From IMG/VR virus record IMGVR_UViG_3300042691_030245, positions 1 to 52,269 of that record: a stretch of DNA of 52,269 bases; one strand, written 5' to 3'. The stretch is from a virus. The notes under the pieces are model-generated. The model was not told where the DNA came from. It saw nothing but the letters and a program-made list of their open reading frames with translations, and made no database searches. Position numbers and translations under genes: made by a program. Shown here in pieces: positions 1-52,269 of this stretch (within the stretch, counting starts at the first letter, position 1; each line of letters starts with the position of its first letter).

Positions 1-31
1 CTCTCTCTTTCCCCTTGCGGGAGTTAAATTG
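1..31 (-). repeat. Intergenic ribosome-binding cassette, copy 1
   Basis: About 31 bases here match 222-252 with one difference. On the minus strand each copy carries the stop codon of one gene followed by a purine-rich GGGGAAAGAGAGAG ribosome-binding site. A second pair of 20-base spacers (51545-51564 and 51721-51740) is built on the same plan. They appear to be duplicated translation-initiation spacers in the leftward early operon. Confidence 0.7.
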
Positions 32-69
32 CTGGCGTGAACTTTTCGACGTTTTTAACTTGCCAATTC
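1..69. repeat. Terminal direct repeat marking a circular contig
   Basis: Bases 1-69 are identical to 52201-52269. The repeat includes about 40 bases of unique coding sequence (the 3' end of the gene at 24-215), so it is not just the short ribosome-binding-site repeat that begins it. The simplest reading is an assembly overlap of a circular or circularly permuted genome of 52,200 bp. A true short terminal repeat is less likely because it would lie inside an operon. Confidence 0.9.
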
Positions 70-215
70 ATGGAACGGGCAAAAAGCTTGTAGTTTGCTA
101 TCCCTGTTTCACTATCATTGTAGTAGTAAACATTCTCAAAAGCTTTTTTCAATACGTTTGAGTAGCTATGGAAAGTTACTTTAAGAAGCTTCTTTTTCTC
201 ATCTAATGTTTCCAT
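24..215 (-). CDS. Hypothetical early protein, 63 aa
   Basis: Not recognised. It begins METLDEKKK and is rich in Tyr, Asn and Lys. The short spacer upstream on the minus strand carries a strong purine-rich ribosome-binding site. It lies between two other small leftward genes and, through the circular join, is followed by the rest of the early operon. Expression with early genes is inferred from position only. Confidence 0.65.
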   Translation of the reverse strand: METLDEKKKLLKVTFHSYSNVLKKAFENVYYYNDSETGIANYKLFARSMNWQVKNVEKFTPAI

Positions 216-221
216 CTTTCC

Positions 222-252
222 CTCTCTCTTTCCCCTTGCGGGTGTTAAATTG
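222..252 (-). repeat. Intergenic ribosome-binding cassette, copy 2
   Basis: Near-identical to 1-31 (one base differs). It contains the stop of the 85-residue gene and the Shine-Dalgarno site of the 63-residue gene that follows on the minus strand. Confidence 0.7.
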
Positions 253-502
253 TATTAAATTCGTAGGCTTTGCAATATCCTTTAACATAACTAGGATTAT
301 AATGTTTTTTTGCGAATCCTTTTTTTTCATCTAGAATTGAGATTAAATTGCCGTCATTATCCCACTTTCTAGGTCTTGAGTTTTCAATGTCTGATCTTGC
401 ATCCCAGTAACCATAGTTAAACGTTCGGCAAAAAACGCAATCAAAGTCTTTTCCTTCTGCTAAGCATTTTTTCGTATGTCTTAAATTTTTGGCTACTTTC
501 AT
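245..502 (-). CDS. Hypothetical early protein with CxxC, 85 aa
   Basis: Not recognised. Basic N-terminus, then a DCVFCRTF segment (CxxC at about residues 22-25) and one later Cys, too few for a full zinc ribbon. A very good ribosome-binding site (GAGGGGGAA) sits a few bases before the ATG. It is among the first genes of the leftward block after the divergent control region. Confidence 0.7.
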   Translation of the reverse strand: MKVAKNLRHTKKCLAEGKDFDCVFCRTFNYGYWDARSDIENSRPRKWDNDGNLISILDEKKGFAKKHYNPSYVKGYCKAYEFNTI

Positions 503-554
503 CTTTTCCCCCTCTGGTTTACTTGCTGATTAACTGTCCCCTTATCTACATTAA

Positions 555-580
555 GCATATCATATATGTATATCATATGC
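555..580. promoter_or_regulatory. Near-perfect palindrome with overlapping leftward promoter: candidate early operator
   Basis: The two 13-base halves match in inverted orientation at 11 of 13 positions. On the minus strand a TTGCAT hexamer at the edge of the palindrome is followed 17 bases later by TATGCT, a plausible sigma70 promoter firing into the gene at 245-502. A palindrome on a promoter in a divergent control region is the usual architecture of a repressor or autoregulator site. Binding and promoter activity are inferred. Confidence 0.45.
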
Positions 581-595
581 AAGTAAAAAAAGAGA

Positions 596-730
596 TTATT
601 TTTTTGGCTTATTCCAATAAGGCGAACGGCATTTAGCACAGGTTCTAATATCTGAAACTCTTGGCACCCAAGCATGTCCGCATCGTTCGCATTTCACTGT
701 GGCTAATTCAATTAGTTTCTTCATACCCAT
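596..730 (-). CDS. Small zinc-ribbon protein, 44 aa
   Basis: Minus-strand frame from an ATG at 728-730 to a TAA at 596-598. The product begins MGMKKLIELA and has two cysteine pairs, CERC (about residues 14-17) and CAKC (about 32-35), with an HAW segment between them: a compact zinc-ribbon pattern. No strong ribosome-binding site is visible, and a second ATG two codons in is possible. The regular metal-knuckle spacing makes chance unlikely. Probably a small nucleic-acid or protein-binding early protein. Confidence 0.55.
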   Translation of the reverse strand: MGMKKLIELATVKCERCGHAWVPRVSDIRTCAKCRSPYWNKPKK

Positions 731-832
731 ATTATCGGATATGAATATCAAAAAGTAAAGGATTATTTTTATTTATTTTTTAGAATATTTAAGTTTTTAT
801 TCTCAAAAGCCTAGATACCCCTAAAACGGCTG

Positions 833-838
833 TATAAT
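833..838 (+). promoter_or_regulatory. Candidate -10 (TATAAT) of a rightward promoter
   Basis: A perfect TATAAT lies in the divergent region, pointing toward the terminase and virion block. The -35 region is weak, so it may need an activator or be a late promoter. If used, the transcript would have a leader of about 440 bases before the terminase start. Confidence 0.4.
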
Positions 839-1284
839 AGGGCTATGGGTTCCCTGTAATCCGCTTATATATCTATAGAGTAGACGATCGGGCAAGCAAT
901 CGGGCATGAGACCGCAGAACAAGAGGAACAAGAGGCGGAAGCATAATACGATACACATCAACACAAGAGAGTAAACGCAAATATTATAGGACGTTGGTAA
1001 TAAGCTGTGTAAAACTAGCCTATAAGATTACCTATATATAATATATAGAATAATAATAAGTCGAATGGATGAGGCTGTACCTGTTGGATTAGGGTGGTAA
1101 GGGTTTGGTTAAGTTTATACATCATTACCAGTACTTGAGCTAGGGTGAGAGGCTGTGTAACTGCTGATGTGGCAACTGGTTGCGGATGGATGGCGGTCGT
1201 AACAGCACCCCCTCCCAGGAAGGGGCTTGAGAGATATTATAGGACGTTTAGCCTGGCGCATGAGAGCCAGAGAAAGAGGTAGAA
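839..1284 (+). other. Long gene-free leader of the virion operon with repeats and hairpins
   Basis: No convincing gene lies here. The stretch holds a 15-base direct repeat (981-995 and 1234-1248), tandem atcgggca copies (887-894 and 899-906), repeated GAGGCTGT-type words (near 1070 and 1150), a GC-rich hairpin (1209-1213 with 1221-1225) and a second hairpin just before the terminase start (1253-1257 with 1266-1270). Possible roles are a packaging site next to the terminase, a structured leader, or protein-binding sites. None can be assigned from sequence alone. Confidence 0.4.
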
Positions 1285-2736
1285 GTGGATGTTTTGAAGG
1301 CGGAAGATGCGTTGATACAAGACGCTCTAGCTCAGTTAGAAGAGCTTGATCTTGTTAGGGAGTCTAGGAAGCGGACACGTGGGATGGATTACTACGTGCC
1401 GAACAAGATGCAGTATGAGGCGCACCGCTGTCTAGCCAGAACAATCCTCTATTGCGGTGGGAATCGGGCTGGAAAAACTACCTGGGGAGCGATGGAGTTG
1501 TCCTACCACATGACGTTGCAGTATCCCGCCTGGTATCCGCATGAGAAGAGATTCAAGAGACCGATTAAGGCGGTAGTATCAGGTACCTCCTTCGCAATAG
1601 TAAGCCGAGTAATCGAGCCCAAGTTGCTATCATTCCTTCCTAAGGATTTCTACACGATCAAGAGAACGGCTCAAGGCTACCTTTCCAGAATAATAGGCAA
1701 TAATGGCTCAGTTTGCGACATCTTAACCTCAGAGATGGATGATATGATGTACGAATCAGCTGACTGGGATTTCGCATGGATGGATGAACCTCAGCAGAAG
1801 AGGAAATGGCAGGGAATTCAGCGTGGTCTTGTTGACCGAAAAGGAAGAGAAATCATCTCCTTCACGCCCCTCACAGAGCCGTGGATGAAGGATGATCTCG
1901 TAGACAAGGCGGATGGAAAGAGAATCGCACTATTCCAGGTCAATATCCGAGACAATAAGACCACAATGGATGGATCCGAGATCTTGAACGAGGAGGCAAT
2001 CCAAGAATTCGAGGACACGCTACCTGATGATGTAAAAGAGACCCGCATTGAAGGCAAATTCTTCCATCTTAAAGGCGTGGTTTACAAGGAATTCGGGGAA
2101 GCGCACATGAAAGAGTTTGTATACGAGTATCCTCTCCCCGTAATAGCGGTACTTGATCCTCATGACAGAGTACCGCACCACGTAATCTGGGCATACATCG
2201 ACCGAGATGACTCAATCTACGTGGATTATGAGTACGAGAAACACATTGAGCTAGATGATCTCGCAAGGCAAATAGTTGCGATAGAAAAAGAGCGAGGCTA
2301 CCGAGTTGTTAAGAGAATAATAGACCCCAATTTCGGAAGAAAACCCTCAAAAGTTGGAACAAACTACACCGTAATCAACGAACTGGCGAAACATGGCTGT
2401 CCATTCTACGAAGGGCAAGACAACATCGATCTTGGACACATGGTAGTCAGGGATTATCTGCACTATAACCGCAGAAAACCTCTCGGAGCCATGAACACAC
2501 CCAAGATATTTTTCTCAAAAGAAAGAACCCCAAAAACAATCGCTTCAATGCGGAATCTCCAGTACGAAGAATGGATGGGCAAGACGGCTGGCGAGAAAGA
2601 CGCAAAAGAAGTAGAAAAGGATAAAGAAAATCATGGAGCAGACTGCGTCAGATACCTTTGCATCGGAAGACCCAAATTCAGGTTCCTCGGTCAAACGAAA
2701 AGGGAGACCCAAGAACCTGACGGGCCAGCCTATTGA
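1285..2736 (+). CDS. terL: Terminase large subunit
   Basis: Packaging motor and nuclease that translocates DNA into the prohead through the portal. The ATPase has Walker A GGNRAGKT at residues 58-65 and Walker B WDFAWMDE at 161-168 with its acidic pair. The C-terminal nuclease half shows conserved acids at D291 (VLDPHD), D347 (RIIDPN) and D453 (HGADCVRY). At 483 residues it has the usual family length. The GTG start at 1285 follows an AGAGG ribosome-binding site by a few bases. It opens the rightward virion operon. Confidence 0.95.
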   Translation: MDVLKAEDALIQDALAQLEELDLVRESRKRTRGMDYYVPNKMQYEAHRCLARTILYCGGNRAGKTTWGAMELSYHMTLQYPAWYPHEKRFKRPIKAVVSGTSFAIVSRVIEPKLLSFLPKDFYTIKRTAQGYLSRIIGNNGSVCDILTSEMDDMMYESADWDFAWMDEPQQKRKWQGIQRGLVDRKGREIISFTPLTEPWMKDDLVDKADGKRIALFQVNIRDNKTTMDGSEILNEEAIQEFEDTLPDDVKETRIEGKFFHLKGVVYKEFGEAHMKEFVYEYPLPVIAVLDPHDRVPHHVIWAYIDRDDSIYVDYEYEKHIELDDLARQIVAIEKERGYRVVKRIIDPNFGRKPSKVGTNYTVINELAKHGCPFYEGQDNIDLGHMVVRDYLHYNRRKPLGAMNTPKIFFSKERTPKTIASMRNLQYEEWMGKTAGEKDAKEVEKDKENHGADCVRYLCIGRPKFRFLGQTKRETQEPDGPAY

Positions 2737-3226
2737 GCGGAAAGAGAACCTAACTCCAGCCGAGAAGATCCTTCTTCTTCAGCAGATAGCGATGTACAAA
2801 AGCGTAGCCGAGATAAAAGAGTGGGCAAAGGAGAAATTGGGGCGAGAAGTTCCGCAACAGACGATCTATTATCACAGAGAAGCTGAATCAAACCAGTCCA
2901 TGCTCAAGAAGTTCAGGGAAGAATTCAACCAGAACATCATCTCGATTGAGTGGTCATCTAAAAGACGCAGATTAGAAGAGCTTGGGAAAGTTTATCAAGA
3001 ATGCCGAGCGGACGGTAACCATTCTCAAGCTCTCAAGGCTCTTGCCCAAATGCAAGAAGAAGTTGAAGGAAAAAAATCTCAAGCTCTTACTCTAAACCAA
3101 TACAACTACTCCACTATGTCAGATGAAGAGATAGATCGGAAACGCCTTGAACTCATTGAGTCCATAAAAAGACACAAAATTATTAATATTTCCGCCCAAG
3201 AAAACGAGATGCTAGAAAATGGGTGA
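2633..3226 (+). CDS. Probable terminase small subunit-like DNA-binding protein
   Basis: Overlaps the 3' end of the large terminase gene by 104 bases in another frame. The N-terminus is basic (a KRKGRPKN AT-hook-like stretch at about residues 21-28). A helix-turn-helix-like segment follows (about 58-85, SVAEIKEWAKEKLG), then a charged helical half. Size (197 aa) and place between terminase and portal suit a small terminase or packaging-site recognition protein, here downstream of terL instead of upstream. Assignment rests on these features, not on a recognised family signature. A later ATG at 2792 would remove the overlap but also the basic arm. Confidence 0.6.
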   Translation: MEQTASDTFASEDPNSGSSVKRKGRPKNLTGQPIERKENLTPAEKILLLQQIAMYKSVAEIKEWAKEKLGREVPQQTIYYHREAESNQSMLKKFREEFNQNIISIEWSSKRRRLEELGKVYQECRADGNHSQALKALAQMQEEVEGKKSQALTLNQYNYSTMSDEEIDRKRLELIESIKRHKIINISAQENEMLENG

Positions 3227-3257
3227 TATAATCAAAAATAAAGAAAGAGGTGACTTT

Positions 3258-3320
3258 ATGCCATGCGGACCGAAAGATCATAAAAGAGAAGATAAAAAGA
3301 AAAAACCGAGAGGCAAATAA
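3258..3320 (+). CDS. Leader peptide-like mini-ORF before the portal gene, 20 aa
   Basis: An ATG at 3258 follows a strong AAAGAGGTG ribosome-binding site with a 5-base gap and reads a very basic 20-residue peptide (MPCGPKDHKRE...) ending at TAA 3318-3320. The portal reading frame has a TTG at 3322, one base after this stop, preceded by GAGAGG at 3308-3313. The layout suggests translational coupling of a short upstream peptide to the portal. Alternatively the portal starts at a GTG at 3250 and the mini-ORF is incidental. Confidence 0.4.
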   Translation: MPCGPKDHKREDKKKKPRGK

Positions 3321-3321
3321 C

Positions 3322-5568
3322 TTGGCCGTAGAACTCAAAGAAGAAATGCGCTCAGAGGGAGTTCCCGAACAAGTTCCTCAATCTCCAATTCAGACAAACG
3401 GAATCCAGATTCAACTCTCTCCAGAGATGGAGAAAGTTCTTGTCATGATTGTGAAAGAGGATTACGAAGCCTCTAAATCGGCAAGAGATGAGAAAGATTA
3501 CGGCATCTCGTCTAAGGGTGAGAAACTGTCATTCGAGAAATGGCTTAAGGGATTAAGAGATCTTTACAACTCACGCAGAGAAGCGAAGACCGAACCTTGG
3601 AAATTCTGTTCCAACCGATCTCTTAGAACTGCTACCTCTATTCTTGATCTTTTACATGCCCGTCTTTTACCTGCCATCGTGAATGACGAGTTCATCCGCT
3701 GGCGAGCTAACAAGATTCAAGATTACCAGAAAGTAGAAAGAATCTCAAAGCTCATGTACTGGTGGATTTGGGTGCATAACCGCATGAGAGGTTTTTTTGA
3801 TAACTGGGTAAAAACTATCCTCGGCTACGGCGACACGCTCACAGAAGCAACATGGAAAGTTGTTCCAATTGATTCTGGAGAAAGACAGAAGATTCCTATA
3901 ACTGATGAATTTAATCAGCCTATTATGAATCCTGACGGAACTCCAGCGGTTCAAGAATCAATCAACTTAACCTTCCAAGAATCCTCAGAGTCGAAGATTT
4001 ATCAGAAAGAGCAGGTATTTCTTCAGAAGGGATCGAAAGACATCCAGAGAGAACCTGTCGTAATCGAAGAGGAAATTCTTTATCGGGATCTTGAGCAAGG
4101 CGAGACGGAAGGAAAGTTCATGAATGTCTCTAACCTTCTTCGTACCATGATCCCAATAGCAAAAGAAGTAACGACTGGATTATCAGAAGAAGAAGCAGAA
4201 AGAGTTACAAGAGTTAAACTCAGGAATCATCCTGTTAAAATCCTTAAAGCCTATCTAAACTTTGACGCAGATGGAGACGGCTTCGACGAGGACATCCGAG
4301 TTTATATTTGCCCAGAATATGATCTTTATCTTGGCGGTGTTCCAACTCGCCTTCTTACGAAAAGCGGAAAACGTCCAATCAATTTCACGAAACTTGAATC
4401 ACGCATTGATCGCCCAGAAGAAAATGACGGAGAGGGAATTTTAGAGAAGATAAAAGAACTATCTGATGAGATAGATGCAATATTCAACCAATTATCGGAC
4501 TCTAATACCCTCTCCATTCTTCGCCCAGGGTTTTATGATCCAGCTGGGGATCTTGATGCGCCAGTACTAAAGATTGCGCCGAATCGTATGCAACCTGTCA
4601 CAGCTCCAAACCAGAACATTTTATTCCCGAATATCGAGATCAACACAGATCGTTTGATGAACGCAATACGGCTTGTGATGGAATTCATTGAGAGGCTGAC
4701 AGCCGCCTCATCTTATGTTCTCGGAAGGGAATCAGAAATTGTAGGGGGATCTGGAACTGCTACTCGAACAAACGCAATTATGCAATCAGCGGAGCAACGA
4801 TTCCAGTTACCAGCAGAACGTCTCAGAGATGGGGCTTCACGTGAACTAAAGAATCACCTGGACCTCCTACAACTTAATATTCCGCCTGGTTTAGAGGAGC
4901 GTATTTTCGGAGAAAAGGGAGATCCATTATTCGACAAGAATGAGCTTAGTCAGCTTGGAATCAGCGGAGAATTTGACGCATATATTCTTCCCGATCCGTC
5001 AATGGGTTCCGCCCAAACGGAACGTGATCTTTCTTCAATGCTTTATTCGGTCATGCTTCAGAATCCGATTGTCGCATCTGATCCAGTAAAGATTTATAAG
5101 TTTACGGCAGATGTGTTGAGAGCCAATAAAAAGGATCCAAAATTCTATCTTGGACCCGAACCTAAAGATGACATGTTTGACGAGCCAGAAGATGAGAACA
5201 CGCTTATTCTTCAAGGTCAGTTTCAGAAAGTAAGAGCGCAACTTACAGAGAACCACATCTATCACATTAAGAAACATCAGGACTTATTGATGTCTCCAGA
5301 GATGAAACTTCTTCCCCCGAACTTGCAACAAGAGATACTTCAGTATACTCAACTTCATATCCAAGAACATCAACAGATGCTTTCCCAAATGATGAGCATG
5401 ACAACATTGGGAAAAGGAGGAAAACAAAATGGAGGAGAATCGGGAGGAGATTCAGAGAACTCTCAAGGAGCTATCAATCAGCCCCTCATGGAGAATGTAC
5501 CTGGCCCACTTGGAGAAGCAATGGACACGAAAAGAAAAGGAGAAGAGCAAAGCACTCCGAATCAATAA
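3322..5568 (+). CDS. Portal protein (head-to-tail connector ring)
   Basis: Forms the dodecameric ring at the capsid vertex through which DNA passes. About 748 residues, close to P22-type portals (about 725). It has the expected central region of alternating helices and acidic loops, a long C-terminal Gln/His-rich helical stretch (barrel-like) and a low-complexity Gly/Ser tail. TTG at 3322 has a good ribosome-binding site (GAGAGG, 8 bases upstream). A GTG at 3250 in the same frame would add 24 basic residues. The tail overlaps the next gene by 140 bases. Confidence 0.85.
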   Translation: MAVELKEEMRSEGVPEQVPQSPIQTNGIQIQLSPEMEKVLVMIVKEDYEASKSARDEKDYGISSKGEKLSFEKWLKGLRDLYNSRREAKTEPWKFCSNRSLRTATSILDLLHARLLPAIVNDEFIRWRANKIQDYQKVERISKLMYWWIWVHNRMRGFFDNWVKTILGYGDTLTEATWKVVPIDSGERQKIPITDEFNQPIMNPDGTPAVQESINLTFQESSESKIYQKEQVFLQKGSKDIQREPVVIEEEILYRDLEQGETEGKFMNVSNLLRTMIPIAKEVTTGLSEEEAERVTRVKLRNHPVKILKAYLNFDADGDGFDEDIRVYICPEYDLYLGGVPTRLLTKSGKRPINFTKLESRIDRPEENDGEGILEKIKELSDEIDAIFNQLSDSNTLSILRPGFYDPAGDLDAPVLKIAPNRMQPVTAPNQNILFPNIEINTDRLMNAIRLVMEFIERLTAASSYVLGRESEIVGGSGTATRTNAIMQSAEQRFQLPAERLRDGASRELKNHLDLLQLNIPPGLEERIFGEKGDPLFDKNELSQLGISGEFDAYILPDPSMGSAQTERDLSSMLYSVMLQNPIVASDPVKIYKFTADVLRANKKDPKFYLGPEPKDDMFDEPEDENTLILQGQFQKVRAQLTENHIYHIKKHQDLLMSPEMKLLPPNLQQEILQYTQLHIQEHQQMLSQMMSMTTLGKGGKQNGGESGGDSENSQGAINQPLMENVPGPLGEAMDTKRKGEEQSTPNQ

Positions 5569-5686
5569 TTCTTTTGAGGCAATGAAACAGCAGTTTGAAA
5601 TTGACGGAATAAAGTTTGCGGTAAGCGAACTTGAAAATGAAATCAAACGACTCAACTTACCTGAGTCAGAACATGGAGAATCATAA
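5429..5686 (+). CDS. Small charged helical protein overlapping the portal gene, 85 aa
   Basis: Not recognised. It starts inside the portal gene at an ATG preceded by a strong AAAGGAGG site, which argues that the 140-base overlap is real coding. The portal tail in the shared region is low-complexity Gly/Ser, as expected where one frame is less constrained. The product is Lys/Glu-rich and probably helical. Its stop is directly followed by the ATG of the scaffold-like gene. Perhaps a portal-associated or scaffold accessory protein. Confidence 0.7.
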   Translation: MEENREEIQRTLKELSISPSWRMYLAHLEKQWTRKEKEKSKALRINNSFEAMKQQFEIDGIKFAVSELENEIKRLNLPESEHGES

Positions 5687-6481
5687 ATGGAATCGCCTGA
5701 AAGGGTAGAAGAAGAAGTGATTATTGAACCGCCGTTAGCGAAGGAACAGATCGACGTTACTCCGCAACAGAAAGAGCAGCCGAAACCTGTCATTAGCAAT
5801 GATGACAAGATTGAAAAGATGCACAAGCGGATGGAATATCAAGCCCGTCAGTTTGAGCGCGCAATGAATGAGATCAAGAACTTGGCTGAGAAGATCACGA
5901 CTGTTCAGCCGAAGCAAGCTCCAGAACCTCAAGTGGAAGAAGATGAAGTTGATCGTGTAGCGCAATCAGATTGGAAAAAAGGCGTGAAGATGGTTGTTAC
6001 GCCTGAGATCGAGCGCACAGTAGAAGAGCTTCTGAATAAACGTGAGCAAGCCCGTTTAGAAGCGCAGAAAGCGCAGACAGCACAGCAAGTCCGTGAAAAG
6101 TCTATGGCAAGAGTATTGGAGGATCATCCTGAAATCGAGGATGAGGACAGCGAATTCACAAGAGTATACACCACGGTCTTGAATGAAGATCCGAACCTGC
6201 TCTCGAATCCGCTTGGTCCAGAACTCGCAATGGCTCGTGCTGAAAAGAGATTGTCAAAAAACAGTGCTACAATAAATACAGAGACAAACTCCGAAAGAGT
6301 TGCTCGTGTAAAGGCGGTTTATGCCCCGCAAGGAAAACAGCCGTCAGATTCAAAGCGTATTGTTCTTACCGCAGAGGAAAAACGCATCTGTGATGAAAAA
6401 GGAATCAATTATGCTGATTACACGAAAATGCGTGGATTAACGCAAGCCAACTTCAGAGAAGGAGTATCAGTCGATGAGTGA
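5687..6481 (+). CDS. Probable capsid scaffolding protein
   Basis: 264 residues, highly charged, Gln/Glu/Lys-rich, with predicted coiled-coil segments (about residues 40-75 and 105-150) and almost no hydrophobic core. Such proteins occupy the place between portal and capsid genes in many short-tailed phages, where they template procapsid assembly and leave before packaging. A C-terminal basic region (about 205-250) could be the capsid-binding end. Assigned from composition and position. It starts immediately after the preceding stop. Confidence 0.65.
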   Translation: MESPERVEEEVIIEPPLAKEQIDVTPQQKEQPKPVISNDDKIEKMHKRMEYQARQFERAMNEIKNLAEKITTVQPKQAPEPQVEEDEVDRVAQSDWKKGVKMVVTPEIERTVEELLNKREQARLEAQKAQTAQQVREKSMARVLEDHPEIEDEDSEFTRVYTTVLNEDPNLLSNPLGPELAMARAEKRLSKNSATINTETNSERVARVKAVYAPQGKQPSDSKRIVLTAEEKRICDEKGINYADYTKMRGLTQANFREGVSVDE

Positions 6482-7031
6482 AGATAAAAAAGTGCCTACA
6501 TTTTTAAAAGAACCACTAGAAGAAACTCCAAAAGTTACTAGCAAGAAGGAGACTCCGAGCGCATCTCCCACAGTTCTACTTTCTTCTGCGGACGCTTACG
6601 TATATGAGCGCATGAAGTCACAGCCCAAAAGCCTTGATGAAGTTGATGTTAAGGTTGAGGAGAAGATCGTCCCAGGTCAACATCGTCTGTCACTGCCAAA
6701 CGAAATCAAAGCGTTTGAGAAGAAGTACGCCTTTAAATGGATCTTTAAACGTCCGCAAGCAATCTCAGAAGCCTGTGATTTACGGGGCTGGGTTCTTGCG
6801 AACAAAACATATTTCCCAGAACTTCCGAATCATTTATTTACCGCCAATGGGTCAATCGAGCGAGGCGATTCCATCCTTGCTTTCATGCCCCAAGCGAGAG
6901 CCGAAATTTTACGCAGGAAGCCAGGAGAACTATCACGTTCAGCAATCAAAACAAGATTTGATGCCCACAAAGACGACCCGAATTATTACGTCCCAAAAGA
7001 CGAAGAAGATTCGAAGGTTGTCGGCATCTAA
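6474..7031 (+). CDS. Hypothetical virion-assembly protein, 185 aa
   Basis: Not recognised. It overlaps the scaffold gene by 8 bases, a typical coupled junction. The N-terminal 60 residues are Pro/Lys/Ser-rich and probably disordered. The C-terminal part (about 70-170) looks folded, with Trp and Phe clusters, and ends in an acidic tail. Its position between scaffold and capsid genes suggests a role in head assembly. Confidence 0.65.
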   Translation: MSEDKKVPTFLKEPLEETPKVTSKKETPSASPTVLLSSADAYVYERMKSQPKSLDEVDVKVEEKIVPGQHRLSLPNEIKAFEKKYAFKWIFKRPQAISEACDLRGWVLANKTYFPELPNHLFTANGSIERGDSILAFMPQARAEILRRKPGELSRSAIKTRFDAHKDDPNYYVPKDEEDSKVVGI

Positions 7032-7046
7032 ATAGGAGATTAAACA

Positions 7047-7664
7047 ATGGCTAATGATGATGCAATCTCAGCCAGAGGCGGTCTCGTTCCTGTAAACTTT
7101 CCGTTTGGAAATATTAAAAAGAATGTTTATAGGCTTACGACTTCCGCAACTGCGGCTGTTTTTTTTGGACAACCGATGGACCTTGATGCTAATGGTCGTG
7201 TCGTACCAGCTGGTATGGCGGCTAATAGCAACACGATTCTTGGTTCAGTAATTGGATTTTTAGATTTAAACAAAGCTGGATTACCGAGTGCTATGACATC
7301 TCTTTCTCAGGGTTCTTATTTACCTGCGAATACGGATGCTAACGTGATTATCTCAGATGATCCTGACCAAGAATATTACATTCAAGAAGATACGGGCGGT
7401 TCAGCTCTTGTTGAAGGAAATATCGGCAACACAGCTTTGATTACGTATCGCACTTCAAGCGGTTCCACAACCACTGGTTGGTGTACAGCCGAACTTGACC
7501 GTTCAACCATCGGTACGGCAACTGGAAACAACCTTGTGGTTATTGGGCTTCAGGATTATATCAATTCTGACGGCACGACAAATAGTTGGGGCAATTATGC
7601 GAAGCTTCGTGTGAAGCTCGTTGCTCCGAGACTTGGCCAACACGCCTTATCAGCGGCTATCTAA
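7047..7664 (+). CDS. Probable head decoration or minor capsid protein, 205 aa
   Basis: Beta-rich, Gly/Ala/Thr-rich protein just before the major capsid gene. N-terminal residues MANDDAISARGGLVPVNFP resemble the flexible arm common in small capsid-associated proteins, and the rest lacks helices and charged clusters. A GGAGATT ribosome-binding site precedes the ATG. The order decoration-then-capsid is common in tailed phages. No specific family was recognised. Confidence 0.6.
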   Translation: MANDDAISARGGLVPVNFPFGNIKKNVYRLTTSATAAVFFGQPMDLDANGRVVPAGMAANSNTILGSVIGFLDLNKAGLPSAMTSLSQGSYLPANTDANVIISDDPDQEYYIQEDTGGSALVEGNIGNTALITYRTSSGSTTTGWCTAELDRSTIGTATGNNLVVIGLQDYINSDGTTNSWGNYAKLRVKLVAPRLGQHALSAAI

Positions 7665-7680
7665 TAGAGGAGACCAATAA

Positions 7681-8601
7681 ATGAACAGAGCACAGTTTAA
7701 TAAAGCTGTCGTTCCTGGCCTCTTTGCGATGGCTATGGCCGACTATAAGAAGAAAGCTTCCGAAGCGATTTGGAAGAAATTGTGTACGGTTAAAAAATCA
7801 AGCCGTGCTTATGAAGAAAGCGCATACTTTGCAGGTCTTGGATTACCCGCTATTAAACCAGAGGGTAAAGAAATCAGCTACGACGATTTCGTTCAAGGTC
7901 CCACAAAGCGTTGGACACACTTGACCTATGGTCTTGCGACTCGCATTACTGAAGAGATGATTGATGACACTCTTTATGGTGATGTGCCGACCGAGATGGA
8001 AAGTCAGGTTAAAGAAATCTCCAACTCATTCTCTGAGTTGTGGGAAGTTCTTGTCCATGATTTGTTTAACAGCGGAACCGCAACGACCTCTCATACGGGC
8101 GGTGATGGTTTAGCTCTTTTTTCTGCGTCACATCCTTCTCTTCGTGGCGGAACTTGGTCTAACTTGCTTAGTCCAGCGGCTGATCTTTCAGCTACCAGCT
8201 TGCAAGCCTCGATTGATAACTTCACGACAATGAAGGACGATTCTGGAAAATACCAAATCATTAAGCCCAAATTCATGCTTATCCATCCGAACAATGCGTG
8301 GAAAGCTGATGAGCTTCTTGAATCTGGTTATGATCCTGAAAGCGCAAACAACAGTGTCAACTCAATCAAAAAGTGGGGTCTAAAACCAATTGTCAGCCCG
8401 TACTACACTGACACTGATGCCTTCACCTTGATTGCTGATGCTCCTACCGCTGTTAGCGGAATTATTGCGTTCATGAGACGCAGTCCTTCCTTCGCTAATG
8501 ACGGTGATTTTGAAACGGGCGATTTTAAGTTCAAGGGAACTGCACGATTCAGCGTTGAGTGTAATAAGGCTAATAATTTATATCACAGCGCTGGGGCCTA
8601 A
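7681..8601 (+). CDS. Major capsid protein, Mu gpT-like (HK97 fold)
   Basis: 306 residues. The segment DGLALFSASHPSLRGG (residues 141-156) is the characteristic loop of gpT-type major capsid proteins, followed by the expected Thr/Asn-rich and alpha/beta region. It has the usual size and sits after the scaffold and decoration genes with a GAGGAG ribosome-binding site. The stop codon is immediately followed by the ATG of a homing endonuclease gene. The C-terminus (GTARFSVECNKANNLYH) looks complete, so the insertion did not truncate the gene. Confidence 0.88.
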   Translation: MNRAQFNKAVVPGLFAMAMADYKKKASEAIWKKLCTVKKSSRAYEESAYFAGLGLPAIKPEGKEISYDDFVQGPTKRWTHLTYGLATRITEEMIDDTLYGDVPTEMESQVKEISNSFSELWEVLVHDLFNSGTATTSHTGGDGLALFSASHPSLRGGTWSNLLSPAADLSATSLQASIDNFTTMKDDSGKYQIIKPKFMLIHPNNAWKADELLESGYDPESANNSVNSIKKWGLKPIVSPYYTDTDAFTLIADAPTAVSGIIAFMRRSPSFANDGDFETGDFKFKGTARFSVECNKANNLYHSAGA

Positions 8602-9015
8602 ATGAATATTTCCATCGAGTATTTGGCTGGAATAATTGACGGTGAAGGATGTTTAATGATAACTGCGCTTAAAAACAACAAGGATTCTAAAAGGGGTATT
8701 CGCTATGATCCTGTTATGCAGATTTCAAACACATACCTTCCCGTTCTTCAACTAATTCAGCTTCAATACGGTGGAAGAATTCAAGTTAGTAGAAAGGATT
8801 GTTTTACTCTTCATTTTTCAGCAAATAAAATGAGAGAATTACTTCCTAGATTACTACCTTTTCTCATTATCAAGAAAACACAGGCAGATGTTTTAATGAA
8901 GTTTTTATCACTAAGAAAACCATGTAGAAAACTTTCTAATGAAACATTTGATTCCTATGTTGATTGCTATAGAGATATTAAGGTTCTTAAAACTGAAAGA
9001 TTTAAATTAAATTAA
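8602..9015 (+). CDS. LAGLIDADG-type homing endonuclease, free-standing
   Basis: 137 residues with one motif (YLAGIIDGEGCLMI at about residues 8-21), where the catalytic acid is the Asp/Glu of the DGEG end. A single motif implies a homodimer. Composition is more AT- and Lys-rich than the flanking virion genes, consistent with independent origin. It abuts the capsid stop (TAAATG), so it would be translated by coupling to the most abundant virion mRNA. No intron boundaries are evident. Confidence 0.88.
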   Translation: MNISIEYLAGIIDGEGCLMITALKNNKDSKRGIRYDPVMQISNTYLPVLQLIQLQYGGRIQVSRKDCFTLHFSANKMRELLPRLLPFLIIKKTQADVLMKFLSLRKPCRKLSNETFDSYVDCYRDIKVLKTERFKLN

Positions 9016-9026
9016 CATACTTGCTG

Positions 9027-9050
9027 GGGTGGGGGTTTTGGCCCTCACCC
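9027..9050 (+). terminator. GC-rich hairpin after the capsid/endonuclease genes
   Basis: A 9-bp stem (9027-9035 with 9042-9050, one G-T pair) with a TTTTGG loop, not followed by a T-run. It is likely a transcript-stabilising or attenuating hairpin that marked the 3' end of the capsid gene before the homing endonuclease was inserted between the two. A strict intrinsic terminator is not supported. Confidence 0.5.
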
Positions 9051-9101
9051 TGGTTCGTTAAAATCTCAGTATCGTAAAGCCGAGCTGAGTAAAGGATAAA
9101 A

Positions 9102-9509
9102 ATGCCTCATCAACCCACAAGACTTCCATACGGTTTAAGTTTCGTAAAGCCAGGCGTTGCGTCAACGGAATATACTTTTACTTCTGGCGATCAAACTCCT
9201 GACGTTTCTTACGGGACATATTTCATTACTGGCGCATCCGCATTAACCATCACAAACTTTGATGGCGGTGAACGTGGAAAGATCATCTTCTTACGTTGCA
9301 ATAGTGGCGGAGCAACAACCATTCAGAACTCTGCTGGCGGTATTAACATCACGAATATTGTGATGGGTGTTACTGGCGGTGCTAATCTTTTCTTATCGGC
9401 AAGTAACGGAAACGCACTTCTCTTAAATGAAGAAGTTGCTCCTTTTGCCCATAACGGAACTGATTGGGATTACATTGGCGTTAGAGCCGTAATCAATACT
9501 CAGGTCTAA
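9102..9509 (+). CDS. Beta-rich structural protein, 135 aa
   Basis: Gly/Thr/Asn-rich, all-beta in appearance, ending in a WDYIGVRAV segment. The pattern 'repeated beta strands then a Trp-Asp-x-x strand' recurs in the next gene (NLWHEESRS), suggesting two related head-fiber or head-surface proteins. A GTAAAGGA ribosome-binding site precedes the ATG. Specific function unknown. Confidence 0.65.
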   Translation: MPHQPTRLPYGLSFVKPGVASTEYTFTSGDQTPDVSYGTYFITGASALTITNFDGGERGKIIFLRCNSGGATTIQNSAGGINITNIVMGVTGGANLFLSASNGNALLLNEEVAPFAHNGTDWDYIGVRAVINTQV

Positions 9510-10072
9510 TGGCTCGCAACAAGAGATTTAAACTCAGGAACTCTGATCGGTCTGGTTTTGAATATAAAGAGATCGAGCTGGTTAATGACAAAGGCTCTCT
9601 TGTTGGTGGTGACGAATTTGATACTCCTCCTCCCTCCAACATTCCACTTGGCGGGGAGGGGGATATCAGCGGAGATCCAAGACCAGGTTCATCTACGAGT
9701 TATGCGACTCCATCTGGTCTTGGTTTCAATGTTCAGTACGTAACAGCTGGCGGAGGAATTTCTTTTCAGTCTGGATCAGATGAAGAGGGTGAGCCGAACT
9801 CAAACTATTCATGGATTTTAGTTTCAGGTTCCAATCAAACGGTTGATATCACAAAAGATCCGCAGATTAGCAGAGCAAGTCAGAACAGTATTTTGACGGT
9901 CGAATGTGTCGGATCTGGAATATTGCTTCAAAATGGAAGTGGTCTTTCTTTAAGAAGCGCAAACTTTTTAATGGATTCGGGGGCAATCATCTCTCTCTTT
10001 TATTCACAAACAGACAATCTGTGGCACGAAGAATCTCGTTCTCACAGAACTAAAAATTACGGAGAATTCTAA
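9509..10072 (+). CDS. Beta-rich structural protein, 187 aa
   Basis: The start overlaps the previous stop by one base (TAATG). A Pro/Gly/Ser-rich, likely flexible N-terminal third is followed by a beta domain (about 75-180) like that of the preceding protein. Probably a virion surface or head-fiber component. Function not recognised. Confidence 0.62.
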   Translation: MARNKRFKLRNSDRSGFEYKEIELVNDKGSLVGGDEFDTPPPSNIPLGGEGDISGDPRPGSSTSYATPSGLGFNVQYVTAGGGISFQSGSDEEGEPNSNYSWILVSGSNQTVDITKDPQISRASQNSILTVECVGSGILLQNGSGLSLRSANFLMDSGAIISLFYSQTDNLWHEESRSHRTKNYGEF

Positions 10073-10368
10073 TGGCAAACAGAATTGTTGGAAATGTGTA
10101 TATCATAGATACAGGCTCGGCAAATGTCGCTCTTCCTGTTCCAAATCCCTACAAAGTTATGTCGATAAGGGCTTGGTTTTCTGATACATCAGGTAAGGCT
10201 GTTTTTTCTTATTCGGATACTTCTAATGTTTTTTGCATATTATCGGCAAACAGAACTCCAGTTACAGTTGGTGGTATCACTGATGAATCCAATCTTGGTG
10301 GTCTTAACTTTGATGAGCTTAAAGTTCCTGTTTTAACCGCTGGAACAGCCTGGATTTATTTAGGTTAA
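10072..10368 (+). CDS. Small beta-rich virion protein, 98 aa
   Basis: One of a series of about 100-residue beta-sandwich-like proteins in this operon. It begins MANRIVGNVYIID, overlaps the previous stop by one base and ends with WIYLG. Probably a head-surface or tail-adaptor subunit. No family signature recognised. Confidence 0.6.
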   Translation: MANRIVGNVYIIDTGSANVALPVPNPYKVMSIRAWFSDTSGKAVFSYSDTSNVFCILSANRTPVTVGGITDESNLGGLNFDELKVPVLTAGTAWIYLG

Positions 10369-10369
10369 C

Positions 10370-10669
10370 GTGACGATCTACGAACACCGCACATCATTAA
10401 CCGCATCCGCTGGAGAGGTTAGCACAACCTCTCTTAAAATAGTCGGCGGATTATTGCGTTATGTCCTCGTTAGAGCAAATACCGCAACAACCAATTTCAG
10501 GCTTACGTTAAAAGATGATCACAATACAGAACGCCTTAATTATGGTTTTCATAAAGGCGAAATTGTAGACGATAAACTTTCTATGCCAGTTGATGGCACT
10601 TACACAGCCGTAATAACAAACGCAAACCAGGATGATACTTTTGAACTTATTCTCTCAGTACAAGAATAA
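10370..10669 (+). CDS. Small beta-rich virion protein, 99 aa
   Basis: Starts with GTG right after the previous stop, so probably coupled. The alternating hydrophobic pattern and the motif LVRANTATTNFRLTLKDD resemble small virion proteins found beside capsid genes in many uncultured podovirus-like phages. The 3' end overlaps the following coiled-coil gene by 38 bases. Confidence 0.6.
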   Translation: MTIYEHRTSLTASAGEVSTTSLKIVGGLLRYVLVRANTATTNFRLTLKDDHNTERLNYGFHKGEIVDDKLSMPVDGTYTAVITNANQDDTFELILSVQE

Positions 10670-11279
10670 ATGGTGGGCGAGTAGAGAGGAATCTCTAAAA
10701 CGTGAGTTTGCCCAAAAAGAGATTGATCTTTTAAAGGAACTTCATGATAAAGAGAGAGAAGTTGCTGAAACTATTGAGCAAAGAAAAGCCCATCTTAAAG
10801 ATGAGCGAGATTCTGTTGAAAAAATCGCAAAAGAGAACGAGCTTTATGAGGCGCTTGTCCATGATCGAAGAATCGAACTTGAAAAAGCGAATACAGAACT
10901 TAAACAACAAATAAGGCTTATTGAAGCAAAGGCAAGCCCTGATTCGGTTTGGACAGAAGCTTTCTCACTTGGATTTTCAAAAGCCTGGGACATGATGCTC
11001 CCATTAATGAGAGATGGATTTGATAAATTAAAGGATAAAATAAGAACTGACGCAATAGAAGACTCGATCAAGAATTTTAATGACAATGTTAATGCCTCTG
11101 TTGCAAAGAAGATCGAATCAATGCAATTAGATCATCTTAAATCTTCAAATGAAATAAGAATAAAAATGAAAGATTTAGAAGATAGGATCCATCTTACATC
11201 TGATAAAAATGAAATCACTCAATTAAAAAATTATATTAACGCATTAAAGTGGATTCTAAATGACGATACGAAAAATTAG
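10632..11279 (+). CDS. Long coiled-coil protein, 215 aa
   Basis: Residues about 20-100 and 150-205 are heptad-like, Lys/Glu-rich coiled coil. A short hydrophobic, Trp-containing patch near residues 105-125 (EAFSLGFSKAWDMMLPLM) separates them. It lies between small structural genes and overlaps both neighbours, so it is probably virion-associated (fiber stalk or head-tail accessory). No enzymatic motif is seen. Confidence 0.6.
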   Translation: MILLNLFSQYKNKWWASREESLKREFAQKEIDLLKELHDKEREVAETIEQRKAHLKDERDSVEKIAKENELYEALVHDRRIELEKANTELKQQIRLIEAKASPDSVWTEAFSLGFSKAWDMMLPLMRDGFDKLKDKIRTDAIEDSIKNFNDNVNASVAKKIESMQLDHLKSSNEIRIKMKDLEDRIHLTSDKNEITQLKNYINALKWILNDDTKN

Positions 11280-11559
11280 CGATCTCCAACTAGGCTCTAT
11301 CGGGAGTACAAAAGTTCTTACCTTAACAAGCACAGAGAGCCTTTACACCATATCTTCTGGTATGAGAGCTGTAGAATTCACGAACCACACATCTGTAAAT
11401 ATTTATTACGGGCAGTCCAATTTATTAGTTAATTCAGGCGGGATTATCACACAAAACAACTCGAAAGTTTTCGATACGATTGTTGATAATTTCAGGATGT
11501 ACTTTGTTGTTACTGGAGGCACTACCACCTTGGTTGCTCAAGAATATCTGGGGCAATAA
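11260..11559 (+). CDS. Small beta-rich virion protein, 99 aa
   Basis: Overlaps the coiled-coil gene by 20 bases and the following fiber gene by one (TAATG). Short beta strands with the motif NIYYGQSNLLVNSGG, typical of small decoration or head-fiber base proteins. Adjacent to the fiber gene, so it may attach or cap the fiber. Confidence 0.6.
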   Translation: MTIRKISDLQLGSIGSTKVLTLTSTESLYTISSGMRAVEFTNHTSVNIYYGQSNLLVNSGGIITQNNSKVFDTIVDNFRMYFVVTGGTTTLVAQEYLGQ

Positions 11560-13805
11560 TGTCAATTGAAACAAGGATAAGATCTAATAATAATCAAGGC
11601 GGTGGCGGTGCGACCGCAAACACTTCCGCCATCGTTTATGCTCCTACTGGCGGTGCGTACGTCGCCTACGTTGCAGATGCCCAGCTTTCCTCAGAAAAAG
11701 TTCTTACAGCCTCAAACAATATCACAATAACGACTGACGCTGGTGCCATATACATTTCAGCTAATACTGGAACGGGCGGTGGTAGCGGAGCATCCACGGC
11801 TGGGAATTATGTTGTTTTCACAGCTGATGCGGGTTTGTCAAATGAGAAGGTTCTTACCGCATCCAACAACATAATTATCACGACGGATGCCACAACTATT
11901 TGGTTGTCTGCTAATACTGGAACTCCTGGAAGCGGGATTATATACGCTCCGACAGGGGCTCCGTTTATAACATTTGTTGCGGATAATACCCTATCGAATG
12001 AGAAAATTCTCACAGCTTCAAACAATATTACAATAACAACAGATGGAAGTTCTGTTTTTATCACAGCTCTAACTCCCACCGTAATCGCTCAATCTGGTGG
12101 AACGGTCTATACGTCAACTGGATCTTATTTTGTTCTATCCCAAACAGATGGATCCCTTCCGAACAGCAAGGTTATTGTGGCATCAAATAACATGACTGTT
12201 ACAACAGATTCAACAAGAATATTTTTGACAGCCCTCACACCAACCATTGTTTCCCAATCTGGTGGAACTATTTATGCGCCAACAGGAGCTCCTTACATTG
12301 TTTTTGTTGCCGATAATACTCTAAGCAATGAGAAAATATTGACCGCTTCCAATAACATTACTATCACGACAGATTCGACATCCATCTTTATCAGTGCGAA
12401 TACTGGAACTGGTGGCGGGTCTGGAGCTTCTACAGCTGGAAATTATGTTGTCTTTAGTGCGGATGCTGGTCTTTCAAACGAAAAAGTTTTGACGGCAAGC
12501 GACAATGTCACAATTACAACAGATTCAACGACGATATGGATTAGTGCCACCACAAATTCGGCAACTGGCGGAGGCGCATCAACGGCTGGAAATTTTATCG
12601 TGTTTTCAGCTGATGCAGGGTTATCGAATGAGAAGGTTTTAACAGCCAGTAACAATATCACCATAACAACTGACGCTTCATCAGTCTTTATTACAGCTTT
12701 GACTCCGACAGTAGTTGCTCAATCGGGCGGTACAGTTTACACTTCAACTGGCTCTTTCTTTCTACTGTCTGAAACCGACGGAACATTGCCGAATTCAAAA
12801 GTTGTTGTTGCTAGTAATAATATGACTGTTACTACTAGCTCAACTCAGATGTTTTTATCGGCTAATACTGGAGCCACAATATTTTTTGCTCCAACTGGCG
12901 GGGAATATGTTACATGGGCGGATAATAGTACGCTTAGTAATGAAAAAATCCTTACAGCTTCAAACAACATTCAAATTACGACAAGTTCAACCCAGGTTTT
13001 TGTAACAGCATTAACGCCTACGGTAACAGCGCAATCTGGCGGGACTGTTTATACGGCAACGGGCTCATATTTCCTTCTTTCTCAGACGGATGGATCACTT
13101 CCAAATTCTAAAGTCATTGTTGCGAGTAATAATATTACCGTCACAACAAGCGCTACTCAGATGCTTATTTCCGCAAATACTGGGGCAACCATATTCTTTG
13201 CTCCGACTAACGCACCATATATTACTTTCCTAGCGGATTCGACACTTAGCAACGAGAAAATTCTAACAGCCTCAAATAACATTTTAATAACAACTGGTGC
13301 TACCCAGGTATTCTTAACCGCAACGACTTCATTCTATGCTTTCGCATCAACAGCAACAACCTTAACTGCCAGTTCTGGTCTTTCTGGCGGCGGGGATTTA
13401 TCAGCCGATAGAACTTTTAGTGTAAATACAAATGTCAGAGATAAGATTCTTGGATTTTATGGAGCAGGTAATTTGTCTACCGCAATGCTACTGGAAACTC
13501 AAAGGGTCTATATCCCGTTTAATATGCAACTTATTAGGGTTAATCTTGCTGTTGAATCTTCAGCGACTGGAGCCGCAATTATTGTTCAGTTGAATCAATA
13601 CAATAATACTATTAGTGCCTCAACTGGCATATTTGCCTCAGCAAATAGACCTCAAATTGCCGCATCAGCATCCGTCGGATCATCAACCACATTTGATATT
13701 GGATCTTTATACGCAGGTAGTTATCTCGGAGTTCAGATGGATCAGGTGGGCTCATCAGTAGCTGGAAGCAACTTAACTATTACTCTTATTACTAGGACAA
13801 GTTAA
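11559..13805 (+). CDS. Repetitive fiber protein (receptor-binding candidate), 748 aa
   Basis: Eleven copies of a 45-60 residue unit with core NEKILTASNNITITTD occupy residues about 26-590. They alternate between two subtypes (NEKILTASNN and NSKVIVASNN), consistent with a trimeric beta-prism or beta-helical shaft. A linker (SSGLSGGGDLSADRTF, about 605-620), the usual hinge before a fiber head, leads into a distinct C-terminal domain (about 625-748) that is the likely receptor-binding tip. No Asp/Glu-rich catalytic patch suggests depolymerase activity. It may be a head fiber or tail fiber; position among head-surface genes slightly favours the former. Confidence 0.8.
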   Translation: MSIETRIRSNNNQGGGGATANTSAIVYAPTGGAYVAYVADAQLSSEKVLTASNNITITTDAGAIYISANTGTGGGSGASTAGNYVVFTADAGLSNEKVLTASNNIIITTDATTIWLSANTGTPGSGIIYAPTGAPFITFVADNTLSNEKILTASNNITITTDGSSVFITALTPTVIAQSGGTVYTSTGSYFVLSQTDGSLPNSKVIVASNNMTVTTDSTRIFLTALTPTIVSQSGGTIYAPTGAPYIVFVADNTLSNEKILTASNNITITTDSTSIFISANTGTGGGSGASTAGNYVVFSADAGLSNEKVLTASDNVTITTDSTTIWISATTNSATGGGASTAGNFIVFSADAGLSNEKVLTASNNITITTDASSVFITALTPTVVAQSGGTVYTSTGSFFLLSETDGTLPNSKVVVASNNMTVTTSSTQMFLSANTGATIFFAPTGGEYVTWADNSTLSNEKILTASNNIQITTSSTQVFVTALTPTVTAQSGGTVYTATGSYFLLSQTDGSLPNSKVIVASNNITVTTSATQMLISANTGATIFFAPTNAPYITFLADSTLSNEKILTASNNILITTGATQVFLTATTSFYAFASTATTLTASSGLSGGGDLSADRTFSVNTNVRDKILGFYGAGNLSTAMLLETQRVYIPFNMQLIRVNLAVESSATGAAIIVQLNQYNNTISASTGIFASANRPQIAASASVGSSTTFDIGSLYAGSYLGVQMDQVGSSVAGSNLTITLITRTS
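11634..13329 (+). repeat. Eleven-unit coding repeat in the fiber gene
   Basis: Each unit encodes about the same peptide, but codons for identical residues differ strongly. For example, the two units near 11980 and 12310 encode the same peptide around ADNTLSNEKILTASNN with many synonymous third-base changes. Protein-level repetition is conserved while DNA-level identity is low. Confidence 0.85.
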
Positions 13806-14290
13806 TGAAGATTTATATTCAATGGACTACCAATCCAGCCTCTGGTTGGATTAAATATGACCATAAAGATTGGTCAAATATTTTATTTAAACCAGCGCCA
13901 GTTGGTGGTGAGATAATTGATGATACGCCTGGATGGATTTTTAGATTAAATGTTCAGGGTGTTATATTCGGCGGAGATCACATATCTATGTGGGAAGAAG
14001 AAGGCAAACTTAGAGTTAGCCTTATAAATAATGATCGTGATGATTTTAGTTTAAATGATATGTTGAAGGTTGATTTTTCATTTGACACTGTTTTAGAAAA
14101 TAAAACAAATTCGATGTATACCCGAACAAGACAATCAAGAAGCTTGGAAAAAGGTTTTAACAATGAAACTTTTAAGTTTCCTCAAAATTCTATAGTTGGG
14201 CATGGTATATGGGTTAATCAAAATCTTTATAACGATCATAACTCATTTAAGCCATCTGGATGGAGAGACTGGATCGGAGAAACATTCTAA
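13805..14290 (+). CDS. Hypothetical virion protein, 161 aa
   Basis: Trp- and Asp-rich (IQWTTNPASGWIKYDHKDW at the start), not recognised. It overlaps the fiber stop by one base. Position directly after the fiber suggests a fiber-assembly chaperone or fiber tip accessory; this is inference from order only. Confidence 0.6.
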   Translation: MKIYIQWTTNPASGWIKYDHKDWSNILFKPAPVGGEIIDDTPGWIFRLNVQGVIFGGDHISMWEEEGKLRVSLINNDRDDFSLNDMLKVDFSFDTVLENKTNSMYTRTRQSRSLEKGFNNETFKFPQNSIVGHGIWVNQNLYNDHNSFKPSGWRDWIGETF

Positions 14291-14826
14291 TGGCTGTATA
14301 TTACCTTAATACAACAGTATCAGATTTGGTTCCCGTAACTGGAGATAGTTACAATGCGGTAACGTCTGGCGTGGTAACTGGAACTCCTAGCAATTTTGCT
14401 GTTGCTGGTGCTACTACCGCAGATATTATGGCTTGGAGTACCGATGCCAATGTTCCCAATAGGGCCGATTGGAGCAATGGTTCATACCAATTCTCTGTCG
14501 ATGTTTCAAATATTGTTGCAACCTTAACTGCAAGATGTCGACTTTATAGGGTTAATAGCAGTGGAGTTATTCAAGAAACTATAGGAACCGGTCCTGATTT
14601 TACGACAACGGCAATTCATACTGGATCATTCGCAGTAGACCCATCTGCTGGAAACGCTAGTGATAGATACCAATTAAGAATCAATGCTGATAACTCCGAT
14701 ACTATGATGGGTGCATCAATCACTGTTTCGGTTGATGGTGTCGATTCATTTATTGTTTTTCCAGAAGTTGTTGTAGACACAGGTTCATCAAATGACGCTC
14801 AATCATTCTTTTTTCAGTTTACATAA
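14290..14826 (+). CDS. Beta-sandwich virion protein, 178 aa
   Basis: ATG at 14290 overlaps the previous stop (TAATG) and is chosen over an upstream in-frame ATG at 14260 that would enlarge the overlap. Thr/Ser/Asn-rich with immunoglobulin-like strand spacing and a central Cys-Arg strand (TARCRLYRVN). Likely a surface-exposed virion protein near the fiber. No exact family recognised. Confidence 0.62.
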   Translation: MAVYYLNTTVSDLVPVTGDSYNAVTSGVVTGTPSNFAVAGATTADIMAWSTDANVPNRADWSNGSYQFSVDVSNIVATLTARCRLYRVNSSGVIQETIGTGPDFTTTAIHTGSFAVDPSAGNASDRYQLRINADNSDTMMGASITVSVDGVDSFIVFPEVVVDTGSSNDAQSFFFQFT

Positions 14827-14832
14827 ATAAAA

Positions 14833-15075
14833 ATGGAAAATTGGGATGGGAAAGAAAGAAGATTAATGAATCAAGATCAAATAAATAGAGACCGCCTCTT
14901 GAGCGAGGTTCATTCTGACATAAAGCACCTATTAAAATGGGCTGATGAGCACACGAAAGACGATGAGAAGAGATTCAAGGAAGTTGATACCAGAATGAAA
15001 ATGGCTGAGAAAGTTATTTATGGGGCATTAGGCATTTTCTTATTCGTTCAGTTTGTTGTTAATTTTGTTAAATAG
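14833..15075 (+). CDS. Small tail-anchored membrane protein, XhlA-like
   Basis: 80 residues: a charged helical N-terminal region (about 1-58) and one C-terminal membrane segment (about 60-79, VIYGALGIFLFVQFVVNF). This plan matches XhlA-type lysis-accessory proteins. It opens a run of five small membrane or lipoprotein genes that look like the lysis cassette. Confidence 0.6.
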   Translation: MENWDGKERRLMNQDQINRDRLLSEVHSDIKHLLKWADEHTKDDEKRFKEVDTRMKMAEKVIYGALGIFLFVQFVVNFVK

Positions 15076-15084
15076 GGAGGCAAT

Positions 15085-15315
15085 ATGAGTTTACTTGATT
15101 CCATTAAAAGCGGTGTTAGCAGAGCGATTTGGAAAGGTGTTAAACATGCGGGTACGGCTATTGCTGGTTTTGGTGCTACTTTCCTTCTTAACAAACTGCA
15201 TTTTCAGTTGTCAGCAGACCATCAAATAGCGGTTGCAGTGGCTATTACTGGGGCGTTGGGAACAATTCTAAAGATGCTTAAAGACAGGTTTCCTAAGCAA
15301 CTTGGATGGTTATAA
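15085..15315 (+). CDS. Holin candidate, 76 aa
   Basis: Two hydrophobic stretches (about residues 22-38 and 45-62) and a basic C-terminus (LKDRFPKQLGWL): the usual look of a small holin that forms inner-membrane holes at lysis. A GGGAGGCAAT ribosome-binding site precedes it. It overlaps the next gene by one base. Sequence family not recognised. Confidence 0.55.
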   Translation: MSLLDSIKSGVSRAIWKGVKHAGTAIAGFGATFLLNKLHFQLSADHQIAVAVAITGALGTILKMLKDRFPKQLGWL

Positions 15316-15485
15316 TGCTTGAGATCATTGGGGCGGTTCTTAAGATTCTCCAGATGCTTCTTGGCAGGTGGTTTGAGTTTACCGACGAGCAAAAAGCTAA
15401 AACTAAAGAACTACTAAAGGAGGTCCCTAGTGCTAAAACACCTGAGTCTATTACTGCTGTTTTCGATAGGATTAATCGCCTTTAA
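15315..15485 (+). CDS. Small amphipathic lysis-cassette protein, 56 aa
   Basis: The ATG at 15315 overlaps the previous stop (TAATG). The product begins MLEIIGAVLKILQMLLGRWF, an amphipathic or membrane-associating helix, followed by a soluble charged half. Its 3' end overlaps the lipoprotein gene by 56 bases in another frame, a layout reminiscent of overlapping spanin pairs, although no clear transmembrane i-spanin helix plus coiled coil is present. Confidence 0.6.
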   Translation: MLEIIGAVLKILQMLLGRWFEFTDEQKAKTKELLKEVPSAKTPESITAVFDRINRL

Positions 15486-15609
15486 CGGATGTGCTAGGAA
15501 GATCGTTCTTCATCCTTTAACGGACAAAGACATTAAACAGGATGGAAACTGGATTTGCATGACTCCTGAGTACGTTCAAGAAGTTATGCGAGCGAGGCTT
15601 GGAAAATAA
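15430..15609 (+). CDS. Small lipoprotein, candidate outer-membrane spanin
   Basis: 59 residues from a GTG at 15430 with an excellent AAAGGAGG site (15416-15423). Signal peptide MLKHLSLLLLFSIGLIAFNG is followed by Cys21 (IAFNGC lipobox), then a short periplasmic domain (about 22-59). Size, lipidation and overlap with the preceding gene fit an Rz1-like o-spanin that helps disrupt the outer membrane at lysis. It could also be another small virion-block lipoprotein. Lipidation implies a Gram-negative host only if it is a spanin. Confidence 0.7.
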   Translation: MLKHLSLLLLFSIGLIAFNGCARKIVLHPLTDKDIKQDGNWICMTPEYVQEVMRARLGK

Positions 15610-15917
15610 TGGGAGAACTGATCTTTATTATCGGATTAATTGCGGGTTTGATTTTGCCTTTTCTTTTGCTTACAGGATGGGGTCGTAAATTCTGGGTTGT
15701 TCTTATGTCGGTTATTGGCTTATCAGTAGGGGTGGCAGAGATATGTGGTAAAATATTTATAGGAAAAACAATAAGCCGTATGTACTGGGAATGGTCACTT
15801 GCTCATGAGACCACCTCATGGATAGTCGCCATTATTTTAATTTGCGGATGGTTAAATCTAATTATCCATCTTCAGTGGAAAGTCATAAAAAAGAGGCTGG
15901 AGAAGAAAGATGTCTAA
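15609..15917 (+). CDS. Polytopic small membrane protein, 102 aa
   Basis: Three predicted membrane segments (about residues 3-22, 29-46 and 69-88) and a basic tail (KVIKKRLEKKDV). The start overlaps the lipoprotein stop by one base. Holin or antiholin role is plausible from context. Not recognised by sequence. Confidence 0.6.
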   Translation: MGELIFIIGLIAGLILPFLLLTGWGRKFWVVLMSVIGLSVGVAEICGKIFIGKTISRMYWEWSLAHETTSWIVAIILICGWLNLIIHLQWKVIKKRLEKKDV

Positions 15918-17019
15918 AAATCTTAACGAAATTCCATTTACTGAGATTTGCGAGAGAGTTCTTGAAATAACAAGAACTCCTGGCAATTACATGTCAAAAA
16001 TAAGAGGGGATGTTAATGAAGTTTATACTGTAGAGGTCCCTGTTAAATTTGACTGGAACTTTCTCATTGCTTCAACCTCTATTGTCACAACCCCTGAATA
16101 TACTAGCGGTACAGTTTCTGCCACAACTGGATCTTCCACAGTCACCTTCTCTTCAGATGCCACAATAACATCTGATATGACTGGCAGAAAGATCAAATTC
16201 TCTGGGAATGATGTCGTGTATGAGTTCACCTATTCAAATGCTACTGGCGGAACGATTAACCCAGCTTTTTACGGAAATGCAAATGTTTCTTCTACGTCTT
16301 ATTCTATTTTCCAGAACATTTATGCCCTTCCAACAGGGTTTGATCGGTTTCCAAAGAACGGTGGAATTTATAAGTGGAACGGCGGGCAAAAGACGATTAT
16401 TTCAGAGGAATCATACCAAGAAGCCACTTCTTTGTTCCAATCAAGCCCGACCGATAATCCCGATAAAGTAAGATTGGTTGGTACAGATACGGCGGGAAGG
16501 CAACTTGTTGAGTTTAGACCAGCCCCTAAAAGCCAACGTGTTTATGGCTGTGATTATCTTAAGAAATTAGATCCATTAAAAGAAACAACGTCTGGAACCG
16601 TTCTAATCTCAGCTGGCGGAACTACCGTTAGTGGTAGTGTCGATTGTCGCTTTACACAAGCAAGTACTGGAGACTACATAAGGATTGATGTTTTTGGTGT
16701 TTCTCAGGATTCAACATGGTATAGAATCAACTCAATTTCTAATGATTCATCTTTAACCATCGCAACTCCATTTGCTTCATCCGCCGTAACAACCGCTGAG
16801 TATACGATCTCTTCCGTTCCTCAATACCCAGCCAAACTGCATCCTGCTCTTATTTATGGAGCTTCTAGAATGGTAACTGTTGACCAGAATGATCCAAATG
16901 CCGCTTTGCATATTGCCAGATATGCAGAGGTTTTAAGTGATGGTAAGCGTATTTATGTCAGCCGAGTTTACAACCAAAAAATAGAATCAATAGCCGAAGA
17001 TTTCAAATACAGGTACTAA
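15910..17019 (+). CDS. Head-tail connector/adaptor protein
   Basis: 369 residues. Terminal parts (about 1-40 and 310-369) are helical and resemble short-tailed phage adaptor rings that bind below the portal. The middle (about 60-300) carries two beta-rich inserts of similar design, with phrases such as GTVSATTGSSTVTFSSDA and GTVLISAGGTTVSGSVDC, like the inserted beta modules of tail connectors. It overlaps the previous gene by 8 bases and the next by one. Confidence 0.65.
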   Translation: MSKNLNEIPFTEICERVLEITRTPGNYMSKIRGDVNEVYTVEVPVKFDWNFLIASTSIVTTPEYTSGTVSATTGSSTVTFSSDATITSDMTGRKIKFSGNDVVYEFTYSNATGGTINPAFYGNANVSSTSYSIFQNIYALPTGFDRFPKNGGIYKWNGGQKTIISEESYQEATSLFQSSPTDNPDKVRLVGTDTAGRQLVEFRPAPKSQRVYGCDYLKKLDPLKETTSGTVLISAGGTTVSGSVDCRFTQASTGDYIRIDVFGVSQDSTWYRINSISNDSSLTIATPFASSAVTTAEYTISSVPQYPAKLHPALIYGASRMVTVDQNDPNAALHIARYAEVLSDGKRIYVSRVYNQKIESIAEDFKYRY

Positions 17020-19850
17020 TGCTTAAAAAAGTTGCCGATTTAACATCTCAGGATTTCTCAAAGGGATTGAATACGATCTCTAACATCCTGAATCTGTCTA
17101 AAGACCAATCCCCTAATATGATGAATGTTAAGGTAAATTTTGACGGTTCTATTGAGAAAAGACTCGGCTCCAGAAAGCAAAATGCGACGATTATAGCATC
17201 TTCTGGTAGCCAATCTTGGAATGTTGATAGCGGAACAACTCTATCAACTAATATTGTGTCATTCTGGAAGCTGGATGAACCATCTGGAACAAGAGATGAT
17301 TCTTTTGGGGCGAATGATCTAAGTGATAACAATGGTGTTGGGCAAGCTAGTGGCATTAAAAATGCGGCGGCTTTATTTGCGGCGTCTAATTCAACTTACT
17401 TATCTGTTAATAATAATGCCACTCTACAGACTGGCGACATCAATTTCTCCTTATCGAGCTGGTTTTATTTAAATTCAACGTCCCCGTCAATTCAAAGAAC
17501 TATTGTTTCAAAGAGAGATTCAGGCAATTCATCCTCTGTTTTATTGCTTCTTCATTGTGACGGAGTAGACGGTTCTACAACATTTACTGATAAATCATTA
17601 AGCGGAAGAACGGTAACAGCTAGTTCAACCATCATTGACGATGCTATTTACAAGTTTGGCGGAGCAAGTGGGGAATATACTACAACAACGAGTTATCTTT
17701 CTATTCCGAACAACTCAGATTTTAATTTTGGAACTGGAGACTTTACATTTGAGCAATGGTTGTATGTCCCAACAAATGACCAACAGCTAATAATGTCTGA
17801 CGGTGGTGAAACCGATTGGATAAATTTTTATTTTCAAACAAATCAGTTTGTAGCTCGTTTAGAAGGCGGAACAAGCCATGCTTTTAGTCATTCTCTAGCT
17901 TCTGGAACATGGGCTCATGTTGCACTTGTAAGATTGTCTGGGTCATTAACTTGCTATTTAAATGGAATTTCTCTTGGTTCAGTGAGTGATGGGGCTAACC
18001 TTTCAACGGCAAGTAATATTATTATTGGAAGATCTCCTTCAAATCCATTTGCTCCAGTAAGGACAGAATCTCGAATTGATGATATCCGAATTTCTAATGT
18101 CGCTCAATATTCAGCCAATTTCACAACCCCGACAGAAGCATTTAACAACCCATCTCTTGGTACTAATTTTGAATATTGGTTATACGTTAACACAGATCAG
18201 AGAGTCGTATTTGAAGTTTCAAGTTCTGGAACCGTAAAGAACGGGCAAGTAATAGCGAGTAGTTTCGGAGCGGTTACAACTGGAACTTGGTACAACGTTA
18301 TTGCTTGGCACGACACGGCAAATGTGCTTGGAATATCAGTAAATCTTTCAGCCAATTCCGCCTCTTATTCAGATGGTGTAAGAGCTGGTTCATCACCTCT
18401 TGTTTTAGGTTCTATTAGCAACGGAACAAGTAACTTTTTTGACGGAAGAATTGACGAGACTGGATTTTGGAAAAAAGTATTAACCGCCCAACAAAGATCG
18501 GACTTATATGGTGGGGGAAGTGGAAACACCTATAATCTAGCCTTTTCTAATTTCCCATGGGCATCTTTTGATTTTGGAGCCTCTAATAACAGATGGCTAA
18601 CTGTAGCGGCTGGAAGTGGGATTTACACATCTTCTGATCTTGGAGTGAATTTTGTAACAATCGCCTCAAATAGAACAGCTACTTACCAAAGTTTTGAGCG
18701 TTCCAAGAACATTCTTATTGCAACCTCTGACGCTTATGATGTTCCTCTTATTTGGACTGGTTCTGCTGGAAGCCAGATGACGATATTTAATACTTCCGCT
18801 CCTTTGGCTAAATATTGCATCAATTTCCAGGGCTTTACAATTCTTCTAAATACCGCATCAAGAAAACGCTCCTTTTACTATGAAGATGAGAACACTCATA
18901 TCACTGGAGATTGGGCCGATTCATTCGATCTTCCATCCTCGGCTGATGATGAAACCACGACAGCTTTCATTCTTAGAGGAACTCTTTATGTAAGTACAAG
19001 ATACGCTCTTTTCAGGATGTCTTATGTTGGCGGAAATCCTGACTGGTCATTCCGAAAAATTAAGGATTGGGGATTTGTCCCACGCACAGCCAAGATCATC
19101 ACGATTAAGGATGTGGGCGAAGTCTGCATGGGCATGTCTTGGGACTTAAAGTTGCGATTATTTGACGGCTCAGATGACAAGATAGTGTCAGATAACATTG
19201 AGAATAACAATATGCTTTGTGATTTCGCAATGGATAATATCAGCACATCTGGATCTGGTTTAATCGTGTCATTCGCAGAACACGACAATAATGACCAGAA
19301 TTACAAGCTTTGTTTGGCTATCGGAGCTGGCTCAACACAAACAACTCATTTCATTAATTTTAATGGAAGAACTCAGTCATTCTTTCCATACAACAATATG
19401 TTATTTAATACTATGGTTATGGCTGAGTCGGCAAATCAGCAGTATCTTATGGCTTTTGACAGGGCTGGTTATTGCCACATGATGGATAGTGGAAATCTTG
19501 ACGGAGGAACAACTCCCATCGATGATGTTTTTGATTCTTCTCTCTTATATGAGAAATCCCCATCTGAAGTTTCTAAAAGCCAGAAGATAGATTTTTATTT
19601 ATCTCCAACCTCTTCTGGGACTTTATTATTCAGAGATCGGGTTGATTTTGGATCTGATTTTAAAACTCATGACAGAATAGATTTATCTGATACTACAAAT
19701 AAGATCATGATCAAGAAATCGATCAATATTCCAAAAACACAAGGTGTTTATCAGTGGCAGATAACAAGCTCTTCCAATACAGCAAATCCATGGAAACTAA
19801 ATAGAACAGATTATTTTCTATCTGGTCTTGGAATTGGTCAAAATGAGTAA
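17019..19850 (+). CDS. Large tail protein with nested LamG (concanavalin-like) domains, 943 aa
   Basis: The N-terminus (SQDFSKGLNTISNILNLSKDQSPNMMNV, shown in part: residues 10-29) is typical of podovirus tail stopper/hub proteins. Residues about 79-171 begin a LamG jelly-roll. At 172 a second complete LamG (about 172-381, start VLLLLHCDGVDGST) interrupts it, and the first resumes at about 383-500 (FEYWLYVNTDQRVVFEV...). The rest (about 505-943) is a beta-propeller-like tail body. LamG modules bind glycans, suggesting adhesion to the cell surface. Nested insertion is inferred from strand order. Confidence 0.75.
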   Translation: MLKKVADLTSQDFSKGLNTISNILNLSKDQSPNMMNVKVNFDGSIEKRLGSRKQNATIIASSGSQSWNVDSGTTLSTNIVSFWKLDEPSGTRDDSFGANDLSDNNGVGQASGIKNAAALFAASNSTYLSVNNNATLQTGDINFSLSSWFYLNSTSPSIQRTIVSKRDSGNSSSVLLLLHCDGVDGSTTFTDKSLSGRTVTASSTIIDDAIYKFGGASGEYTTTTSYLSIPNNSDFNFGTGDFTFEQWLYVPTNDQQLIMSDGGETDWINFYFQTNQFVARLEGGTSHAFSHSLASGTWAHVALVRLSGSLTCYLNGISLGSVSDGANLSTASNIIIGRSPSNPFAPVRTESRIDDIRISNVAQYSANFTTPTEAFNNPSLGTNFEYWLYVNTDQRVVFEVSSSGTVKNGQVIASSFGAVTTGTWYNVIAWHDTANVLGISVNLSANSASYSDGVRAGSSPLVLGSISNGTSNFFDGRIDETGFWKKVLTAQQRSDLYGGGSGNTYNLAFSNFPWASFDFGASNNRWLTVAAGSGIYTSSDLGVNFVTIASNRTATYQSFERSKNILIATSDAYDVPLIWTGSAGSQMTIFNTSAPLAKYCINFQGFTILLNTASRKRSFYYEDENTHITGDWADSFDLPSSADDETTTAFILRGTLYVSTRYALFRMSYVGGNPDWSFRKIKDWGFVPRTAKIITIKDVGEVCMGMSWDLKLRLFDGSDDKIVSDNIENNNMLCDFAMDNISTSGSGLIVSFAEHDNNDQNYKLCLAIGAGSTQTTHFINFNGRTQSFFPYNNMLFNTMVMAESANQQYLMAFDRAGYCHMMDSGNLDGGTTPIDDVFDSSLLYEKSPSEVSKSQKIDFYLSPTSSGTLLFRDRVDFGSDFKTHDRIDLSDTTNKIMIKKSINIPKTQGVYQWQITSSSNTANPWKLNRTDYFLSGLGIGQNE

Positions 19851-20088
19851 GCTGGGTGATTATGACTTTAGGGGGCAAGATCAAGAGATAATAGATTTCA
19901 AGAACGATGTTATAACGATTGTTAATTTTGGAAAAATACAAAAACAAACCGTAACTTCCGTTCCAGCGTGGCGTGGAAGAAAGGGCGAAGAAGTTTATCT
20001 TATGAGCGGGACAACAGGTGTGCTTTACGTGTGTACATCAGATAACACTATTACATGGAAACCAGTTGTGACTTTCAGCATCGCATGA
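19843..20088 (+). CDS. Small tail-associated protein, 81 aa
   Basis: ATG at 19843 overlaps the tail protein stop by 8 bases; a TTG 15 bases upstream is less likely. Ends with a compact beta segment (GVLYVCTSDNTITWKPV) common in small phage tail proteins. Function not recognised. Confidence 0.6.
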   Translation: MSKLGDYDFRGQDQEIIDFKNDVITIVNFGKIQKQTVTSVPAWRGRKGEEVYLMSGTTGVLYVCTSDNTITWKPVVTFSIA

Positions 20089-20504
20089 TTTACGAGATAT
20101 TGGAGTTACTTCTTAGAAGCGGGTTTAGACCTTCGAAGCCGAAGATGCTTGTGGTGTACCAATATTTCATGAACATGATGAAAGGCGGAAGAATCATCAC
20201 GTTTAGGGAGCAAGATGAGCTTATTGGGTTCTGCACCTATTCCATGACCAACGCCCATGACGCAGTTTATGGGAAAAGTATGTGGGATTACGTTGAGCAT
20301 AACGAAGAAGGAAAAGGCGCATATATCGAGATGATTGTGTCCTATAAGTGGGACAAGAAACTCCGCCTTTTAGTAGAAGAAGCTATCGCAAAAAAGTACC
20401 CGAACTTCGAATACGGGGTTTGGCATAGACCAACAGAAAATCATGATAGAATGTTAATAGTGAGGAGAAAAACCAATGTACCAAGTAAAGATCCTATCCA
20501 GTAA
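20085..20504 (+). CDS. GNAT-like acyltransferase fold protein, 139 aa
   Basis: ATG at 20085 overlaps the previous stop (ATGA) and is preferred over an in-frame ATG at 20055. The order of strands and helices (LIGFCTYSM, GAYIEMIVSY, then LRLLVEEAIAKKYPNFEYGVWHRP) resembles a GNAT domain, often seen between tail and internal protein genes in podovirus-like phages. The usual acetyl-CoA pyrophosphate loop is not obvious, so catalysis is uncertain. Confidence 0.5.
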   Translation: MIYEILELLLRSGFRPSKPKMLVVYQYFMNMMKGGRIITFREQDELIGFCTYSMTNAHDAVYGKSMWDYVEHNEEGKGAYIEMIVSYKWDKKLRLLVEEAIAKKYPNFEYGVWHRPTENHDRMLIVRRKTNVPSKDPIQ

Positions 20505-21078
20505 AGAATTTGATGATGTGGCGAAGTCTAGTCCACGGTATAAGAACGTGGATGAAGATAACATGGGTTTTGCTGATCCAGTAACGAATACTGCCTATGT
20601 TCGGCATACCGCCTTTCCTGAGCTTAATAAGTATCTTATTGACCATGAATACAGCCATCTTGTGGAAGAGCATGGAACTGATGAAGACGAGATGGGGATT
20701 CGGCATAAAAAGAAAAAGGGGTTCGCCAATATCCTGAGGACGATTATCAATCCTATTAATATTCCTGGACTTGGTCCTCTTTCTAATTCAGATAAGGGCA
20801 TTTTCCAAACTGGGGGAGGATCTCAAGAGCAGGCACAACAACAGTTAAGTCCTCAAGAGGTTGCGCAGTCCTATCAGAACTCTTTCGGCACTACTGGCGC
20901 ACAGTATGGGAATCTTGGTGGCTCTCCTCAGGCGTCTCAATCTGCTCCTTCTGGAAATTCTCAAGATTCTATTAGTGGTGGTCTTTATCAGGGCGGAATT
21001 AACCAGCAACAGCGGAACATGGATCCAGAACTTCAGAAGCGGTTAAGCGGATTTTTTAGCGGAAGGATGGTTTTCTAA
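20476..21078 (+). CDS. Internal virion protein with HEXXH metallopeptidase-like motif
   Basis: 200 residues. HEYSH at residues 57-61 followed by EEH matches the zinc-metallopeptidase HEXXH signature. The C-terminal half (about 95-200) is Gln/Gly/Ser-rich and probably disordered. It lies in the internal-protein gene run and has a GAGGAG ribosome-binding site. A short virion protein that couples a peptidase domain to a disordered tail may be ejected with DNA or act in head maturation. Activity is inferred from one motif. Confidence 0.55.
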   Translation: MYQVKILSSKEFDDVAKSSPRYKNVDEDNMGFADPVTNTAYVRHTAFPELNKYLIDHEYSHLVEEHGTDEDEMGIRHKKKKGFANILRTIINPINIPGLGPLSNSDKGIFQTGGGSQEQAQQQLSPQEVAQSYQNSFGTTGAQYGNLGGSPQASQSAPSGNSQDSISGGLYQGGINQQQRNMDPELQKRLSGFFSGRMVF

Positions 21079-22199
21079 TGGCTAGTAAACTTCAGAAATT
21101 ATTTGGAAATATCGCTAAATTTGCCGCTCCAGTAGCTGGGTATGCTTTTGGTGGACCTGTTGGCGCTGGTATCGGCGGGGCTGTTGGCGGTGCGGTAAGT
21201 GGGACAGGATCTCTTAAAAGAGCCGCCGTTGGTGGGCTTGGCGGGTTTGGAGCTGGTTCATTGGCTCAGTCATTTGGAGTTCCATCTTTTAGTGGAAGTG
21301 GAAGTAATCCATTAAGTGGCATTGGCGGGGCTCTTGGTAAGTTTTTTGGTGGGAGTAACGCAATGGCTTCAACCGCTCCATCTACTTTAAGCCAAGCTTC
21401 TAGTTACGGAAATCCATTTTCTTCTTTTATGGGTAGTGCTAGCGGTGGTAGCTCTATGGTTGGTGCAGTTCCAGGATTTTCACAGGCGTCTAGCGCATTA
21501 AATCCTAGCGGCGGAGGCGGTCTCAACAAACTAAAAGACATGTTTAAAGGAAAAGGTAATCTTCTTACTGGTCTTGGTATCGCAGGAGCTTCTCAACTTT
21601 TTGGAAGCCCCGATGTTCCAGAGTTACCAGATTCAGTGCGTCAGTATCAGGAGATGGTTAGAAACGGCGGTTCTGCTCTTAATCAACAAGCTCAAGGCGC
21701 ATTATCGAGTGAATTATCCCGTCCATTTGAACAAGTTTCTCAAGAAGAAGAACAGGCGGCTTTAAGGCAATTAGAGAAATCACAGAAAGATGAAGAAGAT
21801 CAGATTCGGGATCTTTACAGGAATCTTAGACCTGGAACAGACCCATCAACTGATTCCGCATTTCGCCGTGATCTTGGTGAACTTGGTGATCGGTACGCAA
21901 AAACAAAAGCTGATACGGTCGCTCAACTTCGTCGTCAAGTTTCTAATGATTTCCAAGCGAATCGTATTCGTCAGATTCTTGCGGCTCAGGGAGTTGATCA
22001 GCAACAGATGCAGAATTTACTTGCGGCGAATCAGTATGATGTTGATAGGACTCTTGCTCAGCTATCAATCGATGATCGTGATAAGAAGTTCTTGCGTGAA
22101 TATTTATTTGGATTTGGTGGAAATTTAGTTGCAAATAGTTTGGGTGTTCAGCAACAAAGTCCACTTGAGCGTTTCTTATCAATGCAACAGGAGGATTAA
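21078..22199 (+). CDS. Internal virion (ejection) protein, Gly/Ala-rich N-terminus
   Basis: 373 residues. Residues about 12-75 are Gly/Ala-rich and hydrophobic (YAFGGPVGAGIGGAVGGAV), as in ejected pore proteins of short-tailed phages. The second half (about 185-330) is Gln/Arg-rich alpha-helical with probable coiled coil. The ATG overlaps the previous stop (TAATG). Likely ejected with DNA to form a conduit through the cell envelope. Confidence 0.7.
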   Translation: MASKLQKLFGNIAKFAAPVAGYAFGGPVGAGIGGAVGGAVSGTGSLKRAAVGGLGGFGAGSLAQSFGVPSFSGSGSNPLSGIGGALGKFFGGSNAMASTAPSTLSQASSYGNPFSSFMGSASGGSSMVGAVPGFSQASSALNPSGGGGLNKLKDMFKGKGNLLTGLGIAGASQLFGSPDVPELPDSVRQYQEMVRNGGSALNQQAQGALSSELSRPFEQVSQEEEQAALRQLEKSQKDEEDQIRDLYRNLRPGTDPSTDSAFRRDLGELGDRYAKTKADTVAQLRRQVSNDFQANRIRQILAAQGVDQQQMQNLLAANQYDVDRTLAQLSIDDRDKKFLREYLFGFGGNLVANSLGVQQQSPLERFLSMQQED

Positions 22200-22200
22200 C

Positions 22201-23049
22201 ATGGCTGAAAAAAGATTTAAATTTCAAGCTGATACATCCTCTAGTCCTAAACCGCCAAGCTTTGGCGGAAAAACAAACTCTGTTCAAAACACGCTAGAAC
22301 TTTTAATTATGAAGCAGATGCTTGGTGAGCAACAAGCCAAACAACAAGTTGAAAATCTTGGCCCTGGTTTTTCTCCCACTAAAGCAACTATTGAAAATGT
22401 TACTTATGAAAATCCCGTTCTAAGCGGTCAGATGAAAGAGCAAGAAACCGCTGGTCAAAGATTAGCTGAGACAGCCCCATCAAGAGCTGTTATGCGTGGA
22501 ACTCTTGTTAAGGCGAAGCAATTAGCGGATACGGTTCCCCCAACAAAACCTGGAATTGGAAGAATTATTCAGGGCGTTTCAAACCAATTTAAGGGGGATG
22601 TAACTCAGGAAATTCCTCAAATATCAGAATACCATAAAATGGTAGATTCTACTTTGACGGCATTTGCGAGAACTATGTTTGCAGAAAAAGGCAATGTTGC
22701 AAATTGGGATATTGCACGTGTTAAAAAAGCATTTTCAGACATCGCTTGGGACACCGAAGATTCAAGGGCTTTGAGTTGGAACAGGGCGATTGATACATAT
22801 AATGAAGTAATGAGTTCCTATAAAAACATTGATCCAGAAGAACTTATAGATAAAAGGGAAATGATGTCTCCGAAAGAAATTGGTAGGGCTAGAGTTCTTT
22901 CTGGAAATACTGATTTTTCTGATCTTTCAGACGAAGAACTTGCTGGTGCTTATGTGCCAAACGATAAGGCTGTTCCAAGGCCATTTAAAGAAGCTATGTT
23001 AAAAGAGGTTCAAAGGAGAAAATCTGAGAGGATGAATCAAAATGTCTGA
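22201..23049 (+). CDS. Internal virion protein, 282 aa
   Basis: ATG at 22201 follows GGAGG by 8 bases; an earlier ATG at 22129 in frame would overlap the preceding gene and has no comparable site. Mostly helical, with a disordered Pro/Ser-rich start. Not recognised, but its position among internal protein genes supports a virion role. Confidence 0.65.
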   Translation: MAEKRFKFQADTSSSPKPPSFGGKTNSVQNTLELLIMKQMLGEQQAKQQVENLGPGFSPTKATIENVTYENPVLSGQMKEQETAGQRLAETAPSRAVMRGTLVKAKQLADTVPPTKPGIGRIIQGVSNQFKGDVTQEIPQISEYHKMVDSTLTAFARTMFAEKGNVANWDIARVKKAFSDIAWDTEDSRALSWNRAIDTYNEVMSSYKNIDPEELIDKREMMSPKEIGRARVLSGNTDFSDLSDEELAGAYVPNDKAVPRPFKEAMLKEVQRRKSERMNQNV

Positions 23050-24166
23050 TCCATTAGATGATATAGAAATGGGCTTGCAACAAGAAATTCTTGGTAAGAT
23101 GGCTCCGTGGCAAAAAGTTTTAGACAATGCTTCTTCTATTTTTAAGGAAGGTTCAGATGTAGCAAGGTCTGGAATAAGCGCAAATTATATGGGAATTCCT
23201 GAGCTTGGTGGTAAGGCTGGTACATTTGTTGGTGAAAAAATAATGGGACCACTTCCAGAAACTGGGAAATACAGCCAAGAAACTTATGAAAATATGGTTG
23301 GTAATCAGGGTTCTGGCGTTGGATCTGCGATTGGTGCTGGAATAGGATCTTTGGGGCAACTTGCTGTTAATACCCCCAAAACAATTAAGGGAGCGATTAA
23401 TGCGTTGGAGACTGGAAAAGTCTCTAAAATTCAGAAAGCCTTTTTCCCTTGGGTTAAGAAACACAGTGCTGAATATGGTCAATCTTTGAAATCTGGAATA
23501 AAAAATATGTTAACTAAGGGAAAGCTCGGAGTAACAAAAGCCGAGGCTGAAGCTATTTTTGATCCAATATTAAGTGCAACCGAAGCCCAAAGATCTTCTC
23601 TACCCAAAAAAGTATTAGATGTTGCTGAGAGAATATCATCTAAGAAAGGTAATGTTGGAATTCGTGAGATATTGGCTGAAAATGCTCGTTTAAAAAGAGG
23701 CGTTACATCTGGTGAAAGAGTTGGTAGGGTTCTCACGGAAAGGGGTGGTATAGTTAAAAAAGTTGGCGAAAATGTAAATCAATATGTAAAGAAAAATGCT
23801 CCAGAAATAGCCGAGGCAAACAAAAAATATGCCCCATATACGAAATCAAGGGAATTGATACAAAAACTTTTCACTCCAGAAGAAGCAAATCTTGGGGTTA
23901 TGGGAACGACTAAGGGAACTGAATCTCTTAAAAATATAAAGAAATTAGAGCCTGGAGAAATTGAGGCTATTAAATTATTTGAGAAAGAAACTGGTATAAA
24001 TATATTATCTCCAGCAACATCAATGGCGAATTTAAAAGAGCTTGGTTCTGGAATAAAGAAGGCGTTGCCATTCCTTACAATGGCTGGGGCTGGAGGTTTT
24101 ATGGCCTCTAAACTTTCAAACGCTATTAAAGGCAAAAATCAGGGAAATGGTAATTATGAACCCTAG
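23042..24166 (+). CDS. Internal virion protein, 374 aa
   Basis: Overlaps its predecessor by 8 bases. Long, mainly helical protein with a Gly-rich amphipathic region (about residues 95-115, GSGVGSAIGAGIGSLGQLA) and a hydrophobic Gly/Ala-rich C-terminal segment (about 340-360). Such patches suit a membrane-interacting ejection protein. It is the last gene of the virion block; a promoter and a new module follow. Confidence 0.65.
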   Translation: MSDPLDDIEMGLQQEILGKMAPWQKVLDNASSIFKEGSDVARSGISANYMGIPELGGKAGTFVGEKIMGPLPETGKYSQETYENMVGNQGSGVGSAIGAGIGSLGQLAVNTPKTIKGAINALETGKVSKIQKAFFPWVKKHSAEYGQSLKSGIKNMLTKGKLGVTKAEAEAIFDPILSATEAQRSSLPKKVLDVAERISSKKGNVGIREILAENARLKRGVTSGERVGRVLTERGGIVKKVGENVNQYVKKNAPEIAEANKKYAPYTKSRELIQKLFTPEEANLGVMGTTKGTESLKNIKKLEPGEIEAIKLFEKETGINILSPATSMANLKELGSGIKKALPFLTMAGAGGFMASKLSNAIKGKNQGNGNYEP

Positions 24167-24169
24167 AAC

Positions 24170-24208
24170 AAATGGGTCGCTTAAGATATCCATTTAGATC
24201 TCCTTTTT
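24170..24208 (+). terminator. Weak terminator candidate at the end of the virion block
   Basis: AAATGG (24170-24175) can pair with CCATTT (24190-24195), and a five-T run ends at 24208. The stem is short and AT-rich with a 14-base loop, so termination would be partial at best. Its position between the virion block and a strong promoter makes it worth noting. Confidence 0.3.
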
Positions 24209-24218
24209 AAAATAATAT

Positions 24219-24247
24219 TTGACACGATAATAATTATATAATAATAT
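24219..24247 (+). promoter_or_regulatory. Consensus sigma70 promoter for the glycan module
   Basis: A perfect TTGACA (24219-24224) is followed by exactly 17 bases and TAATAT (24242-24247). The expected start point, about 7 bases further, falls at 24253-24256, almost exactly on the GTG at 24256 that opens the first gene. It is the best promoter sequence seen in the rightward half and separates the glycan module from the virion block. Confidence 0.8.
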
Positions 24248-24255
24248 CCCAATTT

Positions 24256-25902
24256 GTGGATATAAATACCCCATATAGCCATCTCGCAATATTATCTTTC
24301 GTTTACATCATAGCATGGTCGTATATTCTCACCCTCAAAGAATTCCTGATAGATGACGATTTCGGAATCAAGCCCTTCTCCGACCGCTTCGTACAGCATA
24401 AAGACCCACAAGGTAACATAGTTAAAGAAGAACTGGTTGACTGGTACGAGCATGATGACAACGGAAAAAAGACGATCTTTAAGAATAACCAGTTTAACCC
24501 TCTTATTGGTATGCCAGGAGCTGTTATTCGTTGGCTCCGCATTCTTTGGGGTAGGAAATGGGCGGTTTTAGGCAAGAACTCAAAAGGTCATGAAGTCTAC
24601 GGTTATGTCCAAAGCGTCACAAAACACCACCTTTTATCTTTCTTAATCCATTACGCCAATATCATCTTGGCTTATACATTCTTAAGCAAAATCTTGGGAG
24701 AAGAACTGGCTTTCTACTCTGCGCTTCTATTTTCAGTTCACCCAATTACCTGCATGTCTGTCGCCTGGATTTCTGGAATTGGCTACCTTACATCTCTCTT
24801 ATTTGCCCTTATCTCTTTCAATCTTCCGAGCGTTTTAAACGGTTCCCCGCTAGTCTATTCCACTTTATTAGCCACCTATCTTTCTTGCGCTGGGTTACTT
24901 GCTGGTTTCGCAAACTGGCTAATTTTACTCTTAATCGGACATAAAGAGTCTGCTTTATCAGCCTTTTTAGTTGCCTTTTTCATGATGGCAACTTTTGGGC
25001 GTAGTACGGTGGATTACAGGAAAAAACAGTTTTCTGACCAAAACATGGGTAAATCGACCACGTTTAACTGGCGCAAGCCGATTGTTATTGTAAAGACCAT
25101 GTATTACTACTTCGCTATGCTGTTGTTTCCAAAGAGACTAGGATTATTCCATAAATGGGGTTATCACTACGATGAGAAAGTGGAGCGCATTGATTTCATG
25201 TTCTTTAAGGGAATTTTTGTTTTATCAGCCCTGTTTTACGCAATTTACGCAGGGCCATTTGCCGTGAAGTTCGGGGCAATATGGCTTATAGCATATCTGC
25301 TATTATTCAGCAATGTTATCACGGCACAACAGTTCGTAGTTGACCGATACGCTTTCATTTCAAGCCTTGGCTTTTGTATTATCACAGCTTATTATCTTTC
25401 TCCTTACCCAGCCCTGTTTTGGTCTTTATGCGGTATTTATATCATGCGGATTTGGTGCCATCTTCCAACATTTAACGACCAAATCTCTTTCTATGAATCA
25501 AATGTGAGGAACTTCCCAGACTCAGAAGTAGCTTATGGCAATCTTGGGGTTGTCTATTCTCAGAACGGAAAGCCTGGCACCTCAGCCGATCTTTGGCAAA
25601 AAGCGCTTTCTATAAATGAGTTTTATGATGTTCCATCTTATAATCTATTTTCTCTTTATAGGCAGAATGGGCTATTAAATGAGGCAAGAGGAATGTTGGT
25701 TAGGTGCCTCAACGCCAAAACCGTCCACTTCAAGGAAAGATGGGAATCTGAGCTTAAAGAGCTTGATAAGCACATTGAGATAAAGAAGAAAGTGGATGAT
25801 TTGAATCGGCAGTTGAATGACGCTATTAGGGACGGAAAGATAGACTTGGTTGCTCCGCTAAGAGAAGAACTCATCAGGATAACAAACCCACCAAAACCAT
25901 GA
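24256..25902 (+). CDS. TMTC-like GT-C membrane glycosyltransferase with TPR tail
   Basis: 548 residues. Residues about 10-410 are polytopic membrane. The first outer loop has an acidic LIDDDF motif (32-36) and a later segment SVHPITCMSVAWISG (160-174), the hallmark of TMTC/PMT-type enzymes that use polyprenyl-phosphate sugars. TPR repeats follow (about 425-500, AYGNLGVVYSQNGK) and a charged coiled-coil end. The GTG start is the only usable one in frame that keeps the first membrane helix, and it has no ribosome-binding site, suggesting a leaderless message. It probably transfers a sugar to a surface glycan or protein outside the cytoplasm. Confidence 0.75.
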   Translation: MDINTPYSHLAILSFVYIIAWSYILTLKEFLIDDDFGIKPFSDRFVQHKDPQGNIVKEELVDWYEHDDNGKKTIFKNNQFNPLIGMPGAVIRWLRILWGRKWAVLGKNSKGHEVYGYVQSVTKHHLLSFLIHYANIILAYTFLSKILGEELAFYSALLFSVHPITCMSVAWISGIGYLTSLLFALISFNLPSVLNGSPLVYSTLLATYLSCAGLLAGFANWLILLLIGHKESALSAFLVAFFMMATFGRSTVDYRKKQFSDQNMGKSTTFNWRKPIVIVKTMYYYFAMLLFPKRLGLFHKWGYHYDEKVERIDFMFFKGIFVLSALFYAIYAGPFAVKFGAIWLIAYLLLFSNVITAQQFVVDRYAFISSLGFCIITAYYLSPYPALFWSLCGIYIMRIWCHLPTFNDQISFYESNVRNFPDSEVAYGNLGVVYSQNGKPGTSADLWQKALSINEFYDVPSYNLFSLYRQNGLLNEARGMLVRCLNAKTVHFKERWESELKELDKHIEIKKKVDDLNRQLNDAIRDGKIDLVAPLREELIRITNPPKP

Positions 25903-26801
25903 GCGAAGAGATAATCTTCAGTTGTGTGATTCCAGCTTCCGCCAAGGATGCCGAGTCTCAGAATTTAAAGGATCTTATTGCCTCGATTAAAGCCCAAGAC
26001 TTTCCTCAAGACCAAATTGAGATTTTAGTAATTACCGATGGTGATTCGGAATCAGCCAAGGGGATTGGAATCAAACGAGCAAAGGGTGAGATCTGTGCCA
26101 TGTTTTGTGCGGATAATGAGATTACAGAAAGTGATCTATTTGAATGGGTTCAAAATTGGTTTTCAGTTCACCCAGAAGCTTCTGGGATGTTTCCAATGCA
26201 TTATGCGTATTTAAAGAAAGACAATTCTTTAAATAGATATTTTTCTCTTATCGGAGGAAACGATCCTGTCTGTTATTACCTTGGAAAAAATGATAGAAAA
26301 CCATGGGCTGACTCTTTAATAAAAAAGTCTAATTACCAACCAAGCTACGGGTGTAACGGATTTTTCTATAAATCTAAAGATATAAAATCAACTAATCTTG
26401 ATAATTATTATCCTATGGACAATGCCCAAGAAGTTCCTGGCGTTATTTACTCATTCACATCTAGCGGGATATGGCATAAGACATCCGACAACCTAATAAC
26501 CTTCTTAAAAAAGAGGTATAAATATGCAAGAAGTCTCTATTGTGATCGATGGGATAGAAGATGGCGAATCATTGATACGAAGGAGGATCGTATTAACCTC
26601 GGAATATTTATCGGATGTACAATCCTCACAATTCCAACATTACTCATTTCTGCCAGAGGTTTTAGCAAAGTGCGTGATCCAGCTTGGTTTTGGCATCCCA
26701 TTGTCTGTTGGGGATTCCTCATCACCTACACCATCTTAGCCCTTAGGAACCTACTCAAATATGGCCGATTCTTTCAATGCCCCCAACCGTCAGTATCATA
26801 A
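25899..26801 (+). CDS. GT2 family glycosyltransferase with C-terminal membrane helices
   Basis: 300 residues: a GT-A nucleotide-sugar fold (FSCVIPASAKDAES start, VITDGDSES), then two membrane helices (about 240-285). The usual DXD metal site appears as ADN (71-73), so catalysis may be altered. The start overlaps the previous stop by 4 bases (ATGA), indicating coupling. Likely adds or attaches a sugar at the inner face of the membrane. Confidence 0.75.
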   Translation: MSEEIIFSCVIPASAKDAESQNLKDLIASIKAQDFPQDQIEILVITDGDSESAKGIGIKRAKGEICAMFCADNEITESDLFEWVQNWFSVHPEASGMFPMHYAYLKKDNSLNRYFSLIGGNDPVCYYLGKNDRKPWADSLIKKSNYQPSYGCNGFFYKSKDIKSTNLDNYYPMDNAQEVPGVIYSFTSSGIWHKTSDNLITFLKKRYKYARSLYCDRWDRRWRIIDTKEDRINLGIFIGCTILTIPTLLISARGFSKVRDPAWFWHPIVCWGFLITYTILALRNLLKYGRFFQCPQPSVS

Positions 26802-27571
26802 TTCCAACTCTAGGAAGAGGAGACTCTTTAAGAGATTGCTTAGAATCCTTATGGTCTCAAACATATCAAGACTTCGAGATCATAAAAGTAACCGAGGAGG
26901 GCGAGCTTGCTAGACTCAGGAATGAAGGCGCAAAAAGAGCCAGAGGACGTTATCTTGTGTTCATTGATGACGACGTTGTCTGCTCCCCTGGATGGCTTTC
27001 CAGAATCGTTCGAATATTTGAAGAGCGACCCGATTGTGCAGGAGTGTCGGGTCCTGCTGTTATCACTGGACAATTTAGACGCAACAGGGACATTTTCTCT
27101 TTCAAGTTCTTCAAGTTCTTATACGATTTCTGGTTTTGTGGAAGGAAATACCGTTTGCCTGGACATATTACAGAAAGCGGGGCATGGACAACGGGTGCGT
27201 GTGATGAGTCCTGCGATTACGAAGGGGAAGTGGAGTTTTTGGAGGCTTGTAATTCCGCTTATCGGGCTGATATATTTCATCGTGTTGGCGGTTTTGATGA
27301 AAGTTTTCGGGGAGTAGGAGATTGGAGTGAGCCAGATTTGGCATTTAGGATTAGGGAAATTGGTTACAAGCTGTGGTTTTCAAGAGATGCCAGGTTGGAG
27401 CACAGACCAAGTAAATCAGGCGCATTTAAGAAGCGACTCAGTGACTCTCGGAACAGGCTGGCGAACTATGAGCTCTTCGCTAAAAGATGGGTTAAACCAC
27501 ATTGGAAGCATGAACTGTATAAGAAATTCTTGAGAACTTATTACAAAATAAAGGAATTTTATGCCTCTTAG
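26777..27571 (+). CDS. GT2 family glycosyltransferase (rhamnosyltransferase-like)
   Basis: 264 residues. VSIIIPTLGRGDSL start, intact DDD metal site (64-66, FIDDDVV), acceptor region ACNSAYRADIFHRVGGFDE (about 156-174) and acid DWSEPDLAFR, all typical of GT2 enzymes acting on lipid-linked glycans. Overlaps its predecessor by 25 bases. Donor sugar cannot be read from sequence. Confidence 0.85.
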   Translation: MPPTVSIIIPTLGRGDSLRDCLESLWSQTYQDFEIIKVTEEGELARLRNEGAKRARGRYLVFIDDDVVCSPGWLSRIVRIFEERPDCAGVSGPAVITGQFRRNRDIFSFKFFKFLYDFWFCGRKYRLPGHITESGAWTTGACDESCDYEGEVEFLEACNSAYRADIFHRVGGFDESFRGVGDWSEPDLAFRIREIGYKLWFSRDARLEHRPSKSGAFKKRLSDSRNRLANYELFAKRWVKPHWKHELYKKFLRTYYKIKEFYAS

Positions 27572-27872
27572 ACCGCTTAACGACTCGATTATCTTAGAAC
27601 CAGAACCAGAAGAATTTGTGGATGTGTCTCCTGAGGTTGAGAAAGCTATTAGGGAAGGAAAGATTCTTTTACCCGAGAAATACGAGTCTTTTTTCAAGAA
27701 GGTGGCTATGAGAGGCACGGTTATATCATGCGGTGACAAGTGCCGTTACAACTGGAAACATGGGGATAAGGTTATTTATGGAAGATTCTGCGGAGCTCCG
27801 CTTCCCATAAAAGATAAGAAATATCGAGTTATTAGAGAGTATGAAGCCCTGGCAAAGGAAGAAAATGCTTGA
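27561..27872 (+). CDS. groES: GroES-like co-chaperonin
   Basis: 103 residues, a full-length Cpn10 fold: N-terminal LRPLNDSIILEPEPEE, a mobile-loop-like segment (about 20-37) and the dome strands with AMRGTVISCGD (about 49-59) and HGDKVIYGRFCG (about 67-78). Co-chaperonins cap the GroEL chamber; phage versions such as T4 gp31 retarget host GroEL to large virion proteins. It overlaps the preceding glycosyltransferase by 11 bases and lies inside the glycan module, away from capsid genes. Confidence 0.85.
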   Translation: MPLRPLNDSIILEPEPEEFVDVSPEVEKAIREGKILLPEKYESFFKKVAMRGTVISCGDKCRYNWKHGDKVIYGRFCGAPLPIKDKKYRVIREYEALAKEENA

Positions 27873-28107
27873 TTACATGAAGCCAGTTGGTGCATTTTTG
27901 GAACATACTATCCGCCCTCTCATAGCTGAATCAAAATGGTTTTTAGATGAACTTGAGAAGAAAGGAATTAAGGTTAATGAGACGAACATTAAACACAGTC
28001 TTGATTATCTTTCTAGCTGTTATATACGCTATGCTGTCATACAACTTGTTCAAAACATAATCATTGCGGGGATTGTATGCCTGACAATTTATCACATCTT
28101 AGTATAG
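27865..28107 (+). CDS. Small tail-anchored membrane protein, 80 aa
   Basis: ATG at 27865 overlaps the groES stop and has an AAGGAAG site upstream; an ATG at 27841 is the alternative. Soluble helical front (about 1-50), one C-terminal membrane segment (about 58-78). Not recognised. Could be a partner or membrane anchor for neighbouring glycosyltransferases. Confidence 0.6.
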   Translation: MLDYMKPVGAFLEHTIRPLIAESKWFLDELEKKGIKVNETNIKHSLDYLSSCYIRYAVIQLVQNIIIAGIVCLTIYHILV

Positions 28108-28796
28108 TAATTCCTTGCTTTAATGAATCGCATGAAGTCTTAGATAAATTATCTAATGAATTAAGACTTCTTGGAGCCGAAGTCATAATAGTTGATGATG
28201 GGTCGCATAAACCATATCCAAACTCCATTAAGCATGGTGTTAATTTTGGATATGGATCTGCCCTAATGACTGGGATTAAGAATTCAACCAATCAAGTTAT
28301 AATGACAGTAGATGGGGATGGGGAGCATAAGTTAGATGATATTATAAGAATGTATGATGTTTGGAAGTTAATGGAAAAAGTAGATATGTTAATAGGTGTT
28401 AGAAGAATTAAAAAGGAAAGTTTAATTAGATTTTTGGGAAGAAAAGTTCTTAACTCTATAGCATCTATTCTTTGTCTTTATTGGTTAAGTGATCTGAATA
28501 GCGGAATGAGGATCTTTAAGAAGGATGTTGTTTCTGGATACTTTCCGATTCTATGCAAAACATTCAGCTTTACCACAAGCCTAACTCTAAGTATGTTAAT
28601 TGACGGGTATCAGATAGAATGGTTTCCAATTAGAAATCTTCCAAGAACTTATGGAAAAAGCAAAGTCAAGGTAATTAGAGATGGATTTGTTACACTTTAT
28701 TATATTTTATGGATTGGTCTAGGATTAAGATCTAGGAAATTTCGAGGTTTTTTAAGGTCTTTAATTTTTTGGCGAAAGGATGTCGCTTCTCAATGA
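28077..28796 (+). CDS. Polyprenyl-phosphate sugar synthase, DPM1/GtrB-like GT2
   Basis: 239 residues. SIVIPCFNES, VDDGS (39-43), catalytic DGDGEH (79-84), and the DPM1-type C-terminal motifs (NSGMRIFKKDV and RTYGKSKVK). These enzymes load a sugar from a nucleotide donor onto polyprenyl phosphate, the donor for membrane GT-C enzymes such as the TMTC-like protein upstream. It lacks the two C-terminal helices of GtrB. The last 65 bases overlap an oppositely oriented HNH gene. Confidence 0.85.
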   Translation: MPDNLSHLSIVIPCFNESHEVLDKLSNELRLLGAEVIIVDDGSHKPYPNSIKHGVNFGYGSALMTGIKNSTNQVIMTVDGDGEHKLDDIIRMYDVWKLMEKVDMLIGVRRIKKESLIRFLGRKVLNSIASILCLYWLSDLNSGMRIFKKDVVSGYFPILCKTFSFTTSLTLSMLIDGYQIEWFPIRNLPRTYGKSKVKVIRDGFVTLYYILWIGLGLRSRKFRGFLRSLIFWRKDVASQ

Positions 28797-29196
28797 TTGA
28801 TTGTTTTATATGCATCTTAGCATGGTATCCTCTATGAATAATTTCAAGATTACTAAGTCTATTATCGGATTTATTATGATTTTTGTGATGAACTATTTCG
28901 TTATAGTCGAGCTTTCTTCCAAGATGTTTTTCCATGACGTATCTATGCTCTCTCATAGATTCTTTTCTTCCTCTTCTTTCGCTTGGTGGAACCCAGATAT
29001 TGACATAACCACCAGTTCTATCTTTTGCTTTAGATATATGCCTTCCACCTCTCCAATTTCCATTATAATGACCATAGGAACCGCAAACGTATGAACAAAA
29101 TCTTACCCTATTTCCATTACTTTTCATTACTGGTTTCACTGGTTTTTTACACACTGGACACTGGACTAAATCTAGTTTTTTACTCATGAATAACAC
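28732..29196 (-). CDS. Free-standing HNH homing endonuclease with zinc finger
   Basis: 154 residues on the opposite strand to the surrounding operon. An N-terminal four-Cys knuckle (C13, C16, C34, C38), then an HNH core: EHRYVMEKHLG (83-93), IVHHKNHNKSDNR (101-113) and LSNLEIIHRGYH (114-125). Its 3' end overlaps the DPM1-like gene by 65 bases. Mobile gene that has entered between two glycan genes without breaking either. Start could also be at 29187. Confidence 0.85.
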   Translation of the reverse strand: MLFMSKKLDLVQCPVCKKPVKPVMKSNGNRVRFCSYVCGSYGHYNGNWRGGRHISKAKDRTGGYVNIWVPPSERRGRKESMREHRYVMEKHLGRKLDYNEIVHHKNHNKSDNRLSNLEIIHRGYHAKMHIKQSIIEKRHPFAKKLKTLKNLEIS

Positions 29197-29200
29197 TATA

Positions 29201-29216
29201 GACGGAGATCACCGTC
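29201..29216. promoter_or_regulatory. Short palindrome between HNH gene and deacetylase
   Basis: GACGGAGATCACCGTC is an inverted repeat with one mismatched pair. It lies in the 20-base gap between the HNH start and the deacetylase start. It contains part of the deacetylase ribosome-binding region (GGAG). It may be an operator of the HNH gene, the endonuclease target scar, or a small translational hairpin. Confidence 0.35.
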
Positions 29217-29726
29217 TTGTCAAATAAGAAAAAAGTAAAGTTTACTGTCGATTGGGAAGTATTCAATTCCTACGACCATCACTCAAAATGGTCTCCTGAC
29301 ATTTGTATTGATGAGCCGACTCATTACCTTCTTGATCTTCTAAGACGGCATAATATTAAGGCAATCTTCTACTGCGTTGGGTGGCTGAAAGATAACAGAT
29401 CTGACCTGTATAAGGCAATTCAAGCTGATGAGCACATTTTGGGAGATCACACCTATTTCCATAGAGGAGAACCAACTTTTAAGCCTTCTAGGGCTCCTCG
29501 CTGGAAAGGCGAGAAACGCCTTTTTAGCGGTGGTTTCTGGTTCCGTCTTATGCCTTATTGGTGGATTAAGAGAGAAGTGGAAAAGGAGGGTATTTTCTTT
29601 ATTCATCCGCATGATGTGTTGCTTGAGCACCCGAAATGTGGGCTTCGCACATTTGACCGCAATATCGGACTTAAAACTTCGAGAGATAAACTAGAACGGC
29701 TTGTTAGGGAGCTTGACTGGGAATGA
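29217..29726 (+). CDS. NodB-type polysaccharide deacetylase
   Basis: 169 residues. Conserved motifs FTVDWE (9-14, catalytic Asp12), GDHTYFH (76-82, metal His78 and His82 in HTxxH spacing) and FFIHPHD (127-133, catalytic His). Shorter than most NodB enzymes (about 200), with the C-terminal strand region reduced. TTG start after the palindrome. Likely removes acetyl groups from an amino sugar in the glycan under construction; related enzymes include PIG-L-unrelated carbohydrate esterase family 4. Confidence 0.82.
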   Translation: MSNKKKVKFTVDWEVFNSYDHHSKWSPDICIDEPTHYLLDLLRRHNIKAIFYCVGWLKDNRSDLYKAIQADEHILGDHTYFHRGEPTFKPSRAPRWKGEKRLFSGGFWFRLMPYWWIKREVEKEGIFFIHPHDVLLEHPKCGLRTFDRNIGLKTSRDKLERLVRELDWE

Positions 29727-29727
29727 G

Positions 29728-30150
29728 TTACTTATTCCATCTTTTTTTAGATGATATTCTCAAATTTTTAAGTCTTTTAGATTCAAAATCATTTCTATGC
29801 TCTAAAAGATGCTCAGCTCTTGTCATGAGAGATAAATTTTCAATAGAATCATTAATGCAATTACCGTCAATATGGTGTATCAACATTCCTTTAGGAATAG
29901 GTCCATTATGAGACTCCCAAACAAAATGAGATCTTCTTTTCCATATATTGGGATGCCCAACTTTAATATCGTATCTTCCAACAGAATTAAGATGCAAAGA
30001 ACCAACTGGTTTTCCGTTTCCTGGGAAGTTTCCTTTTTTAAATTCTGTAGGACTATCCCAAGTTCTTTTTTTACCTTTATTGGGAGAGGTTTGACCTTTT
30101 TTAAACCATCCCTTATTAATAACTTTAATTTTATATTTTCTCGTTTTCAT
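29728..30150 (-). CDS. Free-standing HNH homing endonuclease
   Basis: 140 residues on the minus strand. NUMOD-like basic front (GWFKKGQTSPNKGKK, 14-28) and HNH core IHHIDGNCINDSIENL (91-106) with HLLEH following. It faces against the operon and sits between the deacetylase stop and the methyltransferase start without damaging either. Second HNH insertion in the glycan module; its AT-rich codons suggest separate origin. Confidence 0.87.
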   Translation of the reverse strand: MKTRKYKIKVINKGWFKKGQTSPNKGKKRTWDSPTEFKKGNFPGNGKPVGSLHLNSVGRYDIKVGHPNIWKRRSHFVWESHNGPIPKGMLIHHIDGNCINDSIENLSLMTRAEHLLEHRNDFESKRLKNLRISSKKRWNK

Positions 30151-30194
30151 GCTAGTAATTATATTGTGGAAACGGTTTAAAGTAAAGGATTTTT

Positions 30195-30920
30195 ATGTCT
30201 AGGGGTGAGCCGAAATCAGAGAAGTTAATTCAGGATTATGTTAGCACTTTATATCCTAAAAGATATAGCGGATGTGGTTTTTTGTATCACAGTAAAATTG
30301 TAACAGAAATGCTAAAAGATGTTAAATTTAGAGATGGTAGATATAGTGATAAAATTTTAGATGTTGGATGCGGTCAGGGACTTGTTTCTCAACTCTACCC
30401 TAACTTTGACATTACAGGAATCGATATAAGCGATGGAATGCTTGAAAAGAATCCTTATAAATGGACGAAAGCTCCTGCTGAAGCTATCCCTTTTCCTGAT
30501 AATCATTTTGACTTTGTCGTTTGCCGCAGTCTTCTTCATCATCTTGATGATCCTAGATTGGGTCTTAGAGAAATGTTCAGAGTCCTGAAACCAGGCGGTC
30601 GGTTTGCTTGTTGGGACCCGAATCACAATGCTTTATATGAGCTTGTTAGGCATATATTTCAGCGCACAGACAGATTCAGTCATTTACACAAATCTTTTAC
30701 AGATACCGAGCTATTCGAGATGTTGGAAGAAGTTGGATTTAAGATAACGGAAAAGAAATATATCGGGTATCTCGCTTATCCTTTAACGGCTTTTCCAGAC
30801 ATCATTAAATTCCCCATATCTATCGGGATTGGGCGTAAATTAATCAGATTGGATGATTTTATAGCCAAAACTCCATTAAAGAAATTATCTTGGAGTTTGA
30901 TGGCGAAGGCGGTGAAATAA
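30195..30920 (+). CDS. Class I SAM-dependent methyltransferase
   Basis: 241 residues. SAM motif ILDVGCGQG (54-62), acidic strand ITGIDIS, and post-motif PFPDNHFDFVVCRSLLHHL, characteristic of the Methyltransf_11 fold. C-terminal helical hydrophobic part (about 190-225) may touch membrane or lipid substrate. Overlaps the radical SAM gene by one base. Probably methylates a sugar or lipid intermediate of the module. Confidence 0.85.
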   Translation: MSRGEPKSEKLIQDYVSTLYPKRYSGCGFLYHSKIVTEMLKDVKFRDGRYSDKILDVGCGQGLVSQLYPNFDITGIDISDGMLEKNPYKWTKAPAEAIPFPDNHFDFVVCRSLLHHLDDPRLGLREMFRVLKPGGRFACWDPNHNALYELVRHIFQRTDRFSHLHKSFTDTELFEMLEEVGFKITEKKYIGYLAYPLTAFPDIIKFPISIGIGRKLIRLDDFIAKTPLKKLSWSLMAKAVK

Positions 30921-32518
30921 TGTCTAGTTTATACGGTGATCGTGAAATAAAAAGGTCTGGTAGCGGGGTTCTGACTATTGGAAAAGAGATTGGTTATGAC
31001 CTTTCCCATGTTGATGATTATGGGTTCGAATATGGACCGAAAGATATACGGGTAATGCTCTTTAATCCGCCAGTTTCTTTTGATGTGTTTTATGGGGAAT
31101 GGGACATGTCGGATGTTAAAAGCTCCTCTCCCCCGCTTGGAATCCTAGCCCTAGCTAGCATGATTAAACGATACGGCTACAACGTAAAAGTTGTGGATGC
31201 TCATGCCGATTCTTTAGATATCGAGGCTATTAAACAGCAGATTATTGATTTTCAGCCCGATGTGGTAGGTGTTACTGCCATGACGGTCATGATCTCGGCA
31301 AGTGCGGAGATTGCTAAAGCTGTAAAAGAGATCAATAAGGACATTGTCACTATTTTAGGAGGTGTTCATGTTACGGCAGAACCTATCGAAACGCTTAGGC
31401 GTTATCCTCAGTTCGATTATGCAGTTATCGGCGAGGGAGAAGTGGTGTTTACTGAGTTCCTGGAAAAACTACGAAAAGATGGAAAACCCCAAGCTGTTAA
31501 AAGTCTTGTTTGGAAAGCAGGAGAGGAGATCATAGTCAATGAGCGCAGAGCATTTTTTAAGGGACTGGATGAGTTCCCGCCTCCTGCATTTGATCTTGTC
31601 CCTAATTTGTTTAATCATTATAGGCTTTCAGTATTTGGAACAAAAAAGTTCAAGTCGGTCGGACTTGTCACCTCAAGAGGCTGTACTGGCAAATGCACAT
31701 TCTGTGACCTCGGAGTCGTTGGACGAGGTTATAGAGCTAACTCTGCTGAGTATCTCATCTCTTTAATGAAAGACCTATACCATAACTATGGGGTATCTGA
31801 CTTCCTTTTTTATGATGATCTTTTTGTTGGAAGCCGTCCTCGGTTGCAGGAGATTTGCGAGATTATCATAAGGGAAAAGCTCCCTTTCACATGGTCATGT
31901 TGTGCTCGTGTTGATTTCATCCATGTCGATATGCTGAAACTCATGAAGGATGCTGGGTGTTGGATGATTGAGTACGGCATTGAAAGCGGGTGTCAGAGGA
32001 TCATAGATTCTATGCGGAAAAACATCACGAAGGAGAAAATCGTTGAAACCATTAATGCCACCTACGAAGCTGGTATTGTCACTAAAGGTAACTTTATATT
32101 CGGGAACCCAGGAGAAGATCACTGGTCTATCCTGGAATCGATTGATTTCGCATGCGGAGACCTCAAACTCAACTACGCACAACACACTTTCTTGCAACCT
32201 TTGCCAGGCAGTGAACTTTATGAAACGGCTGGTCGGTACGGAGAATTCGACCCATCCTGGGATCGATTCAATACATTCTCGATCAATTTTATTCCGAAAG
32301 GGTTCACTAGGGATAACCTCGTCATGTACTCAAAATATTTCTGGAACCGTTTCTACCTTCGACCCCACATTATCTGGCAAGAAATCACCAAAATTAAAAG
32401 TATACAAGACCTCCAAAGAGCGTGGCTTGCGATAAAAGGGTTTGTGAAAGCGACTCTTTATAAGCGAAAACTGCCTGATTTTGTGCTAAATCGCAAGGAA
32501 AGAATAGGGGTTCATTGA
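30920..32518 (+). CDS. B12-binding-domain radical SAM enzyme (532 aa)
   Basis: ATG at 30920 overlaps the methyltransferase stop (TAATG). Residues about 43-185 form a cobalamin-binding-type domain (VMLFNPP, VVGVTAMT, ILGGVHVT, YAVIGEGE) without a DXHXXG histidine, as in base-off class B radical SAM methylases. The radical SAM core starts with RGCTGKCTFCD (C255, C259, C262, the canonical CX3CX2C). Such enzymes methylate unreactive carbons or rearrange lipids. Substrate unknown; location suggests a glycan or lipid. Confidence 0.9.
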   Translation: MSSLYGDREIKRSGSGVLTIGKEIGYDLSHVDDYGFEYGPKDIRVMLFNPPVSFDVFYGEWDMSDVKSSSPPLGILALASMIKRYGYNVKVVDAHADSLDIEAIKQQIIDFQPDVVGVTAMTVMISASAEIAKAVKEINKDIVTILGGVHVTAEPIETLRRYPQFDYAVIGEGEVVFTEFLEKLRKDGKPQAVKSLVWKAGEEIIVNERRAFFKGLDEFPPPAFDLVPNLFNHYRLSVFGTKKFKSVGLVTSRGCTGKCTFCDLGVVGRGYRANSAEYLISLMKDLYHNYGVSDFLFYDDLFVGSRPRLQEICEIIIREKLPFTWSCCARVDFIHVDMLKLMKDAGCWMIEYGIESGCQRIIDSMRKNITKEKIVETINATYEAGIVTKGNFIFGNPGEDHWSILESIDFACGDLKLNYAQHTFLQPLPGSELYETAGRYGEFDPSWDRFNTFSINFIPKGFTRDNLVMYSKYFWNRFYLRPHIIWQEITKIKSIQDLQRAWLAIKGFVKATLYKRKLPDFVLNRKERIGVH

Positions 32519-32519
32519 G

Positions 32520-33854
32520 ATGAACATTATGTTCGTAAACCCGCCATCTCCTGATGGTTATAAATATTATCGGGACACAAATCGGAGCGGTCGGCGTTCT
32601 AAAGCTAACGAGATATGGCCACAGGCTGGACTCGCTCTATTCGCTGGTCTTTATGACGAGTCAGAGCATGATGTAAAGATAGTGGATTGTATTGCCGAGA
32701 ATATCTCATACTCTAAGCTATATGAGATTATGAAAGATTTCGCTCCTAATTGGGTAGTATTCAACCCAGTTTCTTGCACAATAACTTCCGATATGTATGT
32801 CGCTTATCTAGCCAAGTTAGTTGGGGCTAAGACGGTCGCTATCAGCCCTCATCTTAAAGCTCTGCCTGGCAGTAAAGAAAGGTTCCGCTACCTCGATCAC
32901 ACTGTTGAGAACGTGAAGTTTGGACCAGAGCCAGAGTATCAGCTTCGGGAGTTAATTACAGGAGAATCTTCTGAAGGAACTTCTTTTGAGAACCTTCCAC
33001 CAGCTAGACAGGATTTACTCCCTATTCATAAGTATTCCATGCCATTCATTGGATCTAATTACACGGCTATTTACGCCTCTAGAGGCTGTTCTTTTGGGTG
33101 TATTTATTGCCGTACAACTGTAGCAACAGAGAGAAAGGCGAGGTATAGAGATGTTGAATCGATTATTAGGGAAATCAAAAATAACAACCTCAGAAATGTT
33201 ATTTTTCACGCTGATACAACTACTCTTAACCATCGGTGGCTGTTATCTCTTTGCAAAGAACTCAAACGACTTCCCTTTCGTGTTCGTATTGTATCAAACT
33301 CTCGTGTGGATACTATTAATCCAGAAATTCTGAAAGAAATGAAAGAAGCGGGTTGGTGGATGATCGCTTTCGGCTGTGAATCTGGCGATAACAAGGTACT
33401 GGAAATGAACAAAAAGGAGGCAACAGTTGAGCAAGCGAGACAAGCCGTTAAATGGTGCAAAGAAGCGGGAATTAAAGTGTGGGGCTATTTTATGCTCGGA
33501 ATGTACGGAGATACTAGAGACAGCATGGAGAAAACTATCGAACTGTCTCTTATGGAACCATTCGATATTGTTAACTTCTCAGTTGCCAGCCCCTATCCTG
33601 GAACGGAATGGGGTCAAATTTCAAAGGACAAGGGATGGGTGGCTGATGACAGGTGGGAAGCATTTGATCAAAATTATTCAGCACAAGTGGAGCAACCCGA
33701 TTGCCCTAGAGACCTCGTCAAAAAGATGCAGAAAAAAGCCTATATCAAATGGTATTCATCTTACCGAGGATTGAAATTTTTCTTGAACGGATTTCGACCT
33801 CAGTATTTTGGTTATTTCTTTAGCACCATTAAAGAGTATGTTTTTAAGGGATGA
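32520..33854 (+). CDS. Radical SAM enzyme with B12-binding-like N-terminus (444 aa)
   Basis: Residues 1-145 resemble a B12-binding domain (MFVNPPSPDG, VVFNPVS, TVAISPHL). The 4Fe-4S motif is ASRGCSFGCIYC (C190, C194, C197), followed by the expected glycine-rich strand (IRIVSNSRVD) and FGCESGDNKV. Starts two bases after the previous stop and overlaps the next gene by 4 bases. Not the same subfamily as its neighbour (pairwise identity low by eye). Confidence 0.88.
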   Translation: MNIMFVNPPSPDGYKYYRDTNRSGRRSKANEIWPQAGLALFAGLYDESEHDVKIVDCIAENISYSKLYEIMKDFAPNWVVFNPVSCTITSDMYVAYLAKLVGAKTVAISPHLKALPGSKERFRYLDHTVENVKFGPEPEYQLRELITGESSEGTSFENLPPARQDLLPIHKYSMPFIGSNYTAIYASRGCSFGCIYCRTTVATERKARYRDVESIIREIKNNNLRNVIFHADTTTLNHRWLLSLCKELKRLPFRVRIVSNSRVDTINPEILKEMKEAGWWMIAFGCESGDNKVLEMNKKEATVEQARQAVKWCKEAGIKVWGYFMLGMYGDTRDSMEKTIELSLMEPFDIVNFSVASPYPGTEWGQISKDKGWVADDRWEAFDQNYSAQVEQPDCPRDLVKKMQKKAYIKWYSSYRGLKFFLNGFRPQYFGYFFSTIKEYVFKG

Positions 33855-34708
33855 TTACAAAAAATGCGGAGCTTTTCAAAAAAGCCCCATCATGGATCTA
33901 TAAAATAGGAGCGCAAGCCTACATTGACAAACGATACCCCAGACATCTTTTTATCGAGACCACGGCGTCATGCAATCTCACGTGCGAGTACTGCCCAAGA
34001 GAGAAAATCAAGAACCACATGGACTTCGAGTTATTCAAGCGAATCATTGATGAAGCAAAGGCTTATGGACCTCGTTCATTCTCTCTCCATTTGTTCGGCG
34101 AACCTCTTCTCTACCCACGAATCTGGGACGCTATCAGATACATTAAAAGCGCAAATAAAAAGAACATTGTTTTACTTACGTCTAACGGAACTTTGTTCAA
34201 CCGATATATTGACGAAATCACAGAATCTAACGTGGACAAGCTCATTTGGAGCTGGAGACCAGAAGCGAAATTCACAGAAGAAACGAAAGAGAGGTTGAGG
34301 CAATGGGGACGAATGACCGTAAGAATGATCGACACTCAGATTCCAAAGGAAGAAGAGGAGTATTGGGGAAACTGGCCAAGCGTAGAGAAAAGAGAGCTCC
34401 ACAATTACGGGGGTCAAATAAATTTATCAAAGTTTGGTGTCCAGTCCATAAGTGGGGAAAGATATCCATGCTATCATTTGTGGCTTGCCCCAGCTGTGAG
34501 TTGGAACGGAAAGTTCCTGATGTGTTGCGCAGACAGCGGTCAAAAAGAGGTATTCGGGGACATAAACAAGGAAAGCGTAGCGGTAGCGTGGCAAAGACTG
34601 AACAACGTGAGAAAAGCTCATATGGAGGGGATTTTTCAGGGGATTTGTGAGAATTGTGATGTGTATAAAAATTATCCCGATCTTTTCTTTTCATGGCAGA
34701 AATCCTAG
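33851..34708 (+). CDS. Radical SAM enzyme with SPASM-like C-terminus
   Basis: 285 residues. CX3CX2C as CNLTCEYC (C41, C45, C48), GEPLLYP loop (about 82-88), and C-terminal cysteines YPCYHLW...LMCCADSG...GICENCD that could bind auxiliary iron-sulfur clusters as in SPASM/twitch proteins. No B12 domain. Third tandem radical SAM gene, so the three may act in sequence or on different parts of one molecule. Confidence 0.88.
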   Translation: MITKNAELFKKAPSWIYKIGAQAYIDKRYPRHLFIETTASCNLTCEYCPREKIKNHMDFELFKRIIDEAKAYGPRSFSLHLFGEPLLYPRIWDAIRYIKSANKKNIVLLTSNGTLFNRYIDEITESNVDKLIWSWRPEAKFTEETKERLRQWGRMTVRMIDTQIPKEEEEYWGNWPSVEKRELHNYGGQINLSKFGVQSISGERYPCYHLWLAPAVSWNGKFLMCCADSGQKEVFGDINKESVAVAWQRLNNVRKAHMEGIFQGICENCDVYKNYPDLFFSWQKS

Positions 34709-35877
34709 TTTTATATCATTTCCTGTTCTTTCGTAAGTTTTATAGAGATCCGTTTCTGAATTCTACTGGCGAGCTTTTGAGCACCCACTTTCCACACTGG
34801 ATTTGGATGGGTAGACAGATGAGAAAAAACAAACTGTGGTTTAAAGATGACATCTACTATTATGAGCCGATGAGTATACCGTTCCTTTCTAGCTTCTATC
34901 CTATCCATATTATTACTGCTTGGATTGGGGCAAAACTTTCGACGGATTCTTCTTTTAAGCTTTTACACTTCACGATTCTGGCTCATTATATTCTCAGCTC
35001 CTTTCTCTCTTATTTCATGATGTTACAGTGGTTTCCGCCGTTAATCAGCTTGTTCGGAGCTATGTCGATCTCTTATATGGGGGCTTCTCAGAGGGTGCAG
35101 AACCCATGTATCGCCTATACCATGGCTTGGATTCCAGGCTGTTTTATCGATGGATACATCGGGGCTTTCTCATTCGGCATGGCTCTATTAAGCGGGTATT
35201 ACCCAACCCTTGTTTACATGCTTCCTTTTATCACTTTATTTAATCCGTTCGCTCTGTTTGGTATTATTCTAGGATTACCGCAGGTCATACCGTTTCTATC
35301 TTACTGGCCTAAAAGCATAAGAAACGGCTTTAAAGTGGACAAGCGGTTTGGGGCAATGTCCATATTCCGAACTCTATTCCAGGATTGGCGTGGATATGAC
35401 AATGGGGTTTTGTTTTTCGAGACAGCGGTTGGCATGGGCCTCGCAACATTGCTGTGGGCACTCAACCCATTTAGCACCACCACCTTAATTGCCTGCTTTT
35501 GCTTTTTTTTGTCTTTTGGTTTTTTAAGGGTTCCTTTTAGAGTTCCAGCCCGCTTTCTTTATCCAGCCTGTTTTTTCTTTACCCTATCTTCTTGTCAGAC
35601 TCTTATGCGGTTCAGCGATACAACCAATCAGTTGTTAATATTAGTGCAAGGTTTTTTATTATTGAGTAACGCAAACCTTTATCCACTCTGGCCTTTTACG
35701 GAGTGGCAAAAGAGACCGTCAGATTGGTTTGATAAGGAGTCATATGATATTAAGAGCTTCCCCTACTTTACTGGATACTTTCACGGAATCAAAACAGGAG
35801 GTTATACGGGAGGTTTCTCGCTTAAATCCACCTGCGAAAGAAGGGGGGTCACTAACCCAAATGGGGAACGTGTCTAA
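34693..35877 (+). CDS. Polytopic GT-C-like (YfhO-type) membrane protein
   Basis: 394 residues with about 8-9 predicted membrane segments. The first loop (STGELLSTHFPHWIWMG) and the loop SSFYPIHIITAW resemble YfhO and related lipid-linked sugar transferases, which use an acidic residue in the first outer loop. Its C-terminal 50 residues share DNA with the following gene. Probably a second membrane glycosyltransferase or flippase-like partner. Confidence 0.65.
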   Translation: MAEILVLYHFLFFRKFYRDPFLNSTGELLSTHFPHWIWMGRQMRKNKLWFKDDIYYYEPMSIPFLSSFYPIHIITAWIGAKLSTDSSFKLLHFTILAHYILSSFLSYFMMLQWFPPLISLFGAMSISYMGASQRVQNPCIAYTMAWIPGCFIDGYIGAFSFGMALLSGYYPTLVYMLPFITLFNPFALFGIILGLPQVIPFLSYWPKSIRNGFKVDKRFGAMSIFRTLFQDWRGYDNGVLFFETAVGMGLATLLWALNPFSTTTLIACFCFFLSFGFLRVPFRVPARFLYPACFFFTLSSCQTLMRFSDTTNQLLILVQGFLLLSNANLYPLWPFTEWQKRPSDWFDKESYDIKSFPYFTGYFHGIKTGGYTGGFSLKSTCERRGVTNPNGERV

Positions 35878-36151
35878 TCCATTCCTTGCCCATATCATGC
35901 TGATAAATACTATCGGTCTCTCTATCGTTGTGGAGAGTTTCTCGGAGGCTTATTATTTTCTTTCCCATAACTCATCCACCACATCAAGCGTTAGAAGGAA
36001 AGCGGAAGAGTTTAGAGATTCTTTTATCTTCATTCAAGGAACTGGTCTTGAAAAGGTTATCCAAGAATATGGAATCGGCTATGACGCAGACGCATTAAGA
36101 CGCACATTCTTTACCTTAGCAGATAGAAAGGATCTTATCAATGACTTATAA
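35744..36151 (+). CDS. Hypothetical protein overlapping the GT-C gene, 135 aa
   Basis: ATG at 35744 has an AAGGAG site 5 bases upstream and is favoured over 35729. That gives a 134-base overlap with the membrane protein gene. A later ATG at 35861 would give only a 17-base overlap. The product has a hydrophobic stretch (about 48-62, LAHIMLINTIGLSIV) and an acidic helical tail. Not recognised; conserved placement between two glycan genes suggests it belongs to the pathway. Confidence 0.55.
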   Translation: MILRASPTLLDTFTESKQEVIREVSRLNPPAKEGGSLTQMGNVSNPFLAHIMLINTIGLSIVVESFSEAYYFLSHNSSTTSSVRRKAEEFRDSFIFIQGTGLEKVIQEYGIGYDADALRRTFFTLADRKDLINDL

Positions 36152-37136
36152 GGCTAGTGTTGTTCTGTGTCATCATACTGGAAACTTTGTTGATAGGGCG
36201 GTTGAGACCCTTCTTCAGAGTCGTAATGTTGAGTTGGAAATTATAGTGGTTACGTCAGAGGATGGAAGAGAATTTAAAAACACAAGAACTGTATATTTCA
36301 ATGGGGGAGCCAGTGAAAAACGCAATATTGGTTTTAAGTACTGCTCTAATAGTAATATTTGCTTCTTTGACGATGACGTCGAAGTCGACAGGGATTGCGT
36401 TTACGAACTTTGCAGGGCTATGGAACGAGAAGATGTCGGAATGGTCTATGGTAAGACTTACAATATGGAACGCCGTCAAAACTTCGATGGAGCTGGGAGT
36501 TTCCTAACCTCAACGGGTTTTTTGTGGGCGAGAGAAGAATCGGGCATTAAAGATGTTGGGCAGTACGATGTAGAAGAGCCTGTCTTTGCTGGAAAAGGGG
36601 CTTGTATGGCGATTAAGAGGAAGGTGTTCTCTTGGGTTGGTTATTTCGATCCCTACTATGGAATTTTAGCGGAAGAGACTGATATTTCATGGAAATGCTG
36701 GCTTGCTGGGTACAAGGTAATCTATGTTCCAAAAGCAATTCTCTACCATGCTTTTAATACAAGGTTCAAACCTTGGTCTTACTATTATACTCATAAACGT
36801 GTGTATTTCCACGGCTCCCGCAATTACCTCGTCATGCTCACCAAGTGCTTGGAACTAAAGAACGTCTTTATCATGGTCCCACAAACAATGCTCATGTGGT
36901 TCCTTGCTGGCCTTGGTATGTTCTTCGGAAAGAAATGGAAAGCTGGCTGGTTAATATGGTGCGGAATAGCGGCTTATTTCAAGGATATGCCAATAATTCT
37001 TAATAAGAGACGCAGAACCCAGAACTTGAGAGTCGTGTCAGATAAAGAACTCTTCAAGTCTATTATGAGAAACCCTGGACTAAAATATTTTCTAAGTCGT
37101 GTTGTTAATTACTGGAGGACTGGGATACATGGCTGA
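36141..37136 (+). CDS. GT2 glycosyltransferase with membrane C-terminus
   Basis: 331 residues. ASVVLCHHTGNFVDRA start, DDD metal site (77-79), GYFDPYYGILAEETDISWK acceptor/catalytic region and two hydrophobic stretches near 245-265. Overlaps both neighbours. Typical membrane-bound rhamnosyl- or similar transferase that extends a lipid-linked glycan. Confidence 0.85.
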   Translation: MTYKASVVLCHHTGNFVDRAVETLLQSRNVELEIIVVTSEDGREFKNTRTVYFNGGASEKRNIGFKYCSNSNICFFDDDVEVDRDCVYELCRAMEREDVGMVYGKTYNMERRQNFDGAGSFLTSTGFLWAREESGIKDVGQYDVEEPVFAGKGACMAIKRKVFSWVGYFDPYYGILAEETDISWKCWLAGYKVIYVPKAILYHAFNTRFKPWSYYYTHKRVYFHGSRNYLVMLTKCLELKNVFIMVPQTMLMWFLAGLGMFFGKKWKAGWLIWCGIAAYFKDMPIILNKRRRTQNLRVVSDKELFKSIMRNPGLKYFLSRVVNYWRTGIHG

Positions 37137-37800
37137 AGATTACTGGCCGTCTTTATATGAAGATGAATATGCCATTAAGAGGATAGAAAAGTCCCTGAAC
37201 ATGGCTGATTTAAAGCCTGGATTAACGGTATTGGATGTCGGATGCCATATGGGGGAGCTGGAAACCTATATGCCCATAGAAGTGATGTATAATGGAATTG
37301 ACCATTTAAACGGGCATGACATAGACGGAGGCTTTGAACTTGACACTAAGTTCGACAGAATCATCTGTCTGGAGACATTGGAACATTTGAAGTATCCCAA
37401 AAGAACGCTTCTCGCTATTAAAGATCATCTTGCTGATGATGGAATCGCTATTATTAGCCTACCAAACGAGTCAACCCTATTTCATAGATTAAGAAGTTTC
37501 TTCGGAACTCCTGACGCCGAATGTTTCTCTGAATGTGGTAAGCATTTACATCTTCCGAGTCTCGCTCAATCCCGTCAGTTCTTAAAAGATCTCTTCTTTA
37601 TAGAAGAAGAAAAATACTACATTAACACAAGCGCAAGATTTTGCAGACAGAAATGGATGGGCTTTATTCTTAAACTAATCCCAGATTTTATTTGGCAAGC
37701 AATGGCCAACACAGTTCCGTCTCTCTTTGCGAGAGGATGGATATTCAGGTGCAGAAAATATGCAACCCCCCAAACAAAACAAAAAGATCCTCCTTATTGA
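37129..37800 (+). CDS. Class I SAM methyltransferase
   Basis: 224 residues from ATG 37129, which has GGAGGAC 9 bases upstream (an in-frame ATG at 37099 lacks a site). SAM loop VLDVGCHMG (34-42) is close to consensus, followed by FDRIICLETLEHLKYP (about 76-91). C-terminal part carries amphipathic helices (about 180-205). Overlaps the next gene by 41 bases. Likely tailors a glycan or lipid. Confidence 0.8.
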   Translation: MAEDYWPSLYEDEYAIKRIEKSLNMADLKPGLTVLDVGCHMGELETYMPIEVMYNGIDHLNGHDIDGGFELDTKFDRIICLETLEHLKYPKRTLLAIKDHLADDGIAIISLPNESTLFHRLRSFFGTPDAECFSECGKHLHLPSLAQSRQFLKDLFFIEEEKYYINTSARFCRQKWMGFILKLIPDFIWQAMANTVPSLFARGWIFRCRKYATPQTKQKDPPY

Positions 37801-38470
37801 CATTGAAACGTCCCCGCTCGTGGCTTATACGTGGGGAATGTACGAACAGAATGTAATTAAGAAAATAAGGGCTTTTCAGATTCTTTCGGTTGCCTACCAA
37901 TGGCTAGGCGAAAAAACAAAAGTTATCGCCTGTGATACTCAGAGCGAAAAATCTCTCCTAAAAAAACTCCACGAATTACTCGATAAAGCCGAAATAGTTA
38001 TTGCCCATAATGGAGATTCCTTCGATATAAAGAAAATAAATACCAGATTTATCATTCATAAGTTCAGCCCAACAAGTCCCTATAAAACAATAGATACTAA
38101 GAAAGAAGCTAAAAAAATCGCTTGCTTTGATTCTAATAAACTCAATGAACTTGGGCTTGATATGGAAGAGGGAGAAAAGGTGAAACATCGTGGATTTGAT
38201 ATGTGGGTAGGATGTTTGGCTGGTAATAAGAAAGACTGGGCTGAAATGAAAAAATACAACAAAGCGGACGTTGATTTGCTGGCTAGAATTTATTTGCGTC
38301 TTCGTTCATGGATGAAAACGCATCCTAATATTAATCTTTATACAGAAAATATTGATCTTACTAATTGCAGGGCTTGCGGGTCTGAAAATACTAGGAGAAG
38401 CGGATTCTCTTATACTTCAAGAACAAAAAGACAGAGGTTTTTCTGTAATGATTGCAGACACTGGTTTTAA
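37760..38470 (+). CDS. RNase H-like 3'-5' exonuclease (YprB-type) with zinc ribbon
   Basis: ATG at 37760 chosen; product 236 residues. DEDD signature: LIDIETS (12-18, D14 and E16), HNGDSFD (83-89) and YNKADVDLL (166-174). A C-terminal four-Cys ribbon (CRACG...CNDC, about 203-232) may bind nucleic acid. It is the only nucleic-acid enzyme in the rightward glycan block, and overlaps the methyltransferase gene. Confidence 0.75.
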   Translation: MQPPKQNKKILLIDIETSPLVAYTWGMYEQNVIKKIRAFQILSVAYQWLGEKTKVIACDTQSEKSLLKKLHELLDKAEIVIAHNGDSFDIKKINTRFIIHKFSPTSPYKTIDTKKEAKKIACFDSNKLNELGLDMEEGEKVKHRGFDMWVGCLAGNKKDWAEMKKYNKADVDLLARIYLRLRSWMKTHPNINLYTENIDLTNCRACGSENTRRSGFSYTSRTKRQRFFCNDCRHWF

Positions 38471-38612
38471 GTGGTTAAAGAAGTCACTTGGTGAGCCTGA
38501 TACCGTCCCATCACAATGCTACCTTTGCGGAGCAATTTTGTCCAGAAAAGGTTGGATTAAGTGGGATAATATGGTTAATTGTTTGGATTGCGGGCATACA
38601 TTCGAAGTCTAG
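38448..38612 (+). CDS. Small zinc-ribbon protein, 54 aa
   Basis: ATG at 38448 with AGAGG upstream, overlapping the exonuclease gene by 23 bases. Two cysteine pairs (CYLCG and CLDCG) spaced as in zinc ribbons. Its stop overlaps the convergent radical SAM gene's stop by a few bases, so the two transcription units meet here with no spacer for a terminator. Confidence 0.65.
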   Translation: MIADTGFKWLKKSLGEPDTVPSQCYLCGAILSRKGWIKWDNMVNCLDCGHTFEV

Positions 38613-39664
38613 CGAAACGTCTTTCTAATCTTTTCTTCAAGAACAAGACGTGCGCCACGCATAAGATAAGTAACGTCCTCCCATTTTTTAATATCTTGAA
38701 TTTTTCTCATCCAAAATTCAGGCGATTTATATGCATCGAAATACTTAGGAATTCTTTTATGCCCAATAGAATTAGGATCTGGCTCAGTATGCGGAGGTGA
38801 ATAAATAGAAGCTTGTGCCGTCTTAATATAACCCTTCTTTAGAAGGTAATGACACAGATCAATAGTATTTTGTTCTTCTTCCTCAGTCTCCCATTCATAC
38901 GAACTCATAAAGGTTCCGTGGGGAGCAAGACCAGCATCAGACATTGATTTCATAATTGGAATAACATCTTCAGACCGTTGTCCTTTTTGGATAATGTCAA
39001 CTGTGCGCTGATTCGCAGACTCTATCCCGACAAGCATGAACTTAAACCCAGCATCTGCCATCATCTTATAGTTAAGCTTCACTGGCTTCATATTACAGCC
39101 AAGAAGAATCTTTTTATTACGTCCACTCTTAATCATAATATCGCAAAATTCTTCAAGCCATTTTCCAACTGGAAATGTTCCAGAATCGTCGAAGATCTCC
39201 TTGAATCCTAGAGATATGCAGTTATCTATCTCTTCAATGAATGAGGCTACGCTTCTGACTCCCCTTTTTTCTCCAGCTTGTAATCTCTCCGTATCTTGGC
39301 AAAACACACAACGGCCATACCAGCAAAGATTTGAAACCATAGAATGTGTCGCTGGGTGACGGCGATAATTTCCGTAGCGTTGCCATCTTTTTTCTTTAGC
39401 TTTTGTAAAAACTCTATCTGGATATGGGAGTGACGAAAAGTCGAACTCTTTTAATAGATAATCATTATCATATATCTTATCAAACTTGCCATCGTCTTTA
39501 CCATCCCAGACAACCTCGTGACCATCATTACGGAGTTTCGTTGCCACCATCGCAAGCTGGGCAGGAAAAACCCATGTCATTTTTTCTAACTGTCTTTGTT
39601 GCATGGCCTTATTAAGCGGAAACAGATACCTCATATCACTATCCCAGGCTTCTTTGCTTTGCAC
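38609..39664 (-). CDS. Radical SAM protein with atypical CX4CX2C cluster motif
   Basis: 351 residues on the minus strand, last gene of the leftward block. The cysteine motif is LCWYGRCVFC (C114, C119, C122), one residue longer in the first gap than canonical CX3CX2C. The surrounding core (FDDSGTFPVG, LVGIESANQRT, HGTFMSSYEWETEEEE) follows B12-type radical SAM enzymes, and residues about 20-100 resemble a shortened B12-binding domain. Possibly works with the three rightward radical SAM enzymes. Confidence 0.82.
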   Translation of the reverse strand: MQSKEAWDSDMRYLFPLNKAMQQRQLEKMTWVFPAQLAMVATKLRNDGHEVVWDGKDDGKFDKIYDNDYLLKEFDFSSLPYPDRVFTKAKEKRWQRYGNYRRHPATHSMVSNLCWYGRCVFCQDTERLQAGEKRGVRSVASFIEEIDNCISLGFKEIFDDSGTFPVGKWLEEFCDIMIKSGRNKKILLGCNMKPVKLNYKMMADAGFKFMLVGIESANQRTVDIIQKGQRSEDVIPIMKSMSDAGLAPHGTFMSSYEWETEEEEQNTIDLCHYLLKKGYIKTAQASIYSPPHTEPDPNSIGHKRIPKYFDAYKSPEFWMRKIQDIKKWEDVTYLMRGARLVLEEKIRKTFR

Positions 39665-39756
39665 TTATGCGTAAACTTGCCGAATTTAACACTGAAATAG
39701 ATCGTCTTTTTACATACCTTGCATTTGTCTTTGTGGGGGGATGCGTAGTTTGTCAT
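39631..39756 (-). CDS. Small Cys-rich protein, 41 aa
   Basis: ATG at 39756 preceded by GGGGAAG on the minus strand. KCKVCKK and HKCK provide three cysteines and a His (CxxC...HxC), a probable one-zinc knuckle. Overlaps the radical SAM start by 34 bases. The longer in-frame extension to 39831 overlaps another small gene and is not favoured. Confidence 0.55.
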   Translation of the reverse strand: MTNYASPHKDKCKVCKKTIYFSVKFGKFTHKCKAKKPGIVI

Positions 39757-39757
39757 T

Positions 39758-39907
39758 TTATTTCTTCCCCTTTCTCTTAGAAACCTTCCAGTAAAAATCA
39801 CACCTTCCATCATCATGTTCAAAGACACCATAGCTCTGATACCTCGATGGCTTCGCTGTTTTTCGGTAGCAAGTTCTAGAAAGTGGACAGCCTTTCGTAA
39901 CGCACAT
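39758..39907 (-). CDS. Small Cys-containing phage protein, 49 aa
   Basis: Minus-strand frame from ATG at 39905-39907 to TAA at 39758-39760. The product (MCVTKGCPLSRTCYRKTAK at its start) has the CPL-x3-CYR-x2-AKPS pattern I recall from small proteins of many tailed phages (recognition uncertain), and ends RCDFYWKVSKRKGKK. Its stop is one base from the start of the next gene. Function unknown. Confidence 0.6.
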   Translation of the reverse strand: MCVTKGCPLSRTCYRKTAKPSRYQSYGVFEHDDGRCDFYWKVSKRKGKK

Positions 39908-39921
39908 TGTTATATCAGCCA

Positions 39922-40131
39922 CTATTTACGCCCCTTTCTCTTTGGGATGGCATAAGTAATTGTACATGGAACAACTGTAAATTTATCCATTGGCCATTTT
40001 AGGGCTAAATGATCTCTTTCCATCTGAGCACCGAAACTATCGGTATTAAAAGAACACATCCAAATAACGTCGTTTTGGTCAACAACTCCAAAAGCTATAA
40101 TCCTCTTTTTCCTAATCCCTGACTTCTTCAT
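39922..40131 (-). CDS. Hypothetical early protein, 69 aa
   Basis: Not recognised. Basic start, hydrophobic strand IIAFGVVDQNDVIWM and basic KRKGRK tail. Overlaps its upstream neighbour by 4 bases, so it is translated in a coupled string of early genes. Confidence 0.6.
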   Translation of the reverse strand: MKKSGIRKKRIIAFGVVDQNDVIWMCSFNTDSFGAQMERDHLALKWPMDKFTVVPCTITYAIPKRKGRK

Positions 40132-40361
40132 GTGTTAAGATCCATCCTCTCAATGGCTTCGGAAATCTGATTCCTAATCATCACCTCTATTGATGGGGTT
40201 AGTGGTAATTTAGCCCTCGCCACCTCCGCACACTTCTTACGCATATCTTCTCGGTCTTGGAGGATGGCTTGCGCTATCAGTTTAACCAAGCCACGATGCC
40301 CAAGCTCGTCATCTAAAAACTTATCGTGTATCTCCCTCGCCACTTCTTCTGCCGTTTTCAT
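40128..40361 (-). CDS. Hypothetical helical early protein, 77 aa
   Basis: All-helical and charged (TAEEVAREIHDKFLDDE start). Similar short helical proteins are common in early operons of many phages. No specific function known. Overlaps neighbours on both sides by 4 bases. Confidence 0.6.
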   Translation of the reverse strand: MKTAEEVAREIHDKFLDDELGHRGLVKLIAQAILQDREDMRKKCAEVARAKLPLTPSIEVMIRNQISEAIERMDLNT

Positions 40362-40759
40362 GGGTTCCCACCTTCTAATAGTTCTGGGTTCTCGTAGATG
40401 TTGCCGATGACGTGCATAACTTTTTCAGAATAGCTAGAGATATGAAATGAATTTGAAAGCCAATGACCTGTTGGTGTTTGAAATGATCCTTTCTTCTTCA
40501 AATTAAATCCGCCTTTTTCAAAAACAACTTCAAATTTTTCATTGTGGTTAAGAACAATATCCCCCTCCCAAATCTCCTTGCCGTTCTTGTCTTTGAGGCT
40601 GGTGAATTGCATAAGCTCAATTTCCTCTTGATTATAATAAACATGAAAATCACCACCATAAGCTATAGAAACAACCCCGTCGATGAAACGAAGATTGCTA
40701 ACAGAGACGATTCTTTTTTCAGTGCGAATCCACGCCCTAAACTTAATTGGTCTTTGCAT
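40358..40759 (-). CDS. YopX family protein
   Basis: 133 residues with the family signatures IKFRAW at the start, LMQFTSLKDKNGKEIWEGD (about 49-67) and the C-terminal VIGNIYENPELL. YopX proteins are small early-region phage and mobile-element proteins of unknown mechanism that form oligomeric rings. Full-length. Confidence 0.9.
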   Translation of the reverse strand: MQRPIKFRAWIRTEKRIVSVSNLRFIDGVVSIAYGGDFHVYYNQEEIELMQFTSLKDKNGKEIWEGDIVLNHNEKFEVVFEKGGFNLKKKGSFQTPTGHWLSNSFHISSYSEKVMHVIGNIYENPELLEGGNP

Positions 40760-41147
40760 TTTTAAATCTCCTTAAAGTTTCTCGTCTACAAATTTTACAA
40801 ACTCTCCACCCCTCTTTTCTTATTGCTGTATTTTGAGGTGTGTATTCATGCCCTTTTCTGCAAAAATTACCGTGGTCTAATTTCCTATGACATGATGGGC
40901 ATAATTGGCGATAATCAGATTTAGTTCTAAAATATTTCCCGCTGATATTAGACCACTCATATCTTTTTGCCTTATGAGATTGGTCAATTTCGCATAAAGA
41001 CGCTTTACCGTAGTGCTTTTTAATCCACATATGCTTTGCCACATAACCAGCTTCTAGCCCCTTCCAACGCCTAGAATCTTCACCTATTTTCCCAGTCAAA
41101 GATGCTGAAACTCTTTTTCTGTGTAATTTTGGATTACGCTCTCTCAT
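40743..41147 (-). CDS. HNH endonuclease-like protein with zinc ribbons
   Basis: 134 residues. WKGLEAGYVAKHMWIKKHYG (about 28-47, shown across two parts), then QLCPSCHRKLDHG (about 80-92) forms the HNH zinc site, with further cysteine pairs CRKGHEY and CKICRR at the end. The order resembles the WKG-type HNH proteins spread between phage genes. Third HNH gene in the genome and the only one co-oriented with its operon. Confidence 0.72.
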   Translation of the reverse strand: MRERNPKLHRKRVSASLTGKIGEDSRRWKGLEAGYVAKHMWIKKHYGKASLCEIDQSHKAKRYEWSNISGKYFRTKSDYRQLCPSCHRKLDHGNFCRKGHEYTPQNTAIRKEGWRVCKICRRETLRRFKNAKTN

Positions 41148-41767
41148 TTCCCCTCCGAGGTGAGTTCTTCAATGGTTTCCACGCACAATTCAACAAGGTG
41201 ATTTATTTCTTGGTACCCGTCCTCAATAAGACCTTCTTTTAAAGACTTGAAGTTTTTCACCGCCCTCTCAAGTTTTCTTTGAGACGCCGAGAGCTTCTGC
41301 GTCAGTAATTCGTTCTCTTTGATTACTGCATCGTCTACACAAAACCCACCCTGCTTTAATGTTTTTTCTGCTTCCTCAAGCTTCTGCGAGAGAACTCGAT
41401 TCTCGTATATGGATTCTTCAACTTCTTTGAGCCTTAACTTGCACTCAGCCTCAAGCTCCTTCACCCGAATCATAGCGTTATGATGATAAAGCTTCATTTC
41501 CCCAAGACTTTTTTGAGATATTCCAAGAACATCTTTTAATTGTGCTGCCTCCGCCTCTTTTTCTGAGAGTTGTTTTTCAAGAGCCTTAATATCTTTATTC
41601 AGCGTTCCGACAATCGGATTGTGATGATGGTCAATAAATCCTTGTACGCTTTCCTTGCCAACGGATTCAAGGGCGGTGGCAATCTCTCTGACAAATGCTT
41701 TTTCTCCATCTCTTAAAAAGACATCAGCTAATTTAAGAGCTTCAGACGCGTACTTATCTCCACTCAT
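41144..41767 (-). CDS. Long coiled-coil early protein, 207 aa
   Basis: Residues about 50-185 form Leu/Glu/Lys heptads. Short globular front with HHHNP at about 47-51. Not recognised. Overlaps both neighbours by 4 bases. Confidence 0.6.
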   Translation of the reverse strand: MSGDKYASEALKLADVFLRDGEKAFVREIATALESVGKESVQGFIDHHHNPIVGTLNKDIKALEKQLSEKEAEAAQLKDVLGISQKSLGEMKLYHHNAMIRVKELEAECKLRLKEVEESIYENRVLSQKLEEAEKTLKQGGFCVDDAVIKENELLTQKLSASQRKLERAVKNFKSLKEGLIEDGYQEINHLVELCVETIEELTSEGK

Positions 41768-42036
41768 CTCGCCTCCAGTAATTTAAGGACTTCGGTTCTG
41801 TATGAATTTCTTCCAGGCTTTAAATAACAGCAACTGCATGCTTCATCTGAAAAACAATAGTTACCACATTTTAAACACTTGAAATCCTCATGCTCCAAAC
41901 GTCCCACTTCTTCTGGAAGCGACTCAGCGACAGCCTTGAGTATGGCATCCGCTAAAGTTCTGGAATCCATCCCGCCTAATCCAGTTTCTCTTTCAATTAA
42001 AACTTCCACTCGTTCCCGCAACGCAGAGTCACTCAT
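41764..42036 (-). CDS. Small protein with Cys-rich knuckle, 90 aa
   Basis: Start at 42036 (GGAG upstream), which overlaps the DUF3307 stop by 4 bases. A helical front is followed by CLKCGNYCFSDEACSCC (about 51-67), a dense cysteine knot likely binding zinc. Function not recognised. Confidence 0.6.
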   Translation of the reverse strand: MSDSALRERVEVLIERETGLGGMDSRTLADAILKAVAESLPEEVGRLEHEDFKCLKCGNYCFSDEACSCCYLKPGRNSYRTEVLKLLEAR

Positions 42037-42353
42037 CGGAGGCTCCCTAAAGTCAAAATCAAACAGGCTGTATGAATAAATTGATCTAATCCAACAACCA
42101 CAAAGAACCAATGAATTTCATTCTTAGCATAAAGTTTTGAGCTTACCCTACTAGAAAAGTAGTCCGTAATCGTGTGAAGAATCATGTTTATCAAAGCGAA
42201 TTTCCAGCCGAAGATAAACAGCGGTAAGCAATAAACGCTCGTATGAATCAAAAGAGCCTTGTTGCTCTTACTCTTATTCTTAGCCATCCAATCAGACTGA
42301 AGAATGAAATCTCCAATCCAATGAAGAAATAAAATAAAAATTATCTCACTCAT
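42033..42353 (-). CDS. DUF3307 membrane protein
   Basis: 106 residues from ATG 42353 (AAGAGAG upstream). Pattern HWIGDFILQSDWMAKNK (about 9-25), LLIHTSVY and HWFFVVVGLDQFIHT matches DUF3307, a family of four-helix membrane proteins with conserved His/Asp. Role unknown; found in phages and bacteria. Confidence 0.85.
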   Translation of the reverse strand: MSEIIFILFLHWIGDFILQSDWMAKNKSKSNKALLIHTSVYCLPLFIFGWKFALINMILHTITDYFSSRVSSKLYAKNEIHWFFVVVGLDQFIHTACLILTLGSLR

Positions 42354-42393
42354 GCCGACGCTCTCTTTCTTGTTAGTTTCTTGAATACTATGA

Positions 42394-43164
42394 TCATTCC
42401 GCATCGAATCCCATGACGCTCTGCGAAGTGTTTACGTTTGAATTTCCTTTTGCACCATTTACATCGGTAAATAGGGGTTTGCACGTTGCTTTCAGCCTTT
42501 TCTTTGCGATCTCGCAGTATTTTTCGTTAATCTCGATTCCGATGCCGTTGCGGTTGAGTTCTTTGCAAGCCAACAGGGTAGTGCCTGAACCAAGGAAGGG
42601 GTCTAAAACCAACCCAAGTTTTAAATCTAAAAGTATTTTCTTAAAAAGAATTACTGGTTTTTGCGTTGGGTGGAATCTGGGCTGATTTGCTCCGTCAGCA
42701 TTTATTACTCCCCCATGCATCACTCGGTATATTTTGTTATAACCAGTTTCTTTATTCATCCATGCCATTTCAAAAGGATCACCAAAAACACCGTCAGCCA
42801 GTTCTGTTACTCTTTTATCCCAACAAATCCATCGTCCCTTGCTTGGTAGTTGATCTAAAAAATTCATACAACCAAAAACTATTTTAAAAACAGGAAAATC
42901 AAACAAAAACTTAAAATCCATTGTGATATTGTCATTATGAATGTCATCAAATTTTGAATGACTGTATCTGTTTAATTTTTTATTGTTATAAGCAATCCCA
43001 TACGGAGGGTCGGTCAGAACCAAATCCACCTTCGGAAGAAGCGGCATGATCTCAAGGCAATCCCCATGATAAATCTTTAAATCGGGGTCTTTCTCCTCGT
43101 AATAAAGATAATCTTCTAACTTCTTACTCATCTCTAAGATGCTCCTTACTACTTTTACTTTCAT
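42394..43164 (-). CDS. DNA adenine-N6 or cytosine-N4 methyltransferase (beta class), orphan
   Basis: 256 residues. Catalytic TDPPYG (51-56) precedes the SAM-binding motif DPFLGSGTT (188-196), the beta-class order. No restriction endonuclease gene is next to it, so it probably protects phage DNA from host restriction. The start at 43164 has GGGGGC just upstream; 43131 (AAGGAG 10 bases upstream) is an alternative. Confidence 0.92.
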   Translation of the reverse strand: MKVKVVRSILEMSKKLEDYLYYEEKDPDLKIYHGDCLEIMPLLPKVDLVLTDPPYGIAYNNKKLNRYSHSKFDDIHNDNITMDFKFLFDFPVFKIVFGCMNFLDQLPSKGRWICWDKRVTELADGVFGDPFEMAWMNKETGYNKIYRVMHGGVINADGANQPRFHPTQKPVILFKKILLDLKLGLVLDPFLGSGTTLLACKELNRNGIGIEINEKYCEIAKKRLKATCKPLFTDVNGAKGNSNVNTSQSVMGFDAE

Positions 43165-43188
43165 ATCGCCCCCGATCTTTTTTGGTTG

Positions 43189-43401
43189 TTATTTTATATT
43201 ACTCATCGGGTTAAATCGCTGGTACTCATAGCGGTAATACTTCCCATTTACGTTGCCAATCGATTCACTATTTAACCAGCTTGCAATAGGTCTGCTAACT
43301 AAATTTTCCCTTCCGTCAATGGGTAGTTTTTTAAAACCCCAAGATCTAACAAGCTTTCTAGCTTCATCCTTATTAACTTCACCAATGAAAACTTTATTCA
43401 T
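43189..43401 (-). CDS. Hypothetical early protein, 70 aa
   Basis: Start at 43401 overlaps the stop of the preceding HTH gene by 8 bases. The segment NKDEARKLVRSWGFKKLPID resembles a helix-turn-helix-like region. Not recognised. Confidence 0.55.
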   Translation of the reverse strand: MNKVFIGEVNKDEARKLVRSWGFKKLPIDGRENLVSRPIASWLNSESIGNVNGKYYRYEYQRFNPMSNIK

Positions 43402-43546
43402 ACCTGTTGGCGTTCTTTGGATTAAAAGTTTTAATGTATCTTTTAATTGTTGCGTCAGAGCAATAAACACCGATGCTTTTAATTTCTTTAAAGCTGTATC
43501 CATCCCTAGCAAGTTTTCTTAGGTCAGACTTTTCTCGGTTTGTCAT
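43394..43546 (-). CDS. Small helix-turn-helix DNA-binding protein, 50 aa
   Basis: Begins MTNREKSDLRKLARDGYSF. Helix-turn-helix of resolvase type (about 12-38, KEIKSIGVYCSDATIKRYI). GGAGGC upstream. Probably a small regulator or recombinase-like DNA-binding module; no catalytic domain. Confidence 0.6.
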   Translation of the reverse strand: MTNREKSDLRKLARDGYSFKEIKSIGVYCSDATIKRYIKTFNPKNANRYE

Positions 43547-43593
43547 TTCTTCAAAGCCTCCACCAACTCTTCTCCTTTTAAGTGCGGTGGAAA

Positions 43594-43887
43594 TTAAACA
43601 GCATACTTTTTGCAAGCTTCCCAATTAACAAGATGATCTGTTCCTGCTCCGTGACTAATTCCTCTAAGTCTGCATTTAGGGTAAATCTTATTACCGCCAC
43701 AATGCCTTTCAAGGTGCTTACAGTTCTTGCAGGTAACTCCACCAAGTTCACCGTATTTCAAAACCATCGGGTTTACTTTTTTAAACTTACTGGTAATCTT
43801 TTTTATTGGGGATGAGAACTTGAAATCATATATGTGATCTGGATCGCAATTATCGCAATATACAAATCCAAGATGCTTACATCTCAT
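43594..43887 (-). CDS. Cys-rich early protein, 97 aa
   Basis: CDNCDPDH (about 11-18), CKNCKHLERHC (about 53-63) and CRLRG: several cysteine/histidine pairs, likely one or two zinc knuckles. GGAGAG upstream. The first gene downstream of the large structured RNA region on the minus strand, so the RNA may control or precede it. Confidence 0.7.
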   Translation of the reverse strand: MRCKHLGFVYCDNCDPDHIYDFKFSSPIKKITSKFKKVNPMVLKYGELGGVTCKNCKHLERHCGGNKIYPKCRLRGISHGAGTDHLVNWEACKKYAV

Positions 43888-43904
43888 TCCCCACTCTCCT
43901 TTTC

Positions 43905-44345
43905 TGTTAAAACCGCACGATTTTAAAAACGGTTTTGCAGACTAGCCTCATCTGCCATACACAACTTCAACCGCAAAAGCTCTGGTGAACTGCTTGGCTC
44001 GGTCTGTACGCTTTCGCCTCAACAATCCGATAGTTTTAGAGGACACCAAGCATAAAAACTAGGCAAGGAGAGGAAATTTTAGCCTCTGTATCCAGATCTT
44101 GAACGATAAACGCCCGGTTTTCAGGATTCCAACCTCTTTGGTTCCTTGCATTAACTAGATCAGCGGGGCAGGATTTTTACCTGCTGGCTTTTCCATTTAT
44201 TTATTCTGTTTTTCACAGGGGGATAAGCCTTGCATCCACTGACGTTTTCTCAACTAAACTAAGATTAATCGCCCGTTCTTTTAACGTATTTTTCGATCCT
44301 CTTGGCGATGCGTGTTCATCACGCTACCCGCTGACTTTGAGGGTT
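43905..44345 (-). ncRNA. Candidate large structured noncoding RNA (about 440 nt)
   Basis: This stretch between rusA and the Cys-rich gene has no convincing reading frame but can form many perfect or near-perfect helices (plus-strand coordinates): 44304-44309 with 44268-44273, directly stacked on 44274-44277 with 44283-44286; 44310-44314 with 44320-44324; 44168-44172 with 44180-44184; 44069-44073 with 44083-44087; 43992-43997 with 44046-44051, enclosing 43999-44007 with 44022-44030 that carries a GNRA-type tip (44010-44017); 43937-43941 with 43951-43955; 43930-43934 with 43969-43973. The RNA would be made leftward with the early operon. Phage-borne large ornate RNAs (GOLLD, ROOL and others) are precedents; identity with them cannot be judged here. 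Confidence 0.5.
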
Positions 44346-44365
44346 AAGAAAAGACAATGCTTCTT

Positions 44366-44749
44366 CTACTCAATCTCATACAAAACCACCCTAACGCCAC
44401 TATCATCAAACTGTTCTTTCTCCGCACTCTTCCACCAAACTCTACAGTCATCGAACCCATACTTCTCAGCAATCGAATCAATCAAGATCTTCTCTAAATT
44501 CTGGAGATCCAACTTCTTAAAAGCTCCGTTCTTGAAGTACCAGTTCCCCCTAATCGACAACTCCAGGGCGAGCTTCACATTCTCCTTGATCTCTTTCTTC
44601 GGCATAAACAGCTTGGCTCGCTCCTTAAACTGTCTCGCCTCACTCTTTAGGAATACCCTCACCTTCTTACCGCCCTGAATCCCATAAAGAGAATTAACGG
44701 AAGGTGGCAAGAAGGGAATTGTGAATCTCACCACCTCCCGTTTATTCAT
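44366..44749 (-). CDS. rusA: RusA-like Holliday junction resolvase
   Basis: 127 residues. PPSVNSLYG (15-23), KKLDLQNLEKILIDSI (78-93) and GFDDCRVW (98-105) carry the family acids D81, D91, D100/D101 and a following Lys (111). Cleaves four-way junctions, here probably resolving concatemers before packaging. Overlapping spacing with the SSB-like gene upstream suggests a recombination operon. Confidence 0.85.
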   Translation of the reverse strand: MNKREVVRFTIPFLPPSVNSLYGIQGGKKVRVFLKSEARQFKERAKLFMPKKEIKENVKLALELSIRGNWYFKNGAFKKLDLQNLEKILIDSIAEKYGFDDCRVWWKSAEKEQFDDSGVRVVLYEIE

Positions 44750-44750
44750 C

Positions 44751-45299
44751 TTAACTCCACGCTCTGATGTTCTTAATCTTCTCCTTGAACGTGCCTTTGC
44801 CGACCCATTTTCCTTCTACGTTCTGCTGTTCTTCTTCATGAGCAATATCAATCAAAATCTCTTGCCCATCAATCGAGGCAAGAAAATCGTCATTGATTCG
44901 CACTTCTTTGATATCGATCTTAAGAGCCCGACACAAAGACTTAAACCCGAAGATGTATTGCTTATTTGCCCACCAATCAGCGGTCTTAACCTCAGGATTG
45001 TGCCAGAACACAAAGTCTAGCTTGCCAGGGAACAGCACCTTATTCTTATAAAGAACCTTATCTCCCTCTGAGATTCCATCCACTAACCGCAGATTAAAGT
45101 TGAGGTACTTATAAGCCACTGGATTCTCAGCCCCTTCTTTCGGAGCTTCTTTTGACCCGTCTTTCAACGCCTTACGCACACTCGGCTTCTCAATGCGAAC
45201 CCGAACCCCTTGCGCTACAGGAAGAATTTGCTTCTGCTCTTGTACCGCATCAAGATCGGTTAAAACTGTTTCCTCTGTTACTTCAAATGTGTCTTCCAT
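44751..45299 (-). CDS. Probable ssDNA-binding protein
   Basis: 182 residues: acidic N-terminus, central beta-rich OB-like region (about 30-150) with aromatic residues (YKYLNFNLRL, FVFWHNPEV, WWANKQYIFGF), and an IDIAHEEEQQ segment. Size, position between rusA and the Sak4-like gene, and composition fit the ssDNA-binding proteins encoded next to phage recombinases. Not a definite family match. Confidence 0.55.
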   Translation of the reverse strand: MEDTFEVTEETVLTDLDAVQEQKQILPVAQGVRVRIEKPSVRKALKDGSKEAPKEGAENPVAYKYLNFNLRLVDGISEGDKVLYKNKVLFPGKLDFVFWHNPEVKTADWWANKQYIFGFKSLCRALKIDIKEVRINDDFLASIDGQEILIDIAHEEEQQNVEGKWVGKGTFKEKIKNIRAWS

Positions 45300-45314
45300 T
45301 TTTAATTCTCCTTT

Positions 45315-45623
45315 TTATTGTGTTAATGATTCGTATTGAATAGTTCCAGCGATTGATCCCAAATTAGGAAGAGACGCTTCAACGAAAAGCACAACCTCCT
45401 TCCCATCTCCAGACATTTCGTTAATAGGCTCACCGAGCGGAACTCCTGGATTTGTGAATCCAAAGAATTTATAATCATTTCCGATCCTAAGACTTACTTT
45501 AAGCGGTAAATCCCCGCTTGAAGCCATGATTCGGTTGATTACATATTTAATCCCCTTAATAGCTGGAAGATTCACAGAAAGACTAGAAACGCCTTGCTGG
45601 ACTATTGAAAAATTGTTACTCAT
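45315..45623 (-). CDS. Hypothetical protein of the recombination operon, 102 aa
   Basis: Beta-rich, not recognised (SNNFSIVQQGVSSLSVNLP start). It sits between the ssDNA-binding and Sak4-like genes, with about 2 bases to the latter, so it is probably an accessory of the same process. Confidence 0.6.
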   Translation of the reverse strand: MSNNFSIVQQGVSSLSVNLPAIKGIKYVINRIMASSGDLPLKVSLRIGNDYKFFGFTNPGVPLGEPINEMSGDGKEVVLFVEASLPNLGSIAGTIQYESLTQ

Positions 45624-45624
45624 T

Positions 45625-46404
45625 TTATTGCTCCTTTTTTGGTTGATTTAAACTGTCTACTAATGTTTGGTAACTTATATTCTCAATCACTTGTGGAAGC
45701 CCGATATTATTCTTGGCGGTTGGATATTTACTCGTAGCGCGGCAAATTGCCCGATACTTATAGGCTCCTTGCGGTTGAGGTAAACATTCTAAGAAGATGT
45801 TAGCGTTAAAAAGACCACCCGCATCGTTCCTGAACCCGCCAAGCGTATTTGTAATCACGGCTCCCGTTTTCACTCTTTTTGCTTGTCCATTGTTTGACAC
45901 TTCCTCTACCTCCTCATCCATCGTGTGGACGTTCACGACAACATTGCATGGAAGAGAGATAACTTCCGTTAAAATAAACTTGTAAAGCCAACGCCCAAGA
46001 TTCCCATATTGTGAGAGTGTGTCTTTAGCCCCAGACTTGCTAATTGCTGGCTCATAGCGGTCAATATAAAGCCAACGATTCTCTGATAAGTGGGACACAT
46101 TATCGAGAATAAAGGTCTCTATCAGCCCCTTATCAGCCTCTTCTCTAACTTTTAAAAGATAGGCTGTTAAAGAATCAAAGCATTTCTTGATATCCACGCT
46201 CGAAGGAACGAATTCTTCATAAGATACCATGTTATCTAAGAGGTGCTTGTTCGACATGGCTGTCATGATTCCGTTCGGCTCGATCATGGCATATCCCCAT
46301 TTGGGGAATGTCATGGAAAAGAATGTCTTTCCACTTCCGAACCCGCCATTACACAATATCTTGAACTTCGGTTTTTTAGTCAGCAGTTCTTCTTTGGTTG
46401 GCAT
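45625..46404 (-). CDS. Sak4-like RecA-fold ATPase (annealing recombinase)
   Basis: 259 residues. Walker A GGFGSGKT (20-27), Walker B ETFILDNVS (96-104) and a RecA-core arrangement as in Sak4/AAA_24 phage proteins, which pair DNA strands together with a partner SSB. No own replicase domain. It forms an apparent recombination set with the nuclease upstream and SSB-like and RusA genes downstream. Confidence 0.8.
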   Translation of the reverse strand: MPTKEELLTKKPKFKILCNGGFGSGKTFFSMTFPKWGYAMIEPNGIMTAMSNKHLLDNMVSYEEFVPSSVDIKKCFDSLTAYLLKVREEADKGLIETFILDNVSHLSENRWLYIDRYEPAISKSGAKDTLSQYGNLGRWLYKFILTEVISLPCNVVVNVHTMDEEVEEVSNNGQAKRVKTGAVITNTLGGFRNDAGGLFNANIFLECLPQPQGAYKYRAICRATSKYPTAKNNIGLPQVIENISYQTLVDSLNQPKKEQ

Positions 46405-46413
46405 AACACTCCT

Positions 46414-47265
46414 TTATTTTGTTTCGTCTATGATGTTAATCGGTTGATCAAGCGGATCGGTCGTATAAAGAGTTTCTCTTACACTCTCATTATCGGCTGA
46501 GAGGCATAGGGCGTAGTAGTCGCAATAACCGCATAAAGAGCCCAGGTGTTTAGGATAGTTGTTCATCTCTCCGCAGAACTGGATTAAAGTCTCCCACTCT
46601 TTCTCACTCCTCATCCAGAACTCGATCTGCTTCTTAGAACGGCTGAACGGCTGTCTCTCAAACTTCTGATAATACCCCGCTGGCTCACCCTTATACATTC
46701 TCTCTCTATGCCCAACCTGAATCCCGTTAATGATAAAACCTCCACAAGACCCGTATTTATCAGCCACGTATTTTGTGTAGCGGGTAACCTGGCTATCAAG
46801 CTCATATTTAGCCCAGAATCCCTTTCCCAGGGGCTTTTCGCTTGATTTATGGTCCCATGCCCAGATCTCATCCGTCTGCCTATTACGAGCCAATAGATCG
46901 ATATGGAGGCTGTGCTCATCATCATTAAACGCAACCTTATCTTCCACCTCAGTTCCGATAATCTCCCAGAGCTTGTCTTGTTCGCTCCAGTACTCGATAT
47001 AAGCCTTAAGACATAATGCCCCAGACTCAAAAGACTTTGCCTTGCTCTTGTATTCCTCCCTCTCTGGATAAGCATCAGAGTAAGCTTTCAAGATTCCGCT
47101 CCAGTCCTTACCATCATAAAAACACTTCAACCCCTCATGAATGGCAATCCCGAAATTCCTGTCCTCAGCGGTATAGGACATAGCCAGAGGACGCAACCCC
47201 TCTTTCTGCCACTTATACTTCTGAGGACAGTTATTGAATGTTCCCCTCTCAGAATGTCTCATCAA
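46414..47265 (-). CDS. PD-(D/E)XK exonuclease of Cas4/RecB type with iron-sulfur cysteines
   Basis: 283 residues. Nuclease motifs LHIDLLAR (Asp123) and AWDHKSS (Asp138, Lys140), then QVTRYTKY helix (159-166). Cys13 plus C245, C248 and C254 (SLCGYCDYYALC) form the four-cysteine set that holds a 4Fe-4S cluster in Cas4 and AddB. Likely resects DNA ends for the Sak4-like recombinase. No CRISPR array is near. Confidence 0.85.
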   Translation of the reverse strand: MMRHSERGTFNNCPQKYKWQKEGLRPLAMSYTAEDRNFGIAIHEGLKCFYDGKDWSGILKAYSDAYPEREEYKSKAKSFESGALCLKAYIEYWSEQDKLWEIIGTEVEDKVAFNDDEHSLHIDLLARNRQTDEIWAWDHKSSEKPLGKGFWAKYELDSQVTRYTKYVADKYGSCGGFIINGIQVGHRERMYKGEPAGYYQKFERQPFSRSKKQIEFWMRSEKEWETLIQFCGEMNNYPKHLGSLCGYCDYYALCLSADNESVRETLYTTDPLDQPINIIDETK

Positions 47266-47461
47266 CGAACCTCTTATCCCGAAACATCAGCTCCGCATTA
47301 ATCTCATGAAACAAGTCCTCCAACATGGGCGATGAAACCTGGCTAAGATTAATCGGAAAAAATGTAACAATCTTTCCATTTCTTAAAGATGTTCCGCAAG
47401 GAGCATCTGTCTCAAGGATGAAACATCCGTCTATTGTTTTTTCTAATTTAACGTAATTCAT
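47249..47461 (-). CDS. Hypothetical early protein, 70 aa
   Basis: ATG at 47461 with GGAGAA upstream, overlapping the preceding small gene by 14 bases and the nuclease gene by 17. The sequence (MNYVKLEKTIDGCFILETD) shows no recognised motif. Confidence 0.6.
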   Translation of the reverse strand: MNYVKLEKTIDGCFILETDAPCGTSLRNGKIVTFFPINLSQVSSPMLEDLFHEINAELMFRDKRFVDETF

Positions 47462-47627
47462 GAGCGGGTTTCTCCAGTAATGATTCATTTACGGTCGCAA
47501 ACCCGATCATTGTTCCGCCAGCATCTCTCCACTTGATCATGTATTCGATCTTCCCACCTTGAAGCGTTGCCCCCTCAATAACTCCCTCTTGAAACAAAAC
47601 TACTTTATCCCCAATTTTAAAGTACAT
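47448..47627 (-). CDS. Small SH3-like barrel protein, 59 aa
   Basis: Minus-strand ATG at 47625-47627 with a strong GAGAGGTGGAG site, ending at TAA 47448-47450. MYFKIGDKVVLFQEGVIEG at the start and the alternating strands that follow look like a small SH3/KOW-like beta barrel. Too short for usual length cut-offs but well supported by signals. Confidence 0.65.
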   Translation of the reverse strand: MYFKIGDKVVLFQEGVIEGATLQGGKIEYMIKWRDAGGTMIGFATVNESLLEKPAHELR

Positions 47628-47644
47628 TCTCCACCTCTCTCTTT

Positions 47645-47839
47645 TTAATTTCTGTTTTTGTAAGCTGTCCAGGACGGAAATTCACTTATGAAGCGTTTAG
47701 CCTCGATAATCGCTTCACGCATCAGCTCTTTGCTCTTAACATAATCTTCCAAGGTGTATTCTTTGTGACTCATGCACTTAAACTCCTCATGCACAGTGTA
47801 CTTAGCACAACTAGAGCAGAATCTTCTATCGTATATCAT
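47645..47839 (-). CDS. Small Cys-containing early protein, 64 aa
   Basis: FCSSCAKYTVHEEFKCMSH forms one CxxC plus a Cys/His pair, then a helical tail. Overlaps the preceding gene by 14 bases. Not recognised. Confidence 0.6.
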   Translation of the reverse strand: MIYDRRFCSSCAKYTVHEEFKCMSHKEYTLEDYVKSKELMREAIIEAKRFISEFPSWTAYKNRN

Positions 47840-48023
47840 GATAATCCCTCCAATTCTCCATCACCCAATCAGATCCATCATACTCTGGCTCTGGAAGCTC
47901 ACATACCACACAAAACCCATCGCTATAATCATGATCACATTCTTCCCCGCATAACTCACAAAGACTCTTTTTCTCAAACCTATTCTTGACTACTTTCCAT
48001 TCGTGTTCGCAATCAATTCCCAT
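47826..48023 (-). CDS. Small two-knuckle zinc protein, 65 aa
   Basis: CELCGEECDHDYSDGFCVVC provides two CxxC pairs, with CEHEW at the start; acidic C-terminus. Typical of small phage zinc-binding proteins. GGTGATC-type spacer and GAGAGAGG site upstream. Confidence 0.65.
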   Translation of the reverse strand: MGIDCEHEWKVVKNRFEKKSLCELCGEECDHDYSDGFCVVCELPEPEYDGSDWVMENWRDYHDIR

Positions 48024-48108
48024 TTGATCACCTCTCTCTTTTGTTAACCTAATTATGCCTTAATATTTTCATGTTGTCAAACTATTTTACGGCTGTTTCA
48101 AAAAAAAC

Positions 48109-48297
48109 TTAAGCTAAAATATTACTTTTAAACCAAGAAACATACGCTCCATAGGTCTCAAATTTCTTGATCGGGACATAGGCACACCCTTCAAAATCAG
48201 TCCGTTTATAAATATCGAATACCCGATCCCAATAAGTTTCTTCGGTCTCAATATGGAAGTTTTTTTGATACGGACAATAGCTTAAAAAATAGCTCAT
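48109..48297 (-). CDS. Hypothetical early protein, 62 aa
   Basis: Aromatic-rich (MSYFLSYCPYQKNFHIETE), no recognised motif. Upstream lies the iteron array, so this gene is the first after the presumed origin. Confidence 0.55.
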   Translation of the reverse strand: MSYFLSYCPYQKNFHIETEETYWDRVFDIYKRTDFEGCAYVPIKKFETYGAYVSWFKSNILA

Positions 48298-48353
48298 TTT
48301 TTCCTCTTATTTAACACTTTTTTTATTATATTTAATAAGTACCCCATTTTAAA

Positions 48354-48491
48354 GGTATGACATGGACATGGGGGGGTGACATCCAAATGTCATACCAAAA
48401 ATGTCATACCATTTGTATAGTAAGGCAAGGTATGACATGCCATTTTACCTATACTATGTATATATGGTCATGTCAGCCTAAATGTCATACC
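48354..48491. repeat. Iteron array: candidate replication origin
   Basis: Five exact copies of GGTATGACAT or its reverse complement at 48354-48363 (forward), 48387-48396 and 48401-48410 (reverse), 48429-48438 (forward) and 48482-48491 (reverse), plus degenerate copies near 48375-48382 and 48466-48475. The last copy touches the stop codon of the RepA-like helicase gene. AT-rich flanks (48310-48345) could be the unwinding element. Iterons beside an initiator-helicase gene are the classic origin layout; an operator array is the alternative. Confidence 0.75.
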
Positions 48492-49465
48492 TAGATTTTT
48501 TCTTGTTTTTTAATCCAAAGAAGGGGCTTGCTATGCCCCTGATCTTTAAACTCAATAAATGGGCTAAAATGCCCGTCTTTTTTTAGTCTTAAAATATGGC
48601 GTTTTGTGTATCCAGTTTCTTTGGCGAGTAAATCGGTATCAACCGTAATTCCCAAAATAAACGCTTCATGCAGATATTTAAGAATTTCTCCCGTTGCGGT
48701 TCTGGTCGTTTCTTCTTCGATGGCTTTGACTGTCCAGTTAATCTTATTAAATTTAAGGGTTATCATTTTTAAACCCTCATTGTTTCTTGAAGCCTTCGTG
48801 ACCTTTAAGCACACCTTGTCATCAGACACCCTAGAAACATGCACCATCATGTCAGCGAATGCCTTGAGGTACTGAGAGCCAAGGAACGGCTCTTCTTTGA
48901 TATCTTTCTTGCCTTCTGTGTAGGTTGGTTTCTGGGAATGATGAAGAAGAATAATCGTAGCGTTTGTTCGGTCTTTTATTTCTCTAATCAAGTTTCTTAC
49001 TGGAAGGAAGCCCGTCTCACTAGATAAGCCCTTTGTGGTCAGGCAGTAAAATGAATCAATAAATATGACCTCTGGCTCATAACCCTCTAATTCCTCAAGC
49101 ATGAGCCTTTTAGAATCCTCGCTTTCAACGTATAGGGGTGAGGTATGCCATGCGATATTGGCAAAGTCTGCGGGGATTTCATTAAGCATTTCTTTAAGCC
49201 GTCCAAGTTGCTCATCCCTTGAACCTTCTAGCTGTAAATAGCTACACTTGGCAAATCGTTTCATCTTAAGCAATCCGAAAACATCCCAACCTCCAGACAT
49301 TGAGGCGAGCATATTGACAGCGATCACGGATTTACCTGCGCCTGGGTCAGAGTAGAAAATGTTTACCGTGTCTTTAAAGATTAAACCTTCGACTATTGCG
49401 TCTTGACCAACGAGGGGATTCTCTAGATATTCTCTTAAAGCTTCACCGCTTAAAAAGTCAGACAT
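48491..49465 (-). CDS. repA: RepA-like hexameric helicase/ATPase (replication protein)
   Basis: 324 residues. RecA-type core: Walker A SDPGAGKS (39-46), Walker B EVIFIDSFY (132-140), and ATIILLHHSQ (169-178), as in the plasmid RSF1010 RepA and phage AAA_25 helicases. The C-terminal part (about 260-324) has a winged-helix-like segment (LLAKETGYTKRHILRLKKDGH) that could bind the neighbouring iterons. No phage DNA polymerase or primase was found, so host enzymes must elongate. Confidence 0.85.
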   Translation of the reverse strand: MSDFLSGEALREYLENPLVGQDAIVEGLIFKDTVNIFYSDPGAGKSVIAVNMLASMSGGWDVFGLLKMKRFAKCSYLQLEGSRDEQLGRLKEMLNEIPADFANIAWHTSPLYVESEDSKRLMLEELEGYEPEVIFIDSFYCLTTKGLSSETGFLPVRNLIREIKDRTNATIILLHHSQKPTYTEGKKDIKEEPFLGSQYLKAFADMMVHVSRVSDDKVCLKVTKASRNNEGLKMITLKFNKINWTVKAIEEETTRTATGEILKYLHEAFILGITVDTDLLAKETGYTKRHILRLKKDGHFSPFIEFKDQGHSKPLLWIKKQEKI

Positions 49466-49482
49466 TTACACCCTAAAAAGCG

Positions 49483-49550
49483 TCCCATACGGCGCACTTG
49501 GGAAGAAGGCTTTGCGCCTTGTGTAGAGAGAAAACACTACGCCGTAGGGA
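49483..49550 (-). ncRNA. Three-way-junction structure in the repA leader
   Basis: An 11-bp closing stem (49483-49494 with 49540-49550, one bulged base) encloses two adjacent hairpins: 49506-49510 with 49516-49520, and 49521-49524 with 49534-49537. A competing pairing (49491-49496 with 49513-49518) would break both the closing stem and the first hairpin, so the leader could switch between two folds. It lies in the roughly 140-base untranslated leader of repA, about 20 bases before the start codon. Confidence 0.55.
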
Positions 49551-49577
49551 CTATAAATTTAGAACGATTTTGATTAG

Positions 49578-49598
49578 TTAAATCTTCCCAAGATTTAA
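49578..49598. promoter_or_regulatory. Perfect 9-bp inverted repeat just downstream of the repA promoter
   Basis: TTAAATCTT, three-base spacer, AAGATTTAA. It lies about 6-26 bases downstream of the expected start point of the leftward promoter at 49611-49639, the usual position of a repressor operator. The neighbouring HTH protein (49649-49897) is the obvious candidate ligand. A small hairpin in the transcript start is the alternative. Confidence 0.5.
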
Positions 49599-49610
49599 TC
49601 ACGAATGAGG

Positions 49611-49639
49611 ATTATAATGCGGACACTACAAAAAAGCAA
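49611..49639 (-). promoter_or_regulatory. Leftward promoter of repA
   Basis: On the minus strand TTGCTT (49634-49639) is followed by 17 bases and a perfect TATAAT (49611-49616). It lies just beyond the stop of the HTH gene and drives a roughly 140-base structured leader into repA. Confidence 0.7.
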
Positions 49640-49648
49640 GCCTTTTTC

Positions 49649-49897
49649 TTACAAAAGGCTCTCTTTTTTTCTTACACGGGGAAAGAAGTTGTATTTCTTT
49701 ATCTCGCCTTTTGATACGGCGTATTTCTGCCAGCGCTTAAACTCTTTCTTAGGAATAAGCCAAGTATGCCCTATCCTGACAGCCTTAATCATACTCTTGC
49801 GTGGATGCTCAAAATCAATAAGCTGATAGATGCGCTGTCTTGTGTATCCACATCCCTCCGCTAATTCTCTGATGGTGTAGAACATTTTTGACTTCAT
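49649..49897 (-). CDS. Excisionase-like helix-turn-helix protein
   Basis: 82 residues. Winged MerR/excisionase pattern TIRELAEGCGYTRQRIYQLI (8-27) and IGHTWLIPKKEFKRW (42-56), basic tail. Such proteins are DNA-bending regulators. With no integrase in the genome, transcription control of repA or its own operon is more likely than excision. Confidence 0.8.
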   Translation of the reverse strand: MKSKMFYTIRELAEGCGYTRQRIYQLIDFEHPRKSMIKAVRIGHTWLIPKKEFKRWQKYAVSKGEIKKYNFFPRVRKKESLL

Positions 49898-49912
49898 GGA
49901 AATAATCCTACC

Positions 49913-50275
49913 TTAGGGGTTTTGTTTTGTCAAATAAAACGTTACGTTGCGTAGCCAAAACTCATTAAGATGATGATCGGATAAAGGCGCATAGCGGTCT
50001 CTGAGATACTCTAAAAAGGGCTTTGGCTGTCCAGCTTTAATCCATCTCTTGCGTGTGTTGTTGACCGTGTTAACCGCTATCTTTCGACAAAAAGATTCAT
50101 TATTCCAATTGCAACCTTTATACATAATCCCGTAAGGCACAGAAGCTTTCTTGCCTCCTTCCGCTTTATAAATAGCCTCCACTATCGCTTCTGTCTCATA
50201 ATCCGCATAACTTGCCCCATTAAACAAAACCACAAGGAAAAGCGCTAATGCACCGATTAAGAATAATATTCTCAT
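49913..50275 (-). CDS. Exported lysozyme-like protein, candidate signal-anchor endolysin
   Basis: 120 residues. N-terminal hydrophobic segment (about 4-22, LFLIGALALFLVVLFNGAS) could be a cleaved signal or a signal-anchor. The mature part starts with IVEAIYKAEGG, whose Glu after a helix suits the catalytic acid of lysozyme-like folds, and has two cysteines and a long helical end. Probably a cell-wall hydrolase. It is located in the early block, far from the small lysis genes. Confidence 0.5.
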   Translation of the reverse strand: MRILFLIGALALFLVVLFNGASYADYETEAIVEAIYKAEGGKKASVPYGIMYKGCNWNNESFCRKIAVNTVNNTRKRWIKAGQPKPFLEYLRDRYAPLSDHHLNEFWLRNVTFYLTKQNP

Positions 50276-50386
50276 AAAACCCCCTTTTAAACGTGTTTTA
50301 AGGCACCTAATAGCCTATTACAGCCAACTTTGCTTTTATTCGGTCTATACTAGACATTACTGTTAATAATCGCTCGCTTTTAATGG
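50276..50386. promoter_or_regulatory. Intergenic region with short palindromes
   Basis: No gene seen. It holds GTCTATACTAGAC (50343-50355, 5-bp arms) and an AT-rich partial inverted repeat near 50284-50304. Candidate operator or promoter between two early genes; no firm -35/-10 pair recognised. Confidence 0.3.
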
Positions 50387-50716
50387 CTAGACCTTAACCC
50401 CTGTTTTAGCGAGGGCTTTATCAATTCGAGCCATAATAAGCCAAAGGCAATCCTCCTCAAGACCTAGCTTGCAAACGGAAATAGTTTTTTTAATTTCTAA
50501 TAGCTCATTTATTAATCCTTCATGCGAATTGACCGCTAGCACGATGAATTCGGCGTTTGCTTGTGAGGGGTGTCCGTCTGAAGTCCTAGCAATTCTAATT
50601 CCTGATAAATCGTCCTCATTAAAATCATTTGATACGATGTCATGCGAATATCCCGTGGGATCGTAGGGCATGACCTTCCAAGGCGTTGGTGTATGCTTCA
50701 TCTCTTTCTTTTCCAT
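50387..50716 (-). CDS. Early protein of the HTPTPW/AEFIVLAVN type, 109 aa
   Basis: ATG at 50716 with CGGAGG upstream. KHTPTPWKVM near the N-terminus and AEFIVLAVNSHEGLINELLE (about 56-75) are seen in small early-region proteins of many tailed phages. Function unknown in all of them. Confidence 0.7.
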   Translation of the reverse strand: MEKKEMKHTPTPWKVMPYDPTGYSHDIVSNDFNEDDLSGIRIARTSDGHPSQANAEFIVLAVNSHEGLINELLEIKKTISVCKLGLEEDCLWLIMARIDKALAKTGVKV

Positions 50717-50757
50717 GTCTAATTCCTCCGTTTTAATTTTGTTAGTGGGCATGGCGG

Positions 50758-50946
50758 TTAAACTATCTCAATCCCATGAGCCTTGCAAAACTTAATTTCA
50801 TGCCCTTGATATAAAGCATAAAGATCGACATAAGTATCCCCAAATTGCTCGCCTGTGACAACGCTCTTTAAAAAAGTACCTTTGTTCCCGTCTTTGTCTA
50901 AGCATTGAATATAGACTTGCATTTTGTCTTTAATGTTTGTGACCAT
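50758..50946 (-). CDS. Hypothetical early protein, 62 aa
   Basis: Not recognised. KDGNKGTFLKSVVTG and a beta-rich body. GAGGCGGG ribosome-binding site at 50946; an internal ATG eight codons in lacks a site. Confidence 0.55.
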   Translation of the reverse strand: MVTNIKDKMQVYIQCLDKDGNKGTFLKSVVTGEQFGDTYVDLYALYQGHEIKFCKAHGIEIV

Positions 50947-50977
50947 ACCCGCCTCTTTTCTCTCCGATTGGAGATGG

Positions 50978-51160
50978 TTATTCCTTTGAAATTTCGTTTT
51001 TTATAAGATCATAAACATCATAAATTAATTGTGCTTTATGAGGGTTATAGTAGCTCATTCTTACGTTATTATTCGGCTGTGAGTAGACAATCATATAGCC
51101 ATTAGGAAACATTCTATCCAATGCCTCAATGTGATTTTCTTGCATATCGTTTTTTTTCAT
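50978..51160 (-). CDS. Hypothetical early protein, 60 aa
   Basis: Helical, with VRMSYYNPHKAQLIYDVYDLI (about residues 33-53) as its core. Not recognised. Confidence 0.55.
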   Translation of the reverse strand: MKKNDMQENHIEALDRMFPNGYMIVYSQPNNNVRMSYYNPHKAQLIYDVYDLIKNEISKE

Positions 51161-51192
51161 CCTTTAAACTCTGCTTGGGGGGTTAAAGTGTT

Positions 51193-51531
51193 TTATGCGT
51201 AATGCGTTGCGTGTTTGGCTTGACCATCCCAAAGTTTGCAATAGCCATACTCCATCCGAACGCAAGGCGTATTGTCGTAAGACAATTTCAGTCTCTTGAC
51301 CATTGGTGATTCTTTTTGAAAGCTATCTTTCATCGGGATAACGGTCGAGGTCATTTGATAGCCGTCTTTCTGAATAGCCTGTGAGTTTATCTGCTGAATG
51401 GTGACAGAGTTTTTCATGCGTTTAATCACTTGATAAAAATCATAGTTTGTTTGATCGTATCCCCAAGAGTGGCTAAAAATTGCGCCCTCTTTAATTTCAT
51501 CTAAAGGATTTAAATTTGTCATCGTCTCCAT
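51193..51531 (-). CDS. Hypothetical early protein of a widespread phage/plasmid type, 112 aa
   Basis: FSHSWGYDQTNYDFYQVIK (19-37) resembles the WGYDQTN-type proteins of many phages and conjugative elements. Good GAGAGAGG site upstream, within a 20-base spacer that is repeated at 51721-51740. Function unknown. Confidence 0.7.
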   Translation of the reverse strand: METMTNLNPLDEIKEGAIFSHSWGYDQTNYDFYQVIKRMKNSVTIQQINSQAIQKDGYQMTSTVIPMKDSFQKESPMVKRLKLSYDNTPCVRMEYGYCKLWDGQAKHATHYA

Positions 51532-51544
51532 TTTGATATCCTCT

Positions 51545-51564
51545 CTCTCTTTTTTGTGGTTAGG
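51545..51564 (-). repeat. 20-base intergenic spacer repeat, copy 1
   Basis: Identical to 51721-51740. On the minus strand it reads CCTAACCACAAAAAAGAGAG, supplying the purine-rich ribosome-binding site for the gene that follows. A weaker version occurs near 48028-48046. Confidence 0.7.
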
Positions 51565-51570
51565 ATTAAA

Positions 51571-51714
51571 TTACCATGCATAAAAACTAACTTCATCTAC
51601 ATATTCTTCTTTGTTTCTATAGCCTATCTCATTTAAAGACTTTTTCATGCGGTCTTTTTCTCTTTGTGCTTTTTCGTATTGTCTATCCTCTTCTTTAATC
51701 ATTATTTTTTTCAT
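51571..51714 (-). CDS. Small charged early protein, 47 aa
   Basis: Minus-strand ATG at 51712-51714 to TAA at 51571-51573. Lys/Glu-rich, helical. The repeated spacer with GAGAG ribosome-binding sequence precedes it, as for its neighbours, which supports translation. Not recognised. Confidence 0.6.
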   Translation of the reverse strand: MKKIMIKEEDRQYEKAQREKDRMKKSLNEIGYRNKEEYVDEVSFYAW

Positions 51715-51720
51715 CTTCGC

Positions 51721-51740
51721 CTCTCTTTTTTGTGGTTAGG
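51721..51740 (-). repeat. 20-base intergenic spacer repeat, copy 2
   Basis: Identical to 51545-51564; carries the ribosome-binding site of the 47-residue gene. Confidence 0.7.
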
Positions 51741-51746
51741 TTAAAG

Positions 51747-52193
51747 TTAATAACTATCATCATTAATAACTTTTATTTTATACTTTTCAATTAATCCACG
51801 GTATTTTTCAAAACTAAACCAACGATAGGTGAATGTAGCTTGCCATTTTTCGACGTTATGTTTAAACGCCCAAGTGTGCTCATCTTTTTTGCCTTTAAAT
51901 ATAGTTTTACATTCTATGGCAAGGAATTTAAGAAATTTTGTTCGACGTGCTAAGAGTTTTTTAGCTTGTGAGATTTCATCAGGCTCAATAGTTGTGAGCG
52001 TTGAGGCGCAATCTAGCCCAATGCGATATGCTTGTTTGTCTGTTTCGCCTTCCACGATTGCAATATTAGTGATAAACAAACCGCAATTTTGGCAAGTTTC
52101 ACCAACCAAAGCTTCGCTAAACTTTCCATTATATTCAACGTCTATAATTTTATATCTTTGATCTATTCTTAGATTGCCTTGAGTCGCTAACAT
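51747..52193 (-). CDS. Hypothetical early protein with CxxC, 148 aa
   Basis: TCQNCGLFITNIAIV (about 33-47) and YRIGLDCAST (about 56-65) form a pattern seen in some phage-encoded proteins of unknown role; the C-terminal part is Lys- and aromatic-rich and ends in KVINDDSY. It continues the leftward operon across the circular join. Confidence 0.65.
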   Translation of the reverse strand: MLATQGNLRIDQRYKIIDVEYNGKFSEALVGETCQNCGLFITNIAIVEGETDKQAYRIGLDCASTLTTIEPDEISQAKKLLARRTKFLKFLAIECKTIFKGKKDEHTWAFKHNVEKWQATFTYRWFSFEKYRGLIEKYKIKVINDDSY

Positions 52194-52200
52194 TTTTCGC

Positions 52201-52269
52201 CTCTCTCTTTCCCCTTGCGGGAGTTAAATTGCTGGCGTGAACTTTTCGACGTTTTTAACTTGCCAATTC
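52201..52269. repeat. Second copy of the terminal 69-bp repeat
   Basis: Exact copy of 1-69. The leftward gene starting at 52193 is therefore followed directly by the gene at 24-215, with the usual Shine-Dalgarno-containing spacer between them. Confidence 0.9.

What the first reader, a model, noticed from the sequence alone, without database searches (positions are those of the whole stretch)
24167..39664. Large glycan/lipid-modification module with four radical SAM enzymes in a phage with no sign of lysogeny
Nearly 30 percent of the genome encodes a TMTC-like membrane glycosyltransferase, a second GT-C-like protein, four GT2 enzymes (one DPM1/GtrB-like), a NodB deacetylase, two methyltransferases and three tandem radical SAM enzymes, with a fourth radical SAM just across the convergent junction. 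Classic phage seroconversion cassettes hold three genes (flippase, GtrB, one specific transferase) and come from temperate phages. Here the set is large, includes B12-type radical SAM chemistry and no integrase or recognisable repressor is present. It may remodel host surface glycan to exclude other phages, alter a lipid, or decorate the virion.
Basis: partly seen in the sequence, partly recalled or inferred. Interest (0 to 1): 0.92.

Follow-up and report, generated by a model that had tools for sequence, protein, structure and literature searches.

The report
Conserved phage sugar-tailoring gene module
A family of uncultivated phages carries, as a fixed part of its small genome, a roughly 13-kilobase set of sugar-transfer, deacetylating, methylating and radical-chemistry enzymes that probably rebuilds the sugar coat of the infected bacterium, a job usually left to a few optional phage genes.

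Summary
The window is a complete phage genome (69-nt direct terminal repeat) whose rightward late operon ends in a 24.2-38.5 kb block encoding two GT-C membrane glycosyltransferases, four GT2 enzymes, a NodB deacetylase, two methyltransferases and three tandem radical SAM proteins, with a fourth across the convergent junction. It is no chimera: all 12 long (34 kb or more) IMG/VR relatives with capsid protein at least 59% identical carry the module in nearly the same order. Its genes are as conserved as the virion genes, far more than the replication genes, and both trees share their main splits. More distant relatives lack it. Catalytic residues are conserved; radical SAM 4 has non-canonical cysteine spacing. 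Best reading: a core pathway that loads an amino sugar on polyprenyl phosphate, deacetylates it, tailors it by radical and methyl chemistry, and transfers it by GT-C enzymes to the host envelope, probably against re-adsorption. Acceptor, purpose and host (Auribacterota-like) are inferred. 'No sign of lysogeny' holds for the window, but two relatives encode a tyrosine recombinase. New variant of a known kind.

The parts
24256..25902 (+). TMTC-like GT-C membrane glycosyltransferase with C-terminal TPR
   Evidence: TPR; AF2 pLDDT 84, matches TPR proteins, ArnT and oligosaccharyltransferase; D33 D34 invariant in 12 phages
25899..26801 (+). GTa: GT2 glycosyltransferase with two C-terminal TM helices
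   Evidence: Glycos_transf_2 E=0.0014; 34-65% identity in all 12 relatives; TM count
26777..27571 (+). GTb: soluble GT2 glycosyltransferase
   Evidence: Glycos_transf_2 E=3e-20; D64 D65 D66 invariant
27561..27872 (+). GroES-like co-chaperonin
   Evidence: Cpn10 E=3e-8; present at the same place in most relatives
27841..28107 (+). tm88: one-helix membrane protein, possible tether of GTc (inference)
   Evidence: Overlaps the GTc gene; one TM helix in 10 of 10 homologues
28077..28796 (+). GTc: polyprenyl-phosphate sugar synthase-like GT2 (ArnC/Dpm1-like)
   Evidence: Glycos_transf_2 E=4e-15; nearest PDB ArnC and Dpm1; PpgS 2e-19, below cut-off
28732..29196 (-). HNH endonuclease, probable insertion, not part of the pathway
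   Evidence: HNH_3 E=5e-10; not at this place in the other phages
29217..29726 (+). NodB-type polysaccharide deacetylase without signal peptide
   Evidence: Polysacc_deac_1 E=9e-9, DUF3473 E=2e-9; D12, H78xxxH82, R92, H130 invariant; no TM helix
29728..30150 (-). HNH endonuclease, probable insertion, not part of the pathway
   Evidence: HNH_3 E=4e-15; absent from relatives
30195..30920 (+). MT1: class I SAM methyltransferase
   Evidence: Methyltransf_11 E=3e-24; 36.5% to a gene in the Ca. Euphemobacter cluster
30890..32518 (+). RS1: B12-binding radical SAM, HpnJ/BchE-like; true start probably 30920
   Evidence: B12-binding E=1e-26, Radical_SAM E=7e-20; HpnJ 174 bits vs cut-off 577.6; C265 C269 C272 invariant
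32520..33854 (+). RS2: radical SAM with weak B12 domain, HpnJ-like
   Evidence: Radical_SAM E=3e-28; 40% to Ca. Euphemobacter; CX3CX2C invariant
33851..34708 (+). RS3: radical SAM/SPASM protein
   Evidence: Radical_SAM E=2e-10, SPASM E=6e-7; C41 C45 C48 and C-terminal Cys invariant
34693..35877 (+). YfhO/ArnT-like GT-C membrane glycosyltransferase
   Evidence: No Pfam hit; AF2 pLDDT 79; ArnT, ALG9 and oligosaccharyltransferase lead the fold matches
36141..37136 (+). GTd: GT2 glycosyltransferase with one TM helix
   Evidence: Glyco_trans_2_3 E=1e-13; conserved D77 D78 D79 and E178 E179 xD181
37099..37800 (+). MT2: SAM methyltransferase
   Evidence: Methyltransf_23 E=8e-14; 40-60% in 8 of the 12 relatives
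37727..38470 (+). 3'-5' exonuclease-like protein at the operon end, probably not part of the pathway
   Evidence: RNase_H_2 E=8e-9; only in two relatives
38609..39664 (-). RS4: radical SAM with non-canonical CX4CX2C (CX7CX2C in other members)
   Evidence: Radical_SAM 45.4 bits, cut-off 29.5; alignment of 10

Best explanation
The block is a glycan-tailoring pathway that is part of the core genome of a phage clade. Shown: the gene set, its conserved order, intact active sites and inheritance with the virion genes. Inferred from enzyme families: on the cytoplasmic face GTc, perhaps held at the membrane by tm88, loads an N-acyl amino sugar onto undecaprenyl phosphate; NodB deacylates it there (as ArnD does in the Arn pathway and HpnK in hopanoid synthesis); radical SAM enzymes and two methyltransferases then methylate, deoxygenate or rearrange the sugar; GTa, GTb and GTd extend host glycan; after flipping, the two GT-C enzymes (ArnT/YfhO-like and TMTC-like) transfer the tailored sugar to the host envelope glycan or a surface protein. 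No flippase, polymerase or initiating transferase was recognised, so it would modify host polymers rather than build its own. Likely purpose: late in infection or in a carrier state, change the receptor so that released progeny and competing phages do not adsorb.
For: Module core present in 43/45 gene-genome pairs in each of two subtypes, with identities like those of the virion genes, against 8/40 and 7/40 for the replication side. Same order in relatives. Module and virion trees share the main splits. Catalytic residues invariant. GTc nearest to ArnC and Dpm1 structures. NodB without signal peptide or TM helix, usually next to GTc. Both GT-C models match ArnT. Members differ by swapped sugar genes: GDP-mannose dehydratase-like, epimerase, aminotransferase, nucleotidyltransferase (read from sequence). 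A bacterial cluster in Ca. Euphemobacter (Auribacterota) has the RS2-GTc-MT1 triad beside GT-C-like genes. Hopanoid HpnI-HpnK-HpnJ shows the order transfer, deacetylation, radical SAM (PMC12583986).
Against: No experiment, host isolate or product structure. No flippase found. RS1 and RS2 fall far below the HpnJ cut-off, so their chemistry is open. Foldseek E-values for the GT-C models are weak (about 0.005-0.009). NodB was not recognised in G057 and G065. The late-operon position fits virion decoration as well as re-adsorption blocking.
Confidence: 0.55

Rival explanations
1. Virion glycosylation: the enzymes decorate the phage's own capsid or tail proteins, which would explain why the module sits behind the tail genes and is as conserved as they are.
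For: Position directly after the tail genes and inheritance with virion genes; a GroES-like gene inside the block; some mycobacteriophages are thought to glycosylate their virions (e.g. PMC11256854, listed).
Against: Two GT-C membrane enzymes and a polyprenyl-phosphate sugar synthase point to the outer side of the membrane, whereas tailed phages assemble in the cytoplasm; soluble GT2 enzymes alone would do.
Confidence: 0.2
2. Membrane glycolipid remodelling in the manner of hopanoid cyclitol ethers: the acceptor is a lipid, and the aim is membrane stability or lysis timing rather than receptor change.
For: RS1, RS2 and RS4 are best matched by HpnJ; the set glycosyltransferase, deacetylase, radical SAM parallels HpnI-HpnK-HpnJ.
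Against: HpnJ cut-off missed by a wide margin; two GT-C enzymes and several nucleotide-sugar genes in relatives point to a longer glycan.
Confidence: 0.15
3. Assembly chimera or recent passive host cargo without function for the phage.
For: The first, more distant relatives lacked these genes.
Against: Same module in the same place in 12 other contigs from several metagenome samples, intact reading frames and trees that agree with virion genes.
Confidence: 0.02

Closest known systems
Phage gtrABC seroconversion cassettes
   Same: Polyprenyl-phosphate sugar synthase plus GT-C transferase acting on host surface glycan
   Different: No GtrA found; about 15 genes rather than 3; radical SAM, NodB and methyltransferases; core to a clade, mostly without integrase
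Sugar gene sets of cyanophage P-SSM2 and pelagimyophages (PMC2984593, PMC7029224)
   Same: Many glycan genes, in pelagimyophages also radical SAM cassettes, in phages not described there as carrying them for lysogeny
   Different: There unique to one genome or in a hypervariable region; here one nearly syntenic module shared by a whole clade
Arn pathway (ArnC-ArnD-ArnT)
   Same: ArnC-like synthase, NodB-type deacetylase and an ArnT-like GT-C
   Different: No ArnA, ArnB, ArnE or ArnF seen; radical SAM and methyltransferases added; far below the ArnC cut-off
Hopanoid HpnI-HpnK-HpnJ
   Same: Glycosyl transfer, deacetylation, then a B12-type radical SAM protein
   Different: RS1 and RS2 far below the HpnJ cut-off; no hopanoid genes seen in the window
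Ca. Euphemobacter frigidus chromosomal cluster (L029/L055)
   Same: Homologues of RS2 (40%), GTc (34%), MT1 (36.5%), RS1 (31%) and GT-C-like genes within 12 kb
   Different: Different order; no NodB, RS3 or RS4 homologue found there

Membership tests
gtrABC seroconversion cassette | GtrA small multi-helix flippase next to GtrB | tested here: not met
   No module protein scanned hits a GtrA family; tm88, which was not in the Pfam scans, has a single TM helix
gtrABC seroconversion cassette | GtrB-like polyprenyl-phosphate sugar synthase | tested here: inconclusive
   GTc is ArnC/Dpm1-like but lacks TM helices
gtrABC seroconversion cassette | Carried by temperate phages near the integrase | tested here: not met
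   No tyrosine recombinase in the window; 2 of 11 relatives searched have one
Arn pathway | ArnC equivalog score | tested here: not met
   37 bits against a cut-off of 529
Arn pathway | ArnT-like GT-C fold | tested here: met
   ArnT is the best GT-C match for both models, probability 1.00 but weak E-values
HpnJ | Score above the NCBIfam cut-off | tested here: not met
   174 and 163 bits against 577.6
TMTC-like proteins | GT-C domain with an acidic pair in the first loop plus C-terminal TPR | tested here: met
   D33 D34 invariant, TPR hits, model
TMTC-like proteins | O-mannosyltransferase activity | not testable with these tools
   Needs an enzyme assay
Canonical radical SAM (RS1, RS2, RS3) | CX3CX2C motif | tested here: met
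   Invariant cysteines
Canonical radical SAM (RS4) | CX3CX2C motif | tested here: not met
   CX4CX2C here, CX7CX2C in others, although the Pfam cut-off is passed
NodB/ArnD-type deacetylases | Catalytic Asp, HxxxH, Arg and C-terminal His | tested here: met
   Invariant in 7 homologues
Surface-glycan conversion by phage | Changed host envelope glycan or adsorption | not testable with these tools
   Needs expression and mass spectrometry

The most novel reading that the evidence does not exclude
A phage lineage has, as an essential part of its core genome, a dedicated lipid-linked amino-sugar pathway with radical SAM tailoring that makes a glycan unknown in bacteria and that every member needs to complete infection.
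Probability: 0.25. Interest if true: 0.85.

Novelty: new variant of a known kind. Interest (0 to 1): 0.62.

Why it matters
Phage sugar genes are usually seen as optional cargo. Here roughly a quarter of a 50-kb genome is a conserved pathway that travels with the capsid genes while the replication genes turn over. It suggests that envelope glycan chemistry is basic to this infection strategy, offers a set of phage radical SAM sugar enzymes (one family with unusual cysteine spacing), and gives a lead to the phages of a little-known bacterial group.

Tried and rejected
Megablast of the block against 50,697 phage records gave nothing. Single-sequence viral scans with RS1 and the TMTC-like protein found nothing; the capsid route worked. 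The first relatives searched (lower capsid identity or short fragments) lacked radical SAM and GT2, which briefly suggested a recent acquisition until closer long contigs were found. Chimera rejected. HpnJ membership rejected by score. The 95-kb contig G066 was hoped to be a prophage with host flanks, but its first 44 kb look like a second phage. The library of viral protein structures gave no convincing full-length relative of the TMTC-like protein. Tblastn of RS4 and of the TMTC-like protein in known phages found nothing. A literature search for Auribacterota phages found no paper in the held library.
Full report
What is there. The window is one IMG/VR record with a 69-nt direct terminal repeat, so very probably a complete genome. 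Terminase, major capsid protein and a baseplate-wedge-like protein lie in the rightward half; RusA-like, Sak4-like, exonuclease and helicase genes in the leftward half. The rightward operon ends with the block 24256-38470, and RS4 (38609-39664) is the last sizeable gene of the opposing operon. The two membrane proteins without glycosyltransferase Pfam hits give AlphaFold models of mean pLDDT 84 and 79; ArnT is the first full-length match for one, behind TPR hits, and the top match for the other. The Foldseek E-values are weak, but GT-C structures recur in both lists.

It is conserved. A capsid-profile scan found 73 related contigs. Of 30 checked, the 12 long contigs with capsid identity of 59% or more all carry two to four radical SAM genes and several GT2 matches, while the long contigs at 56% or less carry no radical SAM. 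Some GT2 matches in G066 belong to its second-phage half. The one shorter close contig mapped in full, G075, ends before the module position. G058 and G066 appear to be the same phage, so about 11 are independent. Gene order is nearly constant: TMTC, GTa, GTb, GroES, tm88, GTc, NodB, B12-radical SAM genes, RS3, YfhO-like, GTd, MT2, then RS4, usually convergent; G065 is rearranged and G064 is cut off. Two subtypes exist: A, like the window, with MT1, RS1 and RS2; B with more distant B12-radical SAM genes and extra nucleotide-sugar genes such as a GDP-mannose dehydratase-like protein (read from sequence). Nine core module genes occur in 43 of 45 gene-genome pairs in each subtype with median identity 55% and 42%, against 50% and 47% for virion genes, while replication-side genes occur in 8 and 7 of 40. 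Virion and module trees share the splits between A, B and G058/G065; the RS4 tree differs, suggesting exchange of that gene. Codon usage of the module correlates with that of virion (0.86) and replication genes (0.84).

Active sites are intact. In 6-14 homologues per family the acidic motifs of the GT2 enzymes, D33 D34 of the TMTC-like protein, the NodB metal and catalytic residues and the radical SAM cysteines are invariant or nearly so. RS4 has CX4CX2C in the window and CX7CX2C in some members.

How it may work. GTc is closest to ArnC and Dpm1 among solved structures and has no predicted membrane helix in 9 of 10 homologues; tm88, whose gene overlaps it, has exactly one in 10 of 10. NodB has no signal peptide or helix, so it should act on the cytoplasmic face, as ArnD does (established knowledge). 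In hopanoid synthesis a glycosyltransferase, a deacetylase and the radical SAM protein HpnJ act in that order (PMC12583986); RS1 and RS2 are best matched by HpnJ but far below its cut-off. I infer loading, deacetylation, radical and methyl tailoring, flipping and GT-C transfer. The enzyme families are shown; the order of steps, substrates and acceptor are inference. No flippase, polymerase or initiating transferase was recognised, so host glycan is the likely acceptor.

Host. The one hit for RS2 in the species-genome scan is Ca. Euphemobacter frigidus (Auribacterota), where RS2, GTc and MT1 homologues are adjacent and GT-C-like genes and a further B12-radical SAM lie nearby. The pattern-based scan was narrow. 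Capsid relatives (34-35%) lie in three of 44 Auribacterota genomes, in two of them among bacterial genes. Matches to the TMTC-like profile occur in 42 of those 44 genomes, up to about 30 stretches each, some of which may rest on the TPR part alone. Capsid homologues at 30-36% also occur in phages of quite different hosts, so the host is only suggested.

Lysogeny. There is no tyrosine recombinase in the window; there is one each in G055 (complete, 127-nt repeat) and G059. Both are about 300 aa and could be integrases or Xer-like resolvases; this was not settled.

Known context. Large sugar gene sets in phages are known: P-SSM2 has 24 genes thought to be for LPS (PMC2984593), and pelagimyophages carry glycosyltransferases and radical SAM cassettes in a hypervariable region (PMC7029224). 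TMTC-like TPR proteins occur in prokaryotes (PMC7801869). What differs here is a fixed module inherited along with the virion genes.

Noticed in passing
L325, L322-L324 (G016:C14 62.4-80 kb); L319/L320 (G014:C5 10.5-21 kb); L326: Three Auribacterota genomes hold related capsid genes; in G016 a roughly 17-kb block with terminase, portal, GroES-like and capsid genes lies among housekeeping genes, possibly a domesticated prophage or gene-transfer-agent-like locus.
   Followed up: partly
L273-L277 (G066, 95 kb): Contig joins what look like two phages: 0-44 kb a different tailed phage with its own glycosyltransferases, 44-95 kb a member of this clade; chimera or tandem prophages.
   Followed up: partly
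L020 6831-8174: Relative with 54% capsid identity has a TMTC-like gene (31% to the window's) shortly after the capsid gene, next to an HNH gene.
   Followed up: partly
window 11694-13333: Seven imperfect 80-nt repeats, 60-70% alike, inside the 748-aa ORF 11559-13805.
   Followed up: no
G060 13272-15047 (L293): A 591-aa ORF that reads like a TonB-dependent outer-membrane receptor sits between the module and RS4 of this phage.
   Followed up: no
L061, L062 (G032:C97): Auribacterota contig where 40 kb hold about a dozen B12-radical SAM homologues.
   Followed up: no
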